Source of the DNA: Lentzea sp. NBRC 105346
GTDB taxonomy: Bacteria > Actinomycetota > Actinomycetes > Mycobacteriales > Pseudonocardiaceae
Length of the DNA: 64,000 nucleotides
NCBI RefSeq assembly: GCF_030269605.1
Contig: NZ_BSTQ01000010.1
Span: 62,001 to 126,000 of the forward strand
Reading direction: 5' to 3'
Below are positions 1 through 64,000 of the stretch, one piece after another (within the stretch, counting starts at the first letter, position 1; the number at the start of each line of letters is the position of its first letter). The translations under genes and the position numbers were made by a program. Under the pieces are notes generated by a model. It saw nothing but the letters and a program-made list of their open reading frames with translations. It was not told the DNA's origin and searched no databases.

Positions 1-3000
1 TGCTCGGGCGTGAGCGTCGTTCCGCCCGGCTCGAACCGAACGCTGCCCAGCTCCGTCCGCGGCGAACTGTTGGTCGTCTTCGGGCTGAGGTCGAGGTTGA
101 TCGACGCGGTGTCGGTCTGTGCCTTGCCCGCTGTCGTGTTGATGTCGAGATCCGCCGCGGTGAACGGCGGGTTCGACCCGAAGATCGTTTCGAGCTTGCC
201 GTCGATCACGGTCTTGAGCGCGTCCGCGGTGTTGTTGGCGCGGTCGAGTGCCGTGGCGGGGCTGGCGCTGCTCTGCCCCTCGACCGTGACGGCAGGCAGC
301 CCGAGCCCGTGGTCGATGCCGATGACGGCGGCCTCGATCAGCTTGTTCGCCTGGCTGTCGATCGCGAAGTCGTTGACGTCGACCTCGGTGCCGTCGCCGT
401 CGAACGTGACGACCTTGGGCGCGAACTCGGGCGTCGGACGCGGCGCGGGCAAGGCCTGCGGGATGCCCCGGCTACCGGGCGCCGTGTTGGAGAGCCCACC
501 AGCGTTGGGGGCGGGGTTGACGCTGGTGGTGCTGCCCTGATTTGTGGTGCCTTGCTGCAGTTCGGCGAGCGACGTGGTCTTCGGGTTGTTGTCGAGCGCG
601 ACCAGAACCTCGTTGAGCTGGAAGGCGTTGCGCGGGGTGAGTCGTGCGCCGGGGTTGTACTCCCCGTCGGACATGAGCCCGTCGTCGAACTTCACCCGGC
701 CCTGGCCGCCCTTCCTGCCGTCGGGGTTGTTCGGCGTGGTCAGCGGCGGAGGCTTGAGGAACGGGGTGCCCGTCCCTTCGGCCTCGATGTACTCGTCGAA
801 GAGTCCGATCGGGTGGCCGACGAGCTCGTGCGCGAGTACGACCGCCTTGGCGTCGACCGGGATGTTCGCGACGTTGGCACGGACGTCGGAGTTCTTGGGG
901 TACAGGGTGATTGGGAGGAGCTGGGTGTCGGCGGCGCTGTCGACGAACTCGAGCACGACGTGGAGCTGGTTGCCGTTGGGCAGGCGGTAGCCCTTGTTGA
1001 AGTAGGCGTCGACCGCGGCCTTCGCGTCGGCCTTGAAGTCCGCGATGTCGGTGGGCGTGACCTTCGGATCCTGCGTGGGCACGAAGTGCTTGACCTTGAG
1101 CACCTCGACCGACACGTCGTCGTTGATCTTGAGTACGCCGTGGTCGAACCCGATGGGCGAGTAGGTGGAGGGCAGGTTGACGACCTGGTGCGGCTGACCC
1201 GGTCGCGGCCGGATGTCGGAGTCGTTGCGCGGGACCTGCAACTGGTTGGTGATGGTCGTCATCGGCAGGTTGTCGAGCAGGTGCTCGAACTGCTTGACGT
1301 CGACCTTGTCGGCCAGCGGCTCGAACCACGGCGCGGGCCGGTAGCCCGGCCGCGTGGGGTCGTCGAGCGCGTTGAGCCACGAGCGGTCGTCGAGGATCGA
1401 CTTGACCGGCGCGGGCGGCGGCGCGTCACCCGTGTACTCGGGCAGCATCACGTCCGAGTCGAGGTTGGAGTCCTTCGGCCTCCCGGTGTCGGCAGGCGGG
1501 ACGAACCCGTCGACGCGGTGCAGGTCGTAGTCGACGAACACGTTGGTGTCACTGGTTTTCGCGAACGGGTCGACCACGGGCTGGATGACGGGCGCGGGCG
1601 TCTGGCCGTCGAGCTGCCCCTCGATGGCGGAGTCGAGGTAGCCCGCAAGGATGTCGGCCTGCACCTTCGCGTCGGTGCTGGGTGCGCTGACGAAGACCGT
1701 GGGCGGCCGGTAGCCGAGGTTGTCGCGCTGGGCCGACACCTCGGCCAGGTCCTTGGCCAGGGTGTCGAGCTTCTTGGTGTTGGCGGGGACGAGCGGGTCG
1801 GCTCCGGGCGCGACGGTGTCGAGCGCGACCTCGGGCGTCTGCCCCTTGAAGATCGCGTCCAGCTTCGGCGAGATCGGGTCGGCCTGCGGCAGCGGCTGCG
1901 GCACCTGGGGTTCACGCAGCAGCGTGAGGTCGACCTGGCCGGGCATGCCGACGCCGTTGAGGTCGGCGCCGACGGCGACCATGGAGTCGGCCTTCAGCCG
2001 GCGGTCGGGCGGGAGGTTCTGCTGCAGGCTGTCCAGTTCCAGGTCCAGCAACGCCTTGACGGCGGCCTCGACGTGGCCCGCGTGGTGGGGACTGAGGGGG
2101 CCGGTGTTGGTGGCGCTGACGGCGATCGCGGGCATCGGCCGGTTGGCGCGCGCGTCCAGCAGCGCTTGCTTGGCCACCACCTTGACACCCGCCGCGATGT
2201 CACGGATCTGCTGGTTGTTCAGCCTGGTCTGCTGCGGCGCGAACACCACGCCGCCCAGCGGCTGCGGCACGACCGGCGGTTTGCCGTCGGACAGCTCGAA
2301 GTCGATCTGGCCGGGCGTACCCGCCGGGTCGATCCGGAAGTCGATCTCGACCAGGTCGCCGCTGCTGAGCTTGAGGTGCGGCGGCACGCCCTGCTGCCGC
2401 ATCCCCACCAGCGCGTCGATCTTCTTGACCACCGCGTCGGCCGCGAGACCCTGGTGCGTGATCGCCGTCTGGGCGTTCGGCCCGTGCGCGACGATCGTCA
2501 GCTTGGCCTTCGGCCCGCTGGCCATGAAGTTGGTGAACGCCTTCTGCACCGTCGCGGTCGCCGCGCCGGTGATGACCTGCGGAGCGCCCGGCGACACGGT
2601 GCCGTTGGGGTTGAAGGTGAAGGTGCCGGCGTTCACCGGCGGCTGTGCGGCCGCGACGGGTCCCGTGTTGCTGAGGTTGGAGCCGGGCACCGACCTCGTC
2701 GCGGGTGCGATCTTGGTGTTACCGAACAACGCCTTGGGCAGGTCCAGGAGCTTCTGCAGCAGTCCGGTGGAGGCGTCCTTGACCAGCACCTCGGAGCTCG
2801 CGTCCGGCTTGAGGTCGATGGCGACGTCGACGTCCGGCGTGCCGTTCTTGTTCGGGCTGCCGATGTTGAGGATCGGCCTGGCCGACTTGGGCAGGTCCTT
2901 CAGGATCTTGTCGAGCTTGAGGTCGAGGGCCGCCTTCGCGATCTTGACGGGTCCCGCCACGTCCTTGTTGAACCCGTTGAACTTGATCGCCGGCGGCATG

Positions 3001-6000
3001 GTGCCCGCCTCGGCGTTCGCGATCGCCGCGTCCGCGAGCTTGGCCGCGAGCGCGTCGAGCACGTCGTTTTGGTGCGGTTGAAGGAAAAGCTGCTTCTTGT
3101 TCAGGTCCAGCTCGACGTGTTCCGGCGCGGGCGTGACGGGTGGCCGCTGCTCCGGCGCGAACTTGATCTCGGTCTTGCCGGGTGTGCCGTTGGGCGCGAT
3201 GGCCGGCTCGAAGTCGACGAGGGTGTCGCCGGCCTGCGTCTCGATGTTGGTCTTCAGTGCGTCGACGACCGTGTCGATCTGCGCCTTCGCGTCCGGCCCG
3301 CGGCCTTCGACGACGACGGTCGGCTTGTCCAGGCCCGCGTTCGACGACGCGGCGCCGTGGTCGACGATGTCCGTCGCGACCGTGTCGATGTGTTGCTGCT
3401 GTTCGGGTGAAAGCGTGGTCTGTCCCGGTGGGAACCGCACCTCGCCGAGCGGCTTCGGCGGCGCGTAGATCTGCGGGTCGAGCTGGACGCTGATCGTCGC
3501 GGTGTCGGCCTGGGTGTTGCCCGCTGTCGTCTTGATGTCGAGATCCGCCGCCGTGAACGGCGGGTTCGGCCCGAAGATCTTCTCCAGCTTGAGGTCGATC
3601 ACCGTCTTGAGGGCGTCCGCGGTGTTGTTCGCCCGGTCGAGTGCCGTCCCGAACTTGCCGCTGCTCTGGCCTTCGATCGTGGCGGACGGCAGGTCCTCGT
3701 TGACGATCGCGGCTTCGATCAGCTTGTTCGCGAGGTTGTTGATCGCGAAGTCGTTGATGTCGACGCCCGTGTTGGTTCCGTTGAACGTCACGACCTTCGG
3801 GTCCACCGGCAGCTTCGGTGCCGGTCCGCCGTCGGACAGCTCGAAGTCGACCTGACCGGCCGGCCCGTCGTTGCGCACGTCGATCTCGACGACGTCATCC
3901 AGCGCGACACCCTGCAGCCCCACCAGCTCGGCGATCTTCTTCGTCACCGCGTCGACGGCGCCGCTGTTCTGGACGCCGGTGACAACGGTCAGCTTCGCCT
4001 TAGGCCCACCGTTCAGAACGCTGTGGAACGCCTTGTTCACCGCCGCGTTCGCCGCGTTGTCGAATACCGCCGGTGCGTTGACCGGGACGGTGCCGTCCGG
4101 GTTGAACTTGAAGCCGCCGGGCTTCGTCTCGGGTTTCGGCAGCAGGTTCTTGAGGATCTGCAGCGGCCCGGTCGCCACATCCTTGACCAGCACCGGCGCC
4201 GCCGCATCCGGCTCGAGGTCGATCGCGATGTCGGCGCTCAACGTGCCGTGCTGGTGCGGGCTGCCGATGTTGAGCACCGGCTTCGCCGCCTTGGGCAGCT
4301 TGACGCCCTGCTCCTTCAACTTCTGGTCGATCATGAAGTTGAGCGTCGCCTTGGCGATCTTCACCGGCCGTGCCGCGTCGCCGTTGAACCCGTTGAACTT
4401 GATCGCCGGCGGCATGCCTCCGTTCTCCGCGTTCGCGATGGCCGCGTCCGCGAGCTTGCTGGCCAGCGCGTCGAGCTCCTTGAGCTGGTGCGGCTGCAGG
4501 AAGATCTGGTTCTTGTTGAGGCCCAGTTCGACGTGATCGGGTGCCGGGGTTACCGGGGGCCTCGGCGGCTTGTTCTCCTTGCCCTTCTTGCCCTTCTTGG
4601 TTTCCGTGTCGTTGCCGGGGGGCGGGGTCAGGCTGTCGGTCCGCGTCGGGGGGACGATGACCGCCGGGGTGTCGGGGGTCGGGCCGGTGGGCGCCGGAGT
4701 GTTGGTCGGCGGAGTGTCGGTTGCGGGGCTCTTGGTGGCAGGGGTGTTGGCCGCTGGGGTGTTGGCCGCTGGGCTCTTGGTTGCTGGGGTGTTGGCCGCA
4801 GGGTTGCTGGTCGCCGGTGTGTTGGTGGCAGGGCTCTTGGTGATCGGTGTGTTGGTGGTCGGCGTGTTGGTGGTCGGCGTGTTGGTGGTCGGCGTGTTGG
4901 CCGCAGGGCTCTTGGTCGCAGGGTTGGTGGCGACAGGGTTGTTGGCCGCAGGGCTGTTCGTGATCGGTGTGTTGGCCGCGGGGCTCTTGGTAGCCGGGGT
5001 GCTGGTCGCCGGGCTGTTGGTAGCCGGGGTGTTGGCCGGACCGTTGCCGGGGCGTGGCGGCGTGGCAGCCACTGGGTTCGCGCCGGCATTCGGGGTGACG
5101 GGCCCCGGTTGCTGAGGGCGCGGCGTGTTGGCGGCGGGCTGCTGGGCGGTGGGCGCGTTGACGCCCGACGGCTTCGAGCCCGGCACATTCGCACCCGGCT
5201 GCTGCACACCCGGCGCATTGATCCCCGACGGCTTCGAGCTCGGCGAGTTGATGCCGGACTGCTGGGGGTTGGGTTGCCGGCCGCCGGGCGCGTTGGCCGC
5301 CGGTTGCTGGATGCCGGGCGCGTTGGAGCTCGGCGTCGGGTTGGCGGCCGTGGGCGTGATCGGACCGGCGTTCGGCTTCGTAGGAGTGGTGTTGGGAGCA
5401 GCCGGCCCCTTCTGCTGCGATGGCGCGGCGTTGGCCGGCTGCGCGTTGCCGGAGCCGGGAGCGGTCTGGGTGGGCGCAGGCGTTGGCCGCGCGCCGGGGT
5501 TGGCGTTGCCCAGTGCCGGGTTCACGCCAGGCTTGGGCGCTGCGGGGGTTGACGGCGTCGCGCCGCCCTTGCCACCAGAGGCGGGAGGCGTCGTGCCACC
5601 AGTGACCGGAGGAGTAGCCGTACCACCCTTGCCGCCAGTGGCCGGAGGCGTCGTACCACCAGTGACCGGAGGAGTAGCCGTACCACCCTTGCCGCCAGTG
5701 GCCGGAGGCGTCGTACCACCAGTGACCGGAGGAGTAGCCGTACCACCCTTGCCACCGGTGGCCGGAGGCGTCGTACCACCAGTGACCGGAGGAGTAGCCG
5801 TACCACCCTTGCCGCCAGTGGCCGGAGGCGTCACACCACCCTTACCACCAGCAGCCGGAGGCGTCGTACCGCCGGTGGCCGGAGGAGTAGCCGTACCACC
5901 CTTGCCGCCGGCCGCCGGAGGCGTCACACCACCCTTACCACCAGCAGCCGGAGGCGTCGCGCCACCAGTGGCCGGAGGAGTGGCGGTGCCACCGGGGTTC

Positions 6001-6845
6001 AACCGGTTGCCGATCGATCCCGCACCCGTGCCACCCGGACGGCCACCCGCGGGACCTGCACCCGTCGGCGCCGCGCCCGTACCACCCTTGGAACCCTGCA
6101 CCGGCGTGACGGCGGGGCCACCAGCGGGACCAGCACCCTTGGGCCCAGCCCCAGTGCCACCACCCTTAGACCCCTGCACCGGCGCAACAGCCGGACCACC
6201 AACAGGCCCAGCACCCTTAGGCCCAGCCCCAGCGCCACCACCCTTAGACCCCTGCACCGGCGCAACAGCCGGACCACCAACAGGCCCAGCACCCTTAGGC
6301 CCAGCCCCAGCGCCACCACCCTTAGACCCCTGCACCGGCGCAACAGCCGGACCACCAGCAGGACCAGCACCCTTGGGCCCAGCCCCACCCCCACCCTTGA
6401 TGTCCTGAACGGGCGCAACAGCCGGCCCAGCAGGCGCGGTGGTCTTGGGCAAAGGCGCGTTGACACCGTTGGCGCCCTTGGCGTTGGTACTCGGGTCGAA
6501 CTTGTTGAAGACGTCCTTCTGGGCCTGCTCGTTGGTCTTGAACGTCTCCTGGGTCTGCTTGATCTTCGCGTCGACCTTGTCGAGGACGTCGCTCGCCTTG
6601 GCGACGCCGTCGGTGACGTTGGTGTTGAGGTTGTTCAACGGGCCGACGAAGGGTGATCCGATCGGCCCCAGCGCGTTGCCGGAGAGGCGGACGTTGCTGA
6701 GGCTCGATCCGATCTGGGTCAGCCGTTCACGGAACCCCTGCGCGGCCTTCGACTGGCCTTCGAGGGTGCTGTCCTCGACCTGGAACCCGCTCCCGCTGCT
6801 GCCGGAGGGGCTGGAACCAGAGTTGGGGTTGACGTTCACGGCCAT
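1..6845 (-). CDS. Giant repetitive T7SS-linked protein with duplicated OmpA-like modules (3' end outside window)
   Basis: The frame is open from ATG 6845 (AGGAG about 10 bases upstream) to the window edge, giving more than 2,280 residues. Residues 1-130 are helical like type VII secretion substrates. Residues 140-260 repeat a 26-residue Gly/Pro unit, 285-420 a 20-residue GGKGGTATPP-type unit, 422-575 are Pro/Gln/Ala-rich and 595-722 repeat NTPATKSPAA-like blocks, followed by a KKGKKGK patch near 754. From about 765 onward come repeated alpha/beta modules resembling OmpA/MotB folds. The module near 766-880 recurs near 1234-1344, and the one near 1012-1150 recurs near 2143-2281. Residues 2006-2019 read HELVGHPIGLFDEY. 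It is the last visible gene of an operon with PPE-, EspG- and WXG-like proteins, so export is inferred. The fold assignment is by eye. The C-terminus, where a toxin or anchor could lie, is not visible. Confidence 0.85.
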   Translation of the reverse strand, partial: MAVNVNPNSGSSPSGSSGSGFQVEDSTLEGQSKAAQGFRERLTQIGSSLSNVRLSGNALGPIGSPFVGPLNNLNTNVTDGVAKASDVLDKVDAKIKQTQETFKTNEQAQKDVFNKFDPSTNAKGANGVNAPLPKTTAPAGPAVAPVQDIKGGGGAGPKGAGPAGGPAVAPVQGSKGGGAGAGPKGAGPVGGPAVAPVQGSKGGGAGAGPKGAGPVGGPAVAPVQGSKGGGTGAGPKGAGPAGGPAVTPVQGSKGGTGAAPTGAGPAGGRPGGTGAGSIGNRLNPGGTATPPATGGATPPAAGGKGGVTPPAAGGKGGTATPPATGGTTPPAAGGKGGVTPPATGGKGGTATPPVTGGTTPPATGGKGGTATPPVTGGTTPPATGGKGGTATPPVTGGTTPPATGGKGGTATPPVTGGTTPPASGGKGGATPSTPAAPKPGVNPALGNANPGARPTPAPTQTAPGSGNAQPANAAPSQQKGPAAPNTTPTKPNAGPITPTAANPTPSSNAPGIQQPAANAPGGRQPNPQQSGINSPSSKPSGINAPGVQQPGANVPGSKPSGVNAPTAQQPAANTPRPQQPGPVTPNAGANPVAATPPRPGNGPANTPATNSPATSTPATKSPAANTPITNSPAANNPVATNPATKSPAANTPTTNTPTTNTPTTNTPITKSPATNTPATSNPAANTPATKSPAANTPAANTPATKSPATDTPPTNTPAPTGPTPDTPAVIVPPTRTDSLTPPPGNDTETKKGKKGKENKPPRPPVTPAPDHVELGLNKNQIFLQPHQLKELDALASKLADAAIANAENGGMPPAIKFNGFNGDAARPVKIAKATLNFMIDQKLKEQGVKLPKAAKPVLNIGSPHQHGTLSADIAIDLEPDAAAPVLVKDVATGPLQILKNLLPKPETKPGGFKFNPDGTVPVNAPAVFDNAANAAVNKAFHSVLNGGPKAKLTVVTGVQNSGAVDAVTKKIAELVGLQGVALDDVVEIDVRNDGPAGQVDFELSDGGPAPKLPVDPKVVTFNGTNTGVDINDFAINNLANKLIEAAIVNEDLPSATIEGQSSGKFGTALDRANNTADALKTVIDLKLEKIFGPNPPFTAADLDIKTTAGNTQADTATISVQLDPQIYAPPKPLGEVRFPPGQTTLSPEQQQHIDTVATDIVDHGAASSNAGLDKPTVVVEGRGPDAKAQIDTVVDALKTNIETQAGDTLVDFEPAIAPNGTPGKTEIKFAPEQRPPVTPAPEHVELDLNKKQLFLQPHQNDVLDALAAKLADAAIANAEAGTMPPAIKFNGFNKDVAGPVKIAKAALDLKLDKILKDLPKSARPILNIGSPNKNGTPDVDVAIDLKPDASSEVLVKDASTGLLQKLLDLPKALFGNTKIAPATRSVPGSNLSNTGPVAAAQPPVNAGTFTFNPNGTVSPGAPQVITGAATATVQKAFTNFMASGPKAKLTIVAHGPNAQTAITHQGLAADAVVKKIDALVGMRQQGVPPHLKLSSGDLVEIDFRIDPAGTPGQIDFELSDGKPPVVPQPLGGVVFAPQQTRLNNQQIRDIAAGVKVVAKQALLDARANRPMPAIAVSATNTGPLSPHHAGHVEAAVKALLDLELDSLQQNLPPDRRLKADSMVAVGADLNGVGMPGQVDLTLLREPQVPQPLPQADPISPKLDAIFKGQTPEVALDTVAPGADPLVPANTKKLDTLAKDLAEVSAQRDNLGYRPPTVFVSAPSTDAKVQADILAGYLDSAIEGQLDGQTPAPVIQPVVDPFAKTSDTNVFVDYDLHRVDGFVPPADTGRPKDSNLDSDVMLPEYTGDAPPPAPVKSILDDRSWLNALDDPTRPGYRPAPWFEPLADKVDVKQFEHLLDNLPMTTITNQLQVPRNDSDIRPRPGQPHQVVNLPSTYSPIGFDHGVLKINDDVSVEVLKVKHFVPTQDPKVTPTDIADFKADAKAAVDAYFNKGYRLPNGNQLHVVLEFVDSAADTQLLPITLYPKNSDVRANVANIPVDAKAVVLAHELVGHPIGLFDEYIEAEGTGTPFLKPPPLTTPNNPDGRKGGQGRVKFDDGLMSDGEYNPGARLTPRNAFQLNEVLVALDNNPKTTSLAELQQGTTNQGSTTSVNPAPNAGGLSNTAPGSRGIPQALPAPRPTPEFAPKVVTFDGDGTEVDVNDFAIDSQANKLIEAAVIGIDHGLGLPAVTVEGQSSASPATALDRANNTADALKTVIDGKLETIFGSNPPFTAADLDINTTAGKAQTDTASINLDLSPKTTNSSPRTELGSVRFEPGGTTLTPE
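5583..5990. repeat. 60-bp tandem repeats coding a Gly/Thr/Pro linker
   Basis: Four near-identical 60-bp units (5581-5820) are followed by diverged partial units to about 5990. In the minus-strand gene each unit encodes about 20 residues of the type GGKGGTATPPVTGGTTPPAT. The multiple of three keeps the frame open. A unit-number change would only lengthen or shorten the linker. Confidence 0.9.
6110..6420. repeat. 78-bp tandem repeats coding a Gly/Ala/Pro linker
   Basis: About four 78-bp copies, recognisable by the recurring CCCTTAGACCCCTGCACC core about 78 bases apart, encode 26-residue units containing GGPAVAPVQGSKGGG. They lie just after the helical N-terminus of the giant protein. Near identity between copies indicates recent expansion or homogenisation. 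Confidence 0.88.
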
Positions 6846-6871
6846 GGCGGAGGTCTCCTATGTAGACGGAG

Positions 6872-8722
6872 TCAGAGAGCTTGCGGCGTGCCCGAGTCCT
6901 CCTTCACGAGACCGTCGTCCTCCGGCTTGCCCTCGGCCTTGTTGTTGGCCTGCTCGTACTTGTCGCTGGCTTCCTTGTAGGTGTTGTACGAGGCTTCGGC
7001 CTGCTCGCCGGACGCCTTGGCCTTCTCGCCCGCGGCCTTGGCGCTCTCGTTCGCCTTCTGCGCTTCGTCGTTGGCCTTCTCGGCGGCGGCGATGTCCTTC
7101 TTGTCGCCGGTCTCCATGGCCTTGGCACTGGCTTCGGCGGCCGCGGCGTTCTTGTGGGCCGCGTCCACGTTCGCCGACTCGAGTGCGGCCTGGTCGTTGC
7201 GGGCCGCCTCGTTCTTCGTGTCCATGTCCGCCTGAGCATCCTTGGAGGCCTTGTAGGTCTCCTTCTGCTCGTCGTTCATGTCCTCTTCCTTGGGCGCGTA
7301 CTTCTCCTGGAAGTCGTCGCTGGCCTGCTTGGCCTCGTTCGTCGCGGCCGTGGACTCGTCGAGCTGCTGCTTGCTGTTGTCGGCGGCGGTGGCGACGTCC
7401 TGCTGTTCCTTCGCGAAGTCCTGCTGTGCCTTTACGAGCTCGTCGCGGTCGGCCTCCGCCTGGTCCTTGGCCTGGTAGAAGTCGTCCTTGGCCTGCTCGT
7501 ACTTTTCCTTCGCCTTGTCGAACGCCTCCTTGTCGCCGCTCTTGGCGGCGGCTTCCAGCTCCTTGCCCGCCTTCTCGACGTCGTCGGCGGCGTCCTGCGC
7601 CTTGTTGGCGGACTCCTCGGCCTTCTTGCCCTTGTTCTCGACGTTGTCGGCGGCAGCCTTGGCCTCGTCGGCCTGCTTCGCCTCCTCGTCCTTGGCGGCC
7701 TTGTAGTCGTCCTGCTCCTTCTTGGCGACGTCGCTCTTGTCCTTGACCTTGTCGGCCTCGCCCTTGATCTCGTCCTTCTTCGCGTCGTTCTTCGCGTCGT
7801 CGTCGAGCGCCTTGTCCGTGTTCTCGTCGACGTCCTTGACCGCGCCGTACCCGGCGTAGCCGATTTCGCCGACGTCGGCGGCGTTCTCGAACCGCTCCCA
7901 GCCCTTCGCCAGCATCTTCAGGGCCTCCTCGAGCTTCGGCACCATCGCGCCGAGCTTGCGCAGCGCGTTGACGATCTTCGAGAGGCGGGAGGTCAGCTTG
8001 CCGACGAAAGCGGCGATCTGGGCGGTCGCCTTCCCGACGAGGACGGGTGCGGCAAGGCCCAGCGTGAGGACGAGGGCGGCGGCCGCCTCGATGAGGAACG
8101 CGATCAGACCGCCGATGAAGGTCGCGATCATGTCGCGGATGATGTCCCGGCCGATCTGGATGATCACGGCGACGACGGCGATGACCTTGGCCTTCGTGTC
8201 GGCCGCGGACGCCATCTTGTCGAGCTCGACGCTGAGCTGCTCCATGCTCGCGCGGTAGGCGTCGGAGGAGTCACCCTCCCAGCCCGTGAAGGCGGCCATC
8301 TGCTTCTGATGATCCGCCGACAGCACCCGGAGCTCGGCCGCGTGCGCCTTGGTGTCCTCGGAGTTCTGCCTGATCTCGTCGGGGTCACCGGTGATGGCGT
8401 CCAGCGCCTCCTTCAACGGGTCGACGTGCTCCAGCAGCCAGCCGACACCGGCACCGAGGATCTGGGCGAACGGGTCGGCCACCAGCTCGACCACCGAGGA
8501 GACCGCGCCGATCGTGTCGAACGCGACGCCGATCGCGTACTCGGTCTGCGACTCCGCGTCCTCGTTGATCGACGTGATCATGCCGTCGAAGGCCTCGATG
8601 AACAGGGTGCCCTTGTACTTGTTCTCCTCGGTGACGTTGACACCGGGCAACGTCGAGGTGTTCGTCTGGTCCGGGTTGGCCGGCGCCTTGATCTGGCCAT
8701 CGGTGTTGACTGGAGCGGACAT
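6872..8722 (-). CDS. WXG100-superfamily-like protein with membrane segment and long coiled coil
   Basis: 616 residues; ATG 8722 follows AAGGA. Residues 140-160 contain GWEGDSSDAY, which matches the WxG turn between two helices in type VII secretion proteins. It is followed by a hydrophobic stretch (about 185-250) long enough for one or two membrane helices or a buried hairpin. Residues about 310-600 are almost pure Ala/Lys/Asp/Glu with heptad-like spacing, that is, a long charged coiled coil. The gene lies 26 bases upstream of the giant repeat protein and 30 bases after the YbaB-like gene, so all three are probably co-transcribed. A role as secreted partner or scaffold for the giant protein is inferred. 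It is much longer than a standard WXG100 protein (about 100 residues). Confidence 0.8.
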   Translation of the reverse strand: MSAPVNTDGQIKAPANPDQTNTSTLPGVNVTEENKYKGTLFIEAFDGMITSINEDAESQTEYAIGVAFDTIGAVSSVVELVADPFAQILGAGVGWLLEHVDPLKEALDAITGDPDEIRQNSEDTKAHAAELRVLSADHQKQMAAFTGWEGDSSDAYRASMEQLSVELDKMASAADTKAKVIAVVAVIIQIGRDIIRDMIATFIGGLIAFLIEAAAALVLTLGLAAPVLVGKATAQIAAFVGKLTSRLSKIVNALRKLGAMVPKLEEALKMLAKGWERFENAADVGEIGYAGYGAVKDVDENTDKALDDDAKNDAKKDEIKGEADKVKDKSDVAKKEQDDYKAAKDEEAKQADEAKAAADNVENKGKKAEESANKAQDAADDVEKAGKELEAAAKSGDKEAFDKAKEKYEQAKDDFYQAKDQAEADRDELVKAQQDFAKEQQDVATAADNSKQQLDESTAATNEAKQASDDFQEKYAPKEEDMNDEQKETYKASKDAQADMDTKNEAARNDQAALESANVDAAHKNAAAAEASAKAMETGDKKDIAAAEKANDEAQKANESAKAAGEKAKASGEQAEASYNTYKEASDKYEQANNKAEGKPEDDGLVKEDSGTPQAL

Positions 8723-8752
8723 CGCGGGTTCCTTAGCGAGTGAGGGGCGGGA

Positions 8753-9262
8753 TCACCAGGGACGGTCGGCCGGGTCGTCTTCCTCCGCGGCCGCCGGACG
8801 TGGCCGCCGGACGGGTGCCGCGGCGGGCGCGGGACGGCGGGCGGCGCGGACGGGTTCCGGCTCCGGCTCGAACTCGACCGGCTGCCAGCCCTGCGGGGTC
8901 TCGCCCTCTTCCTCGTCGAGCTCGTACGGGTTGAGACCGCGGATGAGCTCCAGCGACTCCTCCGCGTCCGGGAAGTGCTGCTGGAAGGTCGCCATGACGT
9001 CACGCGAGAGGTCCTGCATCGCCCGGTGGAACGTCTGCATGATCAGCGTGCCCAGCTGGGTGTGCCCGAGCTCGCAGGCGCGGTGGCCCAGCTTGATCTC
9101 GTCCAGCCCGCCGTTGGGGTTCACCGTGATCGTGACGGCACCGTTGGCGCTGGTCGCCGTCGCCTTCTTCCCGGAAAGCTCGGCGGTCATGGCCTCGGAC
9201 TTGCGCTTGAGCTCCTCGGCCCTGGCGTTCATGTCCGCGATCCACTGCTCCGGATCCTGCAT
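8753..9262 (-). CDS. YbaB/EbfC-family protein
   Basis: 169 residues from ATG 9262, chosen because AAGGAG lies six bases upstream. A GTG at 9280 is in frame but overlaps that ribosome site. The N-terminal helix (DPEQWIADMNARAEELKRKS) and the central beta segment (GAVTITVNPNGGLDEIKL) are typical of the YbaB family, whose members are small dimeric nucleoid-associated proteins. The C-terminal third is a disordered Pro/Arg/Glu tail. In mycobacterial ESX-1 the YbaB-like protein EspL is encoded among secretion genes and stabilises substrates, so a chaperone or regulatory role in this PPE/EspG operon is a reasonable inference. DNA binding is not shown here. Confidence 0.85.
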   Translation of the reverse strand: MQDPEQWIADMNARAEELKRKSEAMTAELSGKKATATSANGAVTITVNPNGGLDEIKLGHRACELGHTQLGTLIMQTFHRAMQDLSRDVMATFQQHFPDAEESLELIRGLNPYELDEEEGETPQGWQPVEFEPEPEPVRAARRPAPAAAPVRRPRPAAAEEDDPADRPW

Positions 9263-9283
9263 CTGGCTCTCCTTGTTCACAGA

Positions 9284-10768
9284 TCAGTCCCTGACCAGGG
9301 AGCCCGCGAGCGGGCTGCGGTCCTGTTTCCACGCCACGCAAAGCACTTCCTGATGACCGGGAGCGATCGGCTCGTTCCTGGCCAGCCACTCCTTCTCGGT
9401 CGGGACGAGCGCCGTGTACCCGAGCACCTCGGAGCTCTGCTTCGACATCGACACGAACTGCTCGTCGCAGAACTTCTTCGCGTAGTCCACGAGCCATCGC
9501 CCGCCGGGGAACGGAACCGGCTGCGGCTTGTCCCAGAACGGCGTCGAGGCGGCGAAGAGCTGGATGCTGTGCTGCTTGTCGCACGACACCGCCTTCAGCA
9601 CCGGCTTGCCCTGCATCAGGAACTCCGGCGCGCACTCGTTGTCCGCCAACCCCCAGCCGGGGATGTCGCCCGCGCGGCCGAACGTCGCGATCCGGCGGGC
9701 GGGTAACGCCGTTCCCACCGCCTGCGAAGCGGTGTCCTCCGACCACGTCGGCAGCGTCGGTCCCTGCTGGGCCGCCGTTGGTTGCGCCGCCGCCGGCCGG
9801 TTCAGCACGTAGTAGCCGGCGAACGCGCCCGCCGCGAGCACAACGGCACTCAGCGCCGCCACGGCGAGCTGGATCCCGGTTCGCTTTCGTTGTGCCGGAA
9901 CAACATGCGCCGGAGCAACATTCGGCGGAGCAACATTCGGCTGAGCAACATTCGGCTGGGCCGGTGCGCCCTGCACGATCCGCGTCAGCATCGCCCGCGC
10001 CTGCGCGGCGGTGAGCCGGGCCAGCGGGTCGACGGTCAGCAGGCCGCGGATCACCTCGGCCAGCTCGGGGGACGCCCGGCGCAGCACCGGCGGCTCGTAC
10101 ATCACCGCGTGCAACGTCGACGCGGTGCTGTCGCGCTCGAACGGGCTGATGCCCTCGACGGCGTGCGCCATCGTGACACCGAGCGCCCACAGGTCCGACG
10201 CGGGTGAGGCGGGCCGGCCCTGCAGCCGGTCCGGCGACATGTAGGCCGGTGAGCCGAGCATGCCGTTCGTGGTCAGCTTCGGGTCGTCCATCGCCTGGGC
10301 GATACCGAAGTCGGTCAGCGTCACCCGGCCGTCCGGGCGCACCATGATGTTGCTGGGCTTGACGTCCCGGTGCACGATGCCCGCCGCGTGGGCGGATTCG
10401 AGCGCCCCCAACGCCTGCAGCGCGATATCCGCGACCCACCGCGGGTCACGCGGCCCGAACCGGCTGATGAGCGTGGACAGGTTGACCGCGTCCACCAGCT
10501 CCATCACCAGGTACGTCCGGTCGCCCTCGATGAGGACGTCGTGGACGGTCACCACGGCCGGATCGTTGAGCTTGGCGGCGCTGCGGGCCTCCCGCAGCAC
10601 GCGTTCCTCGGCGACCCGCCGCTCCTCGTCGGAGGTACCCGGTTGCGGGAGCAGCTCCTTGATCGCGAGGGTGCGCCGCAGCAGCTGGTCCTCGGCCCGC
10701 CAGACAACGCCCATCGCGCCACGGCCGAGCTCCACGACCAACGCATAACGATCGCCGATGACTCGCAC
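9284..10768 (-). CDS. Transmembrane Ser/Thr protein kinase with extracellular septum-formation-like domain
   Basis: 494 residues, GTG start with AAGGA six bases upstream. The PknB-type kinase domain (about 7-265) has glycine loop GRGAMG, Lys38, HRD (133-135, catalytic Asp135) and DFG (153-155). A repeat-derived linker (QPNVAQPNVAPPNVAP) leads to one membrane helix (about 299-323). The roughly 170-residue outer domain has four Cys and a CDKQH motif resembling the septum-formation domain found in actinobacterial membrane proteins. It probably senses an envelope signal and phosphorylates proteins inside the cell, possibly the secretion proteins encoded with it. It lies between espG-like and ybaB-like genes, 15 bases after the former. 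Confidence 0.92.
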   Translation of the reverse strand: MRVIGDRYALVVELGRGAMGVVWRAEDQLLRRTLAIKELLPQPGTSDEERRVAEERVLREARSAAKLNDPAVVTVHDVLIEGDRTYLVMELVDAVNLSTLISRFGPRDPRWVADIALQALGALESAHAAGIVHRDVKPSNIMVRPDGRVTLTDFGIAQAMDDPKLTTNGMLGSPAYMSPDRLQGRPASPASDLWALGVTMAHAVEGISPFERDSTASTLHAVMYEPPVLRRASPELAEVIRGLLTVDPLARLTAAQARAMLTRIVQGAPAQPNVAQPNVAPPNVAPAHVVPAQRKRTGIQLAVAALSAVVLAAGAFAGYYVLNRPAAAQPTAAQQGPTLPTWSEDTASQAVGTALPARRIATFGRAGDIPGWGLADNECAPEFLMQGKPVLKAVSCDKQHSIQLFAASTPFWDKPQPVPFPGGRWLVDYAKKFCDEQFVSMSKQSSEVLGYTALVPTEKEWLARNEPIAPGHQEVLCVAWKQDRSPLAGSLVRD

Positions 10769-10783
10769 GGTCGTCCTTCCGGA

Positions 10784-11518
10784 TCAGGCGGCCGCGGAGC
10801 GCGACAGCAGGGATTCGATACGCGCCAGCAGGCGACGGTGGTCCGCCGGCGCGACGCTCAGCCACGTGCCGTCCTTGACCATCAGATAGCGACCGCGCGG
10901 CGTGTCGAACCACGTGACCACCATCGGCGCGCGCCTGCGCTTACCGCGGTCGGTGCACGACACGCCGAACTGCCCGCCCGCCACCCGGCTGGTGGCCAGC
11001 TCGCTCATCAACGCGGCGTCCGCCGGGGAGAGACCGGCTTTCAGGAACGCCGACCGCTCGTCGTGCACGGTGCCGCCACCCCACGGGTGGTCGTCCTCGT
11101 CGTCCTCCGCGTCGACCAGCGCGGCGGCCTTCTCCAGCGCCTCGACCGGGACCGACAGCGCGTGGCCCGGCCCGGCTTCCCGCTCTGGCAGCACTTCCAG
11201 CAACGCGGCGGTCAGACCGGCCGGCCGGATCACCGACAGCTCCACACCGCGTGCGCTCACGACCGCCAGCACCGCGAAACCACCTTTGGCCGCGGCCAGC
11301 GCACGCACCGGGCCGTCCGCGTCGGCCACCAGGTCCACCGCGACCTCGGCCTGGCCGAGCACCCGCAGCAACGGTTCGACGTCCCGGCGCAGGTGATCCA
11401 CGTCGGCCTTGCCCGCGCGCGGCACGTCGAGCGGATAGGGCACACCGCCGAGGCCGAGCTCCGGCCACAGCGTGCCGAACTCCTCCGGGGTGAGCACGTA
11501 GCGAGGCGAGTACGTCAT
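10784..11518 (-). CDS. EspG-family ESX secretion chaperone
   Basis: 244 residues; the ATG overlaps the stop of the PPE-like gene as ATGA (11515-11518), so translation is coupled. The opening SPRYVLTPEEFGTLWPELGLG, the central SVIRPAGLTAALLEVLP and the ending TPRGRYLMVKDGTWLSVAPA are features of EspG proteins, cytosolic chaperones that bind the tip of PPE proteins and deliver them to a type VII secretion ATPase. The adjacent PPE-like protein is the obvious client. The length is near the usual 250-300 residues. No secretion ATPase is in view, so the machine used is unknown. Confidence 0.88.
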   Translation of the reverse strand: MTYSPRYVLTPEEFGTLWPELGLGGVPYPLDVPRAGKADVDHLRRDVEPLLRVLGQAEVAVDLVADADGPVRALAAAKGGFAVLAVVSARGVELSVIRPAGLTAALLEVLPEREAGPGHALSVPVEALEKAAALVDAEDDEDDHPWGGGTVHDERSAFLKAGLSPADAALMSELATSRVAGGQFGVSCTDRGKRRRAPMVVTWFDTPRGRYLMVKDGTWLSVAPADHRRLLARIESLLSRSAAA

Positions 11519-12951
11519 GACTTCCCCTTCTGGGGCTTGGGCGGGGCGACGTCGCCGATCACCGCGGGCGGCAGCTCGGCGCCCAGCAACTCGACGATCT
11601 CCTCGCTCAACGCGTACTTGTTCTTGCGCTCGAGGTCCTGCCCCTGCTGCCCGCCGTGGCCGCCCGCGCCCGGCGCCATGGGGCCGTACCCCGCGCCGCC
11701 CGCGTTCGCACCACCGGCCGCCGCCGCAGGGATTCCGCCACCACCAGGGCCGGCCCCGAAGGACCCGCCGACCTTCGGCACGAAGGTCGCCGCGCGCAGG
11801 GACTCCCCGGTAGCGGGCAGAGGCGCCGCACCGCCCTGGCCGGCCGCGCCGCCGCGGAACGCACCGCCACCACCGAAACCACCACCGCCGCCACCGCCAC
11901 CGGCGCCGCCACGTGCGGCGGCCGCGGCCGTGCGCTGGTCGCCCGGCTTGTTCAGCTCGAGGTCGCCCTTGATCTGCTTGCGCTGCTTCGACTTGCCCTT
12001 CGAGTCCGCCGTGGTCGCCGAGCATGGCTGCGACTTCTTGTCCGGCCGCTCGTACTTGCCTTTGTACGACGGCCCGTAGCTCGCCTTGTCGTCGCATTTG
12101 CCACGGCCGAACTTGCCGGCCGAACGGGAGCTCGCGGCCGTCGAGCCGTACCCGCCACCGCCGTAGTAACCGGACGCCGAGGTGGAGTCGCCGTTGCCGC
12201 CGGCCGAGTGCTGCTGCGCGGTCATCAACGGGGCCGGGTTCTCGACCTGGCCGGTGACGGGGTTGAACGGCGGCGCGAACGCGGGCGTCGTGCGGTCGAG
12301 CGCCATCGACTCCTGTTCCATCGTCCGCATGACGTCGATGGCCTGCTGCCGTACGTCCGTCGACTCGTCACGGGCCGCGCTCGCGTCCTCTGTGGACCCG
12401 GCGAGCCCGGCGATCGAGCCGCCCGAGAACGTCTTCACGGCGTCGTCGTAGCTGAAGTTCTTAGGCTCCGGCATGCTGGCGCGCGCCGTCGCCATGATGT
12501 CGCCCTGCTGCTGCACCTGGCCGGCCATCTTGACGGCGGTCTCCGCCGTGCGCGTCACCCAGTCGGCCAGCTGCCGCATCCCGGCGCGGGCGCCGTCGGC
12601 CGTGCTCCCGGTCCAGCCGGCCTCGGCGGCCGTCACGCCCTCGCTGATCTCCCGCGCGGCGTCGGTGAGCTCACGGCAGAAGCGTTCCCACTCGGCGCTG
12701 ATCTCCCCGACCTGCCCGGGATGGTTCTTGTCGTGGATCGACTGGTAGAGCTCCTCGTGCGAGTACTCCGACCAGTTCTGCTCGTCGGTCAGCGCCGGCT
12801 TCGACTCGGGCGCCTCGAGGTAGCTCGGGTCCACTTTGGCGGGACGCTCGGCGGCCGCGCCGCTGTCGATCGGCACCACCCTGGCGTTGCCCTGGGAGTC
12901 GACGAACCCGCGCACCGGGATGTTCTCGTCGAACGTGGTCTGCTGAGTCAT
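11515..12951 (-). CDS. PPE-like type VII secretion substrate
   Basis: 478 residues from ATG 12951; a GTG 51 bases earlier would overlap the upstream gene. Residues about 70-190 are two long helices around GWTGSTAD, the WxG-type turn of the PPE/WXG100 superfamily. The middle is Gln/Ser/Gly-rich with a Lys-rich patch, then a run of glycine repeats, and the C-terminus returns to an amphipathic segment (KYALSEEIVELLGAELP). The upstream neighbour encodes a short WXG-like protein, which would fit a PE/PPE-like heterodimer, and the downstream neighbour encodes EspG. The protein probably leaves the cell. Its final role is unknown. Confidence 0.85.
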   Translation of the reverse strand: MTQQTTFDENIPVRGFVDSQGNARVVPIDSGAAAERPAKVDPSYLEAPESKPALTDEQNWSEYSHEELYQSIHDKNHPGQVGEISAEWERFCRELTDAAREISEGVTAAEAGWTGSTADGARAGMRQLADWVTRTAETAVKMAGQVQQQGDIMATARASMPEPKNFSYDDAVKTFSGGSIAGLAGSTEDASAARDESTDVRQQAIDVMRTMEQESMALDRTTPAFAPPFNPVTGQVENPAPLMTAQQHSAGGNGDSTSASGYYGGGGYGSTAASSRSAGKFGRGKCDDKASYGPSYKGKYERPDKKSQPCSATTADSKGKSKQRKQIKGDLELNKPGDQRTAAAAARGGAGGGGGGGGFGGGGAFRGGAAGQGGAAPLPATGESLRAATFVPKVGGSFGAGPGGGGIPAAAAGGANAGGAGYGPMAPGAGGHGGQQGQDLERKNKYALSEEIVELLGAELPPAVIGDVAPPKPQKGKS

Positions 12952-12964
12952 CGTTTCCGCCCTC

Positions 12965-13345
12965 TCAGACGATCTGGGTGCGGAACGTGGCGGCCTGGTC
13001 ATCGTCGGCGTTCGTCAGGTTGCGCATCGCACCGCTGACCGCGTCCTGCGTCTGCCGCAGCACCTCGCGGTACGCCGTGATCACAGCGAGGAAAGACGTC
13101 TCGTCGCCGCCGGCCGCGTTCTCGAACTTCTCGGACATCGCCGCGCCCACGGGGTTCGTGCCGAGCGGCGCGGGCCGGGCCAGGCGGCCGATGCGCTCCA
13201 GCCACGAGTCGGCCATGTCCATCTGGTAGTTCAGCAGCTTCGTGAGCCGGTCACCCGTCTCGTGGTCCAGCGACACGTTCCCCGTGCTGACGGACTCCTT
13301 GAGCGGCACGGCGGGTGTTGGAGCCGCAGTCTGATCCAGGTACAT
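12965..13345 (-). CDS. Small helical WXG100/PE-like protein, first gene of the operon
   Basis: 126 residues from ATG 13345 (GAGAGG about seven bases upstream; ATG 13351 is an alternative two codons earlier). It is two-helix in appearance: residues about 30-60 (GDRLTKLLNYQMDMADSWLE) and 70-125, joined by a Pro/Gly turn. No classical WxG is seen but ADSWLERIG is close. It precedes the PPE-like gene by 13 bases and is the likely partner that forms a secreted heterodimer with it. It is the promoter-proximal gene of a run that extends beyond the left window edge. Confidence 0.72.
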   Translation of the reverse strand: MYLDQTAAPTPAVPLKESVSTGNVSLDHETGDRLTKLLNYQMDMADSWLERIGRLARPAPLGTNPVGAAMSEKFENAAGGDETSFLAVITAYREVLRQTQDAVSGAMRNLTNADDDQAATFRTQIV

Positions 13346-13700
13346 GCCCATGCCTCTCGCCCTCGTTGCCTGCTGGCCGATCACCTGCCGCCAGTCACGT
13401 GGGAGGGGTCCCACAGGTTCGAGACGAAATTGCCGGGCGTATCAATTGGTGATGGCCAATCGGACGGCCGAACGGCGCTGACCTGGCCAAAAATGTGTCC
13501 AGCTCCGAGCGAATCGTGCACCCGATCACACCATCGGGTGACGAACTGAGACGAACCGCGGGCCAAACGAGGCCGTACGCGCGGGACGACAGCCGCCACG
13601 CATTGTCCCCATCGGTCACCGCACAGTAACCGGACTCCGCACCGATCGCGTCGCGCGCACCGTGGAGCAACGGGCCCATCACCTGCGCTTCAAGGACGCC
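13346..13700. promoter_or_regulatory. Divergent intergenic region with a GTGGGA-GGGG-TCCCAC inverted repeat
   Basis: 355 bases separate the type VII operon (minus) from the FMN-barrel-like gene (plus). At 13399-13414 there is a perfect 6-4-6 inverted repeat about 55 bases upstream of the first secretion gene start. It could be an operator or a leader hairpin. TTGATA (minus strand, about 13441) may be a -35 element. No gene is visible here. Confidence 0.4.
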
Positions 13701-14096
13701 ATGCCGGACCAGATCGAGCTGCTCACTCCGCACCAGTGCCTGCAGCTGCTGCCCACGGTGCGCGTTGGCCGCATGCGGCCGCATCAGGTGGTGGTCCGTG
13801 TCGACGGCAAGGCGAACCTGGGCGCGATCAGCGGCGGCACGGTGATCGCGTTCGAGGCCGATGACCTGGATCCCGATCTGCCGGCGGGCTGGGCCGTGAC
13901 GGTGGTCGGCCACGCTCATCTCATCGACGAGACGGACAACCTCATCGAGCTCGCCCACGGCCGCTGCGTCGGTATCGCTATGGAGAGGGTGACCGGACTA
14001 CGACTGAGCCGCGCCGTGCTGTTCTGCGCCCGCACGTGCACTCGTCCTCATAGGACAGTGAGCCACCTCGACGAACGTGATGCCGCGTTCGCCTAG
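13701..14096 (+). CDS. Pyridoxamine-5'-phosphate-oxidase-like (FMN split barrel) protein, apparently shortened
   Basis: 131 residues from ATG 13701. LTPHQCLQLLPTVRVGRM at the start and GGTVIAFEADDLDPDLPAGW in the middle match the actinobacterial family of small FMN-binding split-barrel proteins that act as flavin or F420-type oxidoreductases or redox sensors. Compared with that family, the segment between VGRM and the second strand (normally containing a PVNF-like motif) is missing, and the C-terminal third is also compressed. The protein may be non-functional. It is convergent with the next gene, sharing four bases at the stops. Confidence 0.55.
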   Translation: MPDQIELLTPHQCLQLLPTVRVGRMRPHQVVVRVDGKANLGAISGGTVIAFEADDLDPDLPAGWAVTVVGHAHLIDETDNLIELAHGRCVGIAMERVTGLRLSRAVLFCARTCTRPHRTVSHLDERDAAFA

Positions 14097-14422
14097 GACG
14101 CGAGCAAGTCCAAGGAGCGCTTGGCACGCGCGAGGTTCACGCGAGCTTCCTCGAATCTGTTGTCCGCTGAGAAGTGGGCGAACGCCCGGCGCAGATGCCC
14201 CAGCGCGGCGGCCAGCGGCCCGTTGGGGTGTGCCGTCTCCTGGAGGGCGAGCGCGTGCTGCACGGGAGAGTCGACCGCCAGCAAGTAGCTGAGCAGCACA
14301 TCCGCCACAAGATCGTCCGCGAGGTCGCCGCGGGCGTGCGCCAACGTCGTCACCATGGTGTCGACCGCTGCGGTGAGCACGGCCACCGCGTGGCTGCGAT
14401 TCGCGGGATCCGGAGTGCTCAC
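14093..14422 (-). CDS. Small hypothetical helical protein
   Basis: 109 residues from GTG 14422. The sequence is regular alpha-helical (AVAVLTAAVDTMVTTLAHAR, then DLVADVLLSYLLAVDSPVQH) with GC-ending codons typical of coding DNA on this strand. No known family is recognised and there is no clear ribosome site, so the message may be leaderless. An in-frame ATG at 14551 would add a poorly coded N-terminus and was not chosen. Confidence 0.55.
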   Translation of the reverse strand: MSTPDPANRSHAVAVLTAAVDTMVTTLAHARGDLADDLVADVLLSYLLAVDSPVQHALALQETAHPNGPLAAALGHLRRAFAHFSADNRFEEARVNLARAKRSLDLLAS

Positions 14423-14782
14423 GGGCGCCACGGTAGCCCAGCGCGGGACGGCACTGTGAGATTCCAAGCTCCGTCGACGGACCATTGGCAGCGCTGCGTC
14501 ACGGGGCGGGGCCGCGTGGCCGGGGTTCGGTTCAACCGGTCGGATGATCACACTCTCGCGAGCCGTTGTTCAGCGTTCGTGGCAGTGCGCCTTTCGCGTT
14601 CGAGCACGTCCATCACGGTGAAACTCAATCTTTCGGCGGTAACCGCCGGCCACGTCGAACTCGTCGATGTTGCAGGAGTTGCGATCACTGTCGCCCGTCG
14701 AGACACCACTGACCGTGCTCCACTGACCAAGCGGCCGCTCAGCTGTCGTGCGATCACCAGAAGGTCCGGGCACGCTGGCCCG
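14423..14782. other. Intergenic region without recognised features
   Basis: About 360 bases. Short frames exist on both strands but none has a ribosome site with convincing codon bias. No repeat or strong hairpin was seen. Confidence 0.5.
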
Positions 14783-14941
14783 ATGACCGGTACACCGATC
14801 TACGACGAGCTCGCGGCGCGGTTCTTCCCCCAGGCCTCCCGCCGGCCCGACCAGGCATCTCCCCAGGCGGGCGAGGGCGCGCCCAACGCCGGCGCCCGGC
14901 AACAGCACGCCGAGCGTCCGGCATCGCCACCACCGACGTAG
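14783..14941 (+). CDS. Short hypothetical protein (52 residues)
   Basis: The ATG opens MTGTPIYDELAARFF, a beginning seen in short uncharacterised actinobacterial proteins, followed by a Gln/Pro/Ala-rich disordered tail ending in PPPT. No convincing Shine-Dalgarno sequence. It is kept because the first 15 residues look like a conserved amphipathic helix, but it could be chance. Confidence 0.38.
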   Translation: MTGTPIYDELAARFFPQASRRPDQASPQAGEGAPNAGARQQHAERPASPPPT

Positions 14942-15160
14942 TCCCGCAGTACTGTCACCAAACATCGCGAGGGGTGCGCACCTCTCCCCGCCCCATGCCA
15001 GGCCGACTCCACGGCGACCGGAGGGAAAGCGACCATCGTCGCCGGCATCGCGTCCGCGCGCGGATGCCCATACGGATGCCGTCGAAACGTGCACATGCCG
15101 TCACGCCCGGGTACCCACTCGATGCCCCAGCCCGAACGCCACAACCGAGGGAGGCGCGCC

Positions 15161-15454
15161 ATGCTCGACGTCAGCAGCGCCGCCGCCGAAGCGATCAACG
15201 CGATTACCGCGTCCACCGGGCAGCAGGACGTCGCCGGACTGCGGATCCAGGTCGCCGACACCACTGACCAAGGCGCGGAGCTGTCCGTCTCGATGACCGA
15301 CCAGCCCGCTCCGGGCGACGAAGTGATCACCTTGAGCACAGGCTGCACAGTGTTCGTACAGCCCGACGCCGCGCTGTACCTCACCGACAAGGTGCTCGAC
15401 GCCCACAAGGACATCGACGGAAACATCCACTTCACGTTCCACAGCAAGGTCTGA
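15161..15454 (+). CDS. HesB/IscA-like small protein
   Basis: 97 residues from ATG 15161, preceded by GAGGGAGG. MLDVSSAAAEAINAI and GLRIQVAD followed by alternating strands match the HesB-like (Fe-S assembly A-type carrier) fold. A true A-type carrier needs three Cys. Only one (STGCTVFV) is present, so an iron-sulfur transfer role is doubtful and a structural homologue of unknown role is more likely. Codon use is normal. It lies 135 bases upstream of a kinase gene. Confidence 0.75.
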   Translation: MLDVSSAAAEAINAITASTGQQDVAGLRIQVADTTDQGAELSVSMTDQPAPGDEVITLSTGCTVFVQPDAALYLTDKVLDAHKDIDGNIHFTFHSKV

Positions 15455-15589
15455 TCAATCACGTTCACCGCGCGCCCTCCGTCTTGTCCGGCGACATGCG
15501 GAGCCGGCCGGAGTCGCTGTTGGTGATGATTCGGTCACCCGATCGGTGGGCACCCACAGAGTGCACGCTGCCGACGGAAAGGTGCCGCT

Positions 15590-16747
15590 GTGTCCGCCGA
15601 CGATCAACTCCTGGCCGATCGCTATCGGTTGGCCGAGGTTCTGGGCACCGGTGGGGCCGGGGAAGTACGCCGTGCATGGGACACCGTCTTGCGGCGTAAC
15701 GTGGCGATCAAGCTGTTCCAAGGCGGGTGTGACGCTGCGGGCCCACGCCGATTCGACAACGAGATCCGCACGCTGGCCGGGTTGTCCCATCCGGGACTGG
15801 TGTCGGTGTACGACGCGGGCACCGACGGGCCGACGCCCTTCGTGGTCTTGCAACTGGTCGACGGAGTGACGTTGCGCGATCGCATCGCGCGCGGCCCGAT
15901 GCCGGTCGCCGAGGTGTGCGAACTGGGCAGTTCACTCGCGGAGGCGCTCGCCCACGTGCATGACCACGGCGTCGTGCACCGCGACGTCAAGCCCTCCAAC
16001 ATCCTGCTCGACCGCGACGGCGCCGCACACCTGGCCGACTTCGGTCTGGCGCGGGTGGCGGGCTCGCCCCGGCTCACCAGGGCCGATCAGTTCGTTGGCA
16101 CGGCCGCCTACCTCGCCCCCGAACAGGTGCGCGGCACTGAGATCACGCCCGCGGTCGACGTCTACGCACTCGGTCTGGTGCTGCTCGAATGTGTGACAGG
16201 TCGCCGCGAGTACGAAGGCAGCGAGATCGAGACAGCCGTCGCCCGGCTGCACCGCCCGGTTCACATCCCGGATGATCTCCCCTTCGCGCTGACGCGGCTG
16301 TTGACGTTGATGACATCACTCTCCGCCCGTCGCAGGCCTTCCGCACATGAGTGTGCAGGTGCGCTACGGGCGATCAACAGGTCCGGCGCGGCCCGTCCGA
16401 CCGCCGACGCCCCGACACGAATCGAGCACCGTCCCACACGTCCTCACAAGCCGGCGTTACTGGCCGCCGCCTCGGCCATTGCGCTCGTTGCCGGCCTCGG
16501 CAGCGTGATCGCGGCACGTGACACGGCTCCGATCAACTCGACGCCTCCTGCGAGCACCGCACCCCCGGCCGCCGGTAAGGCGCCTATAGGTGGCCAAACA
16601 CCGCAGTCCGTTGCGCAACCGGTTCAACAGGACGTGCCCGCGACGTCCACAGTTGTGGCGCCCGGTCCGGTGGAAGACAAGGACACCGCAGAGAAAGCAA
16701 AAGGCGGCAAGGGGAAATCGGGCAGGGGAAACGGCAGGAACGGCTGA
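15590..16747 (+). CDS. Membrane Ser/Thr protein kinase
   Basis: 385 residues from GTG 15590. Kinase domain about 10-265: loop GTGGAG, Lys41, HRD (130-132), DFG (150-152) and APEQ. One membrane helix follows near 285-307, then a Thr/Pro/Ala-rich outer region and a Lys/Gly-rich tail (KAKGGKGKSGRG). Unlike the kinase at 9.3-10.8 kb it has no folded sensor domain; the basic tail could contact the cell wall or anionic polymers. No obvious operon partners. Confidence 0.9.
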   Translation: MSADDQLLADRYRLAEVLGTGGAGEVRRAWDTVLRRNVAIKLFQGGCDAAGPRRFDNEIRTLAGLSHPGLVSVYDAGTDGPTPFVVLQLVDGVTLRDRIARGPMPVAEVCELGSSLAEALAHVHDHGVVHRDVKPSNILLDRDGAAHLADFGLARVAGSPRLTRADQFVGTAAYLAPEQVRGTEITPAVDVYALGLVLLECVTGRREYEGSEIETAVARLHRPVHIPDDLPFALTRLLTLMTSLSARRRPSAHECAGALRAINRSGAARPTADAPTRIEHRPTRPHKPALLAAASAIALVAGLGSVIAARDTAPINSTPPASTAPPAAGKAPIGGQTPQSVAQPVQQDVPATSTVVAPGPVEDKDTAEKAKGGKGKSGRGNGRNG

Positions 16748-16773
16748 CTGTCCAACGAGGCGCCGCAATGGTG

Positions 16774-18096
16774 TCAGCGCGCACTGGTGGACAGCTCGAT
16801 CGCGGCCGGCGCGGTCGTGCCGCAGCACCCGCCGCTCGCCTCTTCGGCCGGCGCGTCGAACACGCCGGCACCGCCGCAGACGCCGGTCTCCGGCAGCACG
16901 AGCTCGACCCGGCTCGCCGACTCGTGGTCGCCCGCGATGGCGGCGACCACGCTCCGAACCTGCTCGTAACCGGTGAGCGCGAGGAACGTCGGCGCACGGC
17001 CGTAGCTCTTCATCCCCACCAGATACACACCGGGCTCCGGGTGCCGCAGCTCGGCTTCACCGTGCGGGTAGACCGTGCCGCACGAGTGCACGTTCGGGTC
17101 GATCAGCGGCGCGAGCTTCGTCGGCGCCTGTAGCACCGGGTCCAGGTCGAGGCGGATCTCGGACAGCCACGACAGGTCCGGCCGGAACCCGGTCAGCACC
17201 ACGACCTCGTCGACGGGCTCCAGCCTGTGCCCGTCGAACGACTCCAGCACCAGCCGGCCGTCGGCGCCCTGCCCGACGGAGGCGGTGCGGAACCCGGTGA
17301 CCGTCTCGATGTGGCCGGCCTCCGCCGCCCGCTTTGCCCGCAACCCGAGTGCACCGCGAGCGGGGAGCTGATCGGCCTCGCCGCCACCGAACACGTTGCC
17401 GACCGCGCCGCGGCGCAGCAACCACACGATCTGCGTCCCAGGCTCCTGCTCGGCCAGGTCCGCGAGCGCAACGAGCGCGGTGAGTGCGGAGTGGCCACTG
17501 CCCGCGACCGCGATCCGCTTCCCCGCGTACCGCGCACGCTCGGCGGCGAGATCGGGCACCCGATAGCTGATCCGGCCGGCCGCCGCCTTCTCCCCCACCG
17601 CGGGCAGCCCGTCACCGCCGAGCGGGTTGGGCGAGCCCCACGTACCCGACGCGTCGATCACCGCCCGCGCCGCGATCCGCTCCTCCCCGGACGCCGTCTC
17701 GACATGGACGGTCAACGGCTCGTCCTCACGCCCGCCGTCGACCACGCGGTCACGGCCGCGACGCGCCACTCCCACAACGCGGGCACCGAACCGGACCCGC
17801 TCACCGAGCACAGCGGCGAGCGGCCGCAGGTACAGCTCGGCCCACTCACGACCAGTCGGGTATGTCGTCGCCTCGGGCCGGATCCAGCCGGCGTCCTCGA
17901 GCAGCCGAGCAGCGGCCGGGTCCACGAGCTCGCTCCACTGCGAGAACAGCCGGACGTAGTTCCACTCGGCGACGGCCGCCCCGGCCTGGTCACCGGCTTC
18001 GAGCACCAGTACCCGCTCGCCACGTTCGACCAGATGCGCGGCCGCCGACAAGCCGGCCGGACCCGCGCCCACCACGACCACTGGCAACTCGCTCAC
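16774..18096 (-). CDS. ArsO-like FAD/NAD(P)H monooxygenase
   Basis: 440 residues. The FAD-binding GAGPAGLSAA (about 10-19), a second nucleotide site GSGHSALTAL and GVYLVGMKSYGRAP near the C-terminus are typical of flavin monooxygenases of the YUC/FMO type found in arsenic loci as ArsO. The C-terminal 45 residues are Cys-rich (CGGAGVFD and GGCCGTT), suggesting As(III) or metal binding. The gene diverges from an ArsR-acetyltransferase gene across a region with three operator-like repeats, which supports control by that regulator. Substrate oxidation (organoarsenical or thiol compound) is inferred from family and context. Confidence 0.78.
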   Translation of the reverse strand: MSELPVVVVGAGPAGLSAAAHLVERGERVLVLEAGDQAGAAVAEWNYVRLFSQWSELVDPAAARLLEDAGWIRPEATTYPTGREWAELYLRPLAAVLGERVRFGARVVGVARRGRDRVVDGGREDEPLTVHVETASGEERIAARAVIDASGTWGSPNPLGGDGLPAVGEKAAAGRISYRVPDLAAERARYAGKRIAVAGSGHSALTALVALADLAEQEPGTQIVWLLRRGAVGNVFGGGEADQLPARGALGLRAKRAAEAGHIETVTGFRTASVGQGADGRLVLESFDGHRLEPVDEVVVLTGFRPDLSWLSEIRLDLDPVLQAPTKLAPLIDPNVHSCGTVYPHGEAELRHPEPGVYLVGMKSYGRAPTFLALTGYEQVRSVVAAIAGDHESASRVELVLPETGVCGGAGVFDAPAEEASGGCCGTTAPAAIELSTSAR

Positions 18097-18112
18097 CGCA
18101 CACGCTCCCTGT

Positions 18113-18187
18113 ATCGAGGATCATCGAATCAACGTCGCAGACTCTATCGACGCGGATCGATTGACGCAACCATCGACGGCGGTCGAT
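18113..18187. promoter_or_regulatory. Three ArsR-type operator repeats
   Basis: Two perfect ATCGA-N6-TCGAT inverted repeats (18146-18161, 18172-18187) and one near-perfect copy ending TCGAA (18113-18128) fill the 101-base gap between the divergent ArsO-like and ArsR-fusion genes. The last ends 10 bases before the regulator start codon. Short imperfect dyads of this size are typical ArsR/SmtB targets, so binding here could repress both directions. Confidence 0.7.
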
Positions 18188-18197
18188 ACTTGCCCTC

Positions 18198-19025
18198 ATG
18201 ACGACGACGGCACCTTCACTCGCCGCCGAGGACGCGGCCCGGTACGCGGAGTGGTTCGCCTGCCTCGCCGAGCCCACCCGCGTGCGCCTCGTGCACGCCG
18301 TGGCCACCGCCGGCCGCGCCGTGACGGTCGGCGAGCTCACCGAGTGGCTCGGCATCAGCCAGTCGACCTGCTCGCACCACGTCCGCAAGCTCGCCGACGT
18401 CGGGTTCGTGTTGCTGCGCAAGGAAGGCACCGCCACCCTCGTCACCGTCAACGCCTCCTGCTGCACCGGCCTCCCCCACGCCGCCGACGCGGTGATGGGC
18501 GTGCTCGCACCGCGGCCGTGCTGCCCGACCGACCTGCCCGCCGATGTCACCATCCGCGCGCTGCGCGACGAGGACTGGGCCGACGTCCGTCGCATCTACG
18601 CCGAGGGCATCGCCACCGGCGACGCGACGTTCGAAACCGAGGTGCCGCAACGCAAGTCGCTGGACGCCAGGTGGCTACCCGGCCACCGCTGGGTCGCCGA
18701 GATCGACGGCACCGTCGCGGGCTGGGCCGCTCTCGCTCCGGTGTCCACCCGCGACTGTTACTCCGGCGTCGCGGAGACCTCCGTCTACGTCGGCACGGAC
18801 TTCCGCGGCCGAGGAGTCGGAAGAACCTTGGTGCACAAGCAGGTCACCGCCGCCGACACCGACGGCCTGTGGACGTTGCAGACGTCGATCTTTCCGGAGA
18901 ACCGGGCCAGCCTGGCACTGCACCACTCCGCCGGGTTCCGCACCCTCGGTGTGCGCGAACGCATCGCCCGGCACCACGGCGCGTGGCGCGACACGGTGTT
19001 CCTCGAACGCCGCCGCACCGACTAA
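18198..19025 (+). CDS. ArsR repressor fused to GNAT N-acetyltransferase (ArsN-like)
   Basis: 275 residues. Residues 10-100 are an ArsR winged helix (LAEPTRVRLVHAV, recognition helix ISQSTCSHHVRKLADVGFV). Two Cys pairs (88-89 and 108-109) sit just after the DNA-binding domain, suited to As(III) binding. Residues about 115-275 are a GNAT domain of the phosphinothricin/arsinothricin acetyltransferase type: TIRALRDEDW, TSVYVGTDFRGRGVGRTLV and a C-terminal GFRTLGVRERIARH. A single protein would therefore sense arsenicals and inactivate an amino-acid analogue such as arsinothricin by N-acetylation. Whether phosphinothricin is also a substrate cannot be read from sequence. Confidence 0.86.
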   Translation: MTTTAPSLAAEDAARYAEWFACLAEPTRVRLVHAVATAGRAVTVGELTEWLGISQSTCSHHVRKLADVGFVLLRKEGTATLVTVNASCCTGLPHAADAVMGVLAPRPCCPTDLPADVTIRALRDEDWADVRRIYAEGIATGDATFETEVPQRKSLDARWLPGHRWVAEIDGTVAGWAALAPVSTRDCYSGVAETSVYVGTDFRGRGVGRTLVHKQVTAADTDGLWTLQTSIFPENRASLALHHSAGFRTLGVRERIARHHGAWRDTVFLERRRTD

Positions 19026-19045
19026 CCGACTTCCCGCAACCGCCG

Positions 19046-19148
19046 GCCGTCGCCGTACTCGGCGACGGCTACTTCGAGATACAGCTCGCTGCCCGGCTTA
19101 CGGCGAAGGCAGGCGGGTGCGGGCGGACAGCTTGGCCGCCCGCACCCG
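19046..19148. terminator. Two strong hairpins between convergent genes
   Basis: A 10-bp stem with a 4-base loop (19046-19069) follows the ArsR-fusion stop. A 13-bp stem with a 9-base loop (19114-19148) follows the minus-strand sialidase-like gene. There is no clear T tract; GC-rich hairpins of this kind usually serve as actinobacterial terminators. Confidence 0.6.
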
Positions 19149-19156
19149 TTGCACCG

Positions 19157-20650
19157 TCAGTTGTGGTTGAGCCGCACGGCGTGGACGTCCGCGCCGTCGG
19201 CGATGGTTGAGGTGAAGAACGCGATGGTGCTGTTACCGGAAATCGTTTCGAGTCCCATGTAGTCGCCGAGGAACAGGCCTCTCGGGTCGCCTGGTGCGAA
19301 GAACGAGATCGGAGCGGTGTAGTGGTCGAACGGCCCGTGCAGGTGCTGTTCGGGCTCCCACGTCTGGGTGCCGTTGTGTGAATGGCGGACCCAGACGTCG
19401 GTGGTGGCGATGCCGTCACCGAGCACGTTGTTCCGGTCGTCCCAGTAGGTCAGGGTGACCGTACCGGTGTCCGACACGTCGATCGCGTGGTTGTACGACT
19501 GCACCGTCGGACCACCGGTGGAGGCGACCACCGGGCCGCTCCAGTGCCGTCCGCCGTCGGTCGACTTGGCGAGCACGACCTTGTTCAGCGCCGTGCCGAG
19601 GCCGTCCGCCCACACGACGTAGATCGCGCCGCTGGTCATGTCCACCGCGATATCGGGCAGGTAGTCCTCGGCGCGGATCGGGAAGTTGTCGTCCGGCACG
19701 AACAACTGGGTTGTCCGGATCGGCGCGATCTGCACAGGTGCCGACCAGTGCAGCCCGGCGTCACGGGAGCTCATGACGCCCATGTAGACGCCCTTGTCGT
19801 TGAGACCCGCGCCGGTGAACAGGTTCGCGGTGACGTTGTACAGGGTGCCGTCCGGGCCGACCGCGATCTGGTTGCCCTGGAAGTACGAGTTCGAGTCGCG
19901 CATCGGCACCGGCGTCGACCACGTCAGCCCACCGTTGGTCGTCCGGGAGAACATCGCCTTTCCGCGATAGGCGAACGAGTGCAGGTCCGCGATCGGGTGC
20001 TGCTTGCCGTCGTTGGGGTAGCTACCGCGGATCCACGTCGCATACGCGTAACCGGGGCGCGTCGGGTCCCCGGTGATGGAGACCTTGTCGTTGAACACGC
20101 CCCGGTCGCCGTTGTCCTCCTGGATGATCTGCGGCGGCCGCCAGGTGCCGGTGGTGCGGTCGAGGCTGGTCACCGCGATCGCGGACAGACCCAGTGCGGC
20201 CGAGTCGATCGGCTGGCCGATGAAGTAGGCGTTGCCCGCCTTGTCATAGGACACCCACGGGTCGGTGACGCGGCCGAACCGGGTCGGGCCGCCCTGGCAG
20301 GCGCTCCACGGCACGTCCGGCAGCTTGGTCCACGAGGCGCCGCCGTTGTGGGTGATCCACGAGCTGAGGCCGCGCGCGCCGCCGTCCGGCCAGCGGTCCT
20401 GCTGGGACGCTCCGATCATCTCGTCCGGGTTGGCCGGGTTGACCGCCACCTGCGGCTCGACCTCGGCGTTGTCGTAGGCGGCGGCGAAGTCGGCCGACGC
20501 GCCGAAGGGGCAGGCCGTCAGCGCCGACGGGCCGCTGACCAGGACGTCGGCGCCGGCGGAGAACGGGGCCGCCGACGCCCCGGTCGCTGTGCTCAAGAGA
20601 ATCAGCGGGACGACCGCAGCTGCCGCGGTGAGCCGTCTGGTCGCATGCAT
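19157..20650 (-). CDS. Secreted sialidase/BNR-repeat protein A
   Basis: 497 residues from ATG 20650 (GGAGG eight bases upstream; the frame extends 8 codons further but without a site). Signal peptide: basic HATRR, hydrophobic core, then GASAAP cleavage region. Four Asp-box-like motifs (SRTTNGGLTW, KSTDGGRHW and relatives) mark a six-bladed sialidase-type propeller. The catalytic arginine triad of true sialidases is not evident by eye, so glycan hydrolysis is uncertain. It diverges from a related gene across 205 bases. Confidence 0.82.
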   Translation of the reverse strand: MHATRRLTAAAAVVPLILLSTATGASAAPFSAGADVLVSGPSALTACPFGASADFAAAYDNAEVEPQVAVNPANPDEMIGASQQDRWPDGGARGLSSWITHNGGASWTKLPDVPWSACQGGPTRFGRVTDPWVSYDKAGNAYFIGQPIDSAALGLSAIAVTSLDRTTGTWRPPQIIQEDNGDRGVFNDKVSITGDPTRPGYAYATWIRGSYPNDGKQHPIADLHSFAYRGKAMFSRTTNGGLTWSTPVPMRDSNSYFQGNQIAVGPDGTLYNVTANLFTGAGLNDKGVYMGVMSSRDAGLHWSAPVQIAPIRTTQLFVPDDNFPIRAEDYLPDIAVDMTSGAIYVVWADGLGTALNKVVLAKSTDGGRHWSGPVVASTGGPTVQSYNHAIDVSDTGTVTLTYWDDRNNVLGDGIATTDVWVRHSHNGTQTWEPEQHLHGPFDHYTAPISFFAPGDPRGLFLGDYMGLETISGNSTIAFFTSTIADGADVHAVRLNHN

Positions 20651-20855
20651 GGGGGTACCTCCGCATGTCTGCATCCCCCCTCATGGGTGAATCGTCGGAC
20701 TCAGCCGGATCGTTGCGCCCGGCTCGACCGGAAGTTCGACGTGGCCCAGGCGGCCTGAGGCTCAGGGGCGCATGGCGGATTTACTCGGGCGTGGGGCTGT
20801 GGCTGGATCGGAAGGCGGACCGCCGCCTCACCCTCAACGAAGAAGGTGTTGCGCC

Positions 20856-22289
20856 ATGCACAAGTTGCCCGGCGCTGTTCTGGTCTCCGCTCTCACCATT
20901 GGTGGACTGCTCGTCGCCACCCCAACCGCGTCCGCGAATGTGCCGGTCACCCAGGTCAGTTCCGATCCCTACACCGACGCCCAGGCCCAGCACAAAACCG
21001 AAGTCGAGCCGGACACGTTCTCCTTCGGCACCACCATCGTCTCGGCCTTCCAGGTCGGCCGCGTCTCCGGCGGCGGCTCCTCCAACATCGGTTTCGCCAC
21101 CTCGGCCAACGGCGGCGCCACCTGGACCCAGGGCTTCCTGCCCGGCACCACCGCCAACTCCGGCGGCCCTTGCGGACAGATCAGCGATCCCGCGGTCGCC
21201 TTCGACGCCAAGCACAACGTCTGGCTCATCTCCTCGCTCGGCATCGGCTGCCCCGGCACCCCGGTACTCACCAGCCGCTCCACCGACGGCGGCCTGACGT
21301 GGAGCAACCCGATCACCACGGCCACCGGGTCGCTGGACAAGAACTGGATCGTCTGTGACAACACGGCTTCCAGCCCGTTCTTCGGCAACTGCTACACCGA
21401 ATACGACATCACCAGCGCCGGTGACGCCCTCCGCATGAAGACCTCCAGCGACGGCGGCCTCACCTGGGGCCCGGCCCGCGCCACCGGCGACAACGCCACC
21501 GGCCTCGGCGGGCAACCCGTGGTCCGGCCCAACGGCACCGTGCTCGTGCCGTACCAGTCCCTCAACGGCCAGATCCGCTCGTTCCGGTCCATCGACGGCG
21601 GCGCCAGCTGGCGCTCCACCGTGCTGGTCTCGACGATCAGCCACCACACCGTCGCCGGGGGCCTGCGGTCCGGAGCACTGCCTTCGGCCGAGATCGACGC
21701 CGCGGGCACCGCGTACGTGGCGTGGTCGGACTGCCGGTTCCGTTCCGGGTGCTCGAGCAACGACATCGTGCTCAGCAAGTCGACCAGCGAAACCACCTGG
21801 GGTGCGCCCACCCGCGTGCCGATCGACGCCACCACCAGCACCGTGGACCACTTCGTGCCCGGCATCGGTGTCGACCGCTCGACCTCCGGCGGCACGGCCC
21901 GAATCGGCCTGACCTACTACTTCTACCCCACCGCCAACTGCACCGCGGCCACCTGCCGGCTCGACGTCGGGTTCATCTCCTCGGTCAACGGCGGCACGAG
22001 CTGGAGTCCGGCCACCCAGGTCGCCGGGCCGATGTCGCTGTCGTGGATCCCCAACACGTCGCAGGGCCGCATGTTCGGCGACTACATCTCCACCTCGATC
22101 CGCAACGGCGGCAACGCCTTCCCAGTCGTTCCGATCGCGACCGCACCGACCGGAACGACGTTCAACCTCGGCATGTTCGCGCCGACCGGCGGCCTGGTTC
22201 TGACCGGTGGCACCGTGCGTGGCACCGACCCGGTCGCTGCGGGGCCCGCACACACCGAACGTATTCACAGCGAATGGAGTGTGAATTAG
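20856..22289 (+). CDS. Secreted sialidase/BNR-repeat protein B
   Basis: 477 residues from ATG 20856 with AAGG upstream; an in-frame earlier ATG at 20772 lacks a site and would bury the signal peptide. Signal peptide (HKLPGAVLVSALTIGGLL, then SAN). Five Asp-box motifs of the form S-x-DGG-x-TW are spaced through the protein and four or more Cys suggest disulfides outside the cell. It shares the propeller architecture of the divergent neighbour but not close sequence. It probably binds or cuts an extracellular glycan or polymer. Confidence 0.82.
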   Translation: MHKLPGAVLVSALTIGGLLVATPTASANVPVTQVSSDPYTDAQAQHKTEVEPDTFSFGTTIVSAFQVGRVSGGGSSNIGFATSANGGATWTQGFLPGTTANSGGPCGQISDPAVAFDAKHNVWLISSLGIGCPGTPVLTSRSTDGGLTWSNPITTATGSLDKNWIVCDNTASSPFFGNCYTEYDITSAGDALRMKTSSDGGLTWGPARATGDNATGLGGQPVVRPNGTVLVPYQSLNGQIRSFRSIDGGASWRSTVLVSTISHHTVAGGLRSGALPSAEIDAAGTAYVAWSDCRFRSGCSSNDIVLSKSTSETTWGAPTRVPIDATTSTVDHFVPGIGVDRSTSGGTARIGLTYYFYPTANCTAATCRLDVGFISSVNGGTSWSPATQVAGPMSLSWIPNTSQGRMFGDYISTSIRNGGNAFPVVPIATAPTGTTFNLGMFAPTGGLVLTGGTVRGTDPVAAGPAHTERIHSEWSVN

Positions 22290-22376
22290 TCCGGTCGGAT
22301 TGTTATTCCCACCTCCTGGATTTCGCACTCGCCCTCAGGTTGCCTTTGTCAACCGTCGCAACAAGGAGGGCCGAAA

Positions 22377-25022
22377 ATGGCCGTTTCGCGTAGAAAACGG
22401 ACAATCACACTCGGCGCAGCGGCCGCGCTGGTCGCGGGCTTGGTCGTAGTCGGCACCAACCACGAGGTCCAGGAGGTGCTGGGGCTCGCCGCCGAGCCCG
22501 GTGAAGGACTGCCGCACCACCCGCGCGAAATGCTCGAGGCGATGATGGGCGAGTCGCAGGAGGCGGGCGAGGAGGCATTCGAGTATTCGACCGCCGTCGG
22601 TCAGTTCGCGCAGGCGCGCTCTGCTCCCGGAATCGTGGCGCCCGGCGCGTACGGCGCGGCTTTCACCCAGCTGAAGGGCCTGTCCGCCACCGCTGGTCAG
22701 TGGTCGGAGATCACGAAGGTCCCGTACAACAGCGACGACCCGCGCTACCGCGACTACGCGTCGAACTCCAGCGGCGGCGCCGGCAACGTGACCGGCCGGA
22801 TCACCGGCCTCGCGGCCGACAACGCGGGCCACGTGTACGCCGCGGGCGCGAACGGCGGCGTCTGGCGCTCCAGCACCGGCGGCGGCAACTGGGCGCCGAT
22901 CGCCGACCAGCTGCCCAGCCTGTCCACCGGCGACCTGGCGCTCGCCGCCGACGGTTCGCTCTGGTACGCGACCGGCGAGGCCAACACCGGCGCCACCAGC
23001 TACGTCGGCTCGGGCGTCTACCGCCTGGCCGACCCGCGGGGCGGCCAGTTCACGCCGGACATGCGCGTCGGCGGTGCCGAGCTCGAAAGCGCCGTGATCC
23101 AGAAGGTCCGGTTCGCCGGCGGGAAGGTGTGGGCGGCGACCAACCGCGGTCTGTACACCCATGACGCCGCGAGCACGACCGGCGCGTGGCACCTCGAGTA
23201 CGCCCCGAACCCCGACTACCTGCCCGGCGGCCCGAAGGCGAGCGACCCGAGCGCGGCGTACAAGAACATCGTCAACGACGTCGCCGCGGACCCGCGCAAC
23301 CCCAGGCACGTGGTCGCCGCGATCGCCTGGCGCGGCGGTGACTCCTACAACGGCTTCTACGAGACGGCCGACTACACCGCGGGCGGCTGGAAGAAGGTCA
23401 ACCTCGGCGGCGCCATCCCGGCCGACGACATCGGCTTCGCCACGTTCGCGTTCGCCGCGGACGGCTCGAAGCTCTACGCGATCAACCAGTCGCCGAAGCT
23501 CTACAACAAGGCCGTCGGCACGGTGAACAGCTACCTGGACGGCATCTACGTGTCGAACAACGGCTCACCGTCCGGGCCGTGGAGCAAGATCGCCGACTCC
23601 ACCAAGCTCGCCAACTCCGGCTCCGCGCTCAAGCAGTCCATCGGCGGCAAGGGCTACGGACCCGGCATCCAGGCCTGGTACAACCAGTTCCTCGCCGTGG
23701 ACCCCGCGAACCCGAACCACGTGTACGCAGGCCTCGAGGAGGTCAACGAGACCACCGACGGCGGCGCGAACTGGAAGGTCGTCGGACCGTACTGGAACTT
23801 CAGCTTCGGCTGCTGGAATCCCGACGACAGCAAGAACACCTGCCAGAAGACGACGCACTCCGACCAGCACTCCATCGCGGTCGGGTCCTACCAGGACAAG
23901 CCGTACGTCTTCGTGGGCAACGACGGCGGCCTCTACCGGCGCCCGGTGCAGGGTTCCACCGACCGCGACGGGCACGCCACGGACTGGCAGAACCTCAACG
24001 ACGGCACCATCGACGCGCTGCAGTACTACTCGGTGTCGGTCGGCAAGGACACCTACAACGGCAAGACCGGCGTGGGCGTGAGCGGCGGCCTGCAGGACAA
24101 CGGCGCCTCCATGCTGCGCGCCGGCGAGACCGCGATGGGCTCACCGTTCGGCGGCGACGGCGGCGACTCCCTCGCCGACCCGGACAACGCGTGCCGGCAG
24201 GTGCAGGAGTACGTCTACCTCGCGATGCGCGCCACGCAGAACTGCAACGCCAACACCAACCCGGACTCGTCGGCCTCCACCTCGGTGGACATCCAGCCGT
24301 ACACCTCGAGTCCCGGTGACGAACCCGCGCGGTTCATCGCGCCGTTCGCCGCCGACGACCACAATGCGAACAACTGGATCGCGGGCGGCCAGCACGTCTG
24401 GTTCAACACCAAGGGATTCGGCATCAAGAGCGGCAAGGACTGGCAGAACGCGTTCGACCTCGGCGCGGGCCACGTCGCGACCGCGGTGAGCCTGTCCCAA
24501 GGCGTGGCCTACGTCGGCTGGTGCGGCCCGTGCAACAACCAGGGCTTCACCCGCGGCATCGCGGTCGGCAAGCTCGGCGACGCGAACAGCTTCCACCAGC
24601 TGAACCTGCCCGCCGACGGCGTGCTGCCCAACCGGTACGTCGCCGGCTTCGGCGTCGACCCGGCCAACCCCAACCACGCGTTCGTCGCGTTCAACGGGTT
24701 CAGCCGCCGCTGGACCGAGGGCCCCGGCGCGGGCGTAGGCCACGTCTTCGAGACGACCGACCAGGGCGCCACGTGGAAGGACGTGTCGGCGAACCTGCCC
24801 GACCTGCCCGCCAACGCGCTGAAGGTGCTGTCCAACGGCGCACTCGTGCTCGCCACCGACCTGGCCACGCTGTACCGCCCGGCCGGCGCGACCGAGTGGC
24901 AGCGCATGGGCAACGGCCTGCCCACCACCGCGGTGCTGGACGCCGAGTACTCCAAGACCGACAACGCGGTGTACGTGGCGACCCACGGGCGCGGCATCTG
25001 GAAGTTCGGCCTCACCTCGTGA
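22377..25022 (+). CDS. Secreted VPS10/BNR-type beta-propeller protein
   Basis: 881 residues. Basic start (VSRRKR) then a hydrophobic signal segment (13-27). Repeated propeller motifs WRSSTGGGNW, ETTDGGANW and ETTDQGATW, with VYAAGANGGVW-like strands throughout, resemble VPS10/xyloglucanase-type seven-bladed propellers. The mid-region DPANPNHVYAGLEEV is common to secreted actinobacterial BNR proteins. It lies 88 bases after sialidase-like protein B on the same strand, possibly in one transcription unit. Enzymatic activity is not established. Confidence 0.82.
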   Translation: MAVSRRKRTITLGAAAALVAGLVVVGTNHEVQEVLGLAAEPGEGLPHHPREMLEAMMGESQEAGEEAFEYSTAVGQFAQARSAPGIVAPGAYGAAFTQLKGLSATAGQWSEITKVPYNSDDPRYRDYASNSSGGAGNVTGRITGLAADNAGHVYAAGANGGVWRSSTGGGNWAPIADQLPSLSTGDLALAADGSLWYATGEANTGATSYVGSGVYRLADPRGGQFTPDMRVGGAELESAVIQKVRFAGGKVWAATNRGLYTHDAASTTGAWHLEYAPNPDYLPGGPKASDPSAAYKNIVNDVAADPRNPRHVVAAIAWRGGDSYNGFYETADYTAGGWKKVNLGGAIPADDIGFATFAFAADGSKLYAINQSPKLYNKAVGTVNSYLDGIYVSNNGSPSGPWSKIADSTKLANSGSALKQSIGGKGYGPGIQAWYNQFLAVDPANPNHVYAGLEEVNETTDGGANWKVVGPYWNFSFGCWNPDDSKNTCQKTTHSDQHSIAVGSYQDKPYVFVGNDGGLYRRPVQGSTDRDGHATDWQNLNDGTIDALQYYSVSVGKDTYNGKTGVGVSGGLQDNGASMLRAGETAMGSPFGGDGGDSLADPDNACRQVQEYVYLAMRATQNCNANTNPDSSASTSVDIQPYTSSPGDEPARFIAPFAADDHNANNWIAGGQHVWFNTKGFGIKSGKDWQNAFDLGAGHVATAVSLSQGVAYVGWCGPCNNQGFTRGIAVGKLGDANSFHQLNLPADGVLPNRYVAGFGVDPANPNHAFVAFNGFSRRWTEGPGAGVGHVFETTDQGATWKDVSANLPDLPANALKVLSNGALVLATDLATLYRPAGATEWQRMGNGLPTTAVLDAEYSKTDNAVYVATHGRGIWKFGLTS

Positions 25023-25030
25023 GAACGGGC

Positions 25031-25070
25031 GGGGAGCTTCACCGGCCGAGTAGTCCGGGCGAAGCTCCCC
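25031..25070. terminator. Terminator hairpin between convergent genes
   Basis: A perfect 10-bp stem GGGGAGCTTC / GAAGCTCCCC with a 20-base loop lies nine bases after the plus-strand stop and 60 bases after the minus-strand stop. It can serve both directions. Confidence 0.7.
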
Positions 25071-25129
25071 ACCGGTTCACCGCGTGAACTCCGTACACGA
25101 ACGGCCCGCCGCACGCGATCGACCAGGCG

Positions 25130-26278
25130 TCAGCTTGCTGCCGCGATGATGTGGTGTGCGGCTTGGTCGATCTGCTCGCCGGTGGTCCAGCGGCCCAGCG
25201 ACAGTCGCAATGCGCCCAGCCCACGACCAGAGGGCATCCCCATGGCGGTGAGCACCGGAGAAGGCTCGTGTTGTCCGCTGTGGCACGCTGAGCCGGTGGA
25301 CGCGGCGAATTCCGTTGTGGTGTCGAGCAATTCGTGACCGACAATGCCGTCGATGCTGATATTGAGAGTGTTCGGCAACCGAGCCGTCTCGGGACCGTTG
25401 AGGTGGACTCGGCCCGGTAGCGCGGTGACGAGCAGTTGGTGAAGGCGGTCCCGCAACGCGCGGATACGGTCGTAGCCACCGGAGGCGAGGTCCTTCGCCG
25501 CGAGTTCGGCGGCGGTGCCGAGTGCCACGGCAAGAGCGACATTTTCGGTGCCGGCGCGCAGGCCGTGTTCCTGGCCGCCGCCGTACACCAACGGTTCCAG
25601 CGGTACGCCGGGCCGGATGCAAAGCGCGCCGATTCCCTTGGGGGCGTACATCTTGTGTCCAACGACGGTCACGAGGTCGTACTCGGTCGCGTCGAACGGG
25701 ATCTTGCCGATGGCCTGGGCGGCGTCAGTGTGGAACACCACGCTGTGCTCGCGGGCGACCCGAGCGAGCTCGTCGATCGGTTGCAGTGCACCGGTTTCGT
25801 TGTTTGCCGCCATGATGGACACCAGGACGGTTCCTGGGGTGATCGCGGCGGCGAGGTCGTCTGGGTCAACCAGGCCGTTGCTGTCGACCGGCAAGAACGT
25901 CACGTCCGCGTTGTGCCGGCGGCGCAGCGCCTCGCATGCCTGCAACACCGCAGGATGCTCGGTGGGTTGGGTGATCACGTGCGGCCGGTCCACGCCCGAG
26001 GCGAGCACGGTACCTCGGATGGCGAGGTTGTCGGCCTCGGAGCCCGATCCCGTGAACACGATCCGCTCGGCTGAGGTGCCGAGGAGAGCGGCGACTTGAT
26101 CACGGGCGTGGTCGACCGCGACGCGCGATTCCCGGCCGTAGTGGTGGGTGCTGGAGGGGTTTCCGAACTCCGCGGTCAGATACGGCAGCATCGCCTCGGT
26201 CACCACCGGGTCGATCGGTGTGGTGGCGTTGTAGTCGAGGTAGATGGGTCCGTCGAGGAGTCCACGTGGGACGGTCAC
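25130..26278 (-). CDS. Cysteine desulfurase (NifS/IscS-like)
   Basis: 382 residues from GTG 26278 (AGGAAGG upstream; the open frame extends further but belongs to another coding region). IYLDYNATTPIDP at the start, a PLP-binding Lys in VVGHKMYAPKG and the mobile-loop Cys in GSACHSGQHEPS are class hallmarks. The enzyme takes sulfur from L-cysteine to form a protein persulfide. It diverges from an ArsR-rhodanese fusion gene, so the sulfane sulfur may feed a thiosulfate or persulfide relay sensed by that protein. No isc/suf scaffold genes are adjacent, so housekeeping Fe-S assembly is less likely. Confidence 0.93.
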   Translation of the reverse strand: MTVPRGLLDGPIYLDYNATTPIDPVVTEAMLPYLTAEFGNPSSTHHYGRESRVAVDHARDQVAALLGTSAERIVFTGSGSEADNLAIRGTVLASGVDRPHVITQPTEHPAVLQACEALRRRHNADVTFLPVDSNGLVDPDDLAAAITPGTVLVSIMAANNETGALQPIDELARVAREHSVVFHTDAAQAIGKIPFDATEYDLVTVVGHKMYAPKGIGALCIRPGVPLEPLVYGGGQEHGLRAGTENVALAVALGTAAELAAKDLASGGYDRIRALRDRLHQLLVTALPGRVHLNGPETARLPNTLNISIDGIVGHELLDTTTEFAASTGSACHSGQHEPSPVLTAMGMPSGRGLGALRLSLGRWTTGEQIDQAAHHIIAAAS

Positions 26279-26440
26279 GCGCTGACCTTCCTGTTGGAGT
26301 GGGTTTCGTACATGCGCACGGCGACCACGACTCCGGAGAGGGCGGTGAGTGCGGCGACCACCCATGGCGAAGCCGCCGTCGCGCCAGAGCCGGTAGACGA
26401 GTCCGTCGTCGGCAAGCGGAAGCACCTCAGGCACGGTCAT
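26275..26440 (-). pseudogene. Small membrane-protein ORF with apparent frameshift
   Basis: ATG 26440 opens about 25 well-coded codons (MTVPEVLPLADDGLVYRLW). Coding bias then jumps to another frame, which reads SPWVVAALTALSGVVVAVRM and ends at a TGA overlapping the desulfurase GTG (GTGA, 26275-26278). Together they would be a roughly 55-residue protein with one membrane helix, translationally coupled to the desulfurase. Either the gene is frameshifted or the second frame starts at an internal TTG. Confidence 0.4.
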
Positions 26441-26472
26441 CGTCTCCTCTCACCTTCAGTGTTCTACACTAT

Positions 26473-26488
26473 TCCAAGGATGATTGGA
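26473..26488. promoter_or_regulatory. TCCAA-N6-TTGGA inverted repeat
   Basis: A perfect 5-6-5 dyad sits five bases before the ArsR-rhodanese start, overlapping its ribosome site, in the 53-base gap to the divergent gene. It has the same geometry as the ATCGA-N6-TCGAT sites at 18.1 kb, as expected for an autoregulated ArsR protein. Confidence 0.5.
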
Positions 26489-26493
26489 GAACC

Positions 26494-27147
26494 ATGGGCG
26501 ACAGGGACGCGAAGACCGCGTTGTTCGACCAGTTCGCTCGCGTGGGGAAGGCCCTCGCGAGCGGCAAGAGGCTTGAGCTGCTCGACCTGCTCGCCCAGGG
26601 CGAGCGCACGGTCGACGCGCTCGCGAAGTCGGCGGAACTGGGGCTGACCACCGCCTCCGCCCACCTGCAGACCCTCAAGCAGGCCAACCTCGTGACCACC
26701 CGGCGCGAAGGCACGAAGATCTTCTACCGGCTGGCAGGCGACGACGTCGCCAAACTGTTCACGCTGCTGCGCACCGTCGCCGACGACCGGCTGCCCGATG
26801 TGCGGTCGGCGCGTGAGGCCTACCTGGGCGATGACACTGACGCGGTGACTCGCGAGGAGCTCCTGGATCGCGTTCGATCGGGACGCGCGACCGTGATCGA
26901 CGTCCGGCCCGCCGCGGAGTTCGCCGCCGGTCACATCCCCGGCGCAGTGTCCGTTCCGCTCGAAGAGCTGGCGGACCGGCTGGCAGATCTCCCGGCCGGC
27001 CAGGAGATCGTGGCCTACTGCCGCGGCGCCTACTGCGTGCTCTCCCACGACGCCGTCCGCCTGCTCACCGCGCGGGGACGAACCGCCCGCCGGCTGGCCG
27101 ACGGCATGCTCGAGTGGCGCCTCGCCGACCTCCCAGTCGCGGTCTGA
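26494..27147 (+). CDS. ArsR-family regulator fused to rhodanese domain (copy 1)
   Basis: 217 residues from ATG 26494 (TTGGAGA upstream). Residues 10-100 are an ArsR winged helix (SGKRLELLDLLAQGERTVDALA; LTTASAHLQTLKQANLV). Residues about 120-217 are a rhodanese with active loop YCRGAYCVLS (catalytic Cys first). Such fusions fit sensors of sulfane sulfur in which persulfidation changes DNA binding. It neighbours a cysteine desulfurase (divergent) and an MFS exporter that starts nine bases downstream, so it probably controls both. A near-paralogue is encoded at 29.4-30.1 kb. Confidence 0.9.
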   Translation: MGDRDAKTALFDQFARVGKALASGKRLELLDLLAQGERTVDALAKSAELGLTTASAHLQTLKQANLVTTRREGTKIFYRLAGDDVAKLFTLLRTVADDRLPDVRSAREAYLGDDTDAVTREELLDRVRSGRATVIDVRPAAEFAAGHIPGAVSVPLEELADRLADLPAGQEIVAYCRGAYCVLSHDAVRLLTARGRTARRLADGMLEWRLADLPVAV

Positions 27148-27156
27148 GCTCTCCGA

Positions 27157-28368
27157 ATGGACACCGTGATCACTCAACACCCCGCTCAGCAACGCATCCT
27201 CTCGGTGCTCGTCGCGGCCCAGGTCCTCAGCGGCGCCGGACTGGCCGCGGGCATCACGGTCGGCGCGTTGCTCGCCCAGGACATGCTTGGCGCCACCAGC
27301 GCGGCCGGCTTACCCGCGGCCTTGTTCACCATCGGCTCGGCACTGGCAGCCGTGCTGATCGCTCGCGTGTCCGGCCTGCACGGCAGACGGGCCGGTCTCG
27401 CGGGCGGCTACCTCACCGGCGCGGTCGGCGCGCTCGGTGTGGTCATCGCCGCCGCCACCGACAACGTCGTGCTGTTGTTCATCGCGTTGTTCGTCTACGG
27501 CGCGGGCAGCTCCACCAACCTCCAGGCCCGCTACGCCGGCGCCGACCTCGCCTCACCGCAACGCCGCGGCCGTGCGGTGAGCACCGTGCTCGTCGCCACC
27601 ACGCTCGGCGCGGTGCTCGGCCCCAACCTCGTCACGCCGACCGGCGAACTGGCCGCACGCTGGGGCGTTCCGGCTCTCGCGGGTCCGTTCGCCCTCGCCG
27701 TGTTCGCCTACACCGCGGCCGCCATCGTGCTGTGGGTGCTGCTGCGGCCCGACCCACTGCTCACGGCCCGGTCCATGCCCGCGGCCCCCGTGACGAGCGG
27801 CAACCCGAGTGGCGACTCGCGGTTGCTGCTGATCGGCGCGACCACCATGGTGGTCATCCAGTTGGTCATGATCGCGATCATGACGATGACCCCGGTGCAC
27901 ATGCGCCATCACGGTCACGACCTCGCGGCCACCGGGTTCGTCATCGCCGTCCACGTCGCCGGGATGTACCTGCCCTCACCGCTCAGCGGCTGGCTCGTCG
28001 ACCGGATCGGCAGGCTGCCGGTCGTCGCCGCCTCCGGTTTCACCCTGCTCGCGGCCGGGCTGGTCGCCGGTTTCGCGCCCGCCGAGTCGACTCTGCTGCT
28101 CACCCTGGCGCTTGGACTGCTCGGGCTGGGCTGGAACCTCGGGTTGGTCAGCGGCACCGCGCTGATCACCGACGCGGTGCCGCTCGAGTCTCGCGCGACC
28201 GTGCAGGGCCGCATCGACATGGCCATCGCCGTGGCCGGTGCGACCGGTGGCATGGCCTCGGGTTTCGTGGTCGCGAGCAGCAGCTACCCCGCCCTGTCGT
28301 TCGCGGGCGGCATCATCGCGCTCGCACTCGTGCCGCTCGTCGTCGTCCGTCCCCGGATCAAGGTCTGA
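27157..28368 (+). CDS. MFS transporter
   Basis: 403 residues with about 12 hydrophobic segments; motif A-like GLHGRRAGL after TM2 and GWLVDRIGRLP in the second half are MFS signatures. It contains one rare TTA codon (27310-27312). It lies nine bases after the ArsR-rhodanese gene and is presumably co-transcribed. The substrate is unknown; the context suggests export of a sulfur-containing or reactive small molecule, which is an inference. Confidence 0.88.
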   Translation: MDTVITQHPAQQRILSVLVAAQVLSGAGLAAGITVGALLAQDMLGATSAAGLPAALFTIGSALAAVLIARVSGLHGRRAGLAGGYLTGAVGALGVVIAAATDNVVLLFIALFVYGAGSSTNLQARYAGADLASPQRRGRAVSTVLVATTLGAVLGPNLVTPTGELAARWGVPALAGPFALAVFAYTAAAIVLWVLLRPDPLLTARSMPAAPVTSGNPSGDSRLLLIGATTMVVIQLVMIAIMTMTPVHMRHHGHDLAATGFVIAVHVAGMYLPSPLSGWLVDRIGRLPVVAASGFTLLAAGLVAGFAPAESTLLLTLALGLLGLGWNLGLVSGTALITDAVPLESRATVQGRIDMAIAVAGATGGMASGFVVASSSYPALSFAGGIIALALVPLVVVRPRIKV

Positions 28369-28449
28369 CTTTCTGATCCGGCGGGTCGAGTTCCGTGGGG
28401 TTCGATCGTCTTCTACTGGACGGGATCGCCGATCTGGCGGAGGTGCGTG

Positions 28450-29340
28450 ATGCGACTCGACGTGCTGGACCACGAGCACCGGCTGCGCGTCCGGCTGTTC
28501 TTCTCCTTCGCGGAGCTGACCTCGCGCGTGCCGATGTCCGACGTGCCGAAGACGCTGCTGTACCGGCCGGAGTTCCTCGGCGCGCCGCTGCTCGACCTGT
28601 CCGCAGAGATGATGCGCGGCCCGTCGTTCTGGACCGCGGGTGAGCGCGAGTACATCGCGATGTCCACCGCCAAGCTGCTGCAATGCCCGTTCTGCATCGA
28701 CAGCCACACGGAGATGACCCGGATCGCCTCGGAGGGTGAGATCGACGCGGCTGATCCCAGCTCGGCGCGTCCCGAGCTCGCCGCGATTCTCGCGCTGCTG
28801 GAAAAGATCACCACCGCGCCGGACGATGTCAGTGCCCTCGACGTCCCGGCAGGCGTTTCGCGCGAGGCGGTGCTGGACGCGCTGCATGTCAACCTGATCT
28901 GGAACATCGTCAACCGGCTCGCCAACGCGTTCGGCTTCCAGCTGCACTCCCAGGAACAACTCGTCAAGGGAACGCAGTCACTGCACCGCTTCGGCTACCG
29001 CTTCCCCGGCTTCCTCACCGGTGGCACCAACACAGCCGCGACCGGCGAACGTCACGAACGGCTGGTCGGCAACCTGCGCACGGCGGTGTTCGACTCCCCC
29101 TGCAAGACCGGCCCTGCCGCACGCCGGGCGGCCGCAAGCGGTGATCCTGTCGACGCGCCGTGGGCCTCGTACGCGGAGAAGGTGCGCGACTCGTCGTATC
29201 GAGTGACCGACACCGACATCGCCGATCTGAAAGCCGCCGGGCTCAGCGAGGACGAGATCTTCGAGATCACCGTCGCCGCCGCCGTCGGCGCCGCGCTGCG
29301 CAGCCTCTACGCCGGTCTGCGCGCACTGCCGGAAAGATGA
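28450..29340 (+). CDS. AhpD/carboxymuconolactone-decarboxylase-like protein
   Basis: 296 residues from ATG 28450 (GGAGG seven bases upstream; GTG 28447 also possible). LLQCPFCIDSHTEM contains the redox CxxC and nearby His of AhpD-like proteins, which reduce peroxides or peroxiredoxin partners through a thiol relay. The second half repeats the helical fold without CxxC (ADLKAAGLSEDEIFEI). It follows the MFS gene on the same strand. A link to thiol or persulfide redox balance is inferred from the neighbours. Confidence 0.83.
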   Translation: MRLDVLDHEHRLRVRLFFSFAELTSRVPMSDVPKTLLYRPEFLGAPLLDLSAEMMRGPSFWTAGEREYIAMSTAKLLQCPFCIDSHTEMTRIASEGEIDAADPSSARPELAAILALLEKITTAPDDVSALDVPAGVSREAVLDALHVNLIWNIVNRLANAFGFQLHSQEQLVKGTQSLHRFGYRFPGFLTGGTNTAATGERHERLVGNLRTAVFDSPCKTGPAARRAAASGDPVDAPWASYAEKVRDSSYRVTDTDIADLKAAGLSEDEIFEITVAAAVGAALRSLYAGLRALPER

Positions 29341-29379
29341 CTCACACAAGTAAAACCGTGAATAGGTGCCCGCAACTGG

Positions 29380-30060
29380 TCAGGATGCTGGCGAGTCCAC
29401 GCCGTTCTCGACCGGGTGTCCGCTGCGCGACCACTCCGGGAAGCCGTCCTCGAGGCGCGCCGCACGGTAGCCACGCCGCTGCAGCGTGCGCACCGCATCG
29501 TCGGCGTACACGCAATAGGGCCCGCGGCAGTACGCCACCACTTCGCGATCCTTTGGCACACCGCGGACTTTGCGTCGCAGCTCGTCAAGCGGCATCGAAA
29601 CAGCGCCCGCGATGTGCCCTGCGCGGAACTCCGGCTCCGGCCGCACGTCGAGCACGACTACATCTCCGCGGCGCATCCGGTCGACCAACTCGGCGCGGGA
29701 GACGGTCTGCAGCGTGGACCGGTCACCGAGGTAGGCAGCGGCGAGACTGTCGAGCTCGGCAAGGTGCTCGGCGGCGACGTCACGGACCGCGACCCACAGG
29801 TCCAGCACCCGGCCGCCGGCCAGCGAGTAGTAGATCCGGTTGCCGTCGCGGCGAGTGCCGACCAGCCCGGCCTTCAGCATCTGCTGCAGGTGCTGCGAGG
29901 TGTTGGCGACGCTCTGCCCGATCTCGCTCGCGATCTCCTCTACCGACCGCTCGCCCTGCGCGAGCAAGTCGACGATCTCGGATCGCCTGCCGCTGCTCAG
30001 CGCCTTGGTGATGCGCGCGAACCCGTCGAACAGCGCGTCCTTGGCAACCCGGTCGCTCAT
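29380..30060 (-). CDS. ArsR-family regulator fused to rhodanese domain (copy 2)
   Basis: 226 residues with the same order as copy 1: winged helix (SSGRRSEIVDLLAQGERSVEE; VANTSQHLQQMLKAGLV) followed by a rhodanese with YCRGPYCVYA. Similarity to copy 1 is clear over the full length, including the linker AAYLGD, so the two derive from duplication. Its upstream region has ATTCAA-N8-TTGAAT dyads shared with the divergent membrane protein gene. Confidence 0.9.
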   Translation of the reverse strand: MSDRVAKDALFDGFARITKALSSGRRSEIVDLLAQGERSVEEIASEIGQSVANTSQHLQQMLKAGLVGTRRDGNRIYYSLAGGRVLDLWVAVRDVAAEHLAELDSLAAAYLGDRSTLQTVSRAELVDRMRRGDVVVLDVRPEPEFRAGHIAGAVSMPLDELRRKVRGVPKDREVVAYCRGPYCVYADDAVRTLQRRGYRAARLEDGFPEWSRSGHPVENGVDSPAS

Positions 30061-30092
30061 CTCACACCCCTTCCCTCCACATCGATTCTTCT

Positions 30093-30153
30093 ATTCAATC
30101 GAACACTTGACAAGTTCGGGCGAGCGGCGGAGCATTCAAACATTCACTTGAAT
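30093..30153. promoter_or_regulatory. Paired ATTCAA-N8-TTGA(A) operators
   Basis: A perfect ATTCAA-N8-TTGAAT dyad lies at 30134-30153 and a weaker copy at 30093-30112 (ending TTGACA), 41 bases apart. They fill the gap between the second ArsR-rhodanese gene and the divergent membrane gene. The second copy overlaps a TTGACA that could be a -35 element, suiting repression. Confidence 0.6.
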
Positions 30154-30185
30154 AGTCCCGCCTTCGTGGAAGGGGGTGGGTGACG

Positions 30186-30686
30186 ATGGCGACCGCCTCG
30201 GCACACCTGCCTGCTGTATCAGCACAGTCCGCCGTGCGCGCCGGCGCCGCGGTGATGAGCCTGGCCGGCCTCGGCTTCGTCGGCTACGCGGTGATCTTCT
30301 TCATCCGCAACTTCACCGACTCGTTCCTCGAACTGGGCATCGGCTCGGGCGAGGTCAGCGTCGGCAAAGCACAGATCGAGCAGTTCTCTCCCTCGCTCTA
30401 CCACTACATCAGCCACCTGCACATCGCGGTCAGCGGCTTCATCGCCGCGGCCGGGCTCGCCGTCGCGTGCCTGGCCTGGTTCGGTGTGCGCCACGGCCAG
30501 ATGTGGGCGCTGGTCACCGCGGTTGCCGTCCCCGTCCTCGGGCTGTCCGTCGCCCTGCCCGCGCACTACCCGTGGGGATTCGACACCCTCGGGCATCTCG
30601 GCCTGATCTACCTCGACACGCTGATCTTCGTCGTCGGTGCCGCGCTTGCCTACTACGGCCTGACGCGCTCCCGCGCCGAGACCTGA
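30186..30686 (+). CDS. Four-helix membrane protein of unknown function
   Basis: 166 residues from ATG 30186 (GGGGGT about eight bases upstream; GTG 30180 possible). Hydrophobic segments lie near residues 14-40, 80-100, 108-128 and 138-160. A His pair in HYISHLHI and later PAHYPWGF and LGHLGLIY could bind metal or haem, but no family is recognised. It is controlled, by position, from the same operators as ArsR-rhodanese copy 2. Confidence 0.75.
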   Translation: MATASAHLPAVSAQSAVRAGAAVMSLAGLGFVGYAVIFFIRNFTDSFLELGIGSGEVSVGKAQIEQFSPSLYHYISHLHIAVSGFIAAAGLAVACLAWFGVRHGQMWALVTAVAVPVLGLSVALPAHYPWGFDTLGHLGLIYLDTLIFVVGAALAYYGLTRSRAET

Positions 30687-30687
30687 T

Positions 30688-31311
30688 TCAGGGCTTGACC
30701 GCGGCCACCCGTTCGACCATGCCGAGCTTGAGCCGTTCCTGCCGCTGGACCACGAACCCAGCCTGTTCCACCAGCGGCAGCGGGCGGCGGGTCTGGTAGT
30801 CGCCGCACATCCGGACACTCAGCTTCTCCAGCAGTGACTGACCGAAGTGGACGATCCGGTGGTGGCTGCCGACGTGGTCGAGAAGGAGCAACTTGCCGCC
30901 AGGTCGCAGCACGCGGTACATCTCGGCGATCGCCGCGCGTTCATCCGGGACACCGCACAGCCCGAGCGTGCAGACCACGGTGTCGAACGAGGCGTCGGCG
31001 AACGGCAGCGCCTGCGCGTCTCCCTCGCACAGCTCGACTCCGCGGCCGAGCTCGGCGGCACGGGTGCGGGCGATGTCGAGCATGGCCGGGCTGAGGTCCA
31101 GGCCGGTGAGCCTGACGTCCGCCGGATAGTGCGGGAGGTTGCGGCCGGTACCGATGGCGACCTCGAGCACCTCGCCGACGGCCTGCGGGCACACCCATTC
31201 GCGGCCGCCGGCGAACTGGATGCGTTCGAAGAAGCTGATGTCGCGGTCGTAGCGCGGTGCGTAGCGGTCCCACACCTGACGAAGACCGTCCGTGGTGAGC
31301 TTCCTGCTCAT
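30688..31311 (-). CDS. Class I SAM-dependent methyltransferase
   Basis: 207 residues. Motif I LEVAIGTGRNLPHYP, acidic motif II (LTGLDLSPAM) and the motif PFADASFDTVVCTLGL place it among UbiE/COQ5-like small-molecule methyltransferases. Its ATG overlaps the stop of the TetR gene (ATGA, 31308-31311), so the two are translationally coupled. The substrate is unknown. The TetR partner suggests the substrate or its precursor is the inducer. Confidence 0.87.
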   Translation of the reverse strand: MSRKLTTDGLRQVWDRYAPRYDRDISFFERIQFAGGREWVCPQAVGEVLEVAIGTGRNLPHYPADVRLTGLDLSPAMLDIARTRAAELGRGVELCEGDAQALPFADASFDTVVCTLGLCGVPDERAAIAEMYRVLRPGGKLLLLDHVGSHHRIVHFGQSLLEKLSVRMCGDYQTRRPLPLVEQAGFVVQRQERLKLGMVERVAAVKP

Positions 31312-32006
31312 GTCGATGTCCCTTCAGGCAGCAGCCCACGCGTGAGCAGGCCTGCCAGCGTGGCTGGAACGGCAGCGGTGTCGACGGGTTGCCGGGCGGG
31401 ATCCCAGTGCAGGTGCACCGCCCACAACACGCAGGTCTCCAGGATCGTGCGGGCGACCAGCGGCGCAGGTCCGGGCAGTCGCAACGCCTTGCGCCGCTGG
31501 AGATACTCGGCCAGCACACCGACCAGGCCCGAGCGGCCCTGACCGAACCAGACCTCGTCCAGCTCCGGCAACTCCGGGGCGCAGCGGTCGATCAGCTTGA
31601 TGCTGACCCGGTGCCGCGCCAGCGTCTCGTAGAGGTTCGTGATGATCTCGCTCAGCTCCACGGCGAGCGGACCACGTCGCCGCGCCGACACCGCCTCGAC
31701 CAGCCGCAGCTGCCCGATCTCGTTGCCGAGCCGCTCGGCCACCAGCGCCGCCAGCTCTCCCTCCATCGGCGCGGGAACCGGAAACCGGTCGGCACCAGGT
31801 AGCGACTCGACCCCATCGGCGTACCGCAGCGCGGCCCCGAGCAGCGCGTCCTTGTTCGCCACGTAGCCGTAGACGGTGCCCTTCGCCACCCCGAGCACGT
31901 CGGCGACGTCCTGCATCTGGGTCCGTTGGAAGCCCTGCGCGATGAAGGTCTCGGCCGCGGCCGAGACGAGCCTGGGAAACATGTCGGCGGAACGAGTGCG
32001 TGGCAC
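31308..32006 (-). CDS. TetR-family regulator
   Basis: 232 residues from GTG 32006. The N-terminal HTH (AAETFIAQGFQRTQMQDVAD, then GVAKGTVYGYVANKDALL) is a textbook TetR DNA-binding domain and the C-terminal helical domain is the ligand pocket. No Shine-Dalgarno is well placed, so the message may be leaderless. A 19-bp imperfect palindrome lies 15 bases upstream. It is coupled to the methyltransferase gene. Confidence 0.9.
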   Translation of the reverse strand: MPRTRSADMFPRLVSAAAETFIAQGFQRTQMQDVADVLGVAKGTVYGYVANKDALLGAALRYADGVESLPGADRFPVPAPMEGELAALVAERLGNEIGQLRLVEAVSARRRGPLAVELSEIITNLYETLARHRVSIKLIDRCAPELPELDEVWFGQGRSGLVGVLAEYLQRRKALRLPGPAPLVARTILETCVLWAVHLHWDPARQPVDTAAVPATLAGLLTRGLLPEGTST

Positions 32007-32020
32007 CCTTCCAGAATAAA

Positions 32021-32039
32021 TGACCGACTGAGTCAGTCA
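32021..32039. promoter_or_regulatory. TetR operator-like palindrome
   Basis: TGACCGACTGAGTCAGTCA is palindromic except for the centre and one symmetric pair. It lies 15 bases upstream of the TetR gene start, in the 59-base gap to the divergent STAS gene, where autorepression would occur. Confidence 0.6.
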
Positions 32040-32065
32040 ATACCGTCGGCTCCCTGAATGGCGCT

Positions 32066-32431
32066 GTGAACGGTTGCGGCGACGCGATCGGCCGCGTGAT
32101 CCGGTTCCGACTGACCCGCGGCGAACCAGGCGATCACCTCCCGGAGTGCACCGGGGAAAACCTCGTCCTCAGCACGATCACCGCACAGATCGCGCAGCGC
32201 CCGCAAGCGCTGGTCGTCGACCTGCGTCAGATCACGTTCTTCGGCTCCGCCGGAATACGAGTGCTTGGCCAGGCCCACGCCGATGCGCAGCGCGAGGGAA
32301 CGCGACTGGCGATCGTCGCCAACCAGCGTCTCTTGCTGCGCACGCTCGCCATCACCCAGGTCGACAAGGTTCTTGACGTGTACCGCAACGCGTTCGAGGC
32401 GCTCGCAGACATCGCACTGAACTCCTACTAG
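32066..32431 (+). CDS. STAS-domain anti-sigma-factor antagonist-like protein
   Basis: 121 residues. ALVVDLRQITFFGSAGIRVL matches the core strand and helix of anti-anti-sigma factors, with Ser in FGSAG at the position phosphorylated by the partner kinase. The N-terminal strand normally reading GEIDxAT is replaced by GEPGDHLPECTGEN, so the start of the domain is diverged or partly scrambled. Function in a partner-switch cascade is possible but no anti-sigma kinase gene is adjacent. Confidence 0.65.
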   Translation: MNGCGDAIGRVIRFRLTRGEPGDHLPECTGENLVLSTITAQIAQRPQALVVDLRQITFFGSAGIRVLGQAHADAQREGTRLAIVANQRLLLRTLAITQVDKVLDVYRNAFEALADIALNSY

Positions 32432-32588
32432 CCGACGTCGTCAGCCGCACGCGGCCGGACGGGGATTTCGGTGCGGCGGATGAGGCCGTTCGGCCCTCGC
32501 GACAGCATGCGGGCAGGATGAGCATGGCAGTACGGGACGGGTAGGGCATGACGCCCGTCTCCAGTGCGGCGTCGGTTGTCCCCGAGCG

Positions 32589-32862
32589 GTGGGCATGATT
32601 GACGCCCCAGTCGCCACCGTCTTCGTGCACGTCGTGCCTGATGGCCACCCAGTGCCGCCTGGGGGCCGTCGGCTGTCCCAGGAGTTCGTCGCGGCAGCGC
32701 CGGTGCTCGCGCCCGGCAGGCAGCACCCCGGCACTGGTGCGCGGCGATCTGGCGCTCACGGCGACCACGCTCACGACCGGTGAGATCACCGTCCAGATCG
32801 CCCGCCGTCAGCCGGACGGGTCGTGGTTGTGGGTCGTGGACCAGCCGGTTCTCGTGCCGTGA
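32589..32862 (+). pseudogene. Frameshifted SnoaL/NTF2-like remnant
   Basis: One frame reads RRLSQEFVAAAPVLAPGRQ and another continues ALVRGDLALTATTLTTGE and ARRQPDGSWLWVVDQP to a stop at 32862. Together they match the C-terminal half of SnoaL-like (NTF2-fold) proteins, but the frame changes near 32725-32740 and the N-terminal half is not recognisable. This is a decayed gene. Confidence 0.5.
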
Positions 32863-32997
32863 CGACATGAAGCAGATCGCGGGCGCCGGCGTGAGGTTGC
32901 CCCTAGACCTCCGCCGGCACCGGCATCGACAACACGGTGAACGTCCAGCGGAGCGCCGATCCGCCGCAGCTCAGCGCCTTGTATGCGGAGTATCTGG

Positions 32998-33354
32998 CTA
33001 GCCGGCGACCGGAGCACAAACCGCATACGCTTCGAACTCGCCCCACCGTTCCTGGTGGGGGTCCGTCACCTCGAAGGGCCGTTCCTCCACTGTCCACCCG
33101 GACAGGTCTGACTCGGGATAACTGGCCAGGAAGTACTGGAGGCTGACCTTGTTCTTGAAGCCGCCGCCCGTCACCTGAAAGCCCTTCGGGCACTTCGCGG
33201 TCACGCGGCCGGAATCCGCTCCCTGGCCGCCGCCCTTCATCGTAACGATCTTGTTCGTCGGCTCCGCGTCGCTGGCGGCCATGGCCACCGCCGTCCCGCC
33301 AACGCCGCCGACCACGATCGCCGCAGCGACGATCACGACAACCCGCCTGCGCAT
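32998..33354 (-). CDS. Small secreted protein
   Basis: 118 residues from ATG 33354 (AAGGAG six bases upstream; the longer open frame adds a Cys-rich N-terminus without a site). Basic MRRR, a hydrophobic core (VVVIVAAAIVVGG) and an AMAASDAE cleavage region form a signal peptide. The mature part has two Cys (AKCPKG and AVCAPVAG) that could form a disulfide. No family recognised. Confidence 0.72.
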   Translation of the reverse strand: MRRRVVVIVAAAIVVGGVGGTAVAMAASDAEPTNKIVTMKGGGQGADSGRVTAKCPKGFQVTGGGFKNKVSLQYFLASYPESDLSGWTVEERPFEVTDPHQERWGEFEAYAVCAPVAG

Positions 33355-33845
33355 CTCGACTCCTTCCACCTCACTCGTTCCTGAACACGGACAGCAACTG
33401 TTCAGACACAAGCTGCAACCAGCATGATCAATGTGACTAGAGGGACAGATGTGGCAGCAGTGACCGCCGGACCACACGATTGATTGACGTCAAACCGACG
33501 TCACCGCTCGCTCGTGGCCGCTGCAGGTCGTGGACCTCCGCCGGGATCAAACCCACGCTGTGCGTCCCCGGCTGACAAGCCCTACCTCGGTTTCAGTTCA
33601 CCTCAGACCGGGGAAGGCCGAGTTGATCCGAAAGCTCACCGCAGCCGTGCTCGCCCTTGCCGTCGCACAGGAGCGCAAGTGATCGCCAGCCTGTCGACGC
33701 GATACCGACGGTGGATCGTGGCGGACCGGATATCGACACCGCCACCGACATCATCGGTGAACTCCTCAAGCCGACAACCGCGGCGGGTGTCGCGGCGTTG
33801 TGCAGGACGGTGCTACCAGCGGCCGCGGTCACGGAGGCACGGTCT
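33355..33845. other. Intergenic region, no confident gene
   Basis: About 490 bases between a secreted-protein gene and the end of the WD40 gene. Fragments such as IRKLTAAVLALAVA (plus strand, near 33625-33665) could be remains of a gene start but run into a stop. No repeat or strong terminator seen. Confidence 0.45.
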
Positions 33846-36485
33846 TCAACAGGGAGGATGGAACGCAACGCCGGGGAAGTACTGGGCCCACTGAGCCGTG
33901 GTGATCGCGGGACGCGCGGTCGCGCAGATCCATTCCGCCGCACGGTCGGCCGTGTCCGGAACGCGGGCGGGGATGTTCCATAGCAACGCGGTGTCGTCGT
34001 CGCTTCCGGTGGCCAGCGTGTGCCCGTCCGGGCTGAACGCGACCGAGACGACCGGCCGGTGGTGGCCGCCGAGCATTGCCAGCTGCTTGGGTTCGTGCGG
34101 GTCGCTGATGTCCCACAACCGGGCCGTGTTGTCCTGGCTCCCGGTGGCGAGCATCCGGCCGTCGGCCCGGAACGCGACCGATCGCACGGCCGCCTCGTGG
34201 CCGCGGAGGACGCTCAACTCGCGCAGCGTGGTCATGTCCCACAGGCGGACGGTGTTGTCCTGGCTCGCCGTGGCCAGCATCCCGCCGTCCGGGCTGAACG
34301 CGACCCACACGACCGGCGCTGTGTGGCCGGTGAGGAACACCGGGTGGGCGGGGTCCCGCCAGACTCCGGCCAGGTGATCCCAGCCGCCGGTGGCGACCAC
34401 GTTCCCTTGTGGGCTGAACGCGACCGACACGACCGCATCGGTGTGCCCGGTCAGCGTCGCGACCTCGGCGGCGCCGTCCCACAGCTTGACGGTTGCGTCG
34501 GTGCTGGCGGTGGCCACCAGTCTGCTGTCCGCGCTGAACGCGACGGCGTTGACCTCACGCGTATGTCCACTGAGGACGGACCGCGTCTCGGACGAGCCGG
34601 CGTCCCACAGCCGCGCGGTGCGGTCCCAGCTCGCCGTCGCCACCCGCGTTCCGTCGGGGCTGAACGCCGCCGCGTTGACGGTGGCGCCATGACCGGTCAG
34701 CACGGCGACCTCGTGGCCGTCGCGCCACAGCCGGGCGGTGTGGTCGTGGCTCGCGGTGACGATCGTGCGGCCGTCCGGGCCGAAGGCCACGGTGTTGACG
34801 TGCCCGGTGTGGCCGGTCAGCCGGGCGGTGTCCGGGATGGGGAACGAGCCGAGCAGGCTGTCGCGCGCGTCCGCGGTGGGCGACAGGCGGTACGCGGCGA
34901 GGCTCAGCTGGGCGGCCAGCGCGGGATCCGTCCGGCGCAGCGCGACCGCCTTGCCCGCCACGATCTGCGACAACGCTACGTCGCGCTGGTGCGCGGCGCC
35001 GCGCTCGGCGCGCACGGCGACCGCCGCACCGCCCGCGGCGACCACGAGCAACACGACCAGCAGCGCGACCAGCTGTCTCGCCCGGCGCGCGCGCCGGGTC
35101 TCCAGGGCGTGACCGGCGTCGAGGAACCGCCGCTCGCGGACGGTCAGCTCGGTGTGGTGCCGCGCGGCCCACTCGCGTGCCACGCGCAGCCGTGTGCCGC
35201 GGTAGAGCGACTCGGTGTCCCGGCCGAGCGTCTCCCACACGCTGGTCGCCTCGGTCAGCTGACGGTGCAGCCTGCGCCCTTCCCGGTCGTCGGCCAGCCA
35301 GTCGCGCAGCCGGGGCCAGCGCTGGATGAGGGCTTCGTGGGCGAGATCGACACCGTGGCCGTCCGCGGTCAGCAGCCGTGCGGCCGTGTACCTCTCCAGC
35401 ACGACAGTGAGGTCGGGGTCGTCGTCGAGCTCGCCATGCGGGACGTGCCGCCGGGTGTCCTCCGTGCCGTCGCCGAGCGCGATCAGCCGCAGAAACAGTC
35501 CTCTGGCCAGCTCTCGCTGCCGGTCGGTCAGCGCGCCGAACACCGCCTCGGCCGTCCGTGCCAGCGCGCCGGTCAGGCCGCCGACCGCCGTGAACCCGGC
35601 GAGTGTCAGCGTGTTGCCGCGTCTGCGCCGCCACGTCTCGCGCAACGCGTGCGACAACAGCGGTAGCACACCCGCCTGTCCCGCCGCCTCGGCCACGACC
35701 GCGGTCTGCAGCGCGCCCTCGACCGCGCATCCGGCTGCGGCGGCGGGCTGGACGACGGCGCGGCGCAGCTCCTCCGCGGTCATCGGACCGACCGGCACCT
35801 GAGCCTCGCGGATCCGTTCGGCCAGGACGGGACGGGCGATGCAGTGCGCGAAGAAGTCGGCCCGCACCGCGACCACGACCTGACGCGATGTCGAGACCAC
35901 GGCGTCGATGAACGCGTCCGCGTCCCGGCAGCCGGTGAAGACCTCTTCGAACTGGTCGACGACCACCACGTCCGCATCGGGCAGCGGTTCACCGGGCGTG
36001 ATCAGCGCCGCCGAGCTGAGCCGGGGCAACAGACCCGCCCTCAGCAGCGACGACTTCCCCGACCCCGACGCGCCGAACACCGTCACGAACCGCCGGTCGG
36101 CGAGCAGCCCGAGCAACTCCTCGACCAGCCGTTCGCGGCCGAAGAACCGGTCGGCGTCCGCCACTTGGAACGCGCCCAGCCCCACGTAGGGCGAGGTGGT
36201 GTCGTCGCCCGCCGGCTCGGTCGTGGCGGCGAGCGCGTGCCAGCGCTGCTCCCACTGCGCGACGTCGCCGTCGCACGCGCGAACATACGCCAGCGTCACT
36301 TCCAGGCTGGGCAGTTTCCGACCGCCCGCGGCATCCGACAGGGCCGAGGCCGAGTAGTGCGTCCGGCGCGCCAGCTCCCGGTAAGGCGGGCTGCCCGCCG
36401 CGACGCGCAACGCCCTGAGCTCACCGGCGAACCGCACCAGCGGGTTGTCCTCCACACCGTCAAGCGGACGCTCTCCCCGTGGCAT
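33846..36485 (-). CDS. HTH-NTPase-WD40 signalling protein (nSTAND type)
   Basis: 879 residues. Order: XRE-like helix-turn-helix (about 20-85; YRELARRTHYSASALSDAAG), STAND NTPase with Walker A GASGSGKSS (138-146) and Walker B VVVVDQFEEVF, a helical region, one membrane-like helix (471-490), then exactly seven WD40 repeats (about 552-845) with the LTGH-x-VxxVAFSPDG pattern. The C-terminal tail WICATARPAITTAQWAQYFPG is common in this actinobacterial family. Such proteins are regulated switches in signalling or, in some lineages, antiphage defence. Here no effector domain is seen, so the output is unknown. Confidence 0.9.
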   Translation of the reverse strand: MPRGERPLDGVEDNPLVRFAGELRALRVAAGSPPYRELARRTHYSASALSDAAGGRKLPSLEVTLAYVRACDGDVAQWEQRWHALAATTEPAGDDTTSPYVGLGAFQVADADRFFGRERLVEELLGLLADRRFVTVFGASGSGKSSLLRAGLLPRLSSAALITPGEPLPDADVVVVDQFEEVFTGCRDADAFIDAVVSTSRQVVVAVRADFFAHCIARPVLAERIREAQVPVGPMTAEELRRAVVQPAAAAGCAVEGALQTAVVAEAAGQAGVLPLLSHALRETWRRRRGNTLTLAGFTAVGGLTGALARTAEAVFGALTDRQRELARGLFLRLIALGDGTEDTRRHVPHGELDDDPDLTVVLERYTAARLLTADGHGVDLAHEALIQRWPRLRDWLADDREGRRLHRQLTEATSVWETLGRDTESLYRGTRLRVAREWAARHHTELTVRERRFLDAGHALETRRARRARQLVALLVVLLVVAAGGAAVAVRAERGAAHQRDVALSQIVAGKAVALRRTDPALAAQLSLAAYRLSPTADARDSLLGSFPIPDTARLTGHTGHVNTVAFGPDGRTIVTASHDHTARLWRDGHEVAVLTGHGATVNAAAFSPDGTRVATASWDRTARLWDAGSSETRSVLSGHTREVNAVAFSADSRLVATASTDATVKLWDGAAEVATLTGHTDAVVSVAFSPQGNVVATGGWDHLAGVWRDPAHPVFLTGHTAPVVWVAFSPDGGMLATASQDNTVRLWDMTTLRELSVLRGHEAAVRSVAFRADGRMLATGSQDNTARLWDISDPHEPKQLAMLGGHHRPVVSVAFSPDGHTLATGSDDDTALLWNIPARVPDTADRAAEWICATARPAITTAQWAQYFPGVAFHPPC

Positions 36486-36591
36486 GGCCGGGATTGTTCA
36501 GCGGTTGTCGTTCAGTGTTCGCGGCTCGACACAAGACAACCCGTTCGCACTAAACCGAGTCCCGGCAACCGATCGAGGGGAGGAATGACAC

Positions 36592-36951
36592 GTGGTGAGG
36601 AAAGTGGTCGTCCTGGTGATGACGTTCATGGCCGTGCTGACCGCGGCTCCGGCGATGGCCGATTCGGTGCCCGAGCAACGGGTCGATCAGAACGTCCGCA
36701 TCTGGCGCCAGTACACGGCCAGCGGATACCGCATCTGGGCCGAGGCCCGGTACTTCGCGTTCTGGGGTCATTACGACCTGTGGGGACCGAACCTCAACGC
36801 CAAGGACCCCGCCGGCGAGGACACCCACTGGGAGGTCGGCGAGGACACCAGGCCCTTCGGCGCATGGGGCAGCGGCTGGGCCTGTGCCAGGGGATGGGCG
36901 TTCTACGACGGCGCCTACCACTCCATGGGAGAGGCCTGCATACCGGTGTAG
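36592..36951 (+). CDS. Small secreted protein
   Basis: 119 residues from GTG 36592 (GGGGAGGAA about ten bases upstream). Signal peptide: VRKVVVLVMTFMAVLTAAPAM, cleavage near MADS. The mature part is rich in Trp, Tyr and Gly (AFWGHYDLWGPNL, GSGWACARGWAFYDG), with two Cys that could pair. No family recognised; a wall-binding or inhibitor-like role would be speculative. Confidence 0.75.
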   Translation: MVRKVVVLVMTFMAVLTAAPAMADSVPEQRVDQNVRIWRQYTASGYRIWAEARYFAFWGHYDLWGPNLNAKDPAGEDTHWEVGEDTRPFGAWGSGWACARGWAFYDGAYHSMGEACIPV

Positions 36952-36959
36952 GCCGGGTC

Positions 36960-36996
36960 GGCCGGTGTGTCCCGCCGCCTCGCGGGAACACCGGCC
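36960..36996 (+). terminator. Terminator hairpin
   Basis: A stem of about 15 bp (GGCCGGTGT / ACACCGGCC outer arms and TCCCGC / GCGGGA inner arms, one mismatch) starts eight bases after the secreted-protein stop. Confidence 0.65.
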
Positions 36997-37255
36997 GATC
37001 GCTCGTCCGCCGGAACCCACCGGGCAGCATCAGCTCGTCGACCCCGACATCCCAGGCGAGCACTTCCCCACCTGAGGCCTGATTGTCCACAGTGGACCAA
37101 AGGAGTTTCGAGAATAGCCGTCATCCACTGCCCCGAAAGCCTTGCCGTGCCGCAGACCGCACCCCTCAAGACCGGTCCGGATGGCGTGGCGGTCAACGGC
37201 AACCGATCCGCGATAGACGCAGGGCGCGGAGATCGCCCTGGGCATACTTCCACTC
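36997..37255. other. Intergenic region with a small hairpin
   Basis: No gene seen. A 7-bp hairpin CAGGGCG / CGCCCTG (37220-37240) lies 15 bases before the P-loop kinase gene and may affect its translation. Confidence 0.4.
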
Positions 37256-37921
37256 ATGAGCTCTCAGCCTGCGGAGCCGCAACCGACCATCGCGCCCGCG
37301 GAGACGGCGTGCCCCTGCGGTTGCGGGTTGATCGTGCCCACCGGAGTCGCCGAGCGGGAACGCGGCGTACACGCCGACGCGGAAGCAGCTGCCGGCAGCG
37401 CGAACCGGAGGCCGATCCAGCGGCTCGACACGGTTGTGCTGTTGTCCGGCGCGGTTGGCGCGGGAAAGTCGACAGTGGCGCGGATCGTGGCACGCCGGTT
37501 CGAGCGCGGCGTGCACCTGGATATGGATGTGGTGCTCAACCACTTCGTGGTGAGCGGTCTGAACAACGACCCCGAGCAGATCCAGCTCGGGCTGCGCAAT
37601 GCCGCGGCTCTGGCGGCGAACTTCCACGACAACGGTTATGCCGTGATCATGGAAGGGGCGGTGCCGGACCGGCACAGCCTCGACACGCTTCGGACCTGCC
37701 TGGCGCCCCGGCAATTGACACTTGTCGTCTTGGCGCCGCCGGTCTCGGTCAGCGTGGAGCGCGATCGCACCCGTGGCGGCAAGAGCGTGGCCCACTTGTT
37801 CGGTCACCTTGATGCGCAGATGCGCACAGAACTCGCCAACGAGGGTGCGTGGCTGGACACCGCTGCGTTGACACCAGCACAAACCGCCGAGCACGTGCTG
37901 ACCCTGCTCCGCCCTGCCTAA
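37256..37921 (+). CDS. P-loop kinase (zeta-toxin/phosphotransferase-like)
   Basis: 221 residues. An N-terminal CPCGCG motif (19-24) could bind zinc. Walker A GAVGAGKST (65-73) is followed by LDMDVVLNHFVVSGL, and later APPVSVSVERDRTRGG gives a lid-like Arg pair. This layout fits the zeta-toxin / chloramphenicol-phosphotransferase-like kinases. No antitoxin gene is adjacent, so a toxin role is unlikely; a small-molecule or nucleotide kinase is the safer reading. Confidence 0.72.
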   Translation: MSSQPAEPQPTIAPAETACPCGCGLIVPTGVAERERGVHADAEAAAGSANRRPIQRLDTVVLLSGAVGAGKSTVARIVARRFERGVHLDMDVVLNHFVVSGLNNDPEQIQLGLRNAAALAANFHDNGYAVIMEGAVPDRHSLDTLRTCLAPRQLTLVVLAPPVSVSVERDRTRGGKSVAHLFGHLDAQMRTELANEGAWLDTAALTPAQTAEHVLTLLRPA

Positions 37922-38097
37922 CCACGTCGAAGAGCCCACACCCTGTCCAATGCTGCATTCCCGGAGTGGCACACGTTGTGGACTCACCACGGCAACGGCA
38001 ACTGAACGTCCTCAAGGTGCCCGGCCTGCCTTGCCGATCGCGCCCCACGGGCTGGCGACACTAACGAGCGACACAGCGCACGGCCGGCGGCACCGCG

Positions 38098-38531
38098 GTG
38101 AGCGGCGGCTGGACGTCGGTCGACCTGGACCAAGTACGCGAGGACATTGACGAGATCAACGCCGATGCGCGGGAGGCCACCAACGACAACCTGATGCACT
38201 ACCTGCATCGTCTCAAGGTTTACGGCGAGGTCCACGAGCTGCCCGGCTGGTTGGCCGAAACCGCGCGCTGCCACCCCACCTACGAATCGGCCATCTGCTA
38301 CATCGAGCTGCCCAGCGGTGACCCGCTGCCGCAGTCGAGGCAACCGGCGTGGCCGGTGCCCGTCGCCACCCCCAGCTACTCAAAGCGCTGCTGGCCGTGC
38401 GCGAAATCCTCGACCCACCGCCGTGGGAAGACGTCCTCACCGACGTCATGAACCACTACCGGGTGGTGGTCAACCAGACCCGGCGCCAAGACGGACTGGC
38501 GCCCATCGACTGGGACGCACCAGCGCCTTAG
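38098..38531 (+). pseudogene. Frameshifted hypothetical gene
   Basis: GTG 38098 opens a well-coded frame (VDLDQVREDIDEINADARE ... ESAICYIELPSGDPL). Around 38340-38370 coding bias moves to another frame, which reads HPQLLKALLAVREILDPPPW and ends RRQDGLAPIDWDAPAP at 38531. Joined, they give about 140 residues resembling one helical protein of unknown function. Either a real frameshift has broken it or two overlapping short genes exist. Confidence 0.5.
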
Positions 38532-38833
38532 GGCTACGGGATGGGTGTTTTGCCGCGGCGGGCGCGCCAGAAGCGGCGCCACCGCACCCGAAGGGTGATC
38601 GTGTGTTCGAGCATCGGGTCGTAGCCCATTCGGAAAGAGCCTTGCTGAGATCCTGCTCAAGCGTAGCGCGGAAGCCATCCTGCGAGAAATTCGAGTGCCT
38701 ACCTAAGCTGCCAGGCATTACTGACTGAAGGAAGCTTGCCGAGAGCCTCAAGTCAGCCTGCTAAGCGCATGGGGCGCACCGAAAGCCCTTATTATGGTCG
38801 TTTAGCCCGTTGTTCGGCCGTTGCGAGGTTGAG
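38532..38833. other. AT-richer intergenic region upstream of the nuclease-like gene
   Basis: Base composition drops visibly here. TATTAT at 38790-38795 is a good -10 candidate for the next gene; no matching -35 is clear. No gene recognised. Confidence 0.4.
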
Positions 38834-41800
38834 TTGAACGACAACGACGTCGCTGACCCGCTTGAGTCCGGAGAGACAGAGGTGGCTCTGAGCGAGCTGC
38901 TGGCACGGGTTCGGACCGAGAAACTTCCGCCTCCTCTCCGCTCGCAGTGGTCACTTCCCTTCGATCAGTTGGCGCCCCCAACGTTTGAACGCCTTGTCGC
39001 TGAGACTGTCTGGCTCGTCGACGGGTTGAACTGCATCCGCATCTACGGTCGACCAGGTCAGGATCAGGGTGGGCTCGACTTGATCGGCTATCAGGGCACG
39101 GATCTACACGTGTACCAGGTTCGTCGCATCAACAACCTCACCGCTACTGAACTACGCAAGGCCGTCACGGATTTCACTGACCCCATACGGTCCAATCGGT
39201 CCAAGGCCAAGAAGCCGGGTCGCCGGGTCGACGCGCAACGGTTTGTTCTTGTCACTGCCTGCACCGTGAAGGACACAGCGGTGGAGGATGAGCTACGTAA
39301 CCTGAAGCGAACATTTGCAGGCGACCTCGAGATCGACCTATACGACGGCCAAGAGCTGTTCCGCAAGCTCCACAACCGAGGATCGTTGATCCACGGCATC
39401 TTCGGCCCTGAATGGGCGAAGGCCGTGTGTGGTCATGAACCATCGGCGAAGCCAACGACGCCAGACGGACGCGCCTTGCTGAACGATCCTGTGGAGATGC
39501 TCGGCTTCGGAGAGCTGCGCGGTCGCGCAGAAGCACTCGATGCTCAAGCTCCACACGCAGCTGCTGAGCTCTTCGGCGAGCTAAGCAAAGCGTTGAGCGA
39601 CAAAGGGTTCGTCGCCTACGGACGAGCCTGGAAGGCACGTGAGCGGGACGCGTTGCGAGCCGCCGGCGACCACGCTGGGGCATTCGCAGTCGCCATGGAT
39701 CTCCTTCTCGAACTATACGAAGCGGGTCAGCACATCCGCAGTGAAGTCAACCTGGCTGGTGTGCTCGCTGAATCGCTAGACCCTACCGCCGGCGCCGCGG
39801 CGCTCGTTGCGGCTGCACTCAACGATTGGCCCGAGCAGGGCTACGACCTGGCGCCCGTGGCGGACGCGCTGAAGACACTCGCCGAGGCGAATCACGACCT
39901 CGCCGGGCGACTGACACTCGCAGTAGCCGAACAGATCGTTACCGACGATGACCCCGCTGACGACTTCGCCGTCCTGCTCGATGTTGCCGGCGCAGTAGTC
40001 GGGCGAATGTCTGGGCAGCTTCGTACACGGCTTGAGTGCTGCATCGCCGACCTCAAGGTCCATGGCGGCGAAGATCCGGTCGAGATGTTCGCGGACCTGA
40101 CACGCCAGGCTCACGGTGGCTGGTTGCCTGAACCGATCGGTGCTCTCGCCCTGCGCAGGGCCGCACACGCACTAGCGTTCGCGGGACCTCCACAACAGGC
40201 GATCGAAGCGTATCGTCGCGCCGTTATCGAGGCTGCTCACGCTGATCATGGTGGAGACACACGAGATGCGTTGCGTTCCATCGCTTTCCTCTCGGACACG
40301 CTCGACACACGTCAAGATCCGATGCGCTCGGCTCGAGCGATCGGCACGCGCACGCGCCTTCTACCCGGTTCAGACGACGCAGCCCTCGCGACGCTGGACG
40401 CGCTCGTTGACGGACAGTTGCCTGATGCGCATCGCGCGGCACATCACTGGGTACGTCATGAACGCATCTCCGGCTCGTTGCTTGATGAAGTGCTAGCGCG
40501 CAAGCGATATGGCAAGGTCTTCGCCGATGCCGACATGCCGGCTCACGCGGTGCGACAGTTCGTACTCGCGGGAGCTCGCAAGGAAGCCGTCGCGGCGGCT
40601 AGTACTGCCTCAGAACCGCTCGACGTGTCCCGGTATCTCACAGTGCGCTTTCCGGTCTGGGTCCATGCTTCCGCGGCTGCTGTCTGTGCTGAGCAAGCTG
40701 ATCTGATCCCAGACGACCGCGCGGCGGACACAGCGTCGCTGCTCGTGACCATCATCGACGCTGAGTCGCCGCGGAGTTTCTTCAGTCCCGACCCGGTTAA
40801 GTACGCGGTGGGTGCGCTAGGGGCACTTGGTCACCGCCTTCCCACAGACGTGGCTCAACATCTGCTACCCAAGATGCTGAGCCTCGTGCCGCGAGAACCT
40901 GGACACTACCGGTTCATCGATGCCGAGATGCTTGCCTTCTTCTCGGCCTGCGCAGAGAAAGCCGAAGACGACGTCGCTGTCCCGGCCGTTAAGGCGCTGG
41001 TTGAATGTGCGCGGCAGAAGATCCATCGCGCTGATCGACACCTCTACAACCTGAACGTTCGGCGCAGTGAGGTGCTTGAGCTAGTCAAAGAGCAGGCTCG
41101 TTCAGGCGAGGCCGCGGCAGTTCATGTGCTTGCGGCATGGGAGCAGTGCACCGATGAAGTTGTGGCAGCAGCACGAGAAGCATGCAACGGAATACTTAGC
41201 CACCCCGTCGGACAAGAGCGCAACAGTTGGGAAATCGGTGACGGAGCGTCGTACGGTGCGCTGTTGCTGCACACGGCCCTTGCTTCTGTGCAGGATGAGC
41301 AAGGCTCAGAACTGATCGATCTCAGAGACCAAGTTATTGATCACCTCACAGCATGGGCTGAAGACGATCGCGACATCGCCAGTAGCCGAATGGCAGCGCT
41401 CAACGCCTTGCGTGTTCTACACGATCGGGTTCCGGACGAGATCCGCCGTGAGCTCTGCCGACGGCTCATCGCTCTGCACGACACCCCTGACCTCAACCAG
41501 CACGATCTGTTTGACCAGCAGTCATTGCACCCACTGAGCAGGTTCCGGATCGACGCCGGAAGCGAGCACCTAGCCGCAGAAGCGCTGCTCACCGCCGCCT
41601 TCTACACCGATGATCCAGAAACCGCCGAAGCAATCCACCAGCGCCTTCAACCTGCCCGCGTAACAGCCTTGCCAAACCGGACGGACGCCATGCTGCGCGG
41701 CAAGACCCTCGTCCAGGTCAATCGCGTGTTCCCAATCGCACTTGGCTTGCTTGCGATGCACCCGGCTCCTGGGATCCGACAGGCAGCCGCAGTATGTTGG

Positions 41801-41998
41801 GCGAACCAAGACGAACGAGACCCAGGCCTCGCCTCGATTTTCGCTGCCGACTCCGACCGCGGTGTACGGCGCAACCTCGCTGACTGCCTAGCTCGCATCA
41901 ACAACGAGCCCCACTTCCGCAACCTCGAAGCAGTGCTTGATCAGCTGAAGAAAGATCCGAGTGCCATCGTACGCAGAGCAACCAACGAAGCCAGGTAG
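38834..41998 (+). CDS. Restriction-endonuclease-like domain fused to long helical-repeat protein (candidate defence gene)
   Basis: About 1,054 residues from TTG 38834 (GAGG five bases upstream); TTG 38810 and GTG 38882 are alternatives. Counted from 38810, residues 55-125 resemble an Mrr-type PD-(D/E)XK fold: FERLVAE, then GQDQGGLDLIGYQ with Asp90 and VYQVRR with Gln103 and Arg105 where the catalytic Lys is usual. DLYDGQELFRKL and HGIFGPEWAKAV continue the nuclease-associated region. The remaining roughly 850 residues are short paired helices like a HEAT/TPR solenoid, with no P-loop or membrane segment. Codons are clearly more A/T-ending than in neighbours, pointing to transfer. A stand-alone antiphage or DNA-damage effector is the best guess. 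Confidence 0.7.
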   Translation: MNDNDVADPLESGETEVALSELLARVRTEKLPPPLRSQWSLPFDQLAPPTFERLVAETVWLVDGLNCIRIYGRPGQDQGGLDLIGYQGTDLHVYQVRRINNLTATELRKAVTDFTDPIRSNRSKAKKPGRRVDAQRFVLVTACTVKDTAVEDELRNLKRTFAGDLEIDLYDGQELFRKLHNRGSLIHGIFGPEWAKAVCGHEPSAKPTTPDGRALLNDPVEMLGFGELRGRAEALDAQAPHAAAELFGELSKALSDKGFVAYGRAWKARERDALRAAGDHAGAFAVAMDLLLELYEAGQHIRSEVNLAGVLAESLDPTAGAAALVAAALNDWPEQGYDLAPVADALKTLAEANHDLAGRLTLAVAEQIVTDDDPADDFAVLLDVAGAVVGRMSGQLRTRLECCIADLKVHGGEDPVEMFADLTRQAHGGWLPEPIGALALRRAAHALAFAGPPQQAIEAYRRAVIEAAHADHGGDTRDALRSIAFLSDTLDTRQDPMRSARAIGTRTRLLPGSDDAALATLDALVDGQLPDAHRAAHHWVRHERISGSLLDEVLARKRYGKVFADADMPAHAVRQFVLAGARKEAVAAASTASEPLDVSRYLTVRFPVWVHASAAAVCAEQADLIPDDRAADTASLLVTIIDAESPRSFFSPDPVKYAVGALGALGHRLPTDVAQHLLPKMLSLVPREPGHYRFIDAEMLAFFSACAEKAEDDVAVPAVKALVECARQKIHRADRHLYNLNVRRSEVLELVKEQARSGEAAAVHVLAAWEQCTDEVVAAAREACNGILSHPVGQERNSWEIGDGASYGALLLHTALASVQDEQGSELIDLRDQVIDHLTAWAEDDRDIASSRMAALNALRVLHDRVPDEIRRELCRRLIALHDTPDLNQHDLFDQQSLHPLSRFRIDAGSEHLAAEALLTAAFYTDDPETAEAIHQRLQPARVTALPNRTDAMLRGKTLVQVNRVFPIALGLLAMHPAPGIRQAAAVCWANQDERDPGLASIFAADSDRGVRRNLADCLARINNEPHFRNLEAVLDQLKKDPSAIVRRATNEAR

Positions 41999-42123
41999 CC
42001 GTGATCGTTATCGGTGGCTCGGCTGACGCCCGCGGTCATCAGGCACCCCCTCCCGTCCGCCGATTCCGCGACACCTCGACCGTCACGGAAACCACCAGCT
42101 CACGCCGAGGACGGTCACGTACA

Positions 42124-42214
42124 GATGCTGTCTGAACCGCCCTGGGGGCACCTTCAGCATCTACACAAGATCGACTCTTGCTCCCCCGGCGTGTGGATGC
42201 TGTCTGAACCGCCC
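42124..42214. repeat. 19-bp direct repeats
   Basis: GATGCTGTCTGAACCGCCC occurs at 42124-42142 and again at 42196-42214, 72 bases apart. The second copy runs directly into CAGGGATTCGAACCTG (42215-42230), which contains the complement of a tRNA T-loop. The arrangement is reminiscent of attachment-site scars. Confidence 0.6.
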
Positions 42215-42677
42215 CAGGGATTCGAACCTGCGCAGACCTTGGCAACGTCGAGAACTGCACCATGATCACCAGACATAGTGATCCCTCGCGCTGGCGAGTA
42301 GGTCGAAGTAGGCGAGCGACTCTTGCGGGCGAAGTACGGTCATCAGCCAGGTACGTCAACCGTCCGATTCAGGCGTCTTGCGGGATAGTCGTCGCATTTC
42401 AAGTCAGTACGGCACAGCTTGGCTACATGCGCCACTTCGAGGTGCCGGCTGGCCTCTCCCCTCAGCGGGCAGCATGCCGCCGTTCGGTTGGCTACCGATC
42501 ACGCCGATTTGCACCTGTTGACGCTTGTTCAGCACAGTTCGGCAAGTTCACCCGTTCGTGACGACCCCATTTGGCGTTAGTCGAACCGAAGGAGGCAGCA
42601 GCTCCGGTTTCGCTCCTTCATCGGCCTGTCGATCATAAAATTGATGATCAAGCGAAGATCGTTACAAGCGTGCAAAA

Positions 42678-42716
42678 AGCCCGCTGGCCTGGGCTTTCAC
42701 CCAGAATCAGCGGGCT
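42678..42716 (-). terminator. Rho-independent terminator downstream of the tRNA fragment
   Basis: On the minus strand, AGCCCGCTG ... CAGCGGGCT forms a 9-bp stem enclosing a second hairpin (CTGGG / CCCAG) and is followed by five T. It starts 10 bases after the tRNA-like 3' end, the usual place for a tRNA terminator. Confidence 0.75.
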
Positions 42717-42726
42717 GATCCAGACC

Positions 42727-42772
42727 GTCGGGACGACAGGATTTGAACCTGCGCCCCCTTGATCCCCCAGTC
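42727..42772 (-). tRNA. 3' half of a tRNA-Pro-like gene (fragment)
   Basis: Read on the minus strand, the fragment has anticodon-loop-like GACTGGGGG, a variable region, a T-arm GCAGG-TTCAAAT-CCTGT and an acceptor strand CGTCCCGAC, close to actinobacterial tRNA-Pro(GGG). The matching 5' acceptor CGGGACG and a D-arm are absent upstream, where a 6-bp hairpin (42768-42784) with a TCC loop is found instead. It is a partial gene, as left at one end of an element that integrated into a tRNA. Confidence 0.55.
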
Positions 42773-43034
42773 GTGGAACGACTGAGCGGCATGCTCCGGC
42801 CTGTTCTTCCAGATCAGCCTCAAGTGTAACGGGGCGAGTAAAGGAGTGCCGCGGGCGGCGGGGCCTAACACACCCGGCCCAGCGGTTCGCCGGCCGCCTT
42901 ACCCCAGGCCTCGGCAAAGTCCGTCGAGGCAATACTCGGGCTAGTGCCTCCAGCCGCGCTAGTCCAACACTGTTGCCGCGGCTTTACCCCTCCCAGTTGA
43001 CTTCCACTCCCAGCCCGCCACCAGCTATCCGAAC

Positions 43035-43661
43035 CTAGGCGTGAGCCCCTGCTTCGGCATAGGCACGGAGGAACAGGTCGACGCCGGACTCGACAACGTC
43101 GGCAACCTCGGCACCGGTGAGCTCCCGCTGCCCGAACGCCGACTGCTGATGTGCCTCGCCCAGCAGGAGCCCACGCAGCTGCCGCGCCGCGCGGTCGAGA
43201 TCAGGGATCCGTAGCTCGGGTATCCGCGCCAGGTGCTCAGCGACCTCGCGCAGCACCACCCCGCGGTCGGCGTCGAGCAGAGCCGCGGCCAGCTCCGGGC
43301 TGTTCCGGGCCCCCGCGACCATCTGCGACCGCAGTGTGGCCGGCCCCTCGCAGAACAGCAGCCGGATCCACCGGCGTCCGAACGCCGTCAGACGCTCCCG
43401 CACATCACCGGAAGCACCCAACGTCTCCGCGAGGACGTCGGAGAACTCGCTCGACAGCGGGTCCAACGCACCCTGGAACACCGCCGTGACCAGTGCGTTC
43501 TTGTCTTCGAAGTGGTTGTAGATCGTCTGCTTGACCACTCCGGCTTCCGCTGCGATCGCGTCGAGCGACGCGTGGGCGAAGCCTTCTCGGACGAACACCT
43601 GAGCGGCCGCATCGAGGATCTGGCGGCGCTTCGACGGTCGCCCTCGAACCGCAGTGGTCAT
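43035..43661 (-). CDS. TetR-family repressor of the adjacent drug exporter
   Basis: 208 residues. N-terminal HTH RRQILDAAAQVFVREGF and GVVKQTIYNHFEDKNAL; the C-terminal domain is of the AcrR/TetR_C-like type. It diverges from a 14-helix MFS exporter gene across 82 bases holding two inverted repeats, the standard layout for repressor-controlled efflux. Being at the border of the biosynthetic cluster, it probably responds to the cluster's product or an intermediate. Confidence 0.93.
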   Translation of the reverse strand: MTTAVRGRPSKRRQILDAAAQVFVREGFAHASLDAIAAEAGVVKQTIYNHFEDKNALVTAVFQGALDPLSSEFSDVLAETLGASGDVRERLTAFGRRWIRLLFCEGPATLRSQMVAGARNSPELAAALLDADRGVVLREVAEHLARIPELRIPDLDRAARQLRGLLLGEAHQQSAFGQRELTGAEVADVVESGVDLFLRAYAEAGAHA

Positions 43662-43686
43662 GCGCGCTCCCAGGGGCTGGCATTAA

Positions 43687-43728
43687 TTAGACCCATGGTC
43701 TAACCTACGTTTCTAGACCCGAAGTCTA
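43687..43728. promoter_or_regulatory. Two TetR operators
   Basis: TTAGACC-CAT-GGTCTAA (43687-43703) is a perfect 7-3-7 dyad. TAGAC-N5-GTCTA (43714-43728) is a second copy. Their centres are 26 bases apart in the divergent promoter region. Confidence 0.8.
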
Positions 43729-43743
43729 ACCCAGGAGAGCACG

Positions 43744-45159
43744 ATGACGACACTCGACGAGCGCGCCGCCACCGGTGCCCAGGCCGAGGAGGCGCGCAGC
43801 CCGCTCGGCTGGCTCTGCACGGTGCTCGTGCTCGGCAGCATCCCGGTGCTGCTCGACGGCACGATCGTCAACATCGCCATCCGCGACCTCGCCCACGAGT
43901 TCGGCAGCTCGCTCGCGACCATCCAGTGGGTGACCACCGGCTACCTGCTGGCGCTGTCCGTCGTGATCCCGCTGAGCGGCTGGGCGATGGAGCGCTTCGG
44001 CGCCAAGCAGATGTGGCTCTGGTCGCAGGCCCTGTTCCTCACCGGCTCGGTCCTGGGCGGCCTGGCGTGGTCCACGACCAGCCTCGTCGTCTTCCGGACC
44101 GTTCAGGGCCTCGGTGGCGGACTTATGCTGCCGGTGGCGCAGGCGATCCTCGCGCAGGCGGCCGGGCCGCAGCGGATCGGCAAGATGATGGCGATCGTGT
44201 CCATCCCGGCGATGCTGTCGCCAGTGCTCGGGCCGGTGCTCGGCGGGCTGATCATCGACTACGCGAACTGGCGCTGGATCTTCTTCATCAACATCCCGAT
44301 CACGCTGGTCGCGATGGCGTTGTCCGCGGTCAAGATGGCGCCCACGGCCAAGTCCGGGTCGTCCAAGCTCGATGTCGTGGGTCTGCTGCTGATCTCGCCG
44401 GGGCTCGGCCTGCTGATGTTCGGGCTCGGTGAGACCAGCGCGCTGCCCACGATCGCGGGTGTACTGCTGCTTGTGGCGTTCGCCGTCAAGTCGCTGCGCA
44501 CCGACCAGCCGCTGATCGACCTGCGGCTGTTTCGCAACCGGACGTTCGCCGCGGCGACGATCACCTCCGCGGGACTGAACGCGATCGTGTTCGGCGCGCT
44601 GATCCTGTTGCCGCTGTACTTCCAGGCGGTGCGCGGCGAGAGCGTGCTGAGCGCGGGTCTGCTGCTCGCGCCGCAGGGGGTCGGCTTTGTCGTCGCGTCG
44701 GTGTTCGCGAGCAAGCTCACGTACCGGATCACGCCGGTCGGAATCGTGATCGCCGTGGCGGCCACGATCCCGTTCGCGCTGGCCGGTCCGGACACCAACG
44801 CCGCGCTGCTCGCGGTCACGTTGTTCGTGCGCGGGTTCGGCATCGCGCTGGCGAACGTGCCGGCCATGGCGGCGCCGTACACCGCGCTCGGCCAGGCGGC
44901 GATCCCCCGTGCCACCAGCGCGCTGAACATCTTCCAGCGCGTCGGCGGTTCGGCGGGCACGGCACTGCTGGCCGTCGTGCTGCAGCAACAGATCGCGGCG
45001 ACGGTGCCGGGGTCCGGTGGCTCACTCACCGCCGCGACCGGGAACACCGCGGGTCTGGCGCAGGCGTTCGACCACGCCTTCTGGTGGGCGGTCGTGCTGA
45101 CGGGGCTGACGATGCTTCCGGCGTTGTTCCTGCTCCGCAAGGAGAAGGCCACCGCATAA
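43744..45159 (+). CDS. DHA2-family MFS drug exporter (EmrB/QacA type)
   Basis: 471 residues with about 14 hydrophobic segments; motif DGTIVNIAIRDL in TM1 and GPVLGGLIIDYANWRWIFFIN in TM5 are DHA2 signatures. It is governed by the divergent TetR gene and lies at the edge of the cluster, so it likely exports the product and gives self-resistance. A 14-bp hairpin follows. Confidence 0.93.
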   Translation: MTTLDERAATGAQAEEARSPLGWLCTVLVLGSIPVLLDGTIVNIAIRDLAHEFGSSLATIQWVTTGYLLALSVVIPLSGWAMERFGAKQMWLWSQALFLTGSVLGGLAWSTTSLVVFRTVQGLGGGLMLPVAQAILAQAAGPQRIGKMMAIVSIPAMLSPVLGPVLGGLIIDYANWRWIFFINIPITLVAMALSAVKMAPTAKSGSSKLDVVGLLLISPGLGLLMFGLGETSALPTIAGVLLLVAFAVKSLRTDQPLIDLRLFRNRTFAAATITSAGLNAIVFGALILLPLYFQAVRGESVLSAGLLLAPQGVGFVVASVFASKLTYRITPVGIVIAVAATIPFALAGPDTNAALLAVTLFVRGFGIALANVPAMAAPYTALGQAAIPRATSALNIFQRVGGSAGTALLAVVLQQQIAATVPGSGGSLTAATGNTAGLAQAFDHAFWWAVVLTGLTMLPALFLLRKEKATA

Positions 45160-45171
45160 CGCGGTCATGTG

Positions 45172-45206
45172 ACGCGCGGACCGAGCACCCCCCTCGGTCC
45201 GCGCGT
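45172..45206 (+). terminator. Terminator hairpin after the exporter
   Basis: A perfect 14-bp stem ACGCGCGGACCGAG / CTCGGTCCGCGCGT with a 7-base loop, starting 12 bases after the MFS stop. No T tract. Confidence 0.7.
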
Positions 45207-45391
45207 AGCCGTTTCGGTACCCCAGACCGGTAGGCGGTTGCGCGCCAACGCGCACCGCCTTCGAGGCTTATCCGGCGGGAAATCCGCTGCGAGGCTCGAC
45301 GTGCGGGGACAGGTCACCAACACACGTCCGGCGTCGGAAGGCCCCTGTCCCGACACCGCCTACCGATGCCGGGAAACCTCCAGGACGGAAC

Positions 45392-46507
45392 ATGACGCTC
45401 AGGTTCGGTGCATTCGTCTCCCCGCTCCACCCGCCGGGCGAGGACCCGACACTGTCGCTCGACCGCGACCTCGAACTGGCCCAGCACCTCGACCGCCTCG
45501 GCTTCGCCGAGTACTGGGTCGGCGAACATCACTCCAGCGGCTGGGGCACCGTGCTGTCGCCCGAGCTCTTCGTCGCGACGGCCGCCGAACGCACCCGCCA
45601 CATCCGCATCGGCACCGGTGTCGTCAGCCTGCCGTACCACAACCCCTACATGGTCGCCTCGCGCTTCGTGCAGCTCGACCACCTGACCCGCGGGCGCGCG
45701 ATGTTCGGTATGGGCGCGGGGTCCTCGCCCGCCGACATGTACATGATCGGCGTCGATCCGGCGGAGACGCGCCGCATGACGGCCGAAGCGTTGCAGGCCG
45801 TGCACCACCTGATGACGTCCGACGAGCCCCTGACGATGGAGACCGACTGGTTCACGCTCAACGAGGCGTCGCTGCAGTTGCGCCCGTACTCGAGCGCGCC
45901 GGACCTCGCGATCTCCAGCGCGCGCACGCCGAACAGCATGCGGCTGGCGGGCAGGTACGGCATCAGCCCGATCTCGTTCGGCGCGCCGATCCCCGGCATG
46001 CCACGCGTCGACCTGGCCGCGCAGTGGCGGCACGCCGAGGAGGGCGCGGCCGAGCACGGGAACAACATCGGCCGTTCGTCGTGGCGCATCACCATGCCGA
46101 TGCACGTGGCCGAGACCACGCAGGAGGCCATGGACGACGTCCGCGCCGGCCTCAAGGACGTCGCGCACGGCTACTTCCGCGACACGCTCGGCATCCCGGT
46201 GAACTTGGCGGGCAAGGACATCGAGGACATCGTGGCGGACGGCGACGCAATCGTCGGCTCGGTCGACGACTGCGTCATCGCCATCCAGCGCCTGCTGGAG
46301 GAGACCGGCGGCTTCGGCACGCTGCTCGTGACGGTCCGCGACTGGACGTCGTGGGAGAAGACGTTGCGCAGCTTCGACCTGCTCGCCCGCTACGTCGCGC
46401 CGCACTTCTCCGGCTCCACCGCGCGCGTGCATCGGTCGAGCGACTGGGTGAAGAGCAAGCAGTCCCACTTCGTCGCCCAGGCCAAGGCTGCGAAGGCGAG
46501 CGCCTGA
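45392..46507 (+). CDS. Luciferase-like (LLM) flavin-dependent monooxygenase
   Basis: 371 residues. FAEYWVGEHHSSGWGTVLSPELF, GTGVVSLPYHNP and GRAMFGMGAGSSP are typical of bacterial luciferase-fold monooxygenases, which use reduced flavin supplied by a separate reductase. A flavin reductase is encoded nearby at 47.3-47.8 kb. In asukamycin-type pathways a flavin monooxygenase and reductase pair takes part in epoxyquinol formation on the mC7N core; this protein is a candidate for that step. It is the only plus-strand gene between the exporter and the convergent operon. The preceding 230 bases hold no further gene. Confidence 0.88.
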   Translation: MTLRFGAFVSPLHPPGEDPTLSLDRDLELAQHLDRLGFAEYWVGEHHSSGWGTVLSPELFVATAAERTRHIRIGTGVVSLPYHNPYMVASRFVQLDHLTRGRAMFGMGAGSSPADMYMIGVDPAETRRMTAEALQAVHHLMTSDEPLTMETDWFTLNEASLQLRPYSSAPDLAISSARTPNSMRLAGRYGISPISFGAPIPGMPRVDLAAQWRHAEEGAAEHGNNIGRSSWRITMPMHVAETTQEAMDDVRAGLKDVAHGYFRDTLGIPVNLAGKDIEDIVADGDAIVGSVDDCVIAIQRLLEETGGFGTLLVTVRDWTSWEKTLRSFDLLARYVAPHFSGSTARVHRSSDWVKSKQSHFVAQAKAAKASA

Positions 46508-46518
46508 CCGCACAACGG

Positions 46519-46549
46519 AAAGGGCCGAGGCGGTTCGCCTCGGCCCTTT
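46519..46549. terminator. Bidirectional terminator
   Basis: A perfect 14-bp stem AAAGGGCCGAGGCG / CGCCTCGGCCCTTT with a 3-base loop, A-rich on one side and T-rich on the other, sits between the convergent monooxygenase and FabG genes. Confidence 0.88.
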
Positions 46550-46564
46550 GGCGTTCCAAAGGAC

Positions 46565-47263
46565 TCAGTGACCCATGCCGAGCCCGCCGTCGACGGGGAT
46601 AACGGCACCGGTCACGTAGGACGCCGACGCGAGCCACGTGACGGCGGAGGCGATCTCCTCCGGCGACGCGGATCGGCGCAACGGAACCTCGGACACGATC
46701 TGCGCCTTGCGCGCATCGGACAGCTTGTCGGTCATGTCCGTGTCGACCAGACCGGGCGCGACGACGTTCACGGTGATGTTGCGCGGACCGAGCTCGCGCG
46801 CCAGCGACCGGGCGAAACCGACGAGGCCCGCCTTGCTGGCGGCGTAATTGGCCTGTCCCTCGGATCCGCGCAGGCCGGCGACGGACGACACGAAGACGAT
46901 GCTGCCGGCACGGGCGCGGACCATGTCCGGCACCGCGGCCTTGGCGGTGCGGTAGGCGCCACCGAGGTTGGTGTCCAGGACGCGGTGGAACTTGTCCTCG
47001 TCCATGCGCAGCAACAGCGTGTCCTCGGTGATGCCTGCGTTCGCGACCACCACGGACACCGGGCCGTGTACCTCGGACGCCTCGGCGAACGCGGCGGCGA
47101 CCTGGTCCGGATCCGTGACGTCGCACTTGATGCCCAGCAGGCCGTCCGGAGCGCCGGAACCGCGGTGCGTCACCGCGACCTTGTCGCCCGCCGCGGCGAA
47201 CGCCCGCGCGATCGCGAGCCCGATGCCCCGGTTGCCGCCGGTGACCAGAACAGAGCGTGTCAT
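46565..47263 (-). CDS. FabG-like 3-oxoacyl-ACP reductase
   Basis: 232 residues from ATG 47263 (AAGGA upstream; overlaps the previous stop as ATGA). Cofactor motif GGNRGIG, NAG (catalytic Asn region), Ser in SSVAG and the YAASK pair are intact. The C-terminal YVTGAVIPVDGGLGMGH is classical FabG. It would reduce beta-keto groups on acyl-ACP chains made by the ketosynthases of the cluster. It is the last gene of the minus operon. The cluster shows no separate dehydratase in view. Confidence 0.92.
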   Translation of the reverse strand: MTRSVLVTGGNRGIGLAIARAFAAAGDKVAVTHRGSGAPDGLLGIKCDVTDPDQVAAAFAEASEVHGPVSVVVANAGITEDTLLLRMDEDKFHRVLDTNLGGAYRTAKAAVPDMVRARAGSIVFVSSVAGLRGSEGQANYAASKAGLVGFARSLARELGPRNITVNVVAPGLVDTDMTDKLSDARKAQIVSEVPLRRSASPEEIASAVTWLASASYVTGAVIPVDGGLGMGH

Positions 47264-47781
47264 GACCAATCCTTCTTGAGAGACGAGTAACCGCCCTGGT
47301 GGAACAGCAGCGGTTCGCGGTCCACAGTGGACGAGTGCAGAGCCGCGACCCGGCCGAGGAACAGCACGTGGTCTCCACCGGGGTACTGGCGGTAGGTCTC
47401 GCACTCCAGGGACACCACAGCGTCGCGCACCAGGGCGACACCCGTGTCACCGACCAACGACCCCAGTACGTCCTGCGCGGCGTGGCCGGTCGGCCGGTCG
47501 CGCCGCGCGAACAGGTCGGACAGCGGCCGCTGGTCGGCGGCGAGCACGTTGACCGCGAACCCGCCGGTAGACTCGATCGCGCCGCGCAGGCGGCCGGACT
47601 CCCCGATGCTGATCAGCACCAGCATCGGGTCGAGCGAGATCGACACCACCGCGTTGGCGGTCATGGCCACGGTCGCCGCGTCACGGCCCGCGGTGAGCAC
47701 CGCTACGCCGGTTGGGAACATGCCCATCGCGCGCCGGAACGCCACGGTGTCGGGAGACTTCTCGAAAACCGGTGCGGACAT
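47260..47781 (-). CDS. Flavin reductase
   Basis: 173 residues. FRRAMGMFPTGVAVLTAGRD, TANAVVSISLDPMLVLISI and FAVNVLAADQ are hallmarks of the HpaC-type NAD(P)H:flavin oxidoreductases. These small dimers supply FMNH2 or FADH2 to two-component monooxygenases; the luciferase-like monooxygenase at 45.4 kb is the obvious partner. It overlaps the FabG gene by four bases and follows the thioesterase by 12. Confidence 0.92.
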   Translation of the reverse strand: MSAPVFEKSPDTVAFRRAMGMFPTGVAVLTAGRDAATVAMTANAVVSISLDPMLVLISIGESGRLRGAIESTGGFAVNVLAADQRPLSDLFARRDRPTGHAAQDVLGSLVGDTGVALVRDAVVSLECETYRQYPGGDHVLFLGRVAALHSSTVDREPLLFHQGGYSSLKKDWS

Positions 47782-47793
47782 CGGGGATTCCCT

Positions 47794-48204
47794 TCAGCGC
47801 TTGTGCACCGCGCAGGTCATGCGCGCGCTGGACGTCAGCCGCCCGCGCGCGTCGGTGATGCGGATGTCGTACGTGGCAACGCGATCGCCCTCGTGCAACG
47901 GGGTGCACACGCCGGTCACGACGCCGCCGCGGGCGGGCCGGTGGTGCGTGCAGGTCAGTTCGAGGCCCGCGACCGCGCCGTCCGGCGCCACGTGCAGCGC
48001 CGCCGCCACCGAGCCGAGCGTCTCGGCCAGCACGGCGTTCGCGCCGCCGTGCAGCCAGCCGAACGGCTGCCGGTTGCCCTCGACGGGCATGGTGGCGACC
48101 AGGCGTTCCGGGTCCCACGACGTGATCTCGATGCCCATGCGCGTCGTCAACTGATCTGCGTACACACCGTCCAAAGCGGACAGAATCGTCTGTGGAATCG
48201 TCAC
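47794..48204 (-). CDS. PaaI-like hotdog thioesterase
   Basis: 136 residues from GTG 48204, which overlaps the previous stop as GTGA. GWLHGGANAVLAETLGSVAA is the active-site helix of the PaaI/YbgC-like family, followed by the GLELTCTHHRPARGG strands. It likely hydrolyses stalled or finished acyl-CoA or acyl-ACP thioesters in the pathway. Chain release to the amine is more likely done by the amide synthase, so this is probably an editing enzyme. Confidence 0.88.
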   Translation of the reverse strand: MTIPQTILSALDGVYADQLTTRMGIEITSWDPERLVATMPVEGNRQPFGWLHGGANAVLAETLGSVAAALHVAPDGAVAGLELTCTHHRPARGGVVTGVCTPLHEGDRVATYDIRITDARGRLTSSARMTCAVHKR

Positions 48205-48686
48205 GCCGTCACCACCGTCGCGGTCGCGGTGTGCTCGGCGGGCGGCTGAACGGCCAGGCCGGTCGCCGCGGCGGCGACCCGTTGCGTCGGCGCCAGCTCC
48301 ACCTCGACGAGCAACACCCGGTCGATGTCGCCCTCGGCCAGCATGTCCTGTGCCATCTCGGCGGCCTGCGACTCGCCGAACACCGAGATGCAGCAGATCG
48401 GGCCGGTGATCCCGTGCTCGCGTGTGACGTAGCCGAGGATCGACGTCGGCACGGATTGGTAGAACAGCAAGGGGTTGTGCACCTGCCCGGCGAGCTGCCG
48501 CCGGCTGGCGGTGTCCGTCGTGGTCGAGTCGCCGAACGTCGTGGCCAGCAGCACGCCGGTGCGTTCGCCGACCACCTCGTGGTGTTCGAGGCACTCGTCC
48601 ACCACGGCCTTCACCAGCGGGCTGAACTGCGACTCGATGAATCCGGGCACGGGTGGCGCATCCCCGGTGCGGGTCACGCTCGTCAT
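48201..48686 (-). CDS. Truncated ketosynthase-like partner protein
   Basis: 161 residues from ATG 48686 (overlapping the ketosynthase stop as ATGA). VLLATTFGDSTTTDT, NPLLFYQSVPTSILGYV and ITGPICCISVFGESQAAEM match the N-terminal half of ketosynthases of the beta-ketoacyl-synthase N-domain family seen in aryl-polyene clusters. The C-terminal half with the HGTGT and GH motifs is missing. A ketosynthase-interacting, chain-length-factor-like role is suggested by position and translational coupling. Residual catalysis is unlikely. Confidence 0.75.
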   Translation of the reverse strand: MTSVTRTGDAPPVPGFIESQFSPLVKAVVDECLEHHEVVGERTGVLLATTFGDSTTTDTASRRQLAGQVHNPLLFYQSVPTSILGYVTREHGITGPICCISVFGESQAAEMAQDMLAEGDIDRVLLVEVELAPTQRVAAAATGLAVQPPAEHTATATVVTA

Positions 48687-49816
48687 GGACGCTCCAGGAG
48701 GATCGCGGTGTTGAGGCCGCCGAACGCGGCGTTGACCGACAGCACGGTCCGCACGGACTGCTCGCGCGGCGCGTTCGGAATCCAGTCGAGGTCGCACGCG
48801 GGGTCGGCCACGTCGTACCCGGCCGTCGGCGGCAGCACGCCGTCACGCAGCGCCAGCAACGAGATCACCGCCTCGACCGCGCCCGCGCCTTCCAGCATGT
48901 GACCGGTGGTGCTCTTGGTCGAGCTGATCGGGATGCTCGGGGCCGCGCTGCCGAGAACCTTGTGCAGCGCCACGGTCTCCGTGCTGTCGTTGATCTTCGT
49001 GCCGGTGCCGTGCGCGTTGATGTAGCCGATGTCGGACGGCGCCTTGCCGGACCGCCGCAGCGCGCCTTCGATGGCCGCGGTGAGGCCCTTGCCCTCGGGA
49101 TCGGGCTGGCACACGTGGTACGCGTCGGACGCCATGCCCCACCCGGCGACCCGTGCGAGCGGTTCGCCACCACGGGCACGCACCCGGTCGGCCGACTCCA
49201 GCACGAGTGCCGCGGCCCCGTCACCCAGCAGCAGACCGCTGCGGGTTCCGGAGAACGGCCGGATGCGCCCGTCCTTGGCGAACGCGCGCCCGGAGTCGAA
49301 GTTCGCAAAGCTCTCCCGCTCCACGAGGTACGCCCCCGCACACACCGCCACGTCGAGCTTGCCGCGCTGGATCAGCCGGGCCGCGTGCAGGATCGCGTTC
49401 GCCGACGCCACACAGGCGTTGACGAACGCGATCCGCGGACCGGTCTGTGCCAGCTCCTGGGCCAGCAGCTCCGCCAGGCGTGCGGGCACGCTGTGGTCCA
49501 CGCCCGCGGTCTCGCCGTCACGCCAGAACCGTTGCACCGGAAGGTGATCGCCCTGGGTTCCGACGAACACGCCCGCCTTGTCGCTGCCGGCGCCGGCCAT
49601 CTCGAGCGCCGCTTCCGAGACCCGCCGCAATGCGGCCAGCTGCCCCGGCGCCTCACCGGGGAACGCGGCGGCGTGCTTGCCGCGGAACGGGGTGGTGTCG
49701 AACCGGTCGACCGGCCCGAACGCGTGCTCGCCCGCGAACACCCCGTCCCGCAGCGCGTCCGTCCCGAAGCCGTGCGCCGTGAAGATGCCGTACCCGGTGA
49801 CGAAGACGTCGTTCAT
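48683..49816 (-). CDS. Beta-ketoacyl-ACP synthase (KAS II type)
   Basis: 377 residues from ATG 49816 (ATGA overlap with the carrier protein gene). The catalytic Cys135 (NACVASA), His269 (NAHGTGT), Lys301 and His306 (GHMLEGAGA) of elongating ketosynthases are all present. The enzyme condenses malonyl-ACP onto a growing acyl chain. In manumycin-type pathways iterative type II ketosynthases build the polyene chains. It is short for a KAS II (about 410) at the N-terminus. It is coupled to a truncated ketosynthase-like partner downstream. Confidence 0.92.
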   Translation of the reverse strand: MNDVFVTGYGIFTAHGFGTDALRDGVFAGEHAFGPVDRFDTTPFRGKHAAAFPGEAPGQLAALRRVSEAALEMAGAGSDKAGVFVGTQGDHLPVQRFWRDGETAGVDHSVPARLAELLAQELAQTGPRIAFVNACVASANAILHAARLIQRGKLDVAVCAGAYLVERESFANFDSGRAFAKDGRIRPFSGTRSGLLLGDGAAALVLESADRVRARGGEPLARVAGWGMASDAYHVCQPDPEGKGLTAAIEGALRRSGKAPSDIGYINAHGTGTKINDSTETVALHKVLGSAAPSIPISSTKSTTGHMLEGAGAVEAVISLLALRDGVLPPTAGYDVADPACDLDWIPNAPREQSVRTVLSVNAAFGGLNTAILLERP

Positions 49817-50298
49817 CGCGCCTTGGCCAGGTACTCGTGGATCCGGGCGACCGTCGTCAGCTCGGCGGCGGCCTCCTCGTCGAACTCGATCTCGAGGCCG
49901 TACTGCTCGGTGAGCTGGTGCTGGAACCACACCAGCGACAGCGAGTCGAGCACGACCTCGGCGTCGTCGGGCACATCGGTGCCCTCGGCCAGGATCTTGC
50001 TGCTCACCAGCAGCGCCTTGACGGCCTCGATGTCCAACGGCCGCAGGCCCTTCACGGTCGCGACGAGGCCACCGACGGTGCCGGTCGCCAGGTCGTCGAT
50101 CACGTCGTCGGGCAGGCCGATGCCGTACTCGCGCTCGATGGCGACGGTCAGCTCGACCATCGTCAGCGACTCGAGCTCCAGGCCAGCGGGGCCGAGCGGC
50201 GTGTCCGGGCCGGTGCCGTCGGGCAACGGCATGTTCAGCGTGTCGCGGACGACGCCGAGGATGAACGAGGTCACGGAGTCGTTCTCAACAGTTGTCAC
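49813..50298 (-). CDS. Tandem acyl carrier protein (two ACP domains)
   Basis: 161 residues from GTG 50298 (AGAGGA upstream). Domain 1 (about 8-85) has the phosphopantetheine Ser44 in LELESLTMVEL. Domain 2 (about 88-160) has Ser119 in VLDSLSLVWF. Both serines lie at the start of helix II as required. Doubling carriers raises output in some polyketide systems; here the two could also hold different chains. The domains differ in sequence, so they are not a recent duplication. Confidence 0.9.
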   Translation of the reverse strand: MTTVENDSVTSFILGVVRDTLNMPLPDGTGPDTPLGPAGLELESLTMVELTVAIEREYGIGLPDDVIDDLATGTVGGLVATVKGLRPLDIEAVKALLVSSKILAEGTDVPDDAEVVLDSLSLVWFQHQLTEQYGLEIEFDEEAAAELTTVARIHEYLAKAR

Positions 50299-50318
50299 GT
50301 CAGGTCCTCTGGTTCGTG

Positions 50319-51521
50319 TCAGGTGGTGGCGTCGACGACGCCGGGGATGTCGCGCACGGGGTCGGTCTCCGCGAGGTAGTCCACGCCCGGCACGCCGAAC
50401 CCGTGCAGTGCCAGCGATTCCCGCAGGTAGCCGTCGAGGTCGCCGAGCAGGGCGAGGTTCGACGAGTCCACGAGCTCCCAGCGCCGGCGCAGGTCCGCCT
50501 GCACCTCGGGCAGCAGCTCGCGGTCGTCGAGCCGGATGCGGCGTTCCTCGTCGGTGCGCAGCGGGCCGGGGCCGTACAGGAACCCGGCGAGCAGGCGGTG
50601 TGCCTGGTCGACCAGGTTCTCGGCCAGCCCACGGTCGCGGGTCACCTTGGACAGCAACAGCGTGTACAGCGCCGGGAACGGCATGACGCGCGACGCCTGC
50701 GTGATCAACGCACGCGCGGCCACGGCGTGTGCGCGCCCGCCGGTGCCGGTGAGTCGATCGTCGAGCAGCCGGGCGGTCGCCTCCAGGTGTTCCTTGGCGC
50801 GGCCCAGAGTGCCGAGACGGTAGGTCTCGGCCAGGAACTCCCCGCCCACGTAGGTGAACGCGACGGTGTCGGCACCGGGTGCGAGCACGTCGCCGTCCTG
50901 CAACGCCGTGATCCACCGGGCCCAGTCGTCGCCGCCCATGACGGCGACGGTCTGCGCGATCTCGGGGTCGGTGGCGGCCGGCATGGTCGCCACCCGCACC
51001 TCGCCGGTGTCGGCGTCGAACGACTTGTCGGTGTACGGCGTGCCGATCGTCTTGATCGACGACCGGTGCACGTGGCCGGTCACCGGGTCCGTTCTGGTCG
51101 GTGCGGCGAGGCTGTAGACCACGAGGTCGACCTGACCGAGGGTGGACCGGATCAGCGACACGGTCTCGGCCTTGGTGCGGTCGGCGAACGCGTCGCCGAT
51201 CACCGTCCGTCCGAAGTGGCCGGACGCGGCCAGTTCCTCCTCGAGCGCCGCACTGTTGTACCAGCCGGCGGTGCCGGTGCGGCCCGGTGTGCCGGGCCGT
51301 TCCAGGCAGACGCCGATGGTGGACGCGCCGCCACCGAAGGCGGCGGCGATCCGGGTCGACAGGCCGAGGCCGGCCGACGAGCCGATGACCAGCACCCGCG
51401 CCGGGCCGTTGAACGTGCCCAGCACCTTCACCTGGTCGATCGCCTGCCGCACGCGCTCGGCGCAGCCGTCGGGGTGCGCGGTCACGCAGACCGCGCGCCG
51501 CAGCACGGGTTCGACGATCAT
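50319..51521 (-). CDS. fabV: FabV-type enoyl reductase
   Basis: 400 residues from ATG 51521 (ATGA overlap). IVEPVLRRAVCVTAHPDGC, the cofactor loop GSSAGLGLSTRIAAAFGGG and the catalytic Y-x8-K (YRLGTLGRAK) identify FabV, the largest enoyl-ACP reductase class and unrelated in sequence to FabI active sites. It reduces trans-2-enoyl-thioesters with NADH. Its presence inside a polyene-type operon is unusual, since fully conjugated chains need no such step; it may act on a saturated part of the acyl chain. Confidence 0.9.
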   Translation of the reverse strand: MIVEPVLRRAVCVTAHPDGCAERVRQAIDQVKVLGTFNGPARVLVIGSSAGLGLSTRIAAAFGGGASTIGVCLERPGTPGRTGTAGWYNSAALEEELAASGHFGRTVIGDAFADRTKAETVSLIRSTLGQVDLVVYSLAAPTRTDPVTGHVHRSSIKTIGTPYTDKSFDADTGEVRVATMPAATDPEIAQTVAVMGGDDWARWITALQDGDVLAPGADTVAFTYVGGEFLAETYRLGTLGRAKEHLEATARLLDDRLTGTGGRAHAVAARALITQASRVMPFPALYTLLLSKVTRDRGLAENLVDQAHRLLAGFLYGPGPLRTDEERRIRLDDRELLPEVQADLRRRWELVDSSNLALLGDLDGYLRESLALHGFGVPGVDYLAETDPVRDIPGVVDATT

Positions 51522-52894
51522 CGAGCCACCCCTAGGAGCTCGGCGTTGCGCAGCAGCTTGCCGTTGGCCGTCCGCGGCAACGCGGGCAGCACGGTGAACC
51601 GCTTGGGGATCTTGTAGTTGCTCAGCCTGGTGCGGCAGAACGCCGCCAGGTCGGATACGCACACACCGTCGGGCGAACCGACGTGCGCCTCGATGCCCTC
51701 GCCGTGCACGACGACCACCTCGGCGACCGCGGGATGCTCGGCGAGCACCGCCTCGATCTCGGTCAGGTCGACCTTCAGCCCGCCGATCGCGACGAGTGAG
51801 TCAGCGCGGCCGGTGACCGAGAGGACGTCGCCGTCCAGCGTGCACAGGTCGAACGAGCGCAGCCAGCCGTCGGCGAACCGCACCTTCTCGTCCTGCTGCA
51901 GGTACGGCGTCGCCGGCAGACCGATCCGAAGCTCACCGTCCACAACGGACACCGGTACGCCGGGCGCGGGCCGGCCGACCGCGGGCAGCGGGAACTCTCC
52001 CGCGAGGTCGGTGGCGATGATGCCCACCTCGGTCATGCCGTACGCCTGCCCGATGCGCACCCCGTACCGGTCCAGGAACCGTTGGTGCACCTCGGCCGTG
52101 AGCCGCTCGCCACCGCTGACGGCCAGCCTCAGCGACGGCAGCGCCGGCACGTGACGGGCCCGGCTGAGCAGATCGAAGTGGAACGGCACGCCGAAGACCG
52201 CGTTGATCTCCTGGTCGACCAGCGTGCGCAGCAACGCCTCCGGCTGCAGCTTGGGCGTGAACACCGTGGTGGCGCCCGAGTTCAGCCCGTGCAACAGCCC
52301 GCCGACGAGGCCGAACGAGTGGATCGTCGAGTTGAGCAGCAGCACGCGCTCGCCGCGGCGGGGCATGCCGTCGATGAGCGAGAACCGGTCGATCTCGGCC
52401 AGCAACGACTCCGCCGTCCGCCCGATGACCTTGGGGCGTCCCGTCGAGCCCGAGCTGAGCTGCACCAGCCGGTGCTCGCTCTCCGCATCCCGCCCGTCGC
52501 GTCGCCACTCGACGAACACCTCGTACTCGTTGCGGAACGAGGTGACCGCCGTCGGCGGGTCGAGCGAACGGACGTAGTACGCGGGACGGCAGAGCTTCAG
52601 CATCCGCTCCACCTCGTCCGGCTTGAGCCGGTGGTCGAGCAGCAGCACCTGCGCGCCGAGCGACCAGAGCGCGAGCAGCGCCCAGACGCTCGTGAAGCTC
52701 GGCGGCAGGCGCAGGGCGACGGTGCTGCCGGGACCGATGCCGTGCGAGGCGAAGATGAGCGCTTCGGCCGTGACCTGTTCACGCACGGCTCGCCGGGTGA
52801 TCACGTGCTCGCCGTGCACCAGCACGGCGTCGTGGTCGTCGCCGGCCAGCAGGTGCTCACCCCACCACGACAGCTGGGTTTCGATTGTCGTCAC
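51518..52894 (-). CDS. AMP-dependent acyl/aryl ligase (probable 3-amino-4-hydroxybenzoate adenylase)
   Basis: 458 residues from GTG 52894. Core motifs: LSSGSTGRPKVIGR (P-loop), YGMTEVG, SVTGRADSLVAIGG and a C-terminal PRTANGKLLRN with the catalytic Lys. It activates a carboxylic acid as the acyl-adenylate and transfers it to a carrier or CoA. It lies directly downstream of the two genes that make 3-amino-4-hydroxybenzoate and directly upstream of carrier proteins, so loading of that aryl starter is the likely job. It is shorter than typical ligases (about 520). Confidence 0.87.
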   Translation of the reverse strand: MTTIETQLSWWGEHLLAGDDHDAVLVHGEHVITRRAVREQVTAEALIFASHGIGPGSTVALRLPPSFTSVWALLALWSLGAQVLLLDHRLKPDEVERMLKLCRPAYYVRSLDPPTAVTSFRNEYEVFVEWRRDGRDAESEHRLVQLSSGSTGRPKVIGRTAESLLAEIDRFSLIDGMPRRGERVLLLNSTIHSFGLVGGLLHGLNSGATTVFTPKLQPEALLRTLVDQEINAVFGVPFHFDLLSRARHVPALPSLRLAVSGGERLTAEVHQRFLDRYGVRIGQAYGMTEVGIIATDLAGEFPLPAVGRPAPGVPVSVVDGELRIGLPATPYLQQDEKVRFADGWLRSFDLCTLDGDVLSVTGRADSLVAIGGLKVDLTEIEAVLAEHPAVAEVVVVHGEGIEAHVGSPDGVCVSDLAAFCRTRLSNYKIPKRFTVLPALPRTANGKLLRNAELLGVAR

Positions 52895-52926
52895 CCTTCA
52901 TCCCTCCGGTTCTCCCTCGTCTCAGG

Positions 52927-54036
52927 TCACTTCTCGACGCAGTACTCCGCGACCGGCCAGCCGACGTGGCGCTTGTCTGTGGCGAGGTAACCCAGCAGCT
53001 GGTCGCCGGCCTTGAGCTCGGTGACGTTGAGGACAGCGGCGCCCGGCCCGAGGACGCGGACGTGCCAGTCGTCCTGGACGGTCAGGCTGACCTCGGTGCC
53101 GTTCTCGGCGACGGCCCTGATGGTGAGCAGCGGACGCGACTCGAGCTTCACGCGGCCCACTACGACGCGGCGGGTGCGGCCATCGGCGCCGACGGCCAGG
53201 ATCGCGGAACCTGCCTTCAGCTCGCTCAGGTAGTTGGTCCGGTTCTCCACGCCCATCGTGTACGAGTGCAGCGCGCCGGCGTTGACGCGGAACGGCCGTG
53301 TCGGCATGTACGGCAGCGGGTGCGTCTCGCTGACGCACAGCACGAAGCCCGAGGCGTAGGAACCGACGAGGATGCCCTCGTCCTTCTCGAAGTGCGTGCA
53401 GGTGTCGACGCACACGCGGTCGCCCAGACCGTTGTGCTCGATCGACCGCACGGTCAGCGTGCTCAGCTCCAGCGGCTTGGTGGAACCGCGCAGCAGGTCG
53501 GCGAACGCGAAGACGTCGTTGGCGTCCTTGGGCGCCAGCATGACGCCGTCCGAGCCCTTCTCCAGGACGTCGAGAATGATGCCGGCCTCTTCGAGGTCGT
53601 TCGCCTGGCAGATCAGCTGGCCCGGCGTCTTGTCGGCCGCCGCGATCACGATCTCCAGCGGGATCTTGGTGGGGTCGCGGAACTGCACGACGGTGGTCGG
53701 CAGCTCGATGGCGGCGGCGCACGCCAGCTTCAGCGTCGGGTCGTCGATCACCTCGACGAACGCGGCGGACGACGAGACGTCGCCGTTCGCGTCCAGGCGC
53801 AGCCGGTCGAGGTCGTCGGACTGGGCGAGCCTGGTCAGGACGACGTCCTGCGCACCGCTGTCCACAGTGGAGCCCGCTACGGGCAGCAGGACACGCTTGA
53901 CCGTGGGCGGCAGCGCGGCCAGGGCGGTGGCGTTGTCATCGACGACGCCCTCGATCTTCGCGTGCAGCGCCGCCTCGACGATGGCGTCCCGCACCTGGGG
54001 TGCGACGCCGCGGAGGTCGATCCATCCGAACTTCAC
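52927..54036 (-). CDS. Archaeal-type 3-dehydroquinate synthase (DHQS II/GriH-like)
   Basis: 369 residues, ATG overlapping the aldolase stop (ATGA). GWIDLRGVAP at the start, LEEAGIILDVLEKGSDGVML, HFEKDEGILVGSYASGF and a C-terminal barrel (GDQLLGYLATDKRHVGWP) match the MJ1249/DHQS-II family. In archaea it makes dehydroquinate; in actinomycetes the homologue GriH works after GriI to produce 3-amino-4-hydroxybenzoate. With the adjacent aldolase it defines that short pathway, the source of mC7N cores in manumycin-type compounds. Confidence 0.92.
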   Translation of the reverse strand: MKFGWIDLRGVAPQVRDAIVEAALHAKIEGVVDDNATALAALPPTVKRVLLPVAGSTVDSGAQDVVLTRLAQSDDLDRLRLDANGDVSSSAAFVEVIDDPTLKLACAAAIELPTTVVQFRDPTKIPLEIVIAAADKTPGQLICQANDLEEAGIILDVLEKGSDGVMLAPKDANDVFAFADLLRGSTKPLELSTLTVRSIEHNGLGDRVCVDTCTHFEKDEGILVGSYASGFVLCVSETHPLPYMPTRPFRVNAGALHSYTMGVENRTNYLSELKAGSAILAVGADGRTRRVVVGRVKLESRPLLTIRAVAENGTEVSLTVQDDWHVRVLGPGAAVLNVTELKAGDQLLGYLATDKRHVGWPVAEYCVEK

Positions 54037-54860
54037 CTGGTACCTGCCAATACTTGTGCCGAAAGGGAAATGGAACTCGCCGGAGCGAGCATCTTGTGTC
54101 CACTGTGGATGATCGAGGCGAGCTGCCGGACCGTCTGGTAGGGGTCGGGGTCGTTGAAGACGCGCCGGCCGACCGCGAGTCCCGCACAGCCGGCGGCCAT
54201 GACGTCCTCGGCGTATGCGGTGATGTCACCGCTGCCCGCGGGACCTCCCGCGACGAGGACGGGGACCGGGCTGCTCGCGACCACGTCGGCGAGCGCGTCG
54301 ACCGGGGTGGACCAGGTCGTCTTGACCAGGTCGGCGCCGAGGTCGGCGGCGATGTTCACGACATGCGCGATCAACGCCGGGTCGTGCGGGTCGCTGATCC
54401 GCGGGCCGCGTGGGTAGGCCATGGCCATCAACGGCATGCCCCATCGGTCGCAGGCCCCGGCGACGGCGCCGAGGTCGGCGAGCTGGGCGGCCTCGGTGTC
54501 CGAGCCGACGTTGACCTGCACGCTGACCGCGTCCGCGCCGAGACGCAACGCGTCTTCCACCGCGCCGACCATGACCTTGGCGTTCGCATCCCGCGCCAGA
54601 CCCGTGCTGGCGTTGAGGTGCACGACCAGCGCCGTGTTCCGCAGCACCGACGGGTCGAGGTTGCGGGCCCGGCCCTTGTGCACGACGACCGCGTCCGCGC
54701 CGCCCTCGGCGACCTCGCGGACGAGCTCATGGAACCTGTGCTCCGCCGCGATCGGACCGTCCGCGACGGAGTGGTCGAGAGGAACGACCAGGAATCGGCC
54801 GTCCGACCGCCTGCTGAGTCTGGTCAAGCGCAGCGCTTTGCCGGAGGACGAACTCGACAT
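54033..54860 (-). CDS. Class I aldolase (ADTH synthase/GriI-like)
   Basis: 275 residues from ATG 54860 (AAAGGAG eight bases upstream; the longer frame lacks a site). FLVVPLDHSVADGP, VQVNVGSDTEAAQ, DLVKTTWS (Schiff-base Lys) and VLVAGGPAGSGD are typical of the archaeal FBP-aldolase-like enzymes that join aspartate semialdehyde to a three- or six-carbon sugar phosphate. GriI uses DHAP and gives the precursor of 3-amino-4-hydroxybenzoate. It is the first gene of the minus operon. Confidence 0.92.
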   Translation of the reverse strand: MSSSSSGKALRLTRLSRRSDGRFLVVPLDHSVADGPIAAEHRFHELVREVAEGGADAVVVHKGRARNLDPSVLRNTALVVHLNASTGLARDANAKVMVGAVEDALRLGADAVSVQVNVGSDTEAAQLADLGAVAGACDRWGMPLMAMAYPRGPRISDPHDPALIAHVVNIAADLGADLVKTTWSTPVDALADVVASSPVPVLVAGGPAGSGDITAYAEDVMAAGCAGLAVGRRVFNDPDPYQTVRQLASIIHSGHKMLAPASSISLSAQVLAGTR

Positions 54861-55061
54861 CGCTGAACTCCTTTCGTGGAGGTTGCCATCACGATCGGCG
54901 TTTCCAGCGCGTTGTCCAAGACCCGTTCCACCTGGTCGAGACGAGTGACCGGAATGGGTTGCGGGGCCTACACCTTCGTCTAGGACCGTCGGGTCTTGGG
55001 GACGCACCTGCGGGCTTGCCAGCATCTGGTCATTCCATTTCCGGGTTTGAGGAGCAGATGC
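54861..55061. promoter_or_regulatory. Divergent promoter region of the two main operons
   Basis: 201 bases. Inverted half-sites AAGACCCG (54918-54925) and CGGGTCTT (54990-54997), with extended similarity GTCC/GGAC outside them, lie 64 bases apart and may bind a dimeric regulator that controls both operons. No gene seen. Confidence 0.45.
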
Positions 55062-56234
55062 ATGCCTGAGAACACGACGTGCGTTGTGGGCGCGGGACCT
55101 GCAGGTTTACTGCTCGCGCTGCTGCTCGGCAGGCGCGGGCACCGCGTTGTCGTGCTGGAGCGCAACACCCGGCTGGACGGCCCGTCGCCGGGCGCGCAGT
55201 CCCCGGTCATCCAGCCCGCGACATTGCAGATGCTGGCGAAGCTGGACCTGCTCGACGCGGTGCGCGCCGAATCGGGCGAAATCCGTTCCGGCGACGTGCA
55301 CCAGAACGGCAACCGGGTCGGCGGATATGCCTACACCGACATTCCCGGCTCGCCGCTGCCCTATTCACTGACCATTTCCGTGCGGGCTTTGCGGCGTGAG
55401 CTCGTGCGCGCCGTCTCGGAACTGCCGTCGGTCGAGATCGTGCTCGGCGCGACCGTCACGGGCCTCACCGACGACGGCGATCGCTACGCGTTGACCTACG
55501 ACGTTCCCGACGGCGCACGGACGTTGCGGCCGGACTTCATCGTCGGCAGCGACGGCAAGTTCTCCACGTTGCGCGGTCTCGCGGAGATCCCGACCGAGGT
55601 CTTCACCTACGACAAGGGTTATCTCGACTTCCTGATCACCGCGCCGTCCGACTGGGGCCCGCGCCTCGGTATGCACTTCGCCGACGGCAACTACGTCCTG
55701 GCCTCCCCCGCGCCCGGCGGCGAGCTGCGCATCGCGTGGATCACCACCGAGCAGCGCGTCGACGAGGTGCTCGCCGGCTCGCCGGACGACCTGGCGAAGG
55801 TCATCGGCACGATCGCCCCGGCGTTGGCGGACACCCTGGCCGAACAGCTGAACGGCAAACAGTGGGACGAGGTCGGCCACCGCCACGTGCAGCACCACAT
55901 GGTCCGCCCGGACTGCTGGCTGCGGCGCAACCTCGTGCTGCTGGGCGACTCCGCGCACGGCCTGCACGCGTTCGGCGGCCAGGGCCTCAACACCGGCCTG
56001 CAGGACGCGGCGCTGCTGGCCGTCGGCATCTCGCACGCCTTCCGGGACGGCACCGTCGCACGTCTCGAAGAGCTGATCGGGCTGCGCAAGCCGTTCATGG
56101 ACGCTTTCCAGGACGTGCAACGGGAAACGCTGACCGGTCAGCGCCGCGACTCGCCACCGGACCTGCCCACCCTCGCACTCGGTCAGGCCGAGCTGCGCGA
56201 CGTGTGGAGCTCGATTCCGGAGGGCATCGCATGA
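55062..56234 (+). CDS. FAD-dependent aromatic-type monooxygenase
   Basis: 390 residues from ATG 55062 (GAGGAG eight bases upstream). FAD-binding GAGPAGLLLALLLG near the start, the second FAD motif GDSAHGLHAFGGQGLNTGLQDA near 310 and a middle DFIVGSDGKFS (DG motif) are intact, as in PHBH-type hydroxylases. It probably hydroxylates the aminohydroxybenzoate ring after amide formation, as the FAD enzyme does in asukamycin-type pathways. Codon 16 is TTA (55107-55109), rare in this genome. It is the first gene of the plus operon and overlaps the next by ATGA. Confidence 0.9.
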   Translation: MPENTTCVVGAGPAGLLLALLLGRRGHRVVVLERNTRLDGPSPGAQSPVIQPATLQMLAKLDLLDAVRAESGEIRSGDVHQNGNRVGGYAYTDIPGSPLPYSLTISVRALRRELVRAVSELPSVEIVLGATVTGLTDDGDRYALTYDVPDGARTLRPDFIVGSDGKFSTLRGLAEIPTEVFTYDKGYLDFLITAPSDWGPRLGMHFADGNYVLASPAPGGELRIAWITTEQRVDEVLAGSPDDLAKVIGTIAPALADTLAEQLNGKQWDEVGHRHVQHHMVRPDCWLRRNLVLLGDSAHGLHAFGGQGLNTGLQDAALLAVGISHAFRDGTVARLEELIGLRKPFMDAFQDVQRETLTGQRRDSPPDLPTLALGQAELRDVWSSIPEGIA

Positions 56235-57058
56235 AGCTCGACCACTACCTGGACCGCATCGGCCACACCGGCCCAGTCGAGCCGACGCTGGAGTGCTTAC
56301 GCGCCTTGGCTTCCGCGCACCTGCGCGCGGTGCCGTACGAGATGCTCGACTCGGTCGAAGCCACCCGGCCGAAGCTGGACCTGCCCGACGTGTACGACCG
56401 GCTCGTCGGCGAACGGCGGGGCGGCAACTGCATGGAGGCAGCACCGCTCCTCGCGCACTTCCTGCGCGAGATCGGTTTCTCCGTCGAACTGGTGTCCGCG
56501 CAGATCTGGCGGATCAACGGCGAGTGGGCGCCCGCGTGGGACCACTTGCTGCTGATCGTGTCGATCGGCGGCGAGCGCTGGCTGGTGGACGTGAGCTTCC
56601 TGGCCGTCACGGTATTCGAGCCGATGCGGATCGGAGCCGGCGTCGCCGAGCACCGCGGCTGGCGGTTCAAGCTGGTCGAGGAGGACGGCTTCACCACGTT
56701 GTGGCGGGCAGGCGCGGACGGCAAGTGGAACCGCGTGTACCGCTACGAGGACAGGCCGGTCGAGGACCTGGGCTTCACCTGGATCGTCGACTACCACCTG
56801 AGCACCGAGGCGTCCCCGCTGACCGGCAACGTGTTGTGCTCGCGCACCACGCCGACCGGCAAGGTGATCATCATGCGGGACAACGTGTTCCGCGCCACCG
56901 AGGGCACCCAGGAGATCGACTTCCTGTCCACGCGCGAAGAAGCGCGAAGTGCCTTCGCCGAGGTCTTCCACGGCCACGAGCACCTGGTCGAGCGCGCCGT
57001 GACGACCTGGGAACGCACGCGCCGCAACAACTCCAACCCGCTGCCGAGGATTGGCTGA
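56231..57058 (+). CDS. Arylamine N-acyltransferase (amide synthase)
   Basis: 275 residues. The catalytic triad is Cys67 (RGGNCMEA), His105 (WDHLLL) and Asp120 (WLVDVSF), as in arylamine N-acetyltransferases. In ansamycin and manumycin pathways such enzymes form the amide between an aryl amine and a carrier-bound polyketide, which suits 3-amino-4-hydroxybenzoate here. Codon 23 is TTA (56297-56299). It overlaps the upstream monooxygenase gene by four bases, so coupling of the two is expected. Confidence 0.92.
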   Translation: MKLDHYLDRIGHTGPVEPTLECLRALASAHLRAVPYEMLDSVEATRPKLDLPDVYDRLVGERRGGNCMEAAPLLAHFLREIGFSVELVSAQIWRINGEWAPAWDHLLLIVSIGGERWLVDVSFLAVTVFEPMRIGAGVAEHRGWRFKLVEEDGFTTLWRAGADGKWNRVYRYEDRPVEDLGFTWIVDYHLSTEASPLTGNVLCSRTTPTGKVIIMRDNVFRATEGTQEIDFLSTREEARSAFAEVFHGHEHLVERAVTTWERTRRNNSNPLPRIG

Positions 57059-57059
57059 G

Positions 57060-58058
57060 ATGAAACAAGTCGGCATCCGTGCCGTCGGCACGTACCTGCC
57101 CGAACGCGTGGTGACGAACCTGGAGCTCGAAGAGCTGCTGACGACCCGCGACGACTGGATCCGCGACAACATCGGCGTTGAGACCCGCCGCGTCGCGGCC
57201 GACGACGAGTGGACGTCGGACCTGGGCGCCAAGGCGCTGCGAGACGCATGTGAACAGGCCGGCGTCCGGACGGACGAGATCGACCTCGTGATCGTCGGCA
57301 CCTACACGCCGGACAACATGGCGCCGCCCGTCGCGATGCTCGTCATCGAGAAGGCCGGGGTGACCGGCGCCACCGGGTTCGACGTCAACGCGGGTGCCTG
57401 CCCCAGCAGCGTGTTCGCGCTCGATGTCGGCGCGAAGTACGTGGCGTCGGGTCACTACAAGCGGGTGGCCGTCGTGCTCGCGGACGTGAACACCAAGACC
57501 CTGGACTGGAAGGACGTCGGGCCCGCCGTGATCTTCGGCGACGGCGCGGCGTGCTACCTCCTCGAAGAGGCTACAACGGGAGGCATCGGCCCCGTTCTGC
57601 TGCGCAGCGATCCCACGCGGTACCAATCGGTGTGGGTCAAGCGCGAGGAGCGCAGGTTCCGTGACGGCCGGCCGCGGCGCAGCGTTTTCGGTGACAACTT
57701 CGCCTCCCTCAAGGGCAACGACGTTCGCGAGTTCGCGGTTGGCGAGGTGCCCGGGTTCATCAAGGAACTGCTGGGAGACAAGGACATCGCCGACGTCGAC
57801 CTGTTCGCCTTGCACCAGGCCAACCTCTACATCGTCCGCGGGATCATGGACGGACTCGGCGTGGCGCACGACCGCACGGTGACCAACGTCCAGAAGTACG
57901 GCAACACTTCGGGCGCGAGCGTGCCGCTGGTGCTCCGGGAAGCCGTGGAGACCGGAAAACTCAAGCGGGGCGACACGGTCGTACTCGCCGCGTTCGGCTC
58001 CGGTCTCAGCATGGGCGCCGCGCTCGTCACGTGGTGCGGGCCGGAGGACTTCGCATGA
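57060..58058 (+). CDS. KAS III-like ketosynthase 1
   Basis: 332 residues from ATG 57060 (an in-frame TTG at 57051 overlaps the upstream stop). The KAS III triad is Cys114 (NAGACPSS), His252 (LHQANLYIV) and Asn282 (YGNTSGAS). KAS III enzymes start chains by condensing an acyl-CoA or acyl-ACP with malonyl-ACP. GACPSS in place of the usual GCAGF suggests an unusual starter. Paired with a second KAS III immediately downstream, it may start one of the two polyketide arms. Confidence 0.93.
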   Translation: MKQVGIRAVGTYLPERVVTNLELEELLTTRDDWIRDNIGVETRRVAADDEWTSDLGAKALRDACEQAGVRTDEIDLVIVGTYTPDNMAPPVAMLVIEKAGVTGATGFDVNAGACPSSVFALDVGAKYVASGHYKRVAVVLADVNTKTLDWKDVGPAVIFGDGAACYLLEEATTGGIGPVLLRSDPTRYQSVWVKREERRFRDGRPRRSVFGDNFASLKGNDVREFAVGEVPGFIKELLGDKDIADVDLFALHQANLYIVRGIMDGLGVAHDRTVTNVQKYGNTSGASVPLVLREAVETGKLKRGDTVVLAAFGSGLSMGAALVTWCGPEDFA

Positions 58059-59077
58059 GGGGCGTGCACGCCGCGATCACCGGGCTGGGCTCGTACCTGC
58101 CCTCGATCGAGGTCACCAACGCGATGCTGTGCGAGAAGATCGACAGCTCCGACGAGTGGATCCGCAGCCGCACCGGCATCCGCACACGCTACTGGGCGAC
58201 ACCGGAGGAAACGGTGGAGCACATGGCGATCGAGGCGGCGAAGGACGCGATCAAGCACGCCGGGATCACCGCGTCCGAGGTCGGCTGCGTCGTCGTCTCG
58301 ACGGTGTCGCACCTGCGGCAGTTCCCGTCGCTGGCCAGCGGTGTGGCGCACGGTGTCGGCGCGGACGACGCGGGCGCGTTCGACATCTCCGCCGGCTGCG
58401 CCGGATTCTGCTACGGGCTTCAGCTCGCCAGCGGCATGATCGCGGCACAGGACGCACAGCACGTGCTGGTCATCGCCGTCGAACGGCTCTCCGAGCTCGT
58501 CGACCAGGAGGATCGCAACACCAGCTTCCTGTTCGGCGACGGCGCGAGCGCGGCGGTCGTCAGCGCGTCCGACGAACCCGGCATCGGGCCGGTGGTCTGG
58601 GGTTCTGACGGGTCCCAGAAGGACACCATCCGGCAGAGCGTCTCATGGGCCGATCTTCAAACCGACCGCGACGCGTGGCCCGTGATCACCATGGACGGTC
58701 GCGAGGTCTTCCGTTGGGCCGCCTACGAAATGGGCCCGGCGGCCAAGAAAACGCTCGAACGGGCCGGTGTCACCGCGCAGGACCTCGACGCGTTCATCCC
58801 GCATCAGGCCAACCTGCGCATCACCGACGAACTGGTGAAGGGCCTCGACCTGCCGGAGCGGGTCGTCGTCGCACGCACGATCACCGAGCACGGCAACACC
58901 TCCGCCGTCTCGGTGCCACTGGCGATGCACCAGCTGCTCGCCACCGGCGAGGCCCCGGCGGGCGGTCTCGCGCTGCTGCTGTCGTTCGGCACCGGCCTCG
59001 TCTGGGCCGGACAGGTCGTCCGGCTTCCCCCGGCGCCACCGAAGGCGCCCACCAAAGCTGAAGGAGCAATCGCATGA
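58055..59077 (+). CDS. KAS III-like ketosynthase 2
   Basis: 340 residues; ATG overlaps the previous stop (ATGA). The triad is Cys115 (SAGCAGFCYGL), His250 (IPHQANLRI) and Asn281 (HGNTSAVS), all canonical for FabH. It is clearly distinct in sequence from ketosynthase 1, so the pair is not a recent duplication and probably differs in starter choice (for example a cyclohexanecarboxyl-CoA versus an aryl or short acyl primer). Which one uses which is unknown. Confidence 0.94.
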   Translation: MRGVHAAITGLGSYLPSIEVTNAMLCEKIDSSDEWIRSRTGIRTRYWATPEETVEHMAIEAAKDAIKHAGITASEVGCVVVSTVSHLRQFPSLASGVAHGVGADDAGAFDISAGCAGFCYGLQLASGMIAAQDAQHVLVIAVERLSELVDQEDRNTSFLFGDGASAAVVSASDEPGIGPVVWGSDGSQKDTIRQSVSWADLQTDRDAWPVITMDGREVFRWAAYEMGPAAKKTLERAGVTAQDLDAFIPHQANLRITDELVKGLDLPERVVVARTITEHGNTSAVSVPLAMHQLLATGEAPAGGLALLLSFGTGLVWAGQVVRLPPAPPKAPTKAEGAIA

Positions 59078-59313
59078 CCACGCTGGAAACGTTGCGCGAC
59101 ATCATCGAAGAGGTCGCCGAGGTCCCCGCCGGCGGCATCACGCCGGAGAGCCACTTCGTCGACGACCTGCAGCTCGACTCGCTGGCAGTCGTGTCGCTGT
59201 TCGTGCTCGTCAAGCGCCGCATCGGGGTCGACGTGCCGGACGAGATCGCCGATCAGCTGACGACCGTCGGGCAGGCCGTCGCCTACCTGGAGCAGGGCGT
59301 CGTCCCGGTCTGA
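59074..59313 (+). CDS. Acyl carrier protein
   Basis: 79 residues, ATGA overlap with the KAS III gene. The phosphopantetheine site is Ser36 in DDLQLDSLAVV and the four-helix pattern is normal in length. Position directly after two KAS III genes suggests it carries the chains they start, in contrast to the tandem carrier on the other operon. Confidence 0.92.
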   Translation: MTTLETLRDIIEEVAEVPAGGITPESHFVDDLQLDSLAVVSLFVLVKRRIGVDVPDEIADQLTTVGQAVAYLEQGVVPV

Positions 59314-59339
59314 GCCGGAGACCGACACCGGAGGAAACC

Positions 59340-62231
59340 ATGCACCTTCTGCTCGAGCGCGGCCAGCACCCCCTGCGGGGAGAGGTGCTGGTCCCGCCTT
59401 CCAAGTACCACGCGCACCGCGCGTTGATCCTCGCCTCGCTCGCCGAGGGTACGAGCCGGATCACCGGGCTGAGCAACGCCCGGCACGTCGGCTACACGCT
59501 GCGGATGCTGCGCGACCTCGGCACCGAGATCGACGTGGACGCCGACGGCTACACCGTGCGCGGCGGCACCTACCGTCCCGCGCAGGAGTCCGTCACCGCG
59601 GGAAGTTCCGGCACCACGCTGTACTTCATGCTCGGCCTCGCGGCGCTGGCCGACCGCCCGGTGACCGTCACCGGTCAGAAGTACTTCCAGCGCAGGCCGG
59701 TCGGCCCGTTGCTGGACGCGCTGCGGGACCTCGGCGTCACGCTGGAGTCCGCGGACGGCTGCCCGCCGGTGCACGTTCAGCCCGGCAGGCCCAAGCGCGG
59801 ACACGTCCGCATCGCGGGCACGTTGTCCCAGTGGATCTCCGGCCTCGTACTGCTGGCACCGTTCGCCACCGGCCGCACGGTGATCGAGGTCGAGGGCGAG
59901 CTCAACGAGCGCCCGTACGTCGAGCTGACCGTGTCGATGATGCGGCAGTTCGGCCTGCGCGTGAACGTCTCCGATGACTGGCGCCGGTTCGAGATCGAGC
60001 CGAACCAGCAGGCGGTCGCCACCGACCTCACGCTGCCGCCGGACCTGGGTTCGGCCGCGTTCGGCATCGTCGCGTCGGCGATCCAGCCGGCGGACGTGCT
60101 GCTGCGCGGGATCAGCCGGCTCGACGGCGACGCGACCGATCACCCCGAGGTGGCGTTCCTGCGCGTCGTCCGCGAGATGGGCGTACCGATGACGCTGGAG
60201 GGCGACGGCGTGCGCATCAAGCACGACGGGATCCGGCTGCGCCCTACCACGATCGACTGCCGCGAGATCCCGGACATGCTGCCAGTACTGTCCACGTTGG
60301 CCTGTTTCGCCGACGGCGAGACGATCTTCGAGAACGTCGAGCACGTGCGGCTCAAGGAGTCCGACCGTGTCGCCGCGATGACGCAGCTCAACAAGATGGG
60401 CGGCGACCTGCGCATGACGGGCGACCGCCTCGTCGTCCGCGGTGTCCACGGACTCACCGGCGCCACGCTGTCGTCGTTCAACGACCACCGCGTGCTGATG
60501 TCCCTGGCACTGGCGGGCTCGGTCGCCGAGGGCGAGACGCGGTTGAGCTACCCGAACGCCTACCGCATCTCCTACCCCGACTTTCTCAAGGACATGACGC
60601 GCATCGGCGTCGACATCTCGGTTCAGCCCGGCAGCCACAAGGTTCCGTCGCTGTCCGGTCTCACCCTGCCGGAGATGCTGCGCCGCTGGTCCGGCGAACA
60701 TCCGGACGAGGTCGCGCTGGTCGAGGGCAGCACCGCGCTGACGTGGCGCGAGCTGGACGAGCGGGTCGACCGCGCGGCGGCTGCGTTGCTGAAGCTGGGG
60801 GTCCGGCCCGGTGAGCCGGTTGCCTACCAGCTGCCGAACTGGTCCGAGTTCGTGGAGATCACGCTGGCGACCCTGCGCATCGGCGCGGTGTGCTGCCCGC
60901 TGATGCCGATCTTCCGCGAGCGCGAGGTCGCGTTCATGCTCATGCGGTCCGGCGCGCGCGTGCTGTTCGTCGCCGACCGGTACCGCAACCGCAACCACGC
61001 GGCCGAGACCGCGGAATGGCTGGCCGAGGACCCGCAGCGGCTCGACGTGGTGGTCGTCGGCGGTGGCACGCTGCCCGCCGAGGACGGGTGGCACCTGTGG
61101 AGCGAGCTGCTCGAAAAGTCCGTTGTCGACCGTGCTGCGTTCCCTTCCGCCGACCCGAAGTCGACCGCGCAGCTGCTCTTCACCTCCGGCACCACCGGCG
61201 AGCCGAAGGGCGTGCGGCACCGCCACGACACGTTGAACCGTGCCGTGCGGGCGCAGGCGAAGCGGCTGGGGCTCACCGAGAACGACACCGTGTTCATCCC
61301 GTCGCCACTGGCCCACCAGACCGGCTTCCTTTACGGGATGTGGCTCGCGATCAACCTCGGCACCACCCAGGTGCTGCAGGCCGTGTGGGATGCCCCGGAG
61401 GCGCTGCGGGCCATGCGGGACAACAACGTCACGTTCGTGCAGGCCGCGACCCCGTTCCTGGCCGACCTCGCGCAGGCCGTCGAGGACGGCGAGCAGGCCC
61501 CGGAGGCGCTGCGGATCTTCGTCGCCACCGGCGCCGCCGTCCCGAGGACGCTGGCGTTGCGCGCCAAGGATGTCCTGGGCACCGCGGTGTGCGGCGCGTT
61601 CGGCACGACCGAGACGTGCCTGGGCTCGTTGTCCGCGCCGGACGACACACCGGGCACCGACGGCCGCGCGATGGACGGCGTTCGTCTGCGCGTCACGGAC
61701 GACAACGGTGCTGTGCTGCCCGCGGGTGTGGAAGGCAACTTCGAGCTGTGGTCGCCGATGTGCTTCGAGGGCTACCACGATCGCCCCGACCTCACTGCCG
61801 AGGCGTACACCGCCGACGGCTGGTACCGCACCGGCGACCTCGCGGTGATCGACGCCGACGGGTTCGTCCGGATCACCGGGCGCGTGCGCGACGTGATCAA
61901 CCGGGGTGGCGAGAAGGTACCGGTCGCGGAGATCGAGGAGTTGCTCTACCAGCACCCGTCGGTGATCGACGTGGCGCTGGTCGCGATGCCGGACGAGCGG
62001 CTCGGTGAGCGAGCGTGCGCGTTCGTCGTGCTCGCGCCGGACACCGACCTGGACCTGGAGGGCGTGCGCAAGCACCTCGACCAGCACGCGGTGTCGAAGT
62101 ACTACTGGCCGGAACGGCTCGAGATCGTGCCCCGGCTGCCGCGCAACCCCAGCGGCAAGATCCAGAAGTTCATCCTCCGGGACCAGGCGAAGTCCTTGCG
62201 CCCGCAGCAGTTCGAGGAGCACAACGCGTGA
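59340..62231 (+). CDS. EPSP-synthase-like domain fused to acyl-CoA ligase (PlmJK-type, cyclohexanecarboxylate pathway)
   Basis: 963 residues from ATG 59340 (GGAGGAAA upstream). Residues 1-430 are an enolpyruvyl-transferase fold with SKYHAHRALILAS, GSSGTT, VRLKESDRVAAM and FNDHRVLM. Residues about 440-963 are an AMP ligase with TSGTTGEPKGVRHR, a FGTTETC motif and catalytic Lys in RNPSGKIQ. The same fusion order occurs in phoslactomycin PlmJK; in ansatrienin the two are separate. These enzymes act on shikimate-derived acids on the way to cyclohexanecarboxyl-CoA. The true reaction of the EPSPS-like half is not settled in that pathway. The gene overlaps the dehydrogenase gene by GTGA. Confidence 0.9.
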   Translation: MHLLLERGQHPLRGEVLVPPSKYHAHRALILASLAEGTSRITGLSNARHVGYTLRMLRDLGTEIDVDADGYTVRGGTYRPAQESVTAGSSGTTLYFMLGLAALADRPVTVTGQKYFQRRPVGPLLDALRDLGVTLESADGCPPVHVQPGRPKRGHVRIAGTLSQWISGLVLLAPFATGRTVIEVEGELNERPYVELTVSMMRQFGLRVNVSDDWRRFEIEPNQQAVATDLTLPPDLGSAAFGIVASAIQPADVLLRGISRLDGDATDHPEVAFLRVVREMGVPMTLEGDGVRIKHDGIRLRPTTIDCREIPDMLPVLSTLACFADGETIFENVEHVRLKESDRVAAMTQLNKMGGDLRMTGDRLVVRGVHGLTGATLSSFNDHRVLMSLALAGSVAEGETRLSYPNAYRISYPDFLKDMTRIGVDISVQPGSHKVPSLSGLTLPEMLRRWSGEHPDEVALVEGSTALTWRELDERVDRAAAALLKLGVRPGEPVAYQLPNWSEFVEITLATLRIGAVCCPLMPIFREREVAFMLMRSGARVLFVADRYRNRNHAAETAEWLAEDPQRLDVVVVGGGTLPAEDGWHLWSELLEKSVVDRAAFPSADPKSTAQLLFTSGTTGEPKGVRHRHDTLNRAVRAQAKRLGLTENDTVFIPSPLAHQTGFLYGMWLAINLGTTQVLQAVWDAPEALRAMRDNNVTFVQAATPFLADLAQAVEDGEQAPEALRIFVATGAAVPRTLALRAKDVLGTAVCGAFGTTETCLGSLSAPDDTPGTDGRAMDGVRLRVTDDNGAVLPAGVEGNFELWSPMCFEGYHDRPDLTAEAYTADGWYRTGDLAVIDADGFVRITGRVRDVINRGGEKVPVAEIEELLYQHPSVIDVALVAMPDERLGERACAFVVLAPDTDLDLEGVRKHLDQHAVSKYYWPERLEIVPRLPRNPSGKIQKFILRDQAKSLRPQQFEEHNA

Positions 62232-63421
62232 CCGTCACCGACCTTTCCCCCATCGCAGTGTCCACTTCGAAAGCAGGGGGCGTGGACCCGTCCGACTTCG
62301 CCCGGCTGCGGGCGGAGATCACCGCGTTCGTCGACGGTCCCGCCGAGCGCTGGGCCGAGCGGATCGAGCAGACCGGTGTCGTCCCCGAGGAGCTGTGGGC
62401 CGAGCTGCGTTCGCTCGGCTACCTCTCGCTGGCCGCACCGCGCGAGTACGGCGGCGCCGGCCTGTCGTTCCCGCAGTGGATGGAACTGATGGAGATCTTC
62501 TCCCGCTCGCACGGCTCGCTGCGGATGATCGTGCACGTCGTCAACGGCACGTGGCGCGCGATGGACGCGTTCGCCGATGACGAGCAGCGCCGCAGGTTCG
62601 TGCTGCCGTCGATCGCGGGCGAGATCAAGACCGCGTTCACGCTGACCGAGCCGGACGCCGGTTCTGGTGCGGACATCCGGTCCACCGTGGTCCGCGAGGG
62701 CGACACGTACTACCTGAGCGGCCGCAAGCACCTCATCACGTTCGGCGTGCGGTGCGACTACTGGCTGCTCGCCGCGCGCGTCGAGGGCACCACAGGGCAT
62801 GAGGGCACGGTCGCGCTAATGGTGCCGCGCAACGCTCCGGGCGTCACGGTCGTCGACACGTCCGACACCATGGGCGTCACCGGCACCGACCACGCGCACC
62901 TCACGTTCGACCGCACGCCGGTCCCGGTCGCGAACCGGCTGGGCCGGGAGGGCGACGGCCTCGCCGTGGCACTGGGCGGTTTCCTCACGCCATCCCGGAT
63001 CTCGGTCGCGATGAGCTGCGTCGGTCTCGCCCGGCGGGCGCAGGAGCTGGCGTTCTCCTATGCGCGGCAACGGGAAACCTTCGGCAAGCCGCTCACCTCG
63101 CGGCAGGCCATCCAGTTCATGCTCGCCGAGAACGAGGCGGACATCGAGGCCGTGAAGCAGCTCGTCATGCACGCCGCACGCAGCTGGGAGGGCGGCGACC
63201 CCACCGCGTCGAAGCTCTCGTCGATGGCCAAGATGACGGCCGTGGACATGCTCGGCCGGGTCACGGACAAGGCGCTGCAGATCCACGGCGGGCTCGGTTA
63301 CTGGAAGACCAGCGCGATCGAGCGCGTGTACCGCGACGCGCGGGCGCAGCGATTCGAGGAGGGCACCAACGAGATCCAGAAGGCCGTCGTATTCCGCGAG
63401 ATGATGGAGGCCAACCGATGA
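62228..63421 (+). CDS. Acyl-CoA dehydrogenase (cyclohexanecarboxyl pathway, PlmL/AnsL-like)
   Basis: 397 residues from GTG 62228 (GTGA overlap). FTLTEPDAGSGADIRST (flavin and substrate loop), YARQRETFGKPLTSRQ and QIHGGLGYWKTSAIERVYRDAR are acyl-CoA-dehydrogenase signatures; FEEGTNEIQ carries the catalytic Glu position. In the cyclohexanecarboxyl-CoA route a dehydrogenase sits next to the EPSPS and ligase genes, exactly as here. It introduces or removes a ring double bond during the shikimate-to-cyclohexane reductions. Confidence 0.9.
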   Translation: MTVTDLSPIAVSTSKAGGVDPSDFARLRAEITAFVDGPAERWAERIEQTGVVPEELWAELRSLGYLSLAAPREYGGAGLSFPQWMELMEIFSRSHGSLRMIVHVVNGTWRAMDAFADDEQRRRFVLPSIAGEIKTAFTLTEPDAGSGADIRSTVVREGDTYYLSGRKHLITFGVRCDYWLLAARVEGTTGHEGTVALMVPRNAPGVTVVDTSDTMGVTGTDHAHLTFDRTPVPVANRLGREGDGLAVALGGFLTPSRISVAMSCVGLARRAQELAFSYARQRETFGKPLTSRQAIQFMLAENEADIEAVKQLVMHAARSWEGGDPTASKLSSMAKMTAVDMLGRVTDKALQIHGGLGYWKTSAIERVYRDARAQRFEEGTNEIQKAVVFREMMEANR

Positions 63422-64000
63422 GCAAGGTCGCACTGATCACCGGCGCTTCGCGGGGCATCGGCCGCGAGCTGGCGCTGCGCCTGGCCAGCACCGGCGCGAG
63501 CGTCGTGGTCAACTACAAGAAGAACGCCGATCTGGCCGAGAAGACCGTGGCGCAGATCGAGGAGCTCGGTGGCAGCGGCATCGCGGTTCAGGCGGACGTG
63601 GAGACCGAATCGGGCATCTCCTCGTTGTTCGACGCCGTGCACTCCACCTACGGGCGCCTGGACTTCTTCGTGTCCAACGCGGCGGCGAGCGCGTTCAAGA
63701 ACATCATGGACCTCAAGCCGCACCACATCGACCGCTCCTACGCGATGAACCTCAAGCCGTTCATCCTCGGCGCGCAGGAGGCGGTACGACTGATGGACGA
63801 CGGCGGCCGCATCGTCGCGTTGTCCAGCTACGGCAGCATCCGCGCGTACCCGACGTACGCGACACTCGGCGCGATGAAGGCAGCGATCGAGGCGTGGGTG
63901 CGGTACATGGCCGTGGAGTTCGCTCCGTACGGCATCAACGTCAACGCCGTCAACGGCGGCCTGATCGACTCGGACTCGCTGCACTACTTCTACGGCGTGC
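63418..64000 (+). CDS. FabL/ChcA-like enoyl reductase of the SDR superfamily (3' end outside window)
   Basis: At least 194 residues, cut by the right edge; ATG overlaps the dehydrogenase stop (ATGA). Cofactor motif GASRGIG; the catalytic pair is Y-x6-K (YATLGAMK), the enoyl-reductase spacing of FabI/FabL rather than the Y-x3-K of ketoreductases, and the end NAVNGGLIDSDSLHYF is close to FabL. In the cyclohexanecarboxyl pathway the SDR-type ChcA performs three enoyl reductions; this gene is a good candidate for ChcA or for the companion SDR. A downstream gene cannot be judged. Confidence 0.85.
   Translation, partial: MSKVALITGASRGIGRELALRLASTGASVVVNYKKNADLAEKTVAQIEELGGSGIAVQADVETESGISSLFDAVHSTYGRLDFFVSNAAASAFKNIMDLKPHHIDRSYAMNLKPFILGAQEAVRLMDDGGRIVALSSYGSIRAYPTYATLGAMKAAIEAWVRYMAVEFAPYGINVNAVNGGLIDSDSLHYFYGV

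Follow-up and report, generated by a model that had tools for sequence, protein, structure and literature searches.

A candidate C5N-free member of the manumycin group in Lentzea sp. NBRC 105346, pairing asukamycin-type upper-arm genes with a carpatamide-type lower-arm operon

Overview

The draft genome of Lentzea sp. NBRC 105346 (67 contigs, 98.27% complete) carries a biosynthetic gene cluster which we read, with a probability of about two in three, as belonging to the manumycin group but lacking C5N, and as composed of an asukamycin-type upper half and a carpatamide-type lower half. From the gene content, the best reading of the product is 3-(3-amino-4-hydroxyphenyl)propanoate bearing a cyclohexyl-polyenoyl group in amide linkage, perhaps with an oxidised ring. 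Such a product would probably be shorter and simpler than asukamycin, given that the genes for the other end of asukamycin are missing, and we did not find a molecule of this description in the searchable papers.

Cluster extent and genes shared with asukamycin-type loci

The cluster spans positions 43,035 to ~71,320 of the window, the 64,000-nucleotide stretch analysed, whose numbering we continued past 64000 for the right-flank genes; the right part thus reaches 7.3 kb beyond the window end. All gene types named in the initial annotation were recovered in profile searches, their best Pfam matches exceeding the Pfam gathering scores, but the left boundary lies earlier than proposed, with a TetR regulator at the edge (43035..43598, minus strand; TetR_N and TetR_C_7) followed by an MFS exporter (43744..45159, plus strand; MFS_1, E = 2.6e-50). 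The former finds its reciprocal best hit (43%) in a TetR gene of the plasmid cluster of Streptomyces sp. NBC_01343, and the latter has reciprocal best hits in G863, G085, G100 and NBC_01343 (49-55% identity). The asukamycin cluster itself (GQ926890) was available only as cited in papers; the comparison was made with a locus of asukamycin-type gene content in another genome, G863. In the gene-by-gene comparison of clusters, G863 is the closest for the arylamine N-acyltransferase (NAT), both KAS III, the upper-arm carrier, the flavin reductase, both oxygenases, the type II dehydroquinate synthase (DHQS-II) and the starter genes. Besides these, the two loci have in common the aldolase of the 3-amino-4-hydroxybenzoate (3,4-AHBA) pair, the ligase, ketosynthase (KS) and chain-length factor (CLF), a ketoreductase (KR), a hotdog thioesterase, MaoC-type dehydratases, and TetR and LuxR regulators.

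The initial annotation predicted 3,4-AHBA from an aldolase/DHQS-II pair, and subfamily models back this prediction: the DhnA-type aldolase (AvaI type; 54033..54860, minus strand; DeoC, E = 1.2e-49) scores 317 bits against PRK07226 (cut-off 241), and the 3,4-AHBA synthase (AvaH type; 52927..54036, minus strand; DHQS, E = 2.4e-110) scores 513 bits against PRK02290 (cut-off 375), both NCBIfam models. Zero matches to DHQS-II were obtained in the PDB at E<=1e-5. The predicted ring-oxygenation enzymes were likewise found, with reciprocal best hits. They comprise an LLM-type flavin monooxygenase (45392..46507, plus strand; Bac_luciferase, E = 1.8e-46; 58% identity to G863, 57% to G085 and 53% to NBC_01343), a flavin reductase (47260..47781, minus strand; Flavin_Reduct, E = 8.6e-37; 61% to G863) and an FAD monooxygenase (FAD_binding_3, E = 6.3e-20; 39% to G863). 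For the last of these, the gene caller placed the start at 55152, but the ATG at 55062 brings in a GAGPAG motif, making 55062..56234 (plus strand) the better call.

The genes of the upper arm and starter pathway form a single run from 56231 to 66662 (NAT-KAS III-KAS III-ACP-EPSPS-ligase-acyl-CoA dehydrogenase-ChcA-OYE-TetR) with the same content and order in G863 (53-80% identity). The NAT (56231..57058, plus strand; Acetyltransf_2, E = 2.4e-43; best PDB match 8k51_B) is 53% identical to its counterpart in G863, 49% to those in G085 and G100, and 37% to that in NBC_01343. It is followed, all on the plus strand, by a C3-type KAS III (57060..58058; PRK09352, 301.5 bits, cut-off 249; 74% to G863, 71% to G085, 59% to NBC_01343), a C4-type KAS III (58055..59077; PRK09352, 372 bits; 73%, 65% and 36%, respectively) and a C5-type acyl carrier protein (59074..59313; PP-binding, E = 2e-12; 66% to G863). 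The order is that of G863 and G085, with reciprocal best hits in both, in line with the polyene amide arm proposed initially.

The cyclohexanecarboxyl-CoA starter claimed at the outset is borne out by a four-gene cassette (59-80% identical to G863), all of it collinear with that locus. It begins with an EPSPS-like domain fused to a cyclohexanecarboxylate-CoA-ligase-like domain (59340..62231, plus strand; TIGR01356, 329.6 bits, cut-off 287.25; TIGR03208, 468 bits, under the cut-off of 792), which is 69% identical to G863, 60% to G640 and 57% to G429; none of 3202 plasmid records held a match covering 80% of the protein. An acyl-CoA dehydrogenase recognized by profile match follows (62228..63421, plus strand; 80% to G863, 75% to G640). 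The remaining cyclohexanecarboxyl genes, sought to the right, lie at and past the window edge: a ChcA-like enoyl reductase of the SDR type (63418..64224, plus strand, crossing the window end at 64000; adh_short_C2, FabL-like; 79% to G863, 78% to G640) and an OYE/dienoyl-reductase-type gene found by profile match (64229-66208). The ChcA-like SDR is the enoyl reductase suited to the starter pathway; FabV belongs to the lower-arm operon. The phoslactomycin genes are listed in the order plmJK-plmL-ChcA-plmM (PMC5852498); the Lentzea cassette matches this list in all four functions and in their order, with KAS III enzymes as its neighbours in place of a modular type I PKS.

Relative to the active site of E. 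coli EPSPS, all five cyclohexane-type domains compared (the present one and four others) are changed at three serines and at Lys411. The altered site offers a testable clue to the first step from shikimate to cyclohexanecarboxylate, which is not known to be settled.

C5N genes and the lower-arm enoyl reductase

The C5N half of asukamycin is where the two clusters part. We found no 5-aminolevulinate synthase (ALAS) over the curated cut-off in the assembled Lentzea genome, although the same model exceeded it at the manumycin-type clusters of all three positive controls (G863, G085 and G100). The best ALAS-like match (C13:38074, 298 bits) proved to be a glycine C-acetyltransferase (665 bits, cut-off 460) adjoining threonine dehydrogenase. 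The C5N genes D1-D3 characteristic of the manumycin family were not found in this genome; by contrast, they sit within the cluster in ALAS-bearing L195, L198, L201 and G863 (Streptomyces-like), as well as in G085 and G100. The identification as asukamycin therefore fails, while the cyclohexane-starter claim holds: of the two gene sets whose joint absence was to count against the initial annotation, the cyclohexane genes are present and the C5N genes were not found.

Further differences from the 59-kb G863 stretch include genes for FabV, a DsbA-TPR protein and a DAHP synthase, which the Lentzea cluster has and which were not seen in that stretch, fused rather than separate carriers, and a CLF of 161 aa versus 270 aa (as called) in G863. 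The FabV enoyl reductase (50319..51521, minus strand; NF043048, 441.7 bits, cut-off 400) is 57% identical to FabV of the NBC_01343 cluster. These two clusters have FabV inside the lower-arm operon, as opposed to 0 of 40 other CLF loci, and among 392 genomes of a Streptomyces-like genus, FabV matches at E<=1e-80 occur in a single one, outside any AHBA cluster. FabV is predicted to saturate the lower arm, and its position in the operon argues against an unreduced polyene lower arm.

Given the 67-contig assembly, it is conceivable that the C5N locus fell into a gap and that the pathway is of the ordinary asukamycin type, with FabV acting on the upper arm or as a separate house-keeping or resistance reductase; the closeness of G863 for most upper-arm, oxygenase, DHQS-II and starter genes would fit. 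However, the ALAS result with its controls, the in-cluster location of the C5N genes in all six comparison loci and the restriction of FabV to the operon here and in NBC_01343 make this improbable. We consider it similarly unlikely that this is a decayed or silent asukamycin-type cluster which yields no product or shunt amides only. The absence of D1-D3 and the short CLF could reflect decay, but the listed open reading frames are uninterrupted, catalytic motifs can be read by eye in the KS, both KAS III, NAT, FabV, KR and the ChcA-like enzyme, and FabV and the DsbA-like gene occur here but not in the 59-kb G863 stretch.

The C5N-free reading is consistent with the annotated NBC_01343 plasmid cluster, which has the same gene order (aldolase-DHQS-ligase-FabV-ACP(s)-KS-CLF-hotdog), a DsbA homologue (40%) and no C5N genes in the 40 kb covered, and which resembles the published carpatamide cluster. 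The two differ in the starter: NBC_01343 carries branched-chain genes (BCKDH), to which none of window genes 28-58 gave a match at E<=1e-5, where Lentzea carries the cyclohexanecarboxyl cassette. The Lentzea NAT and second KAS III are much nearer the asukamycin type. As described in the accessible part of PMC11595529, the carpatamide cluster ctd combines three oxidoreductases and a NAT with a KS, two KAS III and an enoyl reductase that serves the saturated arm; a chain-length factor is not mentioned. By the same account, the carpatamide type places an enoyl reductase in its AHBA lower-arm operon and is free of C5N genes, and this pairing is found in Lentzea. We identified no Lentzea counterpart of the proposed carpatamide amide genes (ctd12, ctd27); ctd, whose sequence (CP162609) came up in none of the searches, was compared by its published description. 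Carpatamides I-M are reported there to carry a C3 arm; carpatamide L retains a lower-arm double bond, so that an enoyl reductase need not mean full saturation.

Lower-arm elongation

The lower-arm operon further encodes an A1-type 3,4-AHBA ACP ligase (51518..52894, minus strand; AMP-binding, E = 8.2e-45), 54-55% identical to the DHQS-II-adjacent ligases of C21, G863, G085 and NBC_01343, and a fused tandem carrier (49813..50298, minus strand) of 161 aa, with two ACP stretches in one open reading frame, extender-type then starter-type; aligned with separate A2/A3-type carriers, its C half shows VWFQHQ, with the Trp/His pair seen in CmaA3-type carriers. The KS (48683..49816, minus strand; ketoacyl-synt domains) has the motifs NACVAS, NAHGTGT and TTGHML as read by eye and is 52-58% identical to related KS; a scan of genome contigs with the KS returned 80 KAS-type loci at 31-44% identity, which were left out of the comparisons. 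Its short CLF-like partner (48201..48686, minus strand; 161 aa, no Pfam match) is 46-49% identical to cma-, manumycin- and carpatamide-type partners and extends 32 residues beyond the aligned core. The CLF profile search gave weak matches only, the best (E = 0.0014) being a KAS II; a weak CLF match (E = 2.2e-6) was seen in G002. A hotdog thioesterase (47794..48138, minus strand; 4HBT, TIGR00369; 67-79% in NBC_01343, G100, G085, G863 and NBC_01340), which probably releases the lower arm, and a FabG-like ketoreductase recognized by profile matches (46565..47263, minus strand; 74-76% in G863, G085 and G100) complete the set.

The KS-CLF cassette is common to clusters adding one or two malonyl units to 3,4-AHBA. 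In Kutzneria albida, whose cluster makes p-coumaric acid, the I-H-A1-ACP-ACP-KS-CLF cassette performs one condensation (PMC10777205). The cma (p-coumaric acid) and ava (avenalumic acid) clusters described there hold this cassette in common with the Lentzea cluster, in which FabV is inserted and the ACPs are fused. Unlike cma/ava, the Lentzea cluster adds NAT, KAS III, FabV and starter genes and has no diazotase, nitrite or denitrification genes. A second cluster, of the cma/ava type, is present in the same genome at C21. Window genes 28-58 hold no reciprocal match to its diazotase, E, D and B genes; for its A7-like gene the reciprocal match is weak (29% over 165 aa) and falls on an epimerase-type gene outside the cluster (72422-73186).

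Trees were built for KS (45 rows) and CLF (46 rows), with L204 exchanged for the joined G863 stretch and L226 yielding no KS. The KS tree places the window KS on the manumycin/carpatamide side, apart from the cma type with its single extension; the branch is long and flagged by the program, so that phylogeny does not settle the extension number. L202, L216 and L219, given the label CMA for want of a KR gene within 20 kb, group with AVA in both trees. The length of the CLF tail fits the cma versus ava/manumycin division; it fails as a marker of extension number for NBC_01343, whose 72-aa tail is as long as those of some manumycin CLFs (range 72-120), and thus does not tell the types apart. Four further CLFs also have short tails (28-39).

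The cispentacin pair AmcF-AmcG, according to the accessible part of PMC10698177, performs one C2 elongation and cyclisation. A like role for the KS and its small partner, giving a cyclopentanoid end in place of C5N, seems very improbable and was dropped as the main reading: the NCBIfam scores for AmcF, AmcG and AmcB (212, 25 and 33 bits) all fall under the curated cut-offs (325, 80 and 80), the relatives at 46-58% identity and those of the starter ligase lie in 3,4-AHBA clusters, and cma, the sole experimentally characterised system among those types, makes a linear chain.

Proposed pathway

In the C5N-free pathway predicted from gene content, order and homology, the aldolase/DHQS-II pair would supply 3,4-AHBA, which the A1-type ligase would load onto the fused carrier at its starter half. 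Probably one malonyl unit would then be added by the KS and its short partner, after which KR, a dehydratase and FabV would yield the 3-(3-amino-4-hydroxyphenyl)propanoyl chain, freed as the acid by the hotdog thioesterase. For the upper arm, shikimate, with the aid of the cluster's own DAHP synthase, would be converted to cyclohexanecarboxyl-CoA by the EPSPS-ligase, the acyl-CoA dehydrogenase and the ChcA-like and OYE-type reductases. From this starter, the KAS III pair, carrier and MaoC/FAS1-type dehydratases would build a cyclohexyl polyene, to be coupled by the NAT to the aryl amine. Oxidation of the ring would probably fall to the LLM/flavin-reductase pair and the FAD monooxygenase.

We further propose, tentatively and at somewhat short of even odds, that the C5N half has been swapped for a carpatamide-type reduced C3 arm and, jointly, that the EPSPS domain of the plmJK type has ceased to be an EPSP synthase and uses unphosphorylated shikimate (or an enolpyruvyl derivative), the resulting cyclohexyl-capped, C5N-free amide being of a kind not seen in the literature searched. 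If the EPSPS domain acts on an unphosphorylated substrate, the fused ligase could hand its product directly to CoA.

Implications

Manumycins have been studied as farnesyltransferase inhibitors and as molecular glues, according to the accessible parts of PMC8000086 and PMC11595529. The Lentzea cluster would represent a natural part-swap within this group, showing how the genes that accompany the cyclohexyl arm divide from those that accompany the lower arm. The absence of the C5N triplet coincides with the presence of an enoyl reductase, with no direction of change implied. A short CLF in an operon where one condensation is expected bears on how small KS partners set chain length, and the EPSPS comparison makes the first step from shikimate a testable question.

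Extent and gene content of the cluster

The window corresponds to G000:C10:62001-126000 of a draft genome (9.39 Mb, 67 contigs). Genes were called with a codon-usage script over C10:42001-179999 and named from Pfam and NCBIfam matches, which recovered the gene types listed in the initial annotation. Judged by gene content, the cluster opens, in window numbering, with genes for a TetR regulator (43035) and an MFS pump (43744) and closes with regulators ending at 71320. The gene for the ChcA-like SDR (63418-64224) runs past the window edge and, like that for the OYE-type reductase to the right of the window (64229-66208), was named by Pfam/NCBIfam. Further to the right lie genes for a TetR regulator (66129-66662), a DsbA-TPR protein (66711-67664), a class-II DAHP synthase (67720-68868), paired dehydratases (68852-69593; MaoC, 68852-69238, and FAS1-type DH, 69231-69593), LuxR (70003-70689) and, at the cluster end, a second right-flank TetR (70673-71320).

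Motifs located by eye include NACVAS, NAHGTGT and TTGHML in the lower-arm KS, Cys-His-Asn in both KAS III, GGNC, WDHLL and LVDVSF in the NAT, Y-X8-K in FabV, YxxxK in the KR, Y-X6-K in the ChcA-like protein and CPWC in DsbA. By the usual motif rules, none of these catalytic sites appears broken. The closest solved structure to the NAT is 8k51, an arylamine N-acyltransferase; the asukamycin amide synthase is the NAT AsuC2, according to a knockout described in an extract of PMC11213898.

Outside the cluster, a 1062-aa open frame of low GC3 (0.65; 38810-41998, plus strand) lies in a lower-GC stretch near an nSTAND1-WD40 protein (33846-36455). It has no Pfam or PADLOC match at E<=0.001, and on visual inspection its beginning resembles a restriction-endonuclease-like domain. 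Another frame (1-5525, minus strand, continuing leftward) spans at least 8508 aa, running beyond the left edge of the analysed DNA, and is perhaps, judged by its size, a giant NRPS or PKS.

Upper arm and starter genes of the asukamycin type

The small KS partner (CLF) was used to search 392 genomes of a Streptomyces-like genus, which gave 37 matches in 35 genomes; all 37, with three loci from the window's own genus, form a set of 40, some of whose stretches are shorter than 20 kb. Genome G863 has the one locus among the 40 with both C5N and cyclohexane genes, in the order D1-D2-D3, MFS, C8, C9, ligase, DHQS-II, aldolase, ACP, ACP, KS, CLF, FAD oxygenase, LLM, KR, flavin reductase, thioesterase, NAT, KAS III, KAS III, ACP, EPSPS-ligase, ACAD, ChcA, OYE, TetR, LuxR. 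The run from NAT to the TetR gene that follows OYE is collinear with the window cluster from 56231 to 66662. Identities to the window proteins are 53% for NAT, 74% and 73% for KAS III and 66% for ACP in the upper arm; 69% (EPSPS-ligase), 80% (ACAD), 79% (ChcA), 59% (OYE) and 58% (TetR) in the starter block; 74% (KR), 61% (flavin reductase), 77% (thioesterase), 58% (LLM) and 39% (FAD oxygenase) among tailoring enzymes; and 72% (DHQS-II), 63% (aldolase), 55% (ligase), 54% (KS) and 48% (CLF) in the core and lower arm. FabV and DsbA had no match in the 59 kb examined at G863.

Unlike the window cluster, G863 has the C5N genes D1-D2-D3. The initial annotation proposed looking for such genes, but they were not found: nothing in the assembled genome exceeds the cut-off (338.55 bits) of the 5-aminolevulinate synthase (ALAS) profile TIGR01821. 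Of two sub-threshold matches (298 and 193 bits), the stronger is a glycine C-acetyltransferase, scoring 665 bits against its own cut-off of 460 and adjoining a threonine dehydrogenase. The manumycin-type clusters in G863, G085 and G100 served as positive controls and scored 548.5, 534.6 and 536.4 bits, so that the window genome is the one of four to fail. Three ALAS matches exceed the cut-off in G085, and three ALAS are reported for Saccharothrix espanaensis in an extract of PMC8000086.

Other KS-CLF loci were also observed. At L144 (NZ_CP108366.1 919928-960356) and L194 (G983), a KS-CLF-hotdog trio near the manumycin type, with a hotdog protein 79% identical to that of the window, had neither 3,4-AHBA genes nor an ALAS match in the stretches examined. 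Another conserved KS-CLF cassette occurs in three close copies in Streptomyces-like genomes (L196, L203 and L211, in G640, G946 and G715), likewise with no 3,4-AHBA genes in the stretches examined.

A probable carpatamide-type lower arm

The carpatamide-like plasmid cluster of Streptomyces sp. NBC_01343 shares with the window the order aldolase-DHQS-ligase-FabV-ACP-ACP-KS-CLF-hotdog. It also carries flavin reductase, FAD and LLM oxygenases, NAT, two KAS III, a DsbA gene and alpha-ketoacid dehydrogenase genes; identity to the window is 57% for FabV and 40% for DsbA, and only 37% for NAT and 36% for the second KAS III. FabV is rare, being found at E<=1e-80 in one of the 392 genomes (G862, outside any AHBA cluster) and in none of the 40 CLF loci. 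On the strength of the collinearity and identities with G863, the NBC_01343 gene order and the rarity of FabV, we read the window cluster as a mosaic that would combine an asukamycin-type upper arm and starter with a carpatamide-type lower arm. The closest relative of the KS (58%) is found in C21, another 3,4-AHBA cluster of the window genome, and those of the MFS pump and aldolase are in NBC_01343; thus, the genes do not all trace to one parent.

For the published carpatamide cluster (ctd), an extract of PMC11595529 lists one KS, two KAS III, a NAT and an ER assigned to the saturated lower chain, and the description there includes no chain-length factor; carpatamides I-M have a C3 arm, unsaturated in carpatamide L. 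In the p-coumaric acid (cma) pathway, CmaA1 puts 3,4-AHBA onto CmaA3, with malonyl expected on CmaA2; one condensation occurs in cma, yielding p-coumaric acid, and two in the avenalumic acid (ava) pathway (extract of PMC10777205).

The gene order of C21 is that of the cma cluster of Kutzneria albida. Compared with the window proteins, the C21 ligase shows 54% identity, the KS 58% and the small partner 46%. C21 (L023, G000:C21:9000-28999, 3924-15791) also holds lyase, FAD protein, diazotase-like and denitrification-like genes. The window carrier is a single 161-aa protein, the N half of which aligns with extender-type and the C half with starter-type carriers; it is this second half that contains the Trp/His pair tied to ligase recognition in the cma paper (extract of PMC10777205).

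The window small partner (48201-48686) has 15 residues ahead of the aligned core and 32 behind, compared with 0-22 and 37-69 in ten cma-type partners and 29 and 72 in NBC_01343, the front lengths depending on start-codon calls. Tails measure 79-140 in 18 rows grouping with ava, 72-120 in six from ALAS-bearing clusters and 28-39 in four without known product. That a short tail goes with a single condensation is no more than a suggestion. The KS tree (45 rows) places the window outside an eight-row clade that includes the six KS from ALAS-bearing clusters; it lies towards manumycin/carpatamide and apart from cma, and its branch is long and was flagged by the program. In the CLF tree (46 rows), its position is not resolved. 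Given these placements, our inference of a single lower-arm condensation draws on FabV and on the parallel with carpatamide, not on phylogeny.

The EPSPS domain and the cyclohexane cassette

We aligned the window EPSPS domain with E. coli AroA, the C4 AroA of the window genome (above the aroA cut-off and assumed to be the housekeeping copy) and four further cyclohexane-type domains, from G863, G640, G429 and a stand-alone C2 copy in the window genome. The window domain retains K22, R27, G96, R124, S170, Q171, Y200, D313, K340, E341, R344 and D384-H385-R386 (E. coli numbering), whereas S23 is replaced by Tyr, S169 by a gap, S197 by Glu and K411 by Ile; these four changes are common to all five cyclohexane-type domains. 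The C4 copy keeps S23, S169, S170 and S197 but departs from E. coli at Y200, D313, N336 and K340, and its position 411 is K in one alignment and a gap in another, which makes it an imperfect control. Since N336 is His in all five domains and likewise in C4, this change is uninformative. The changed serines presumably bind shikimate-3-phosphate, and K411 presumably touches PEP; if so, the phosphate pocket would have been dismantled, making shikimate, which has no phosphate, the simplest guess for the acceptor.

The stand-alone copy (L150, G000:C2:464000-483999, about 9725-11006) is 74% identical to the fused domain, has a GC3 of 0.77 versus 0.94 and adjoins NRPS-type, ketosynthase and TauD-like genes; other cyclohexane genes had no match in this 20-kb stretch. 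In order and functions, the window cassette matches plmJK-plmL-ChcA-plmM of phoslactomycin (extract of PMC5852498) and is thus already known. No C5N-free cyclohexyl manumycin was found in the literature covered (titles and abstract openings, with most subscription journals outside coverage). The parts of the cluster are all of known kinds, and its novelty is their combination.
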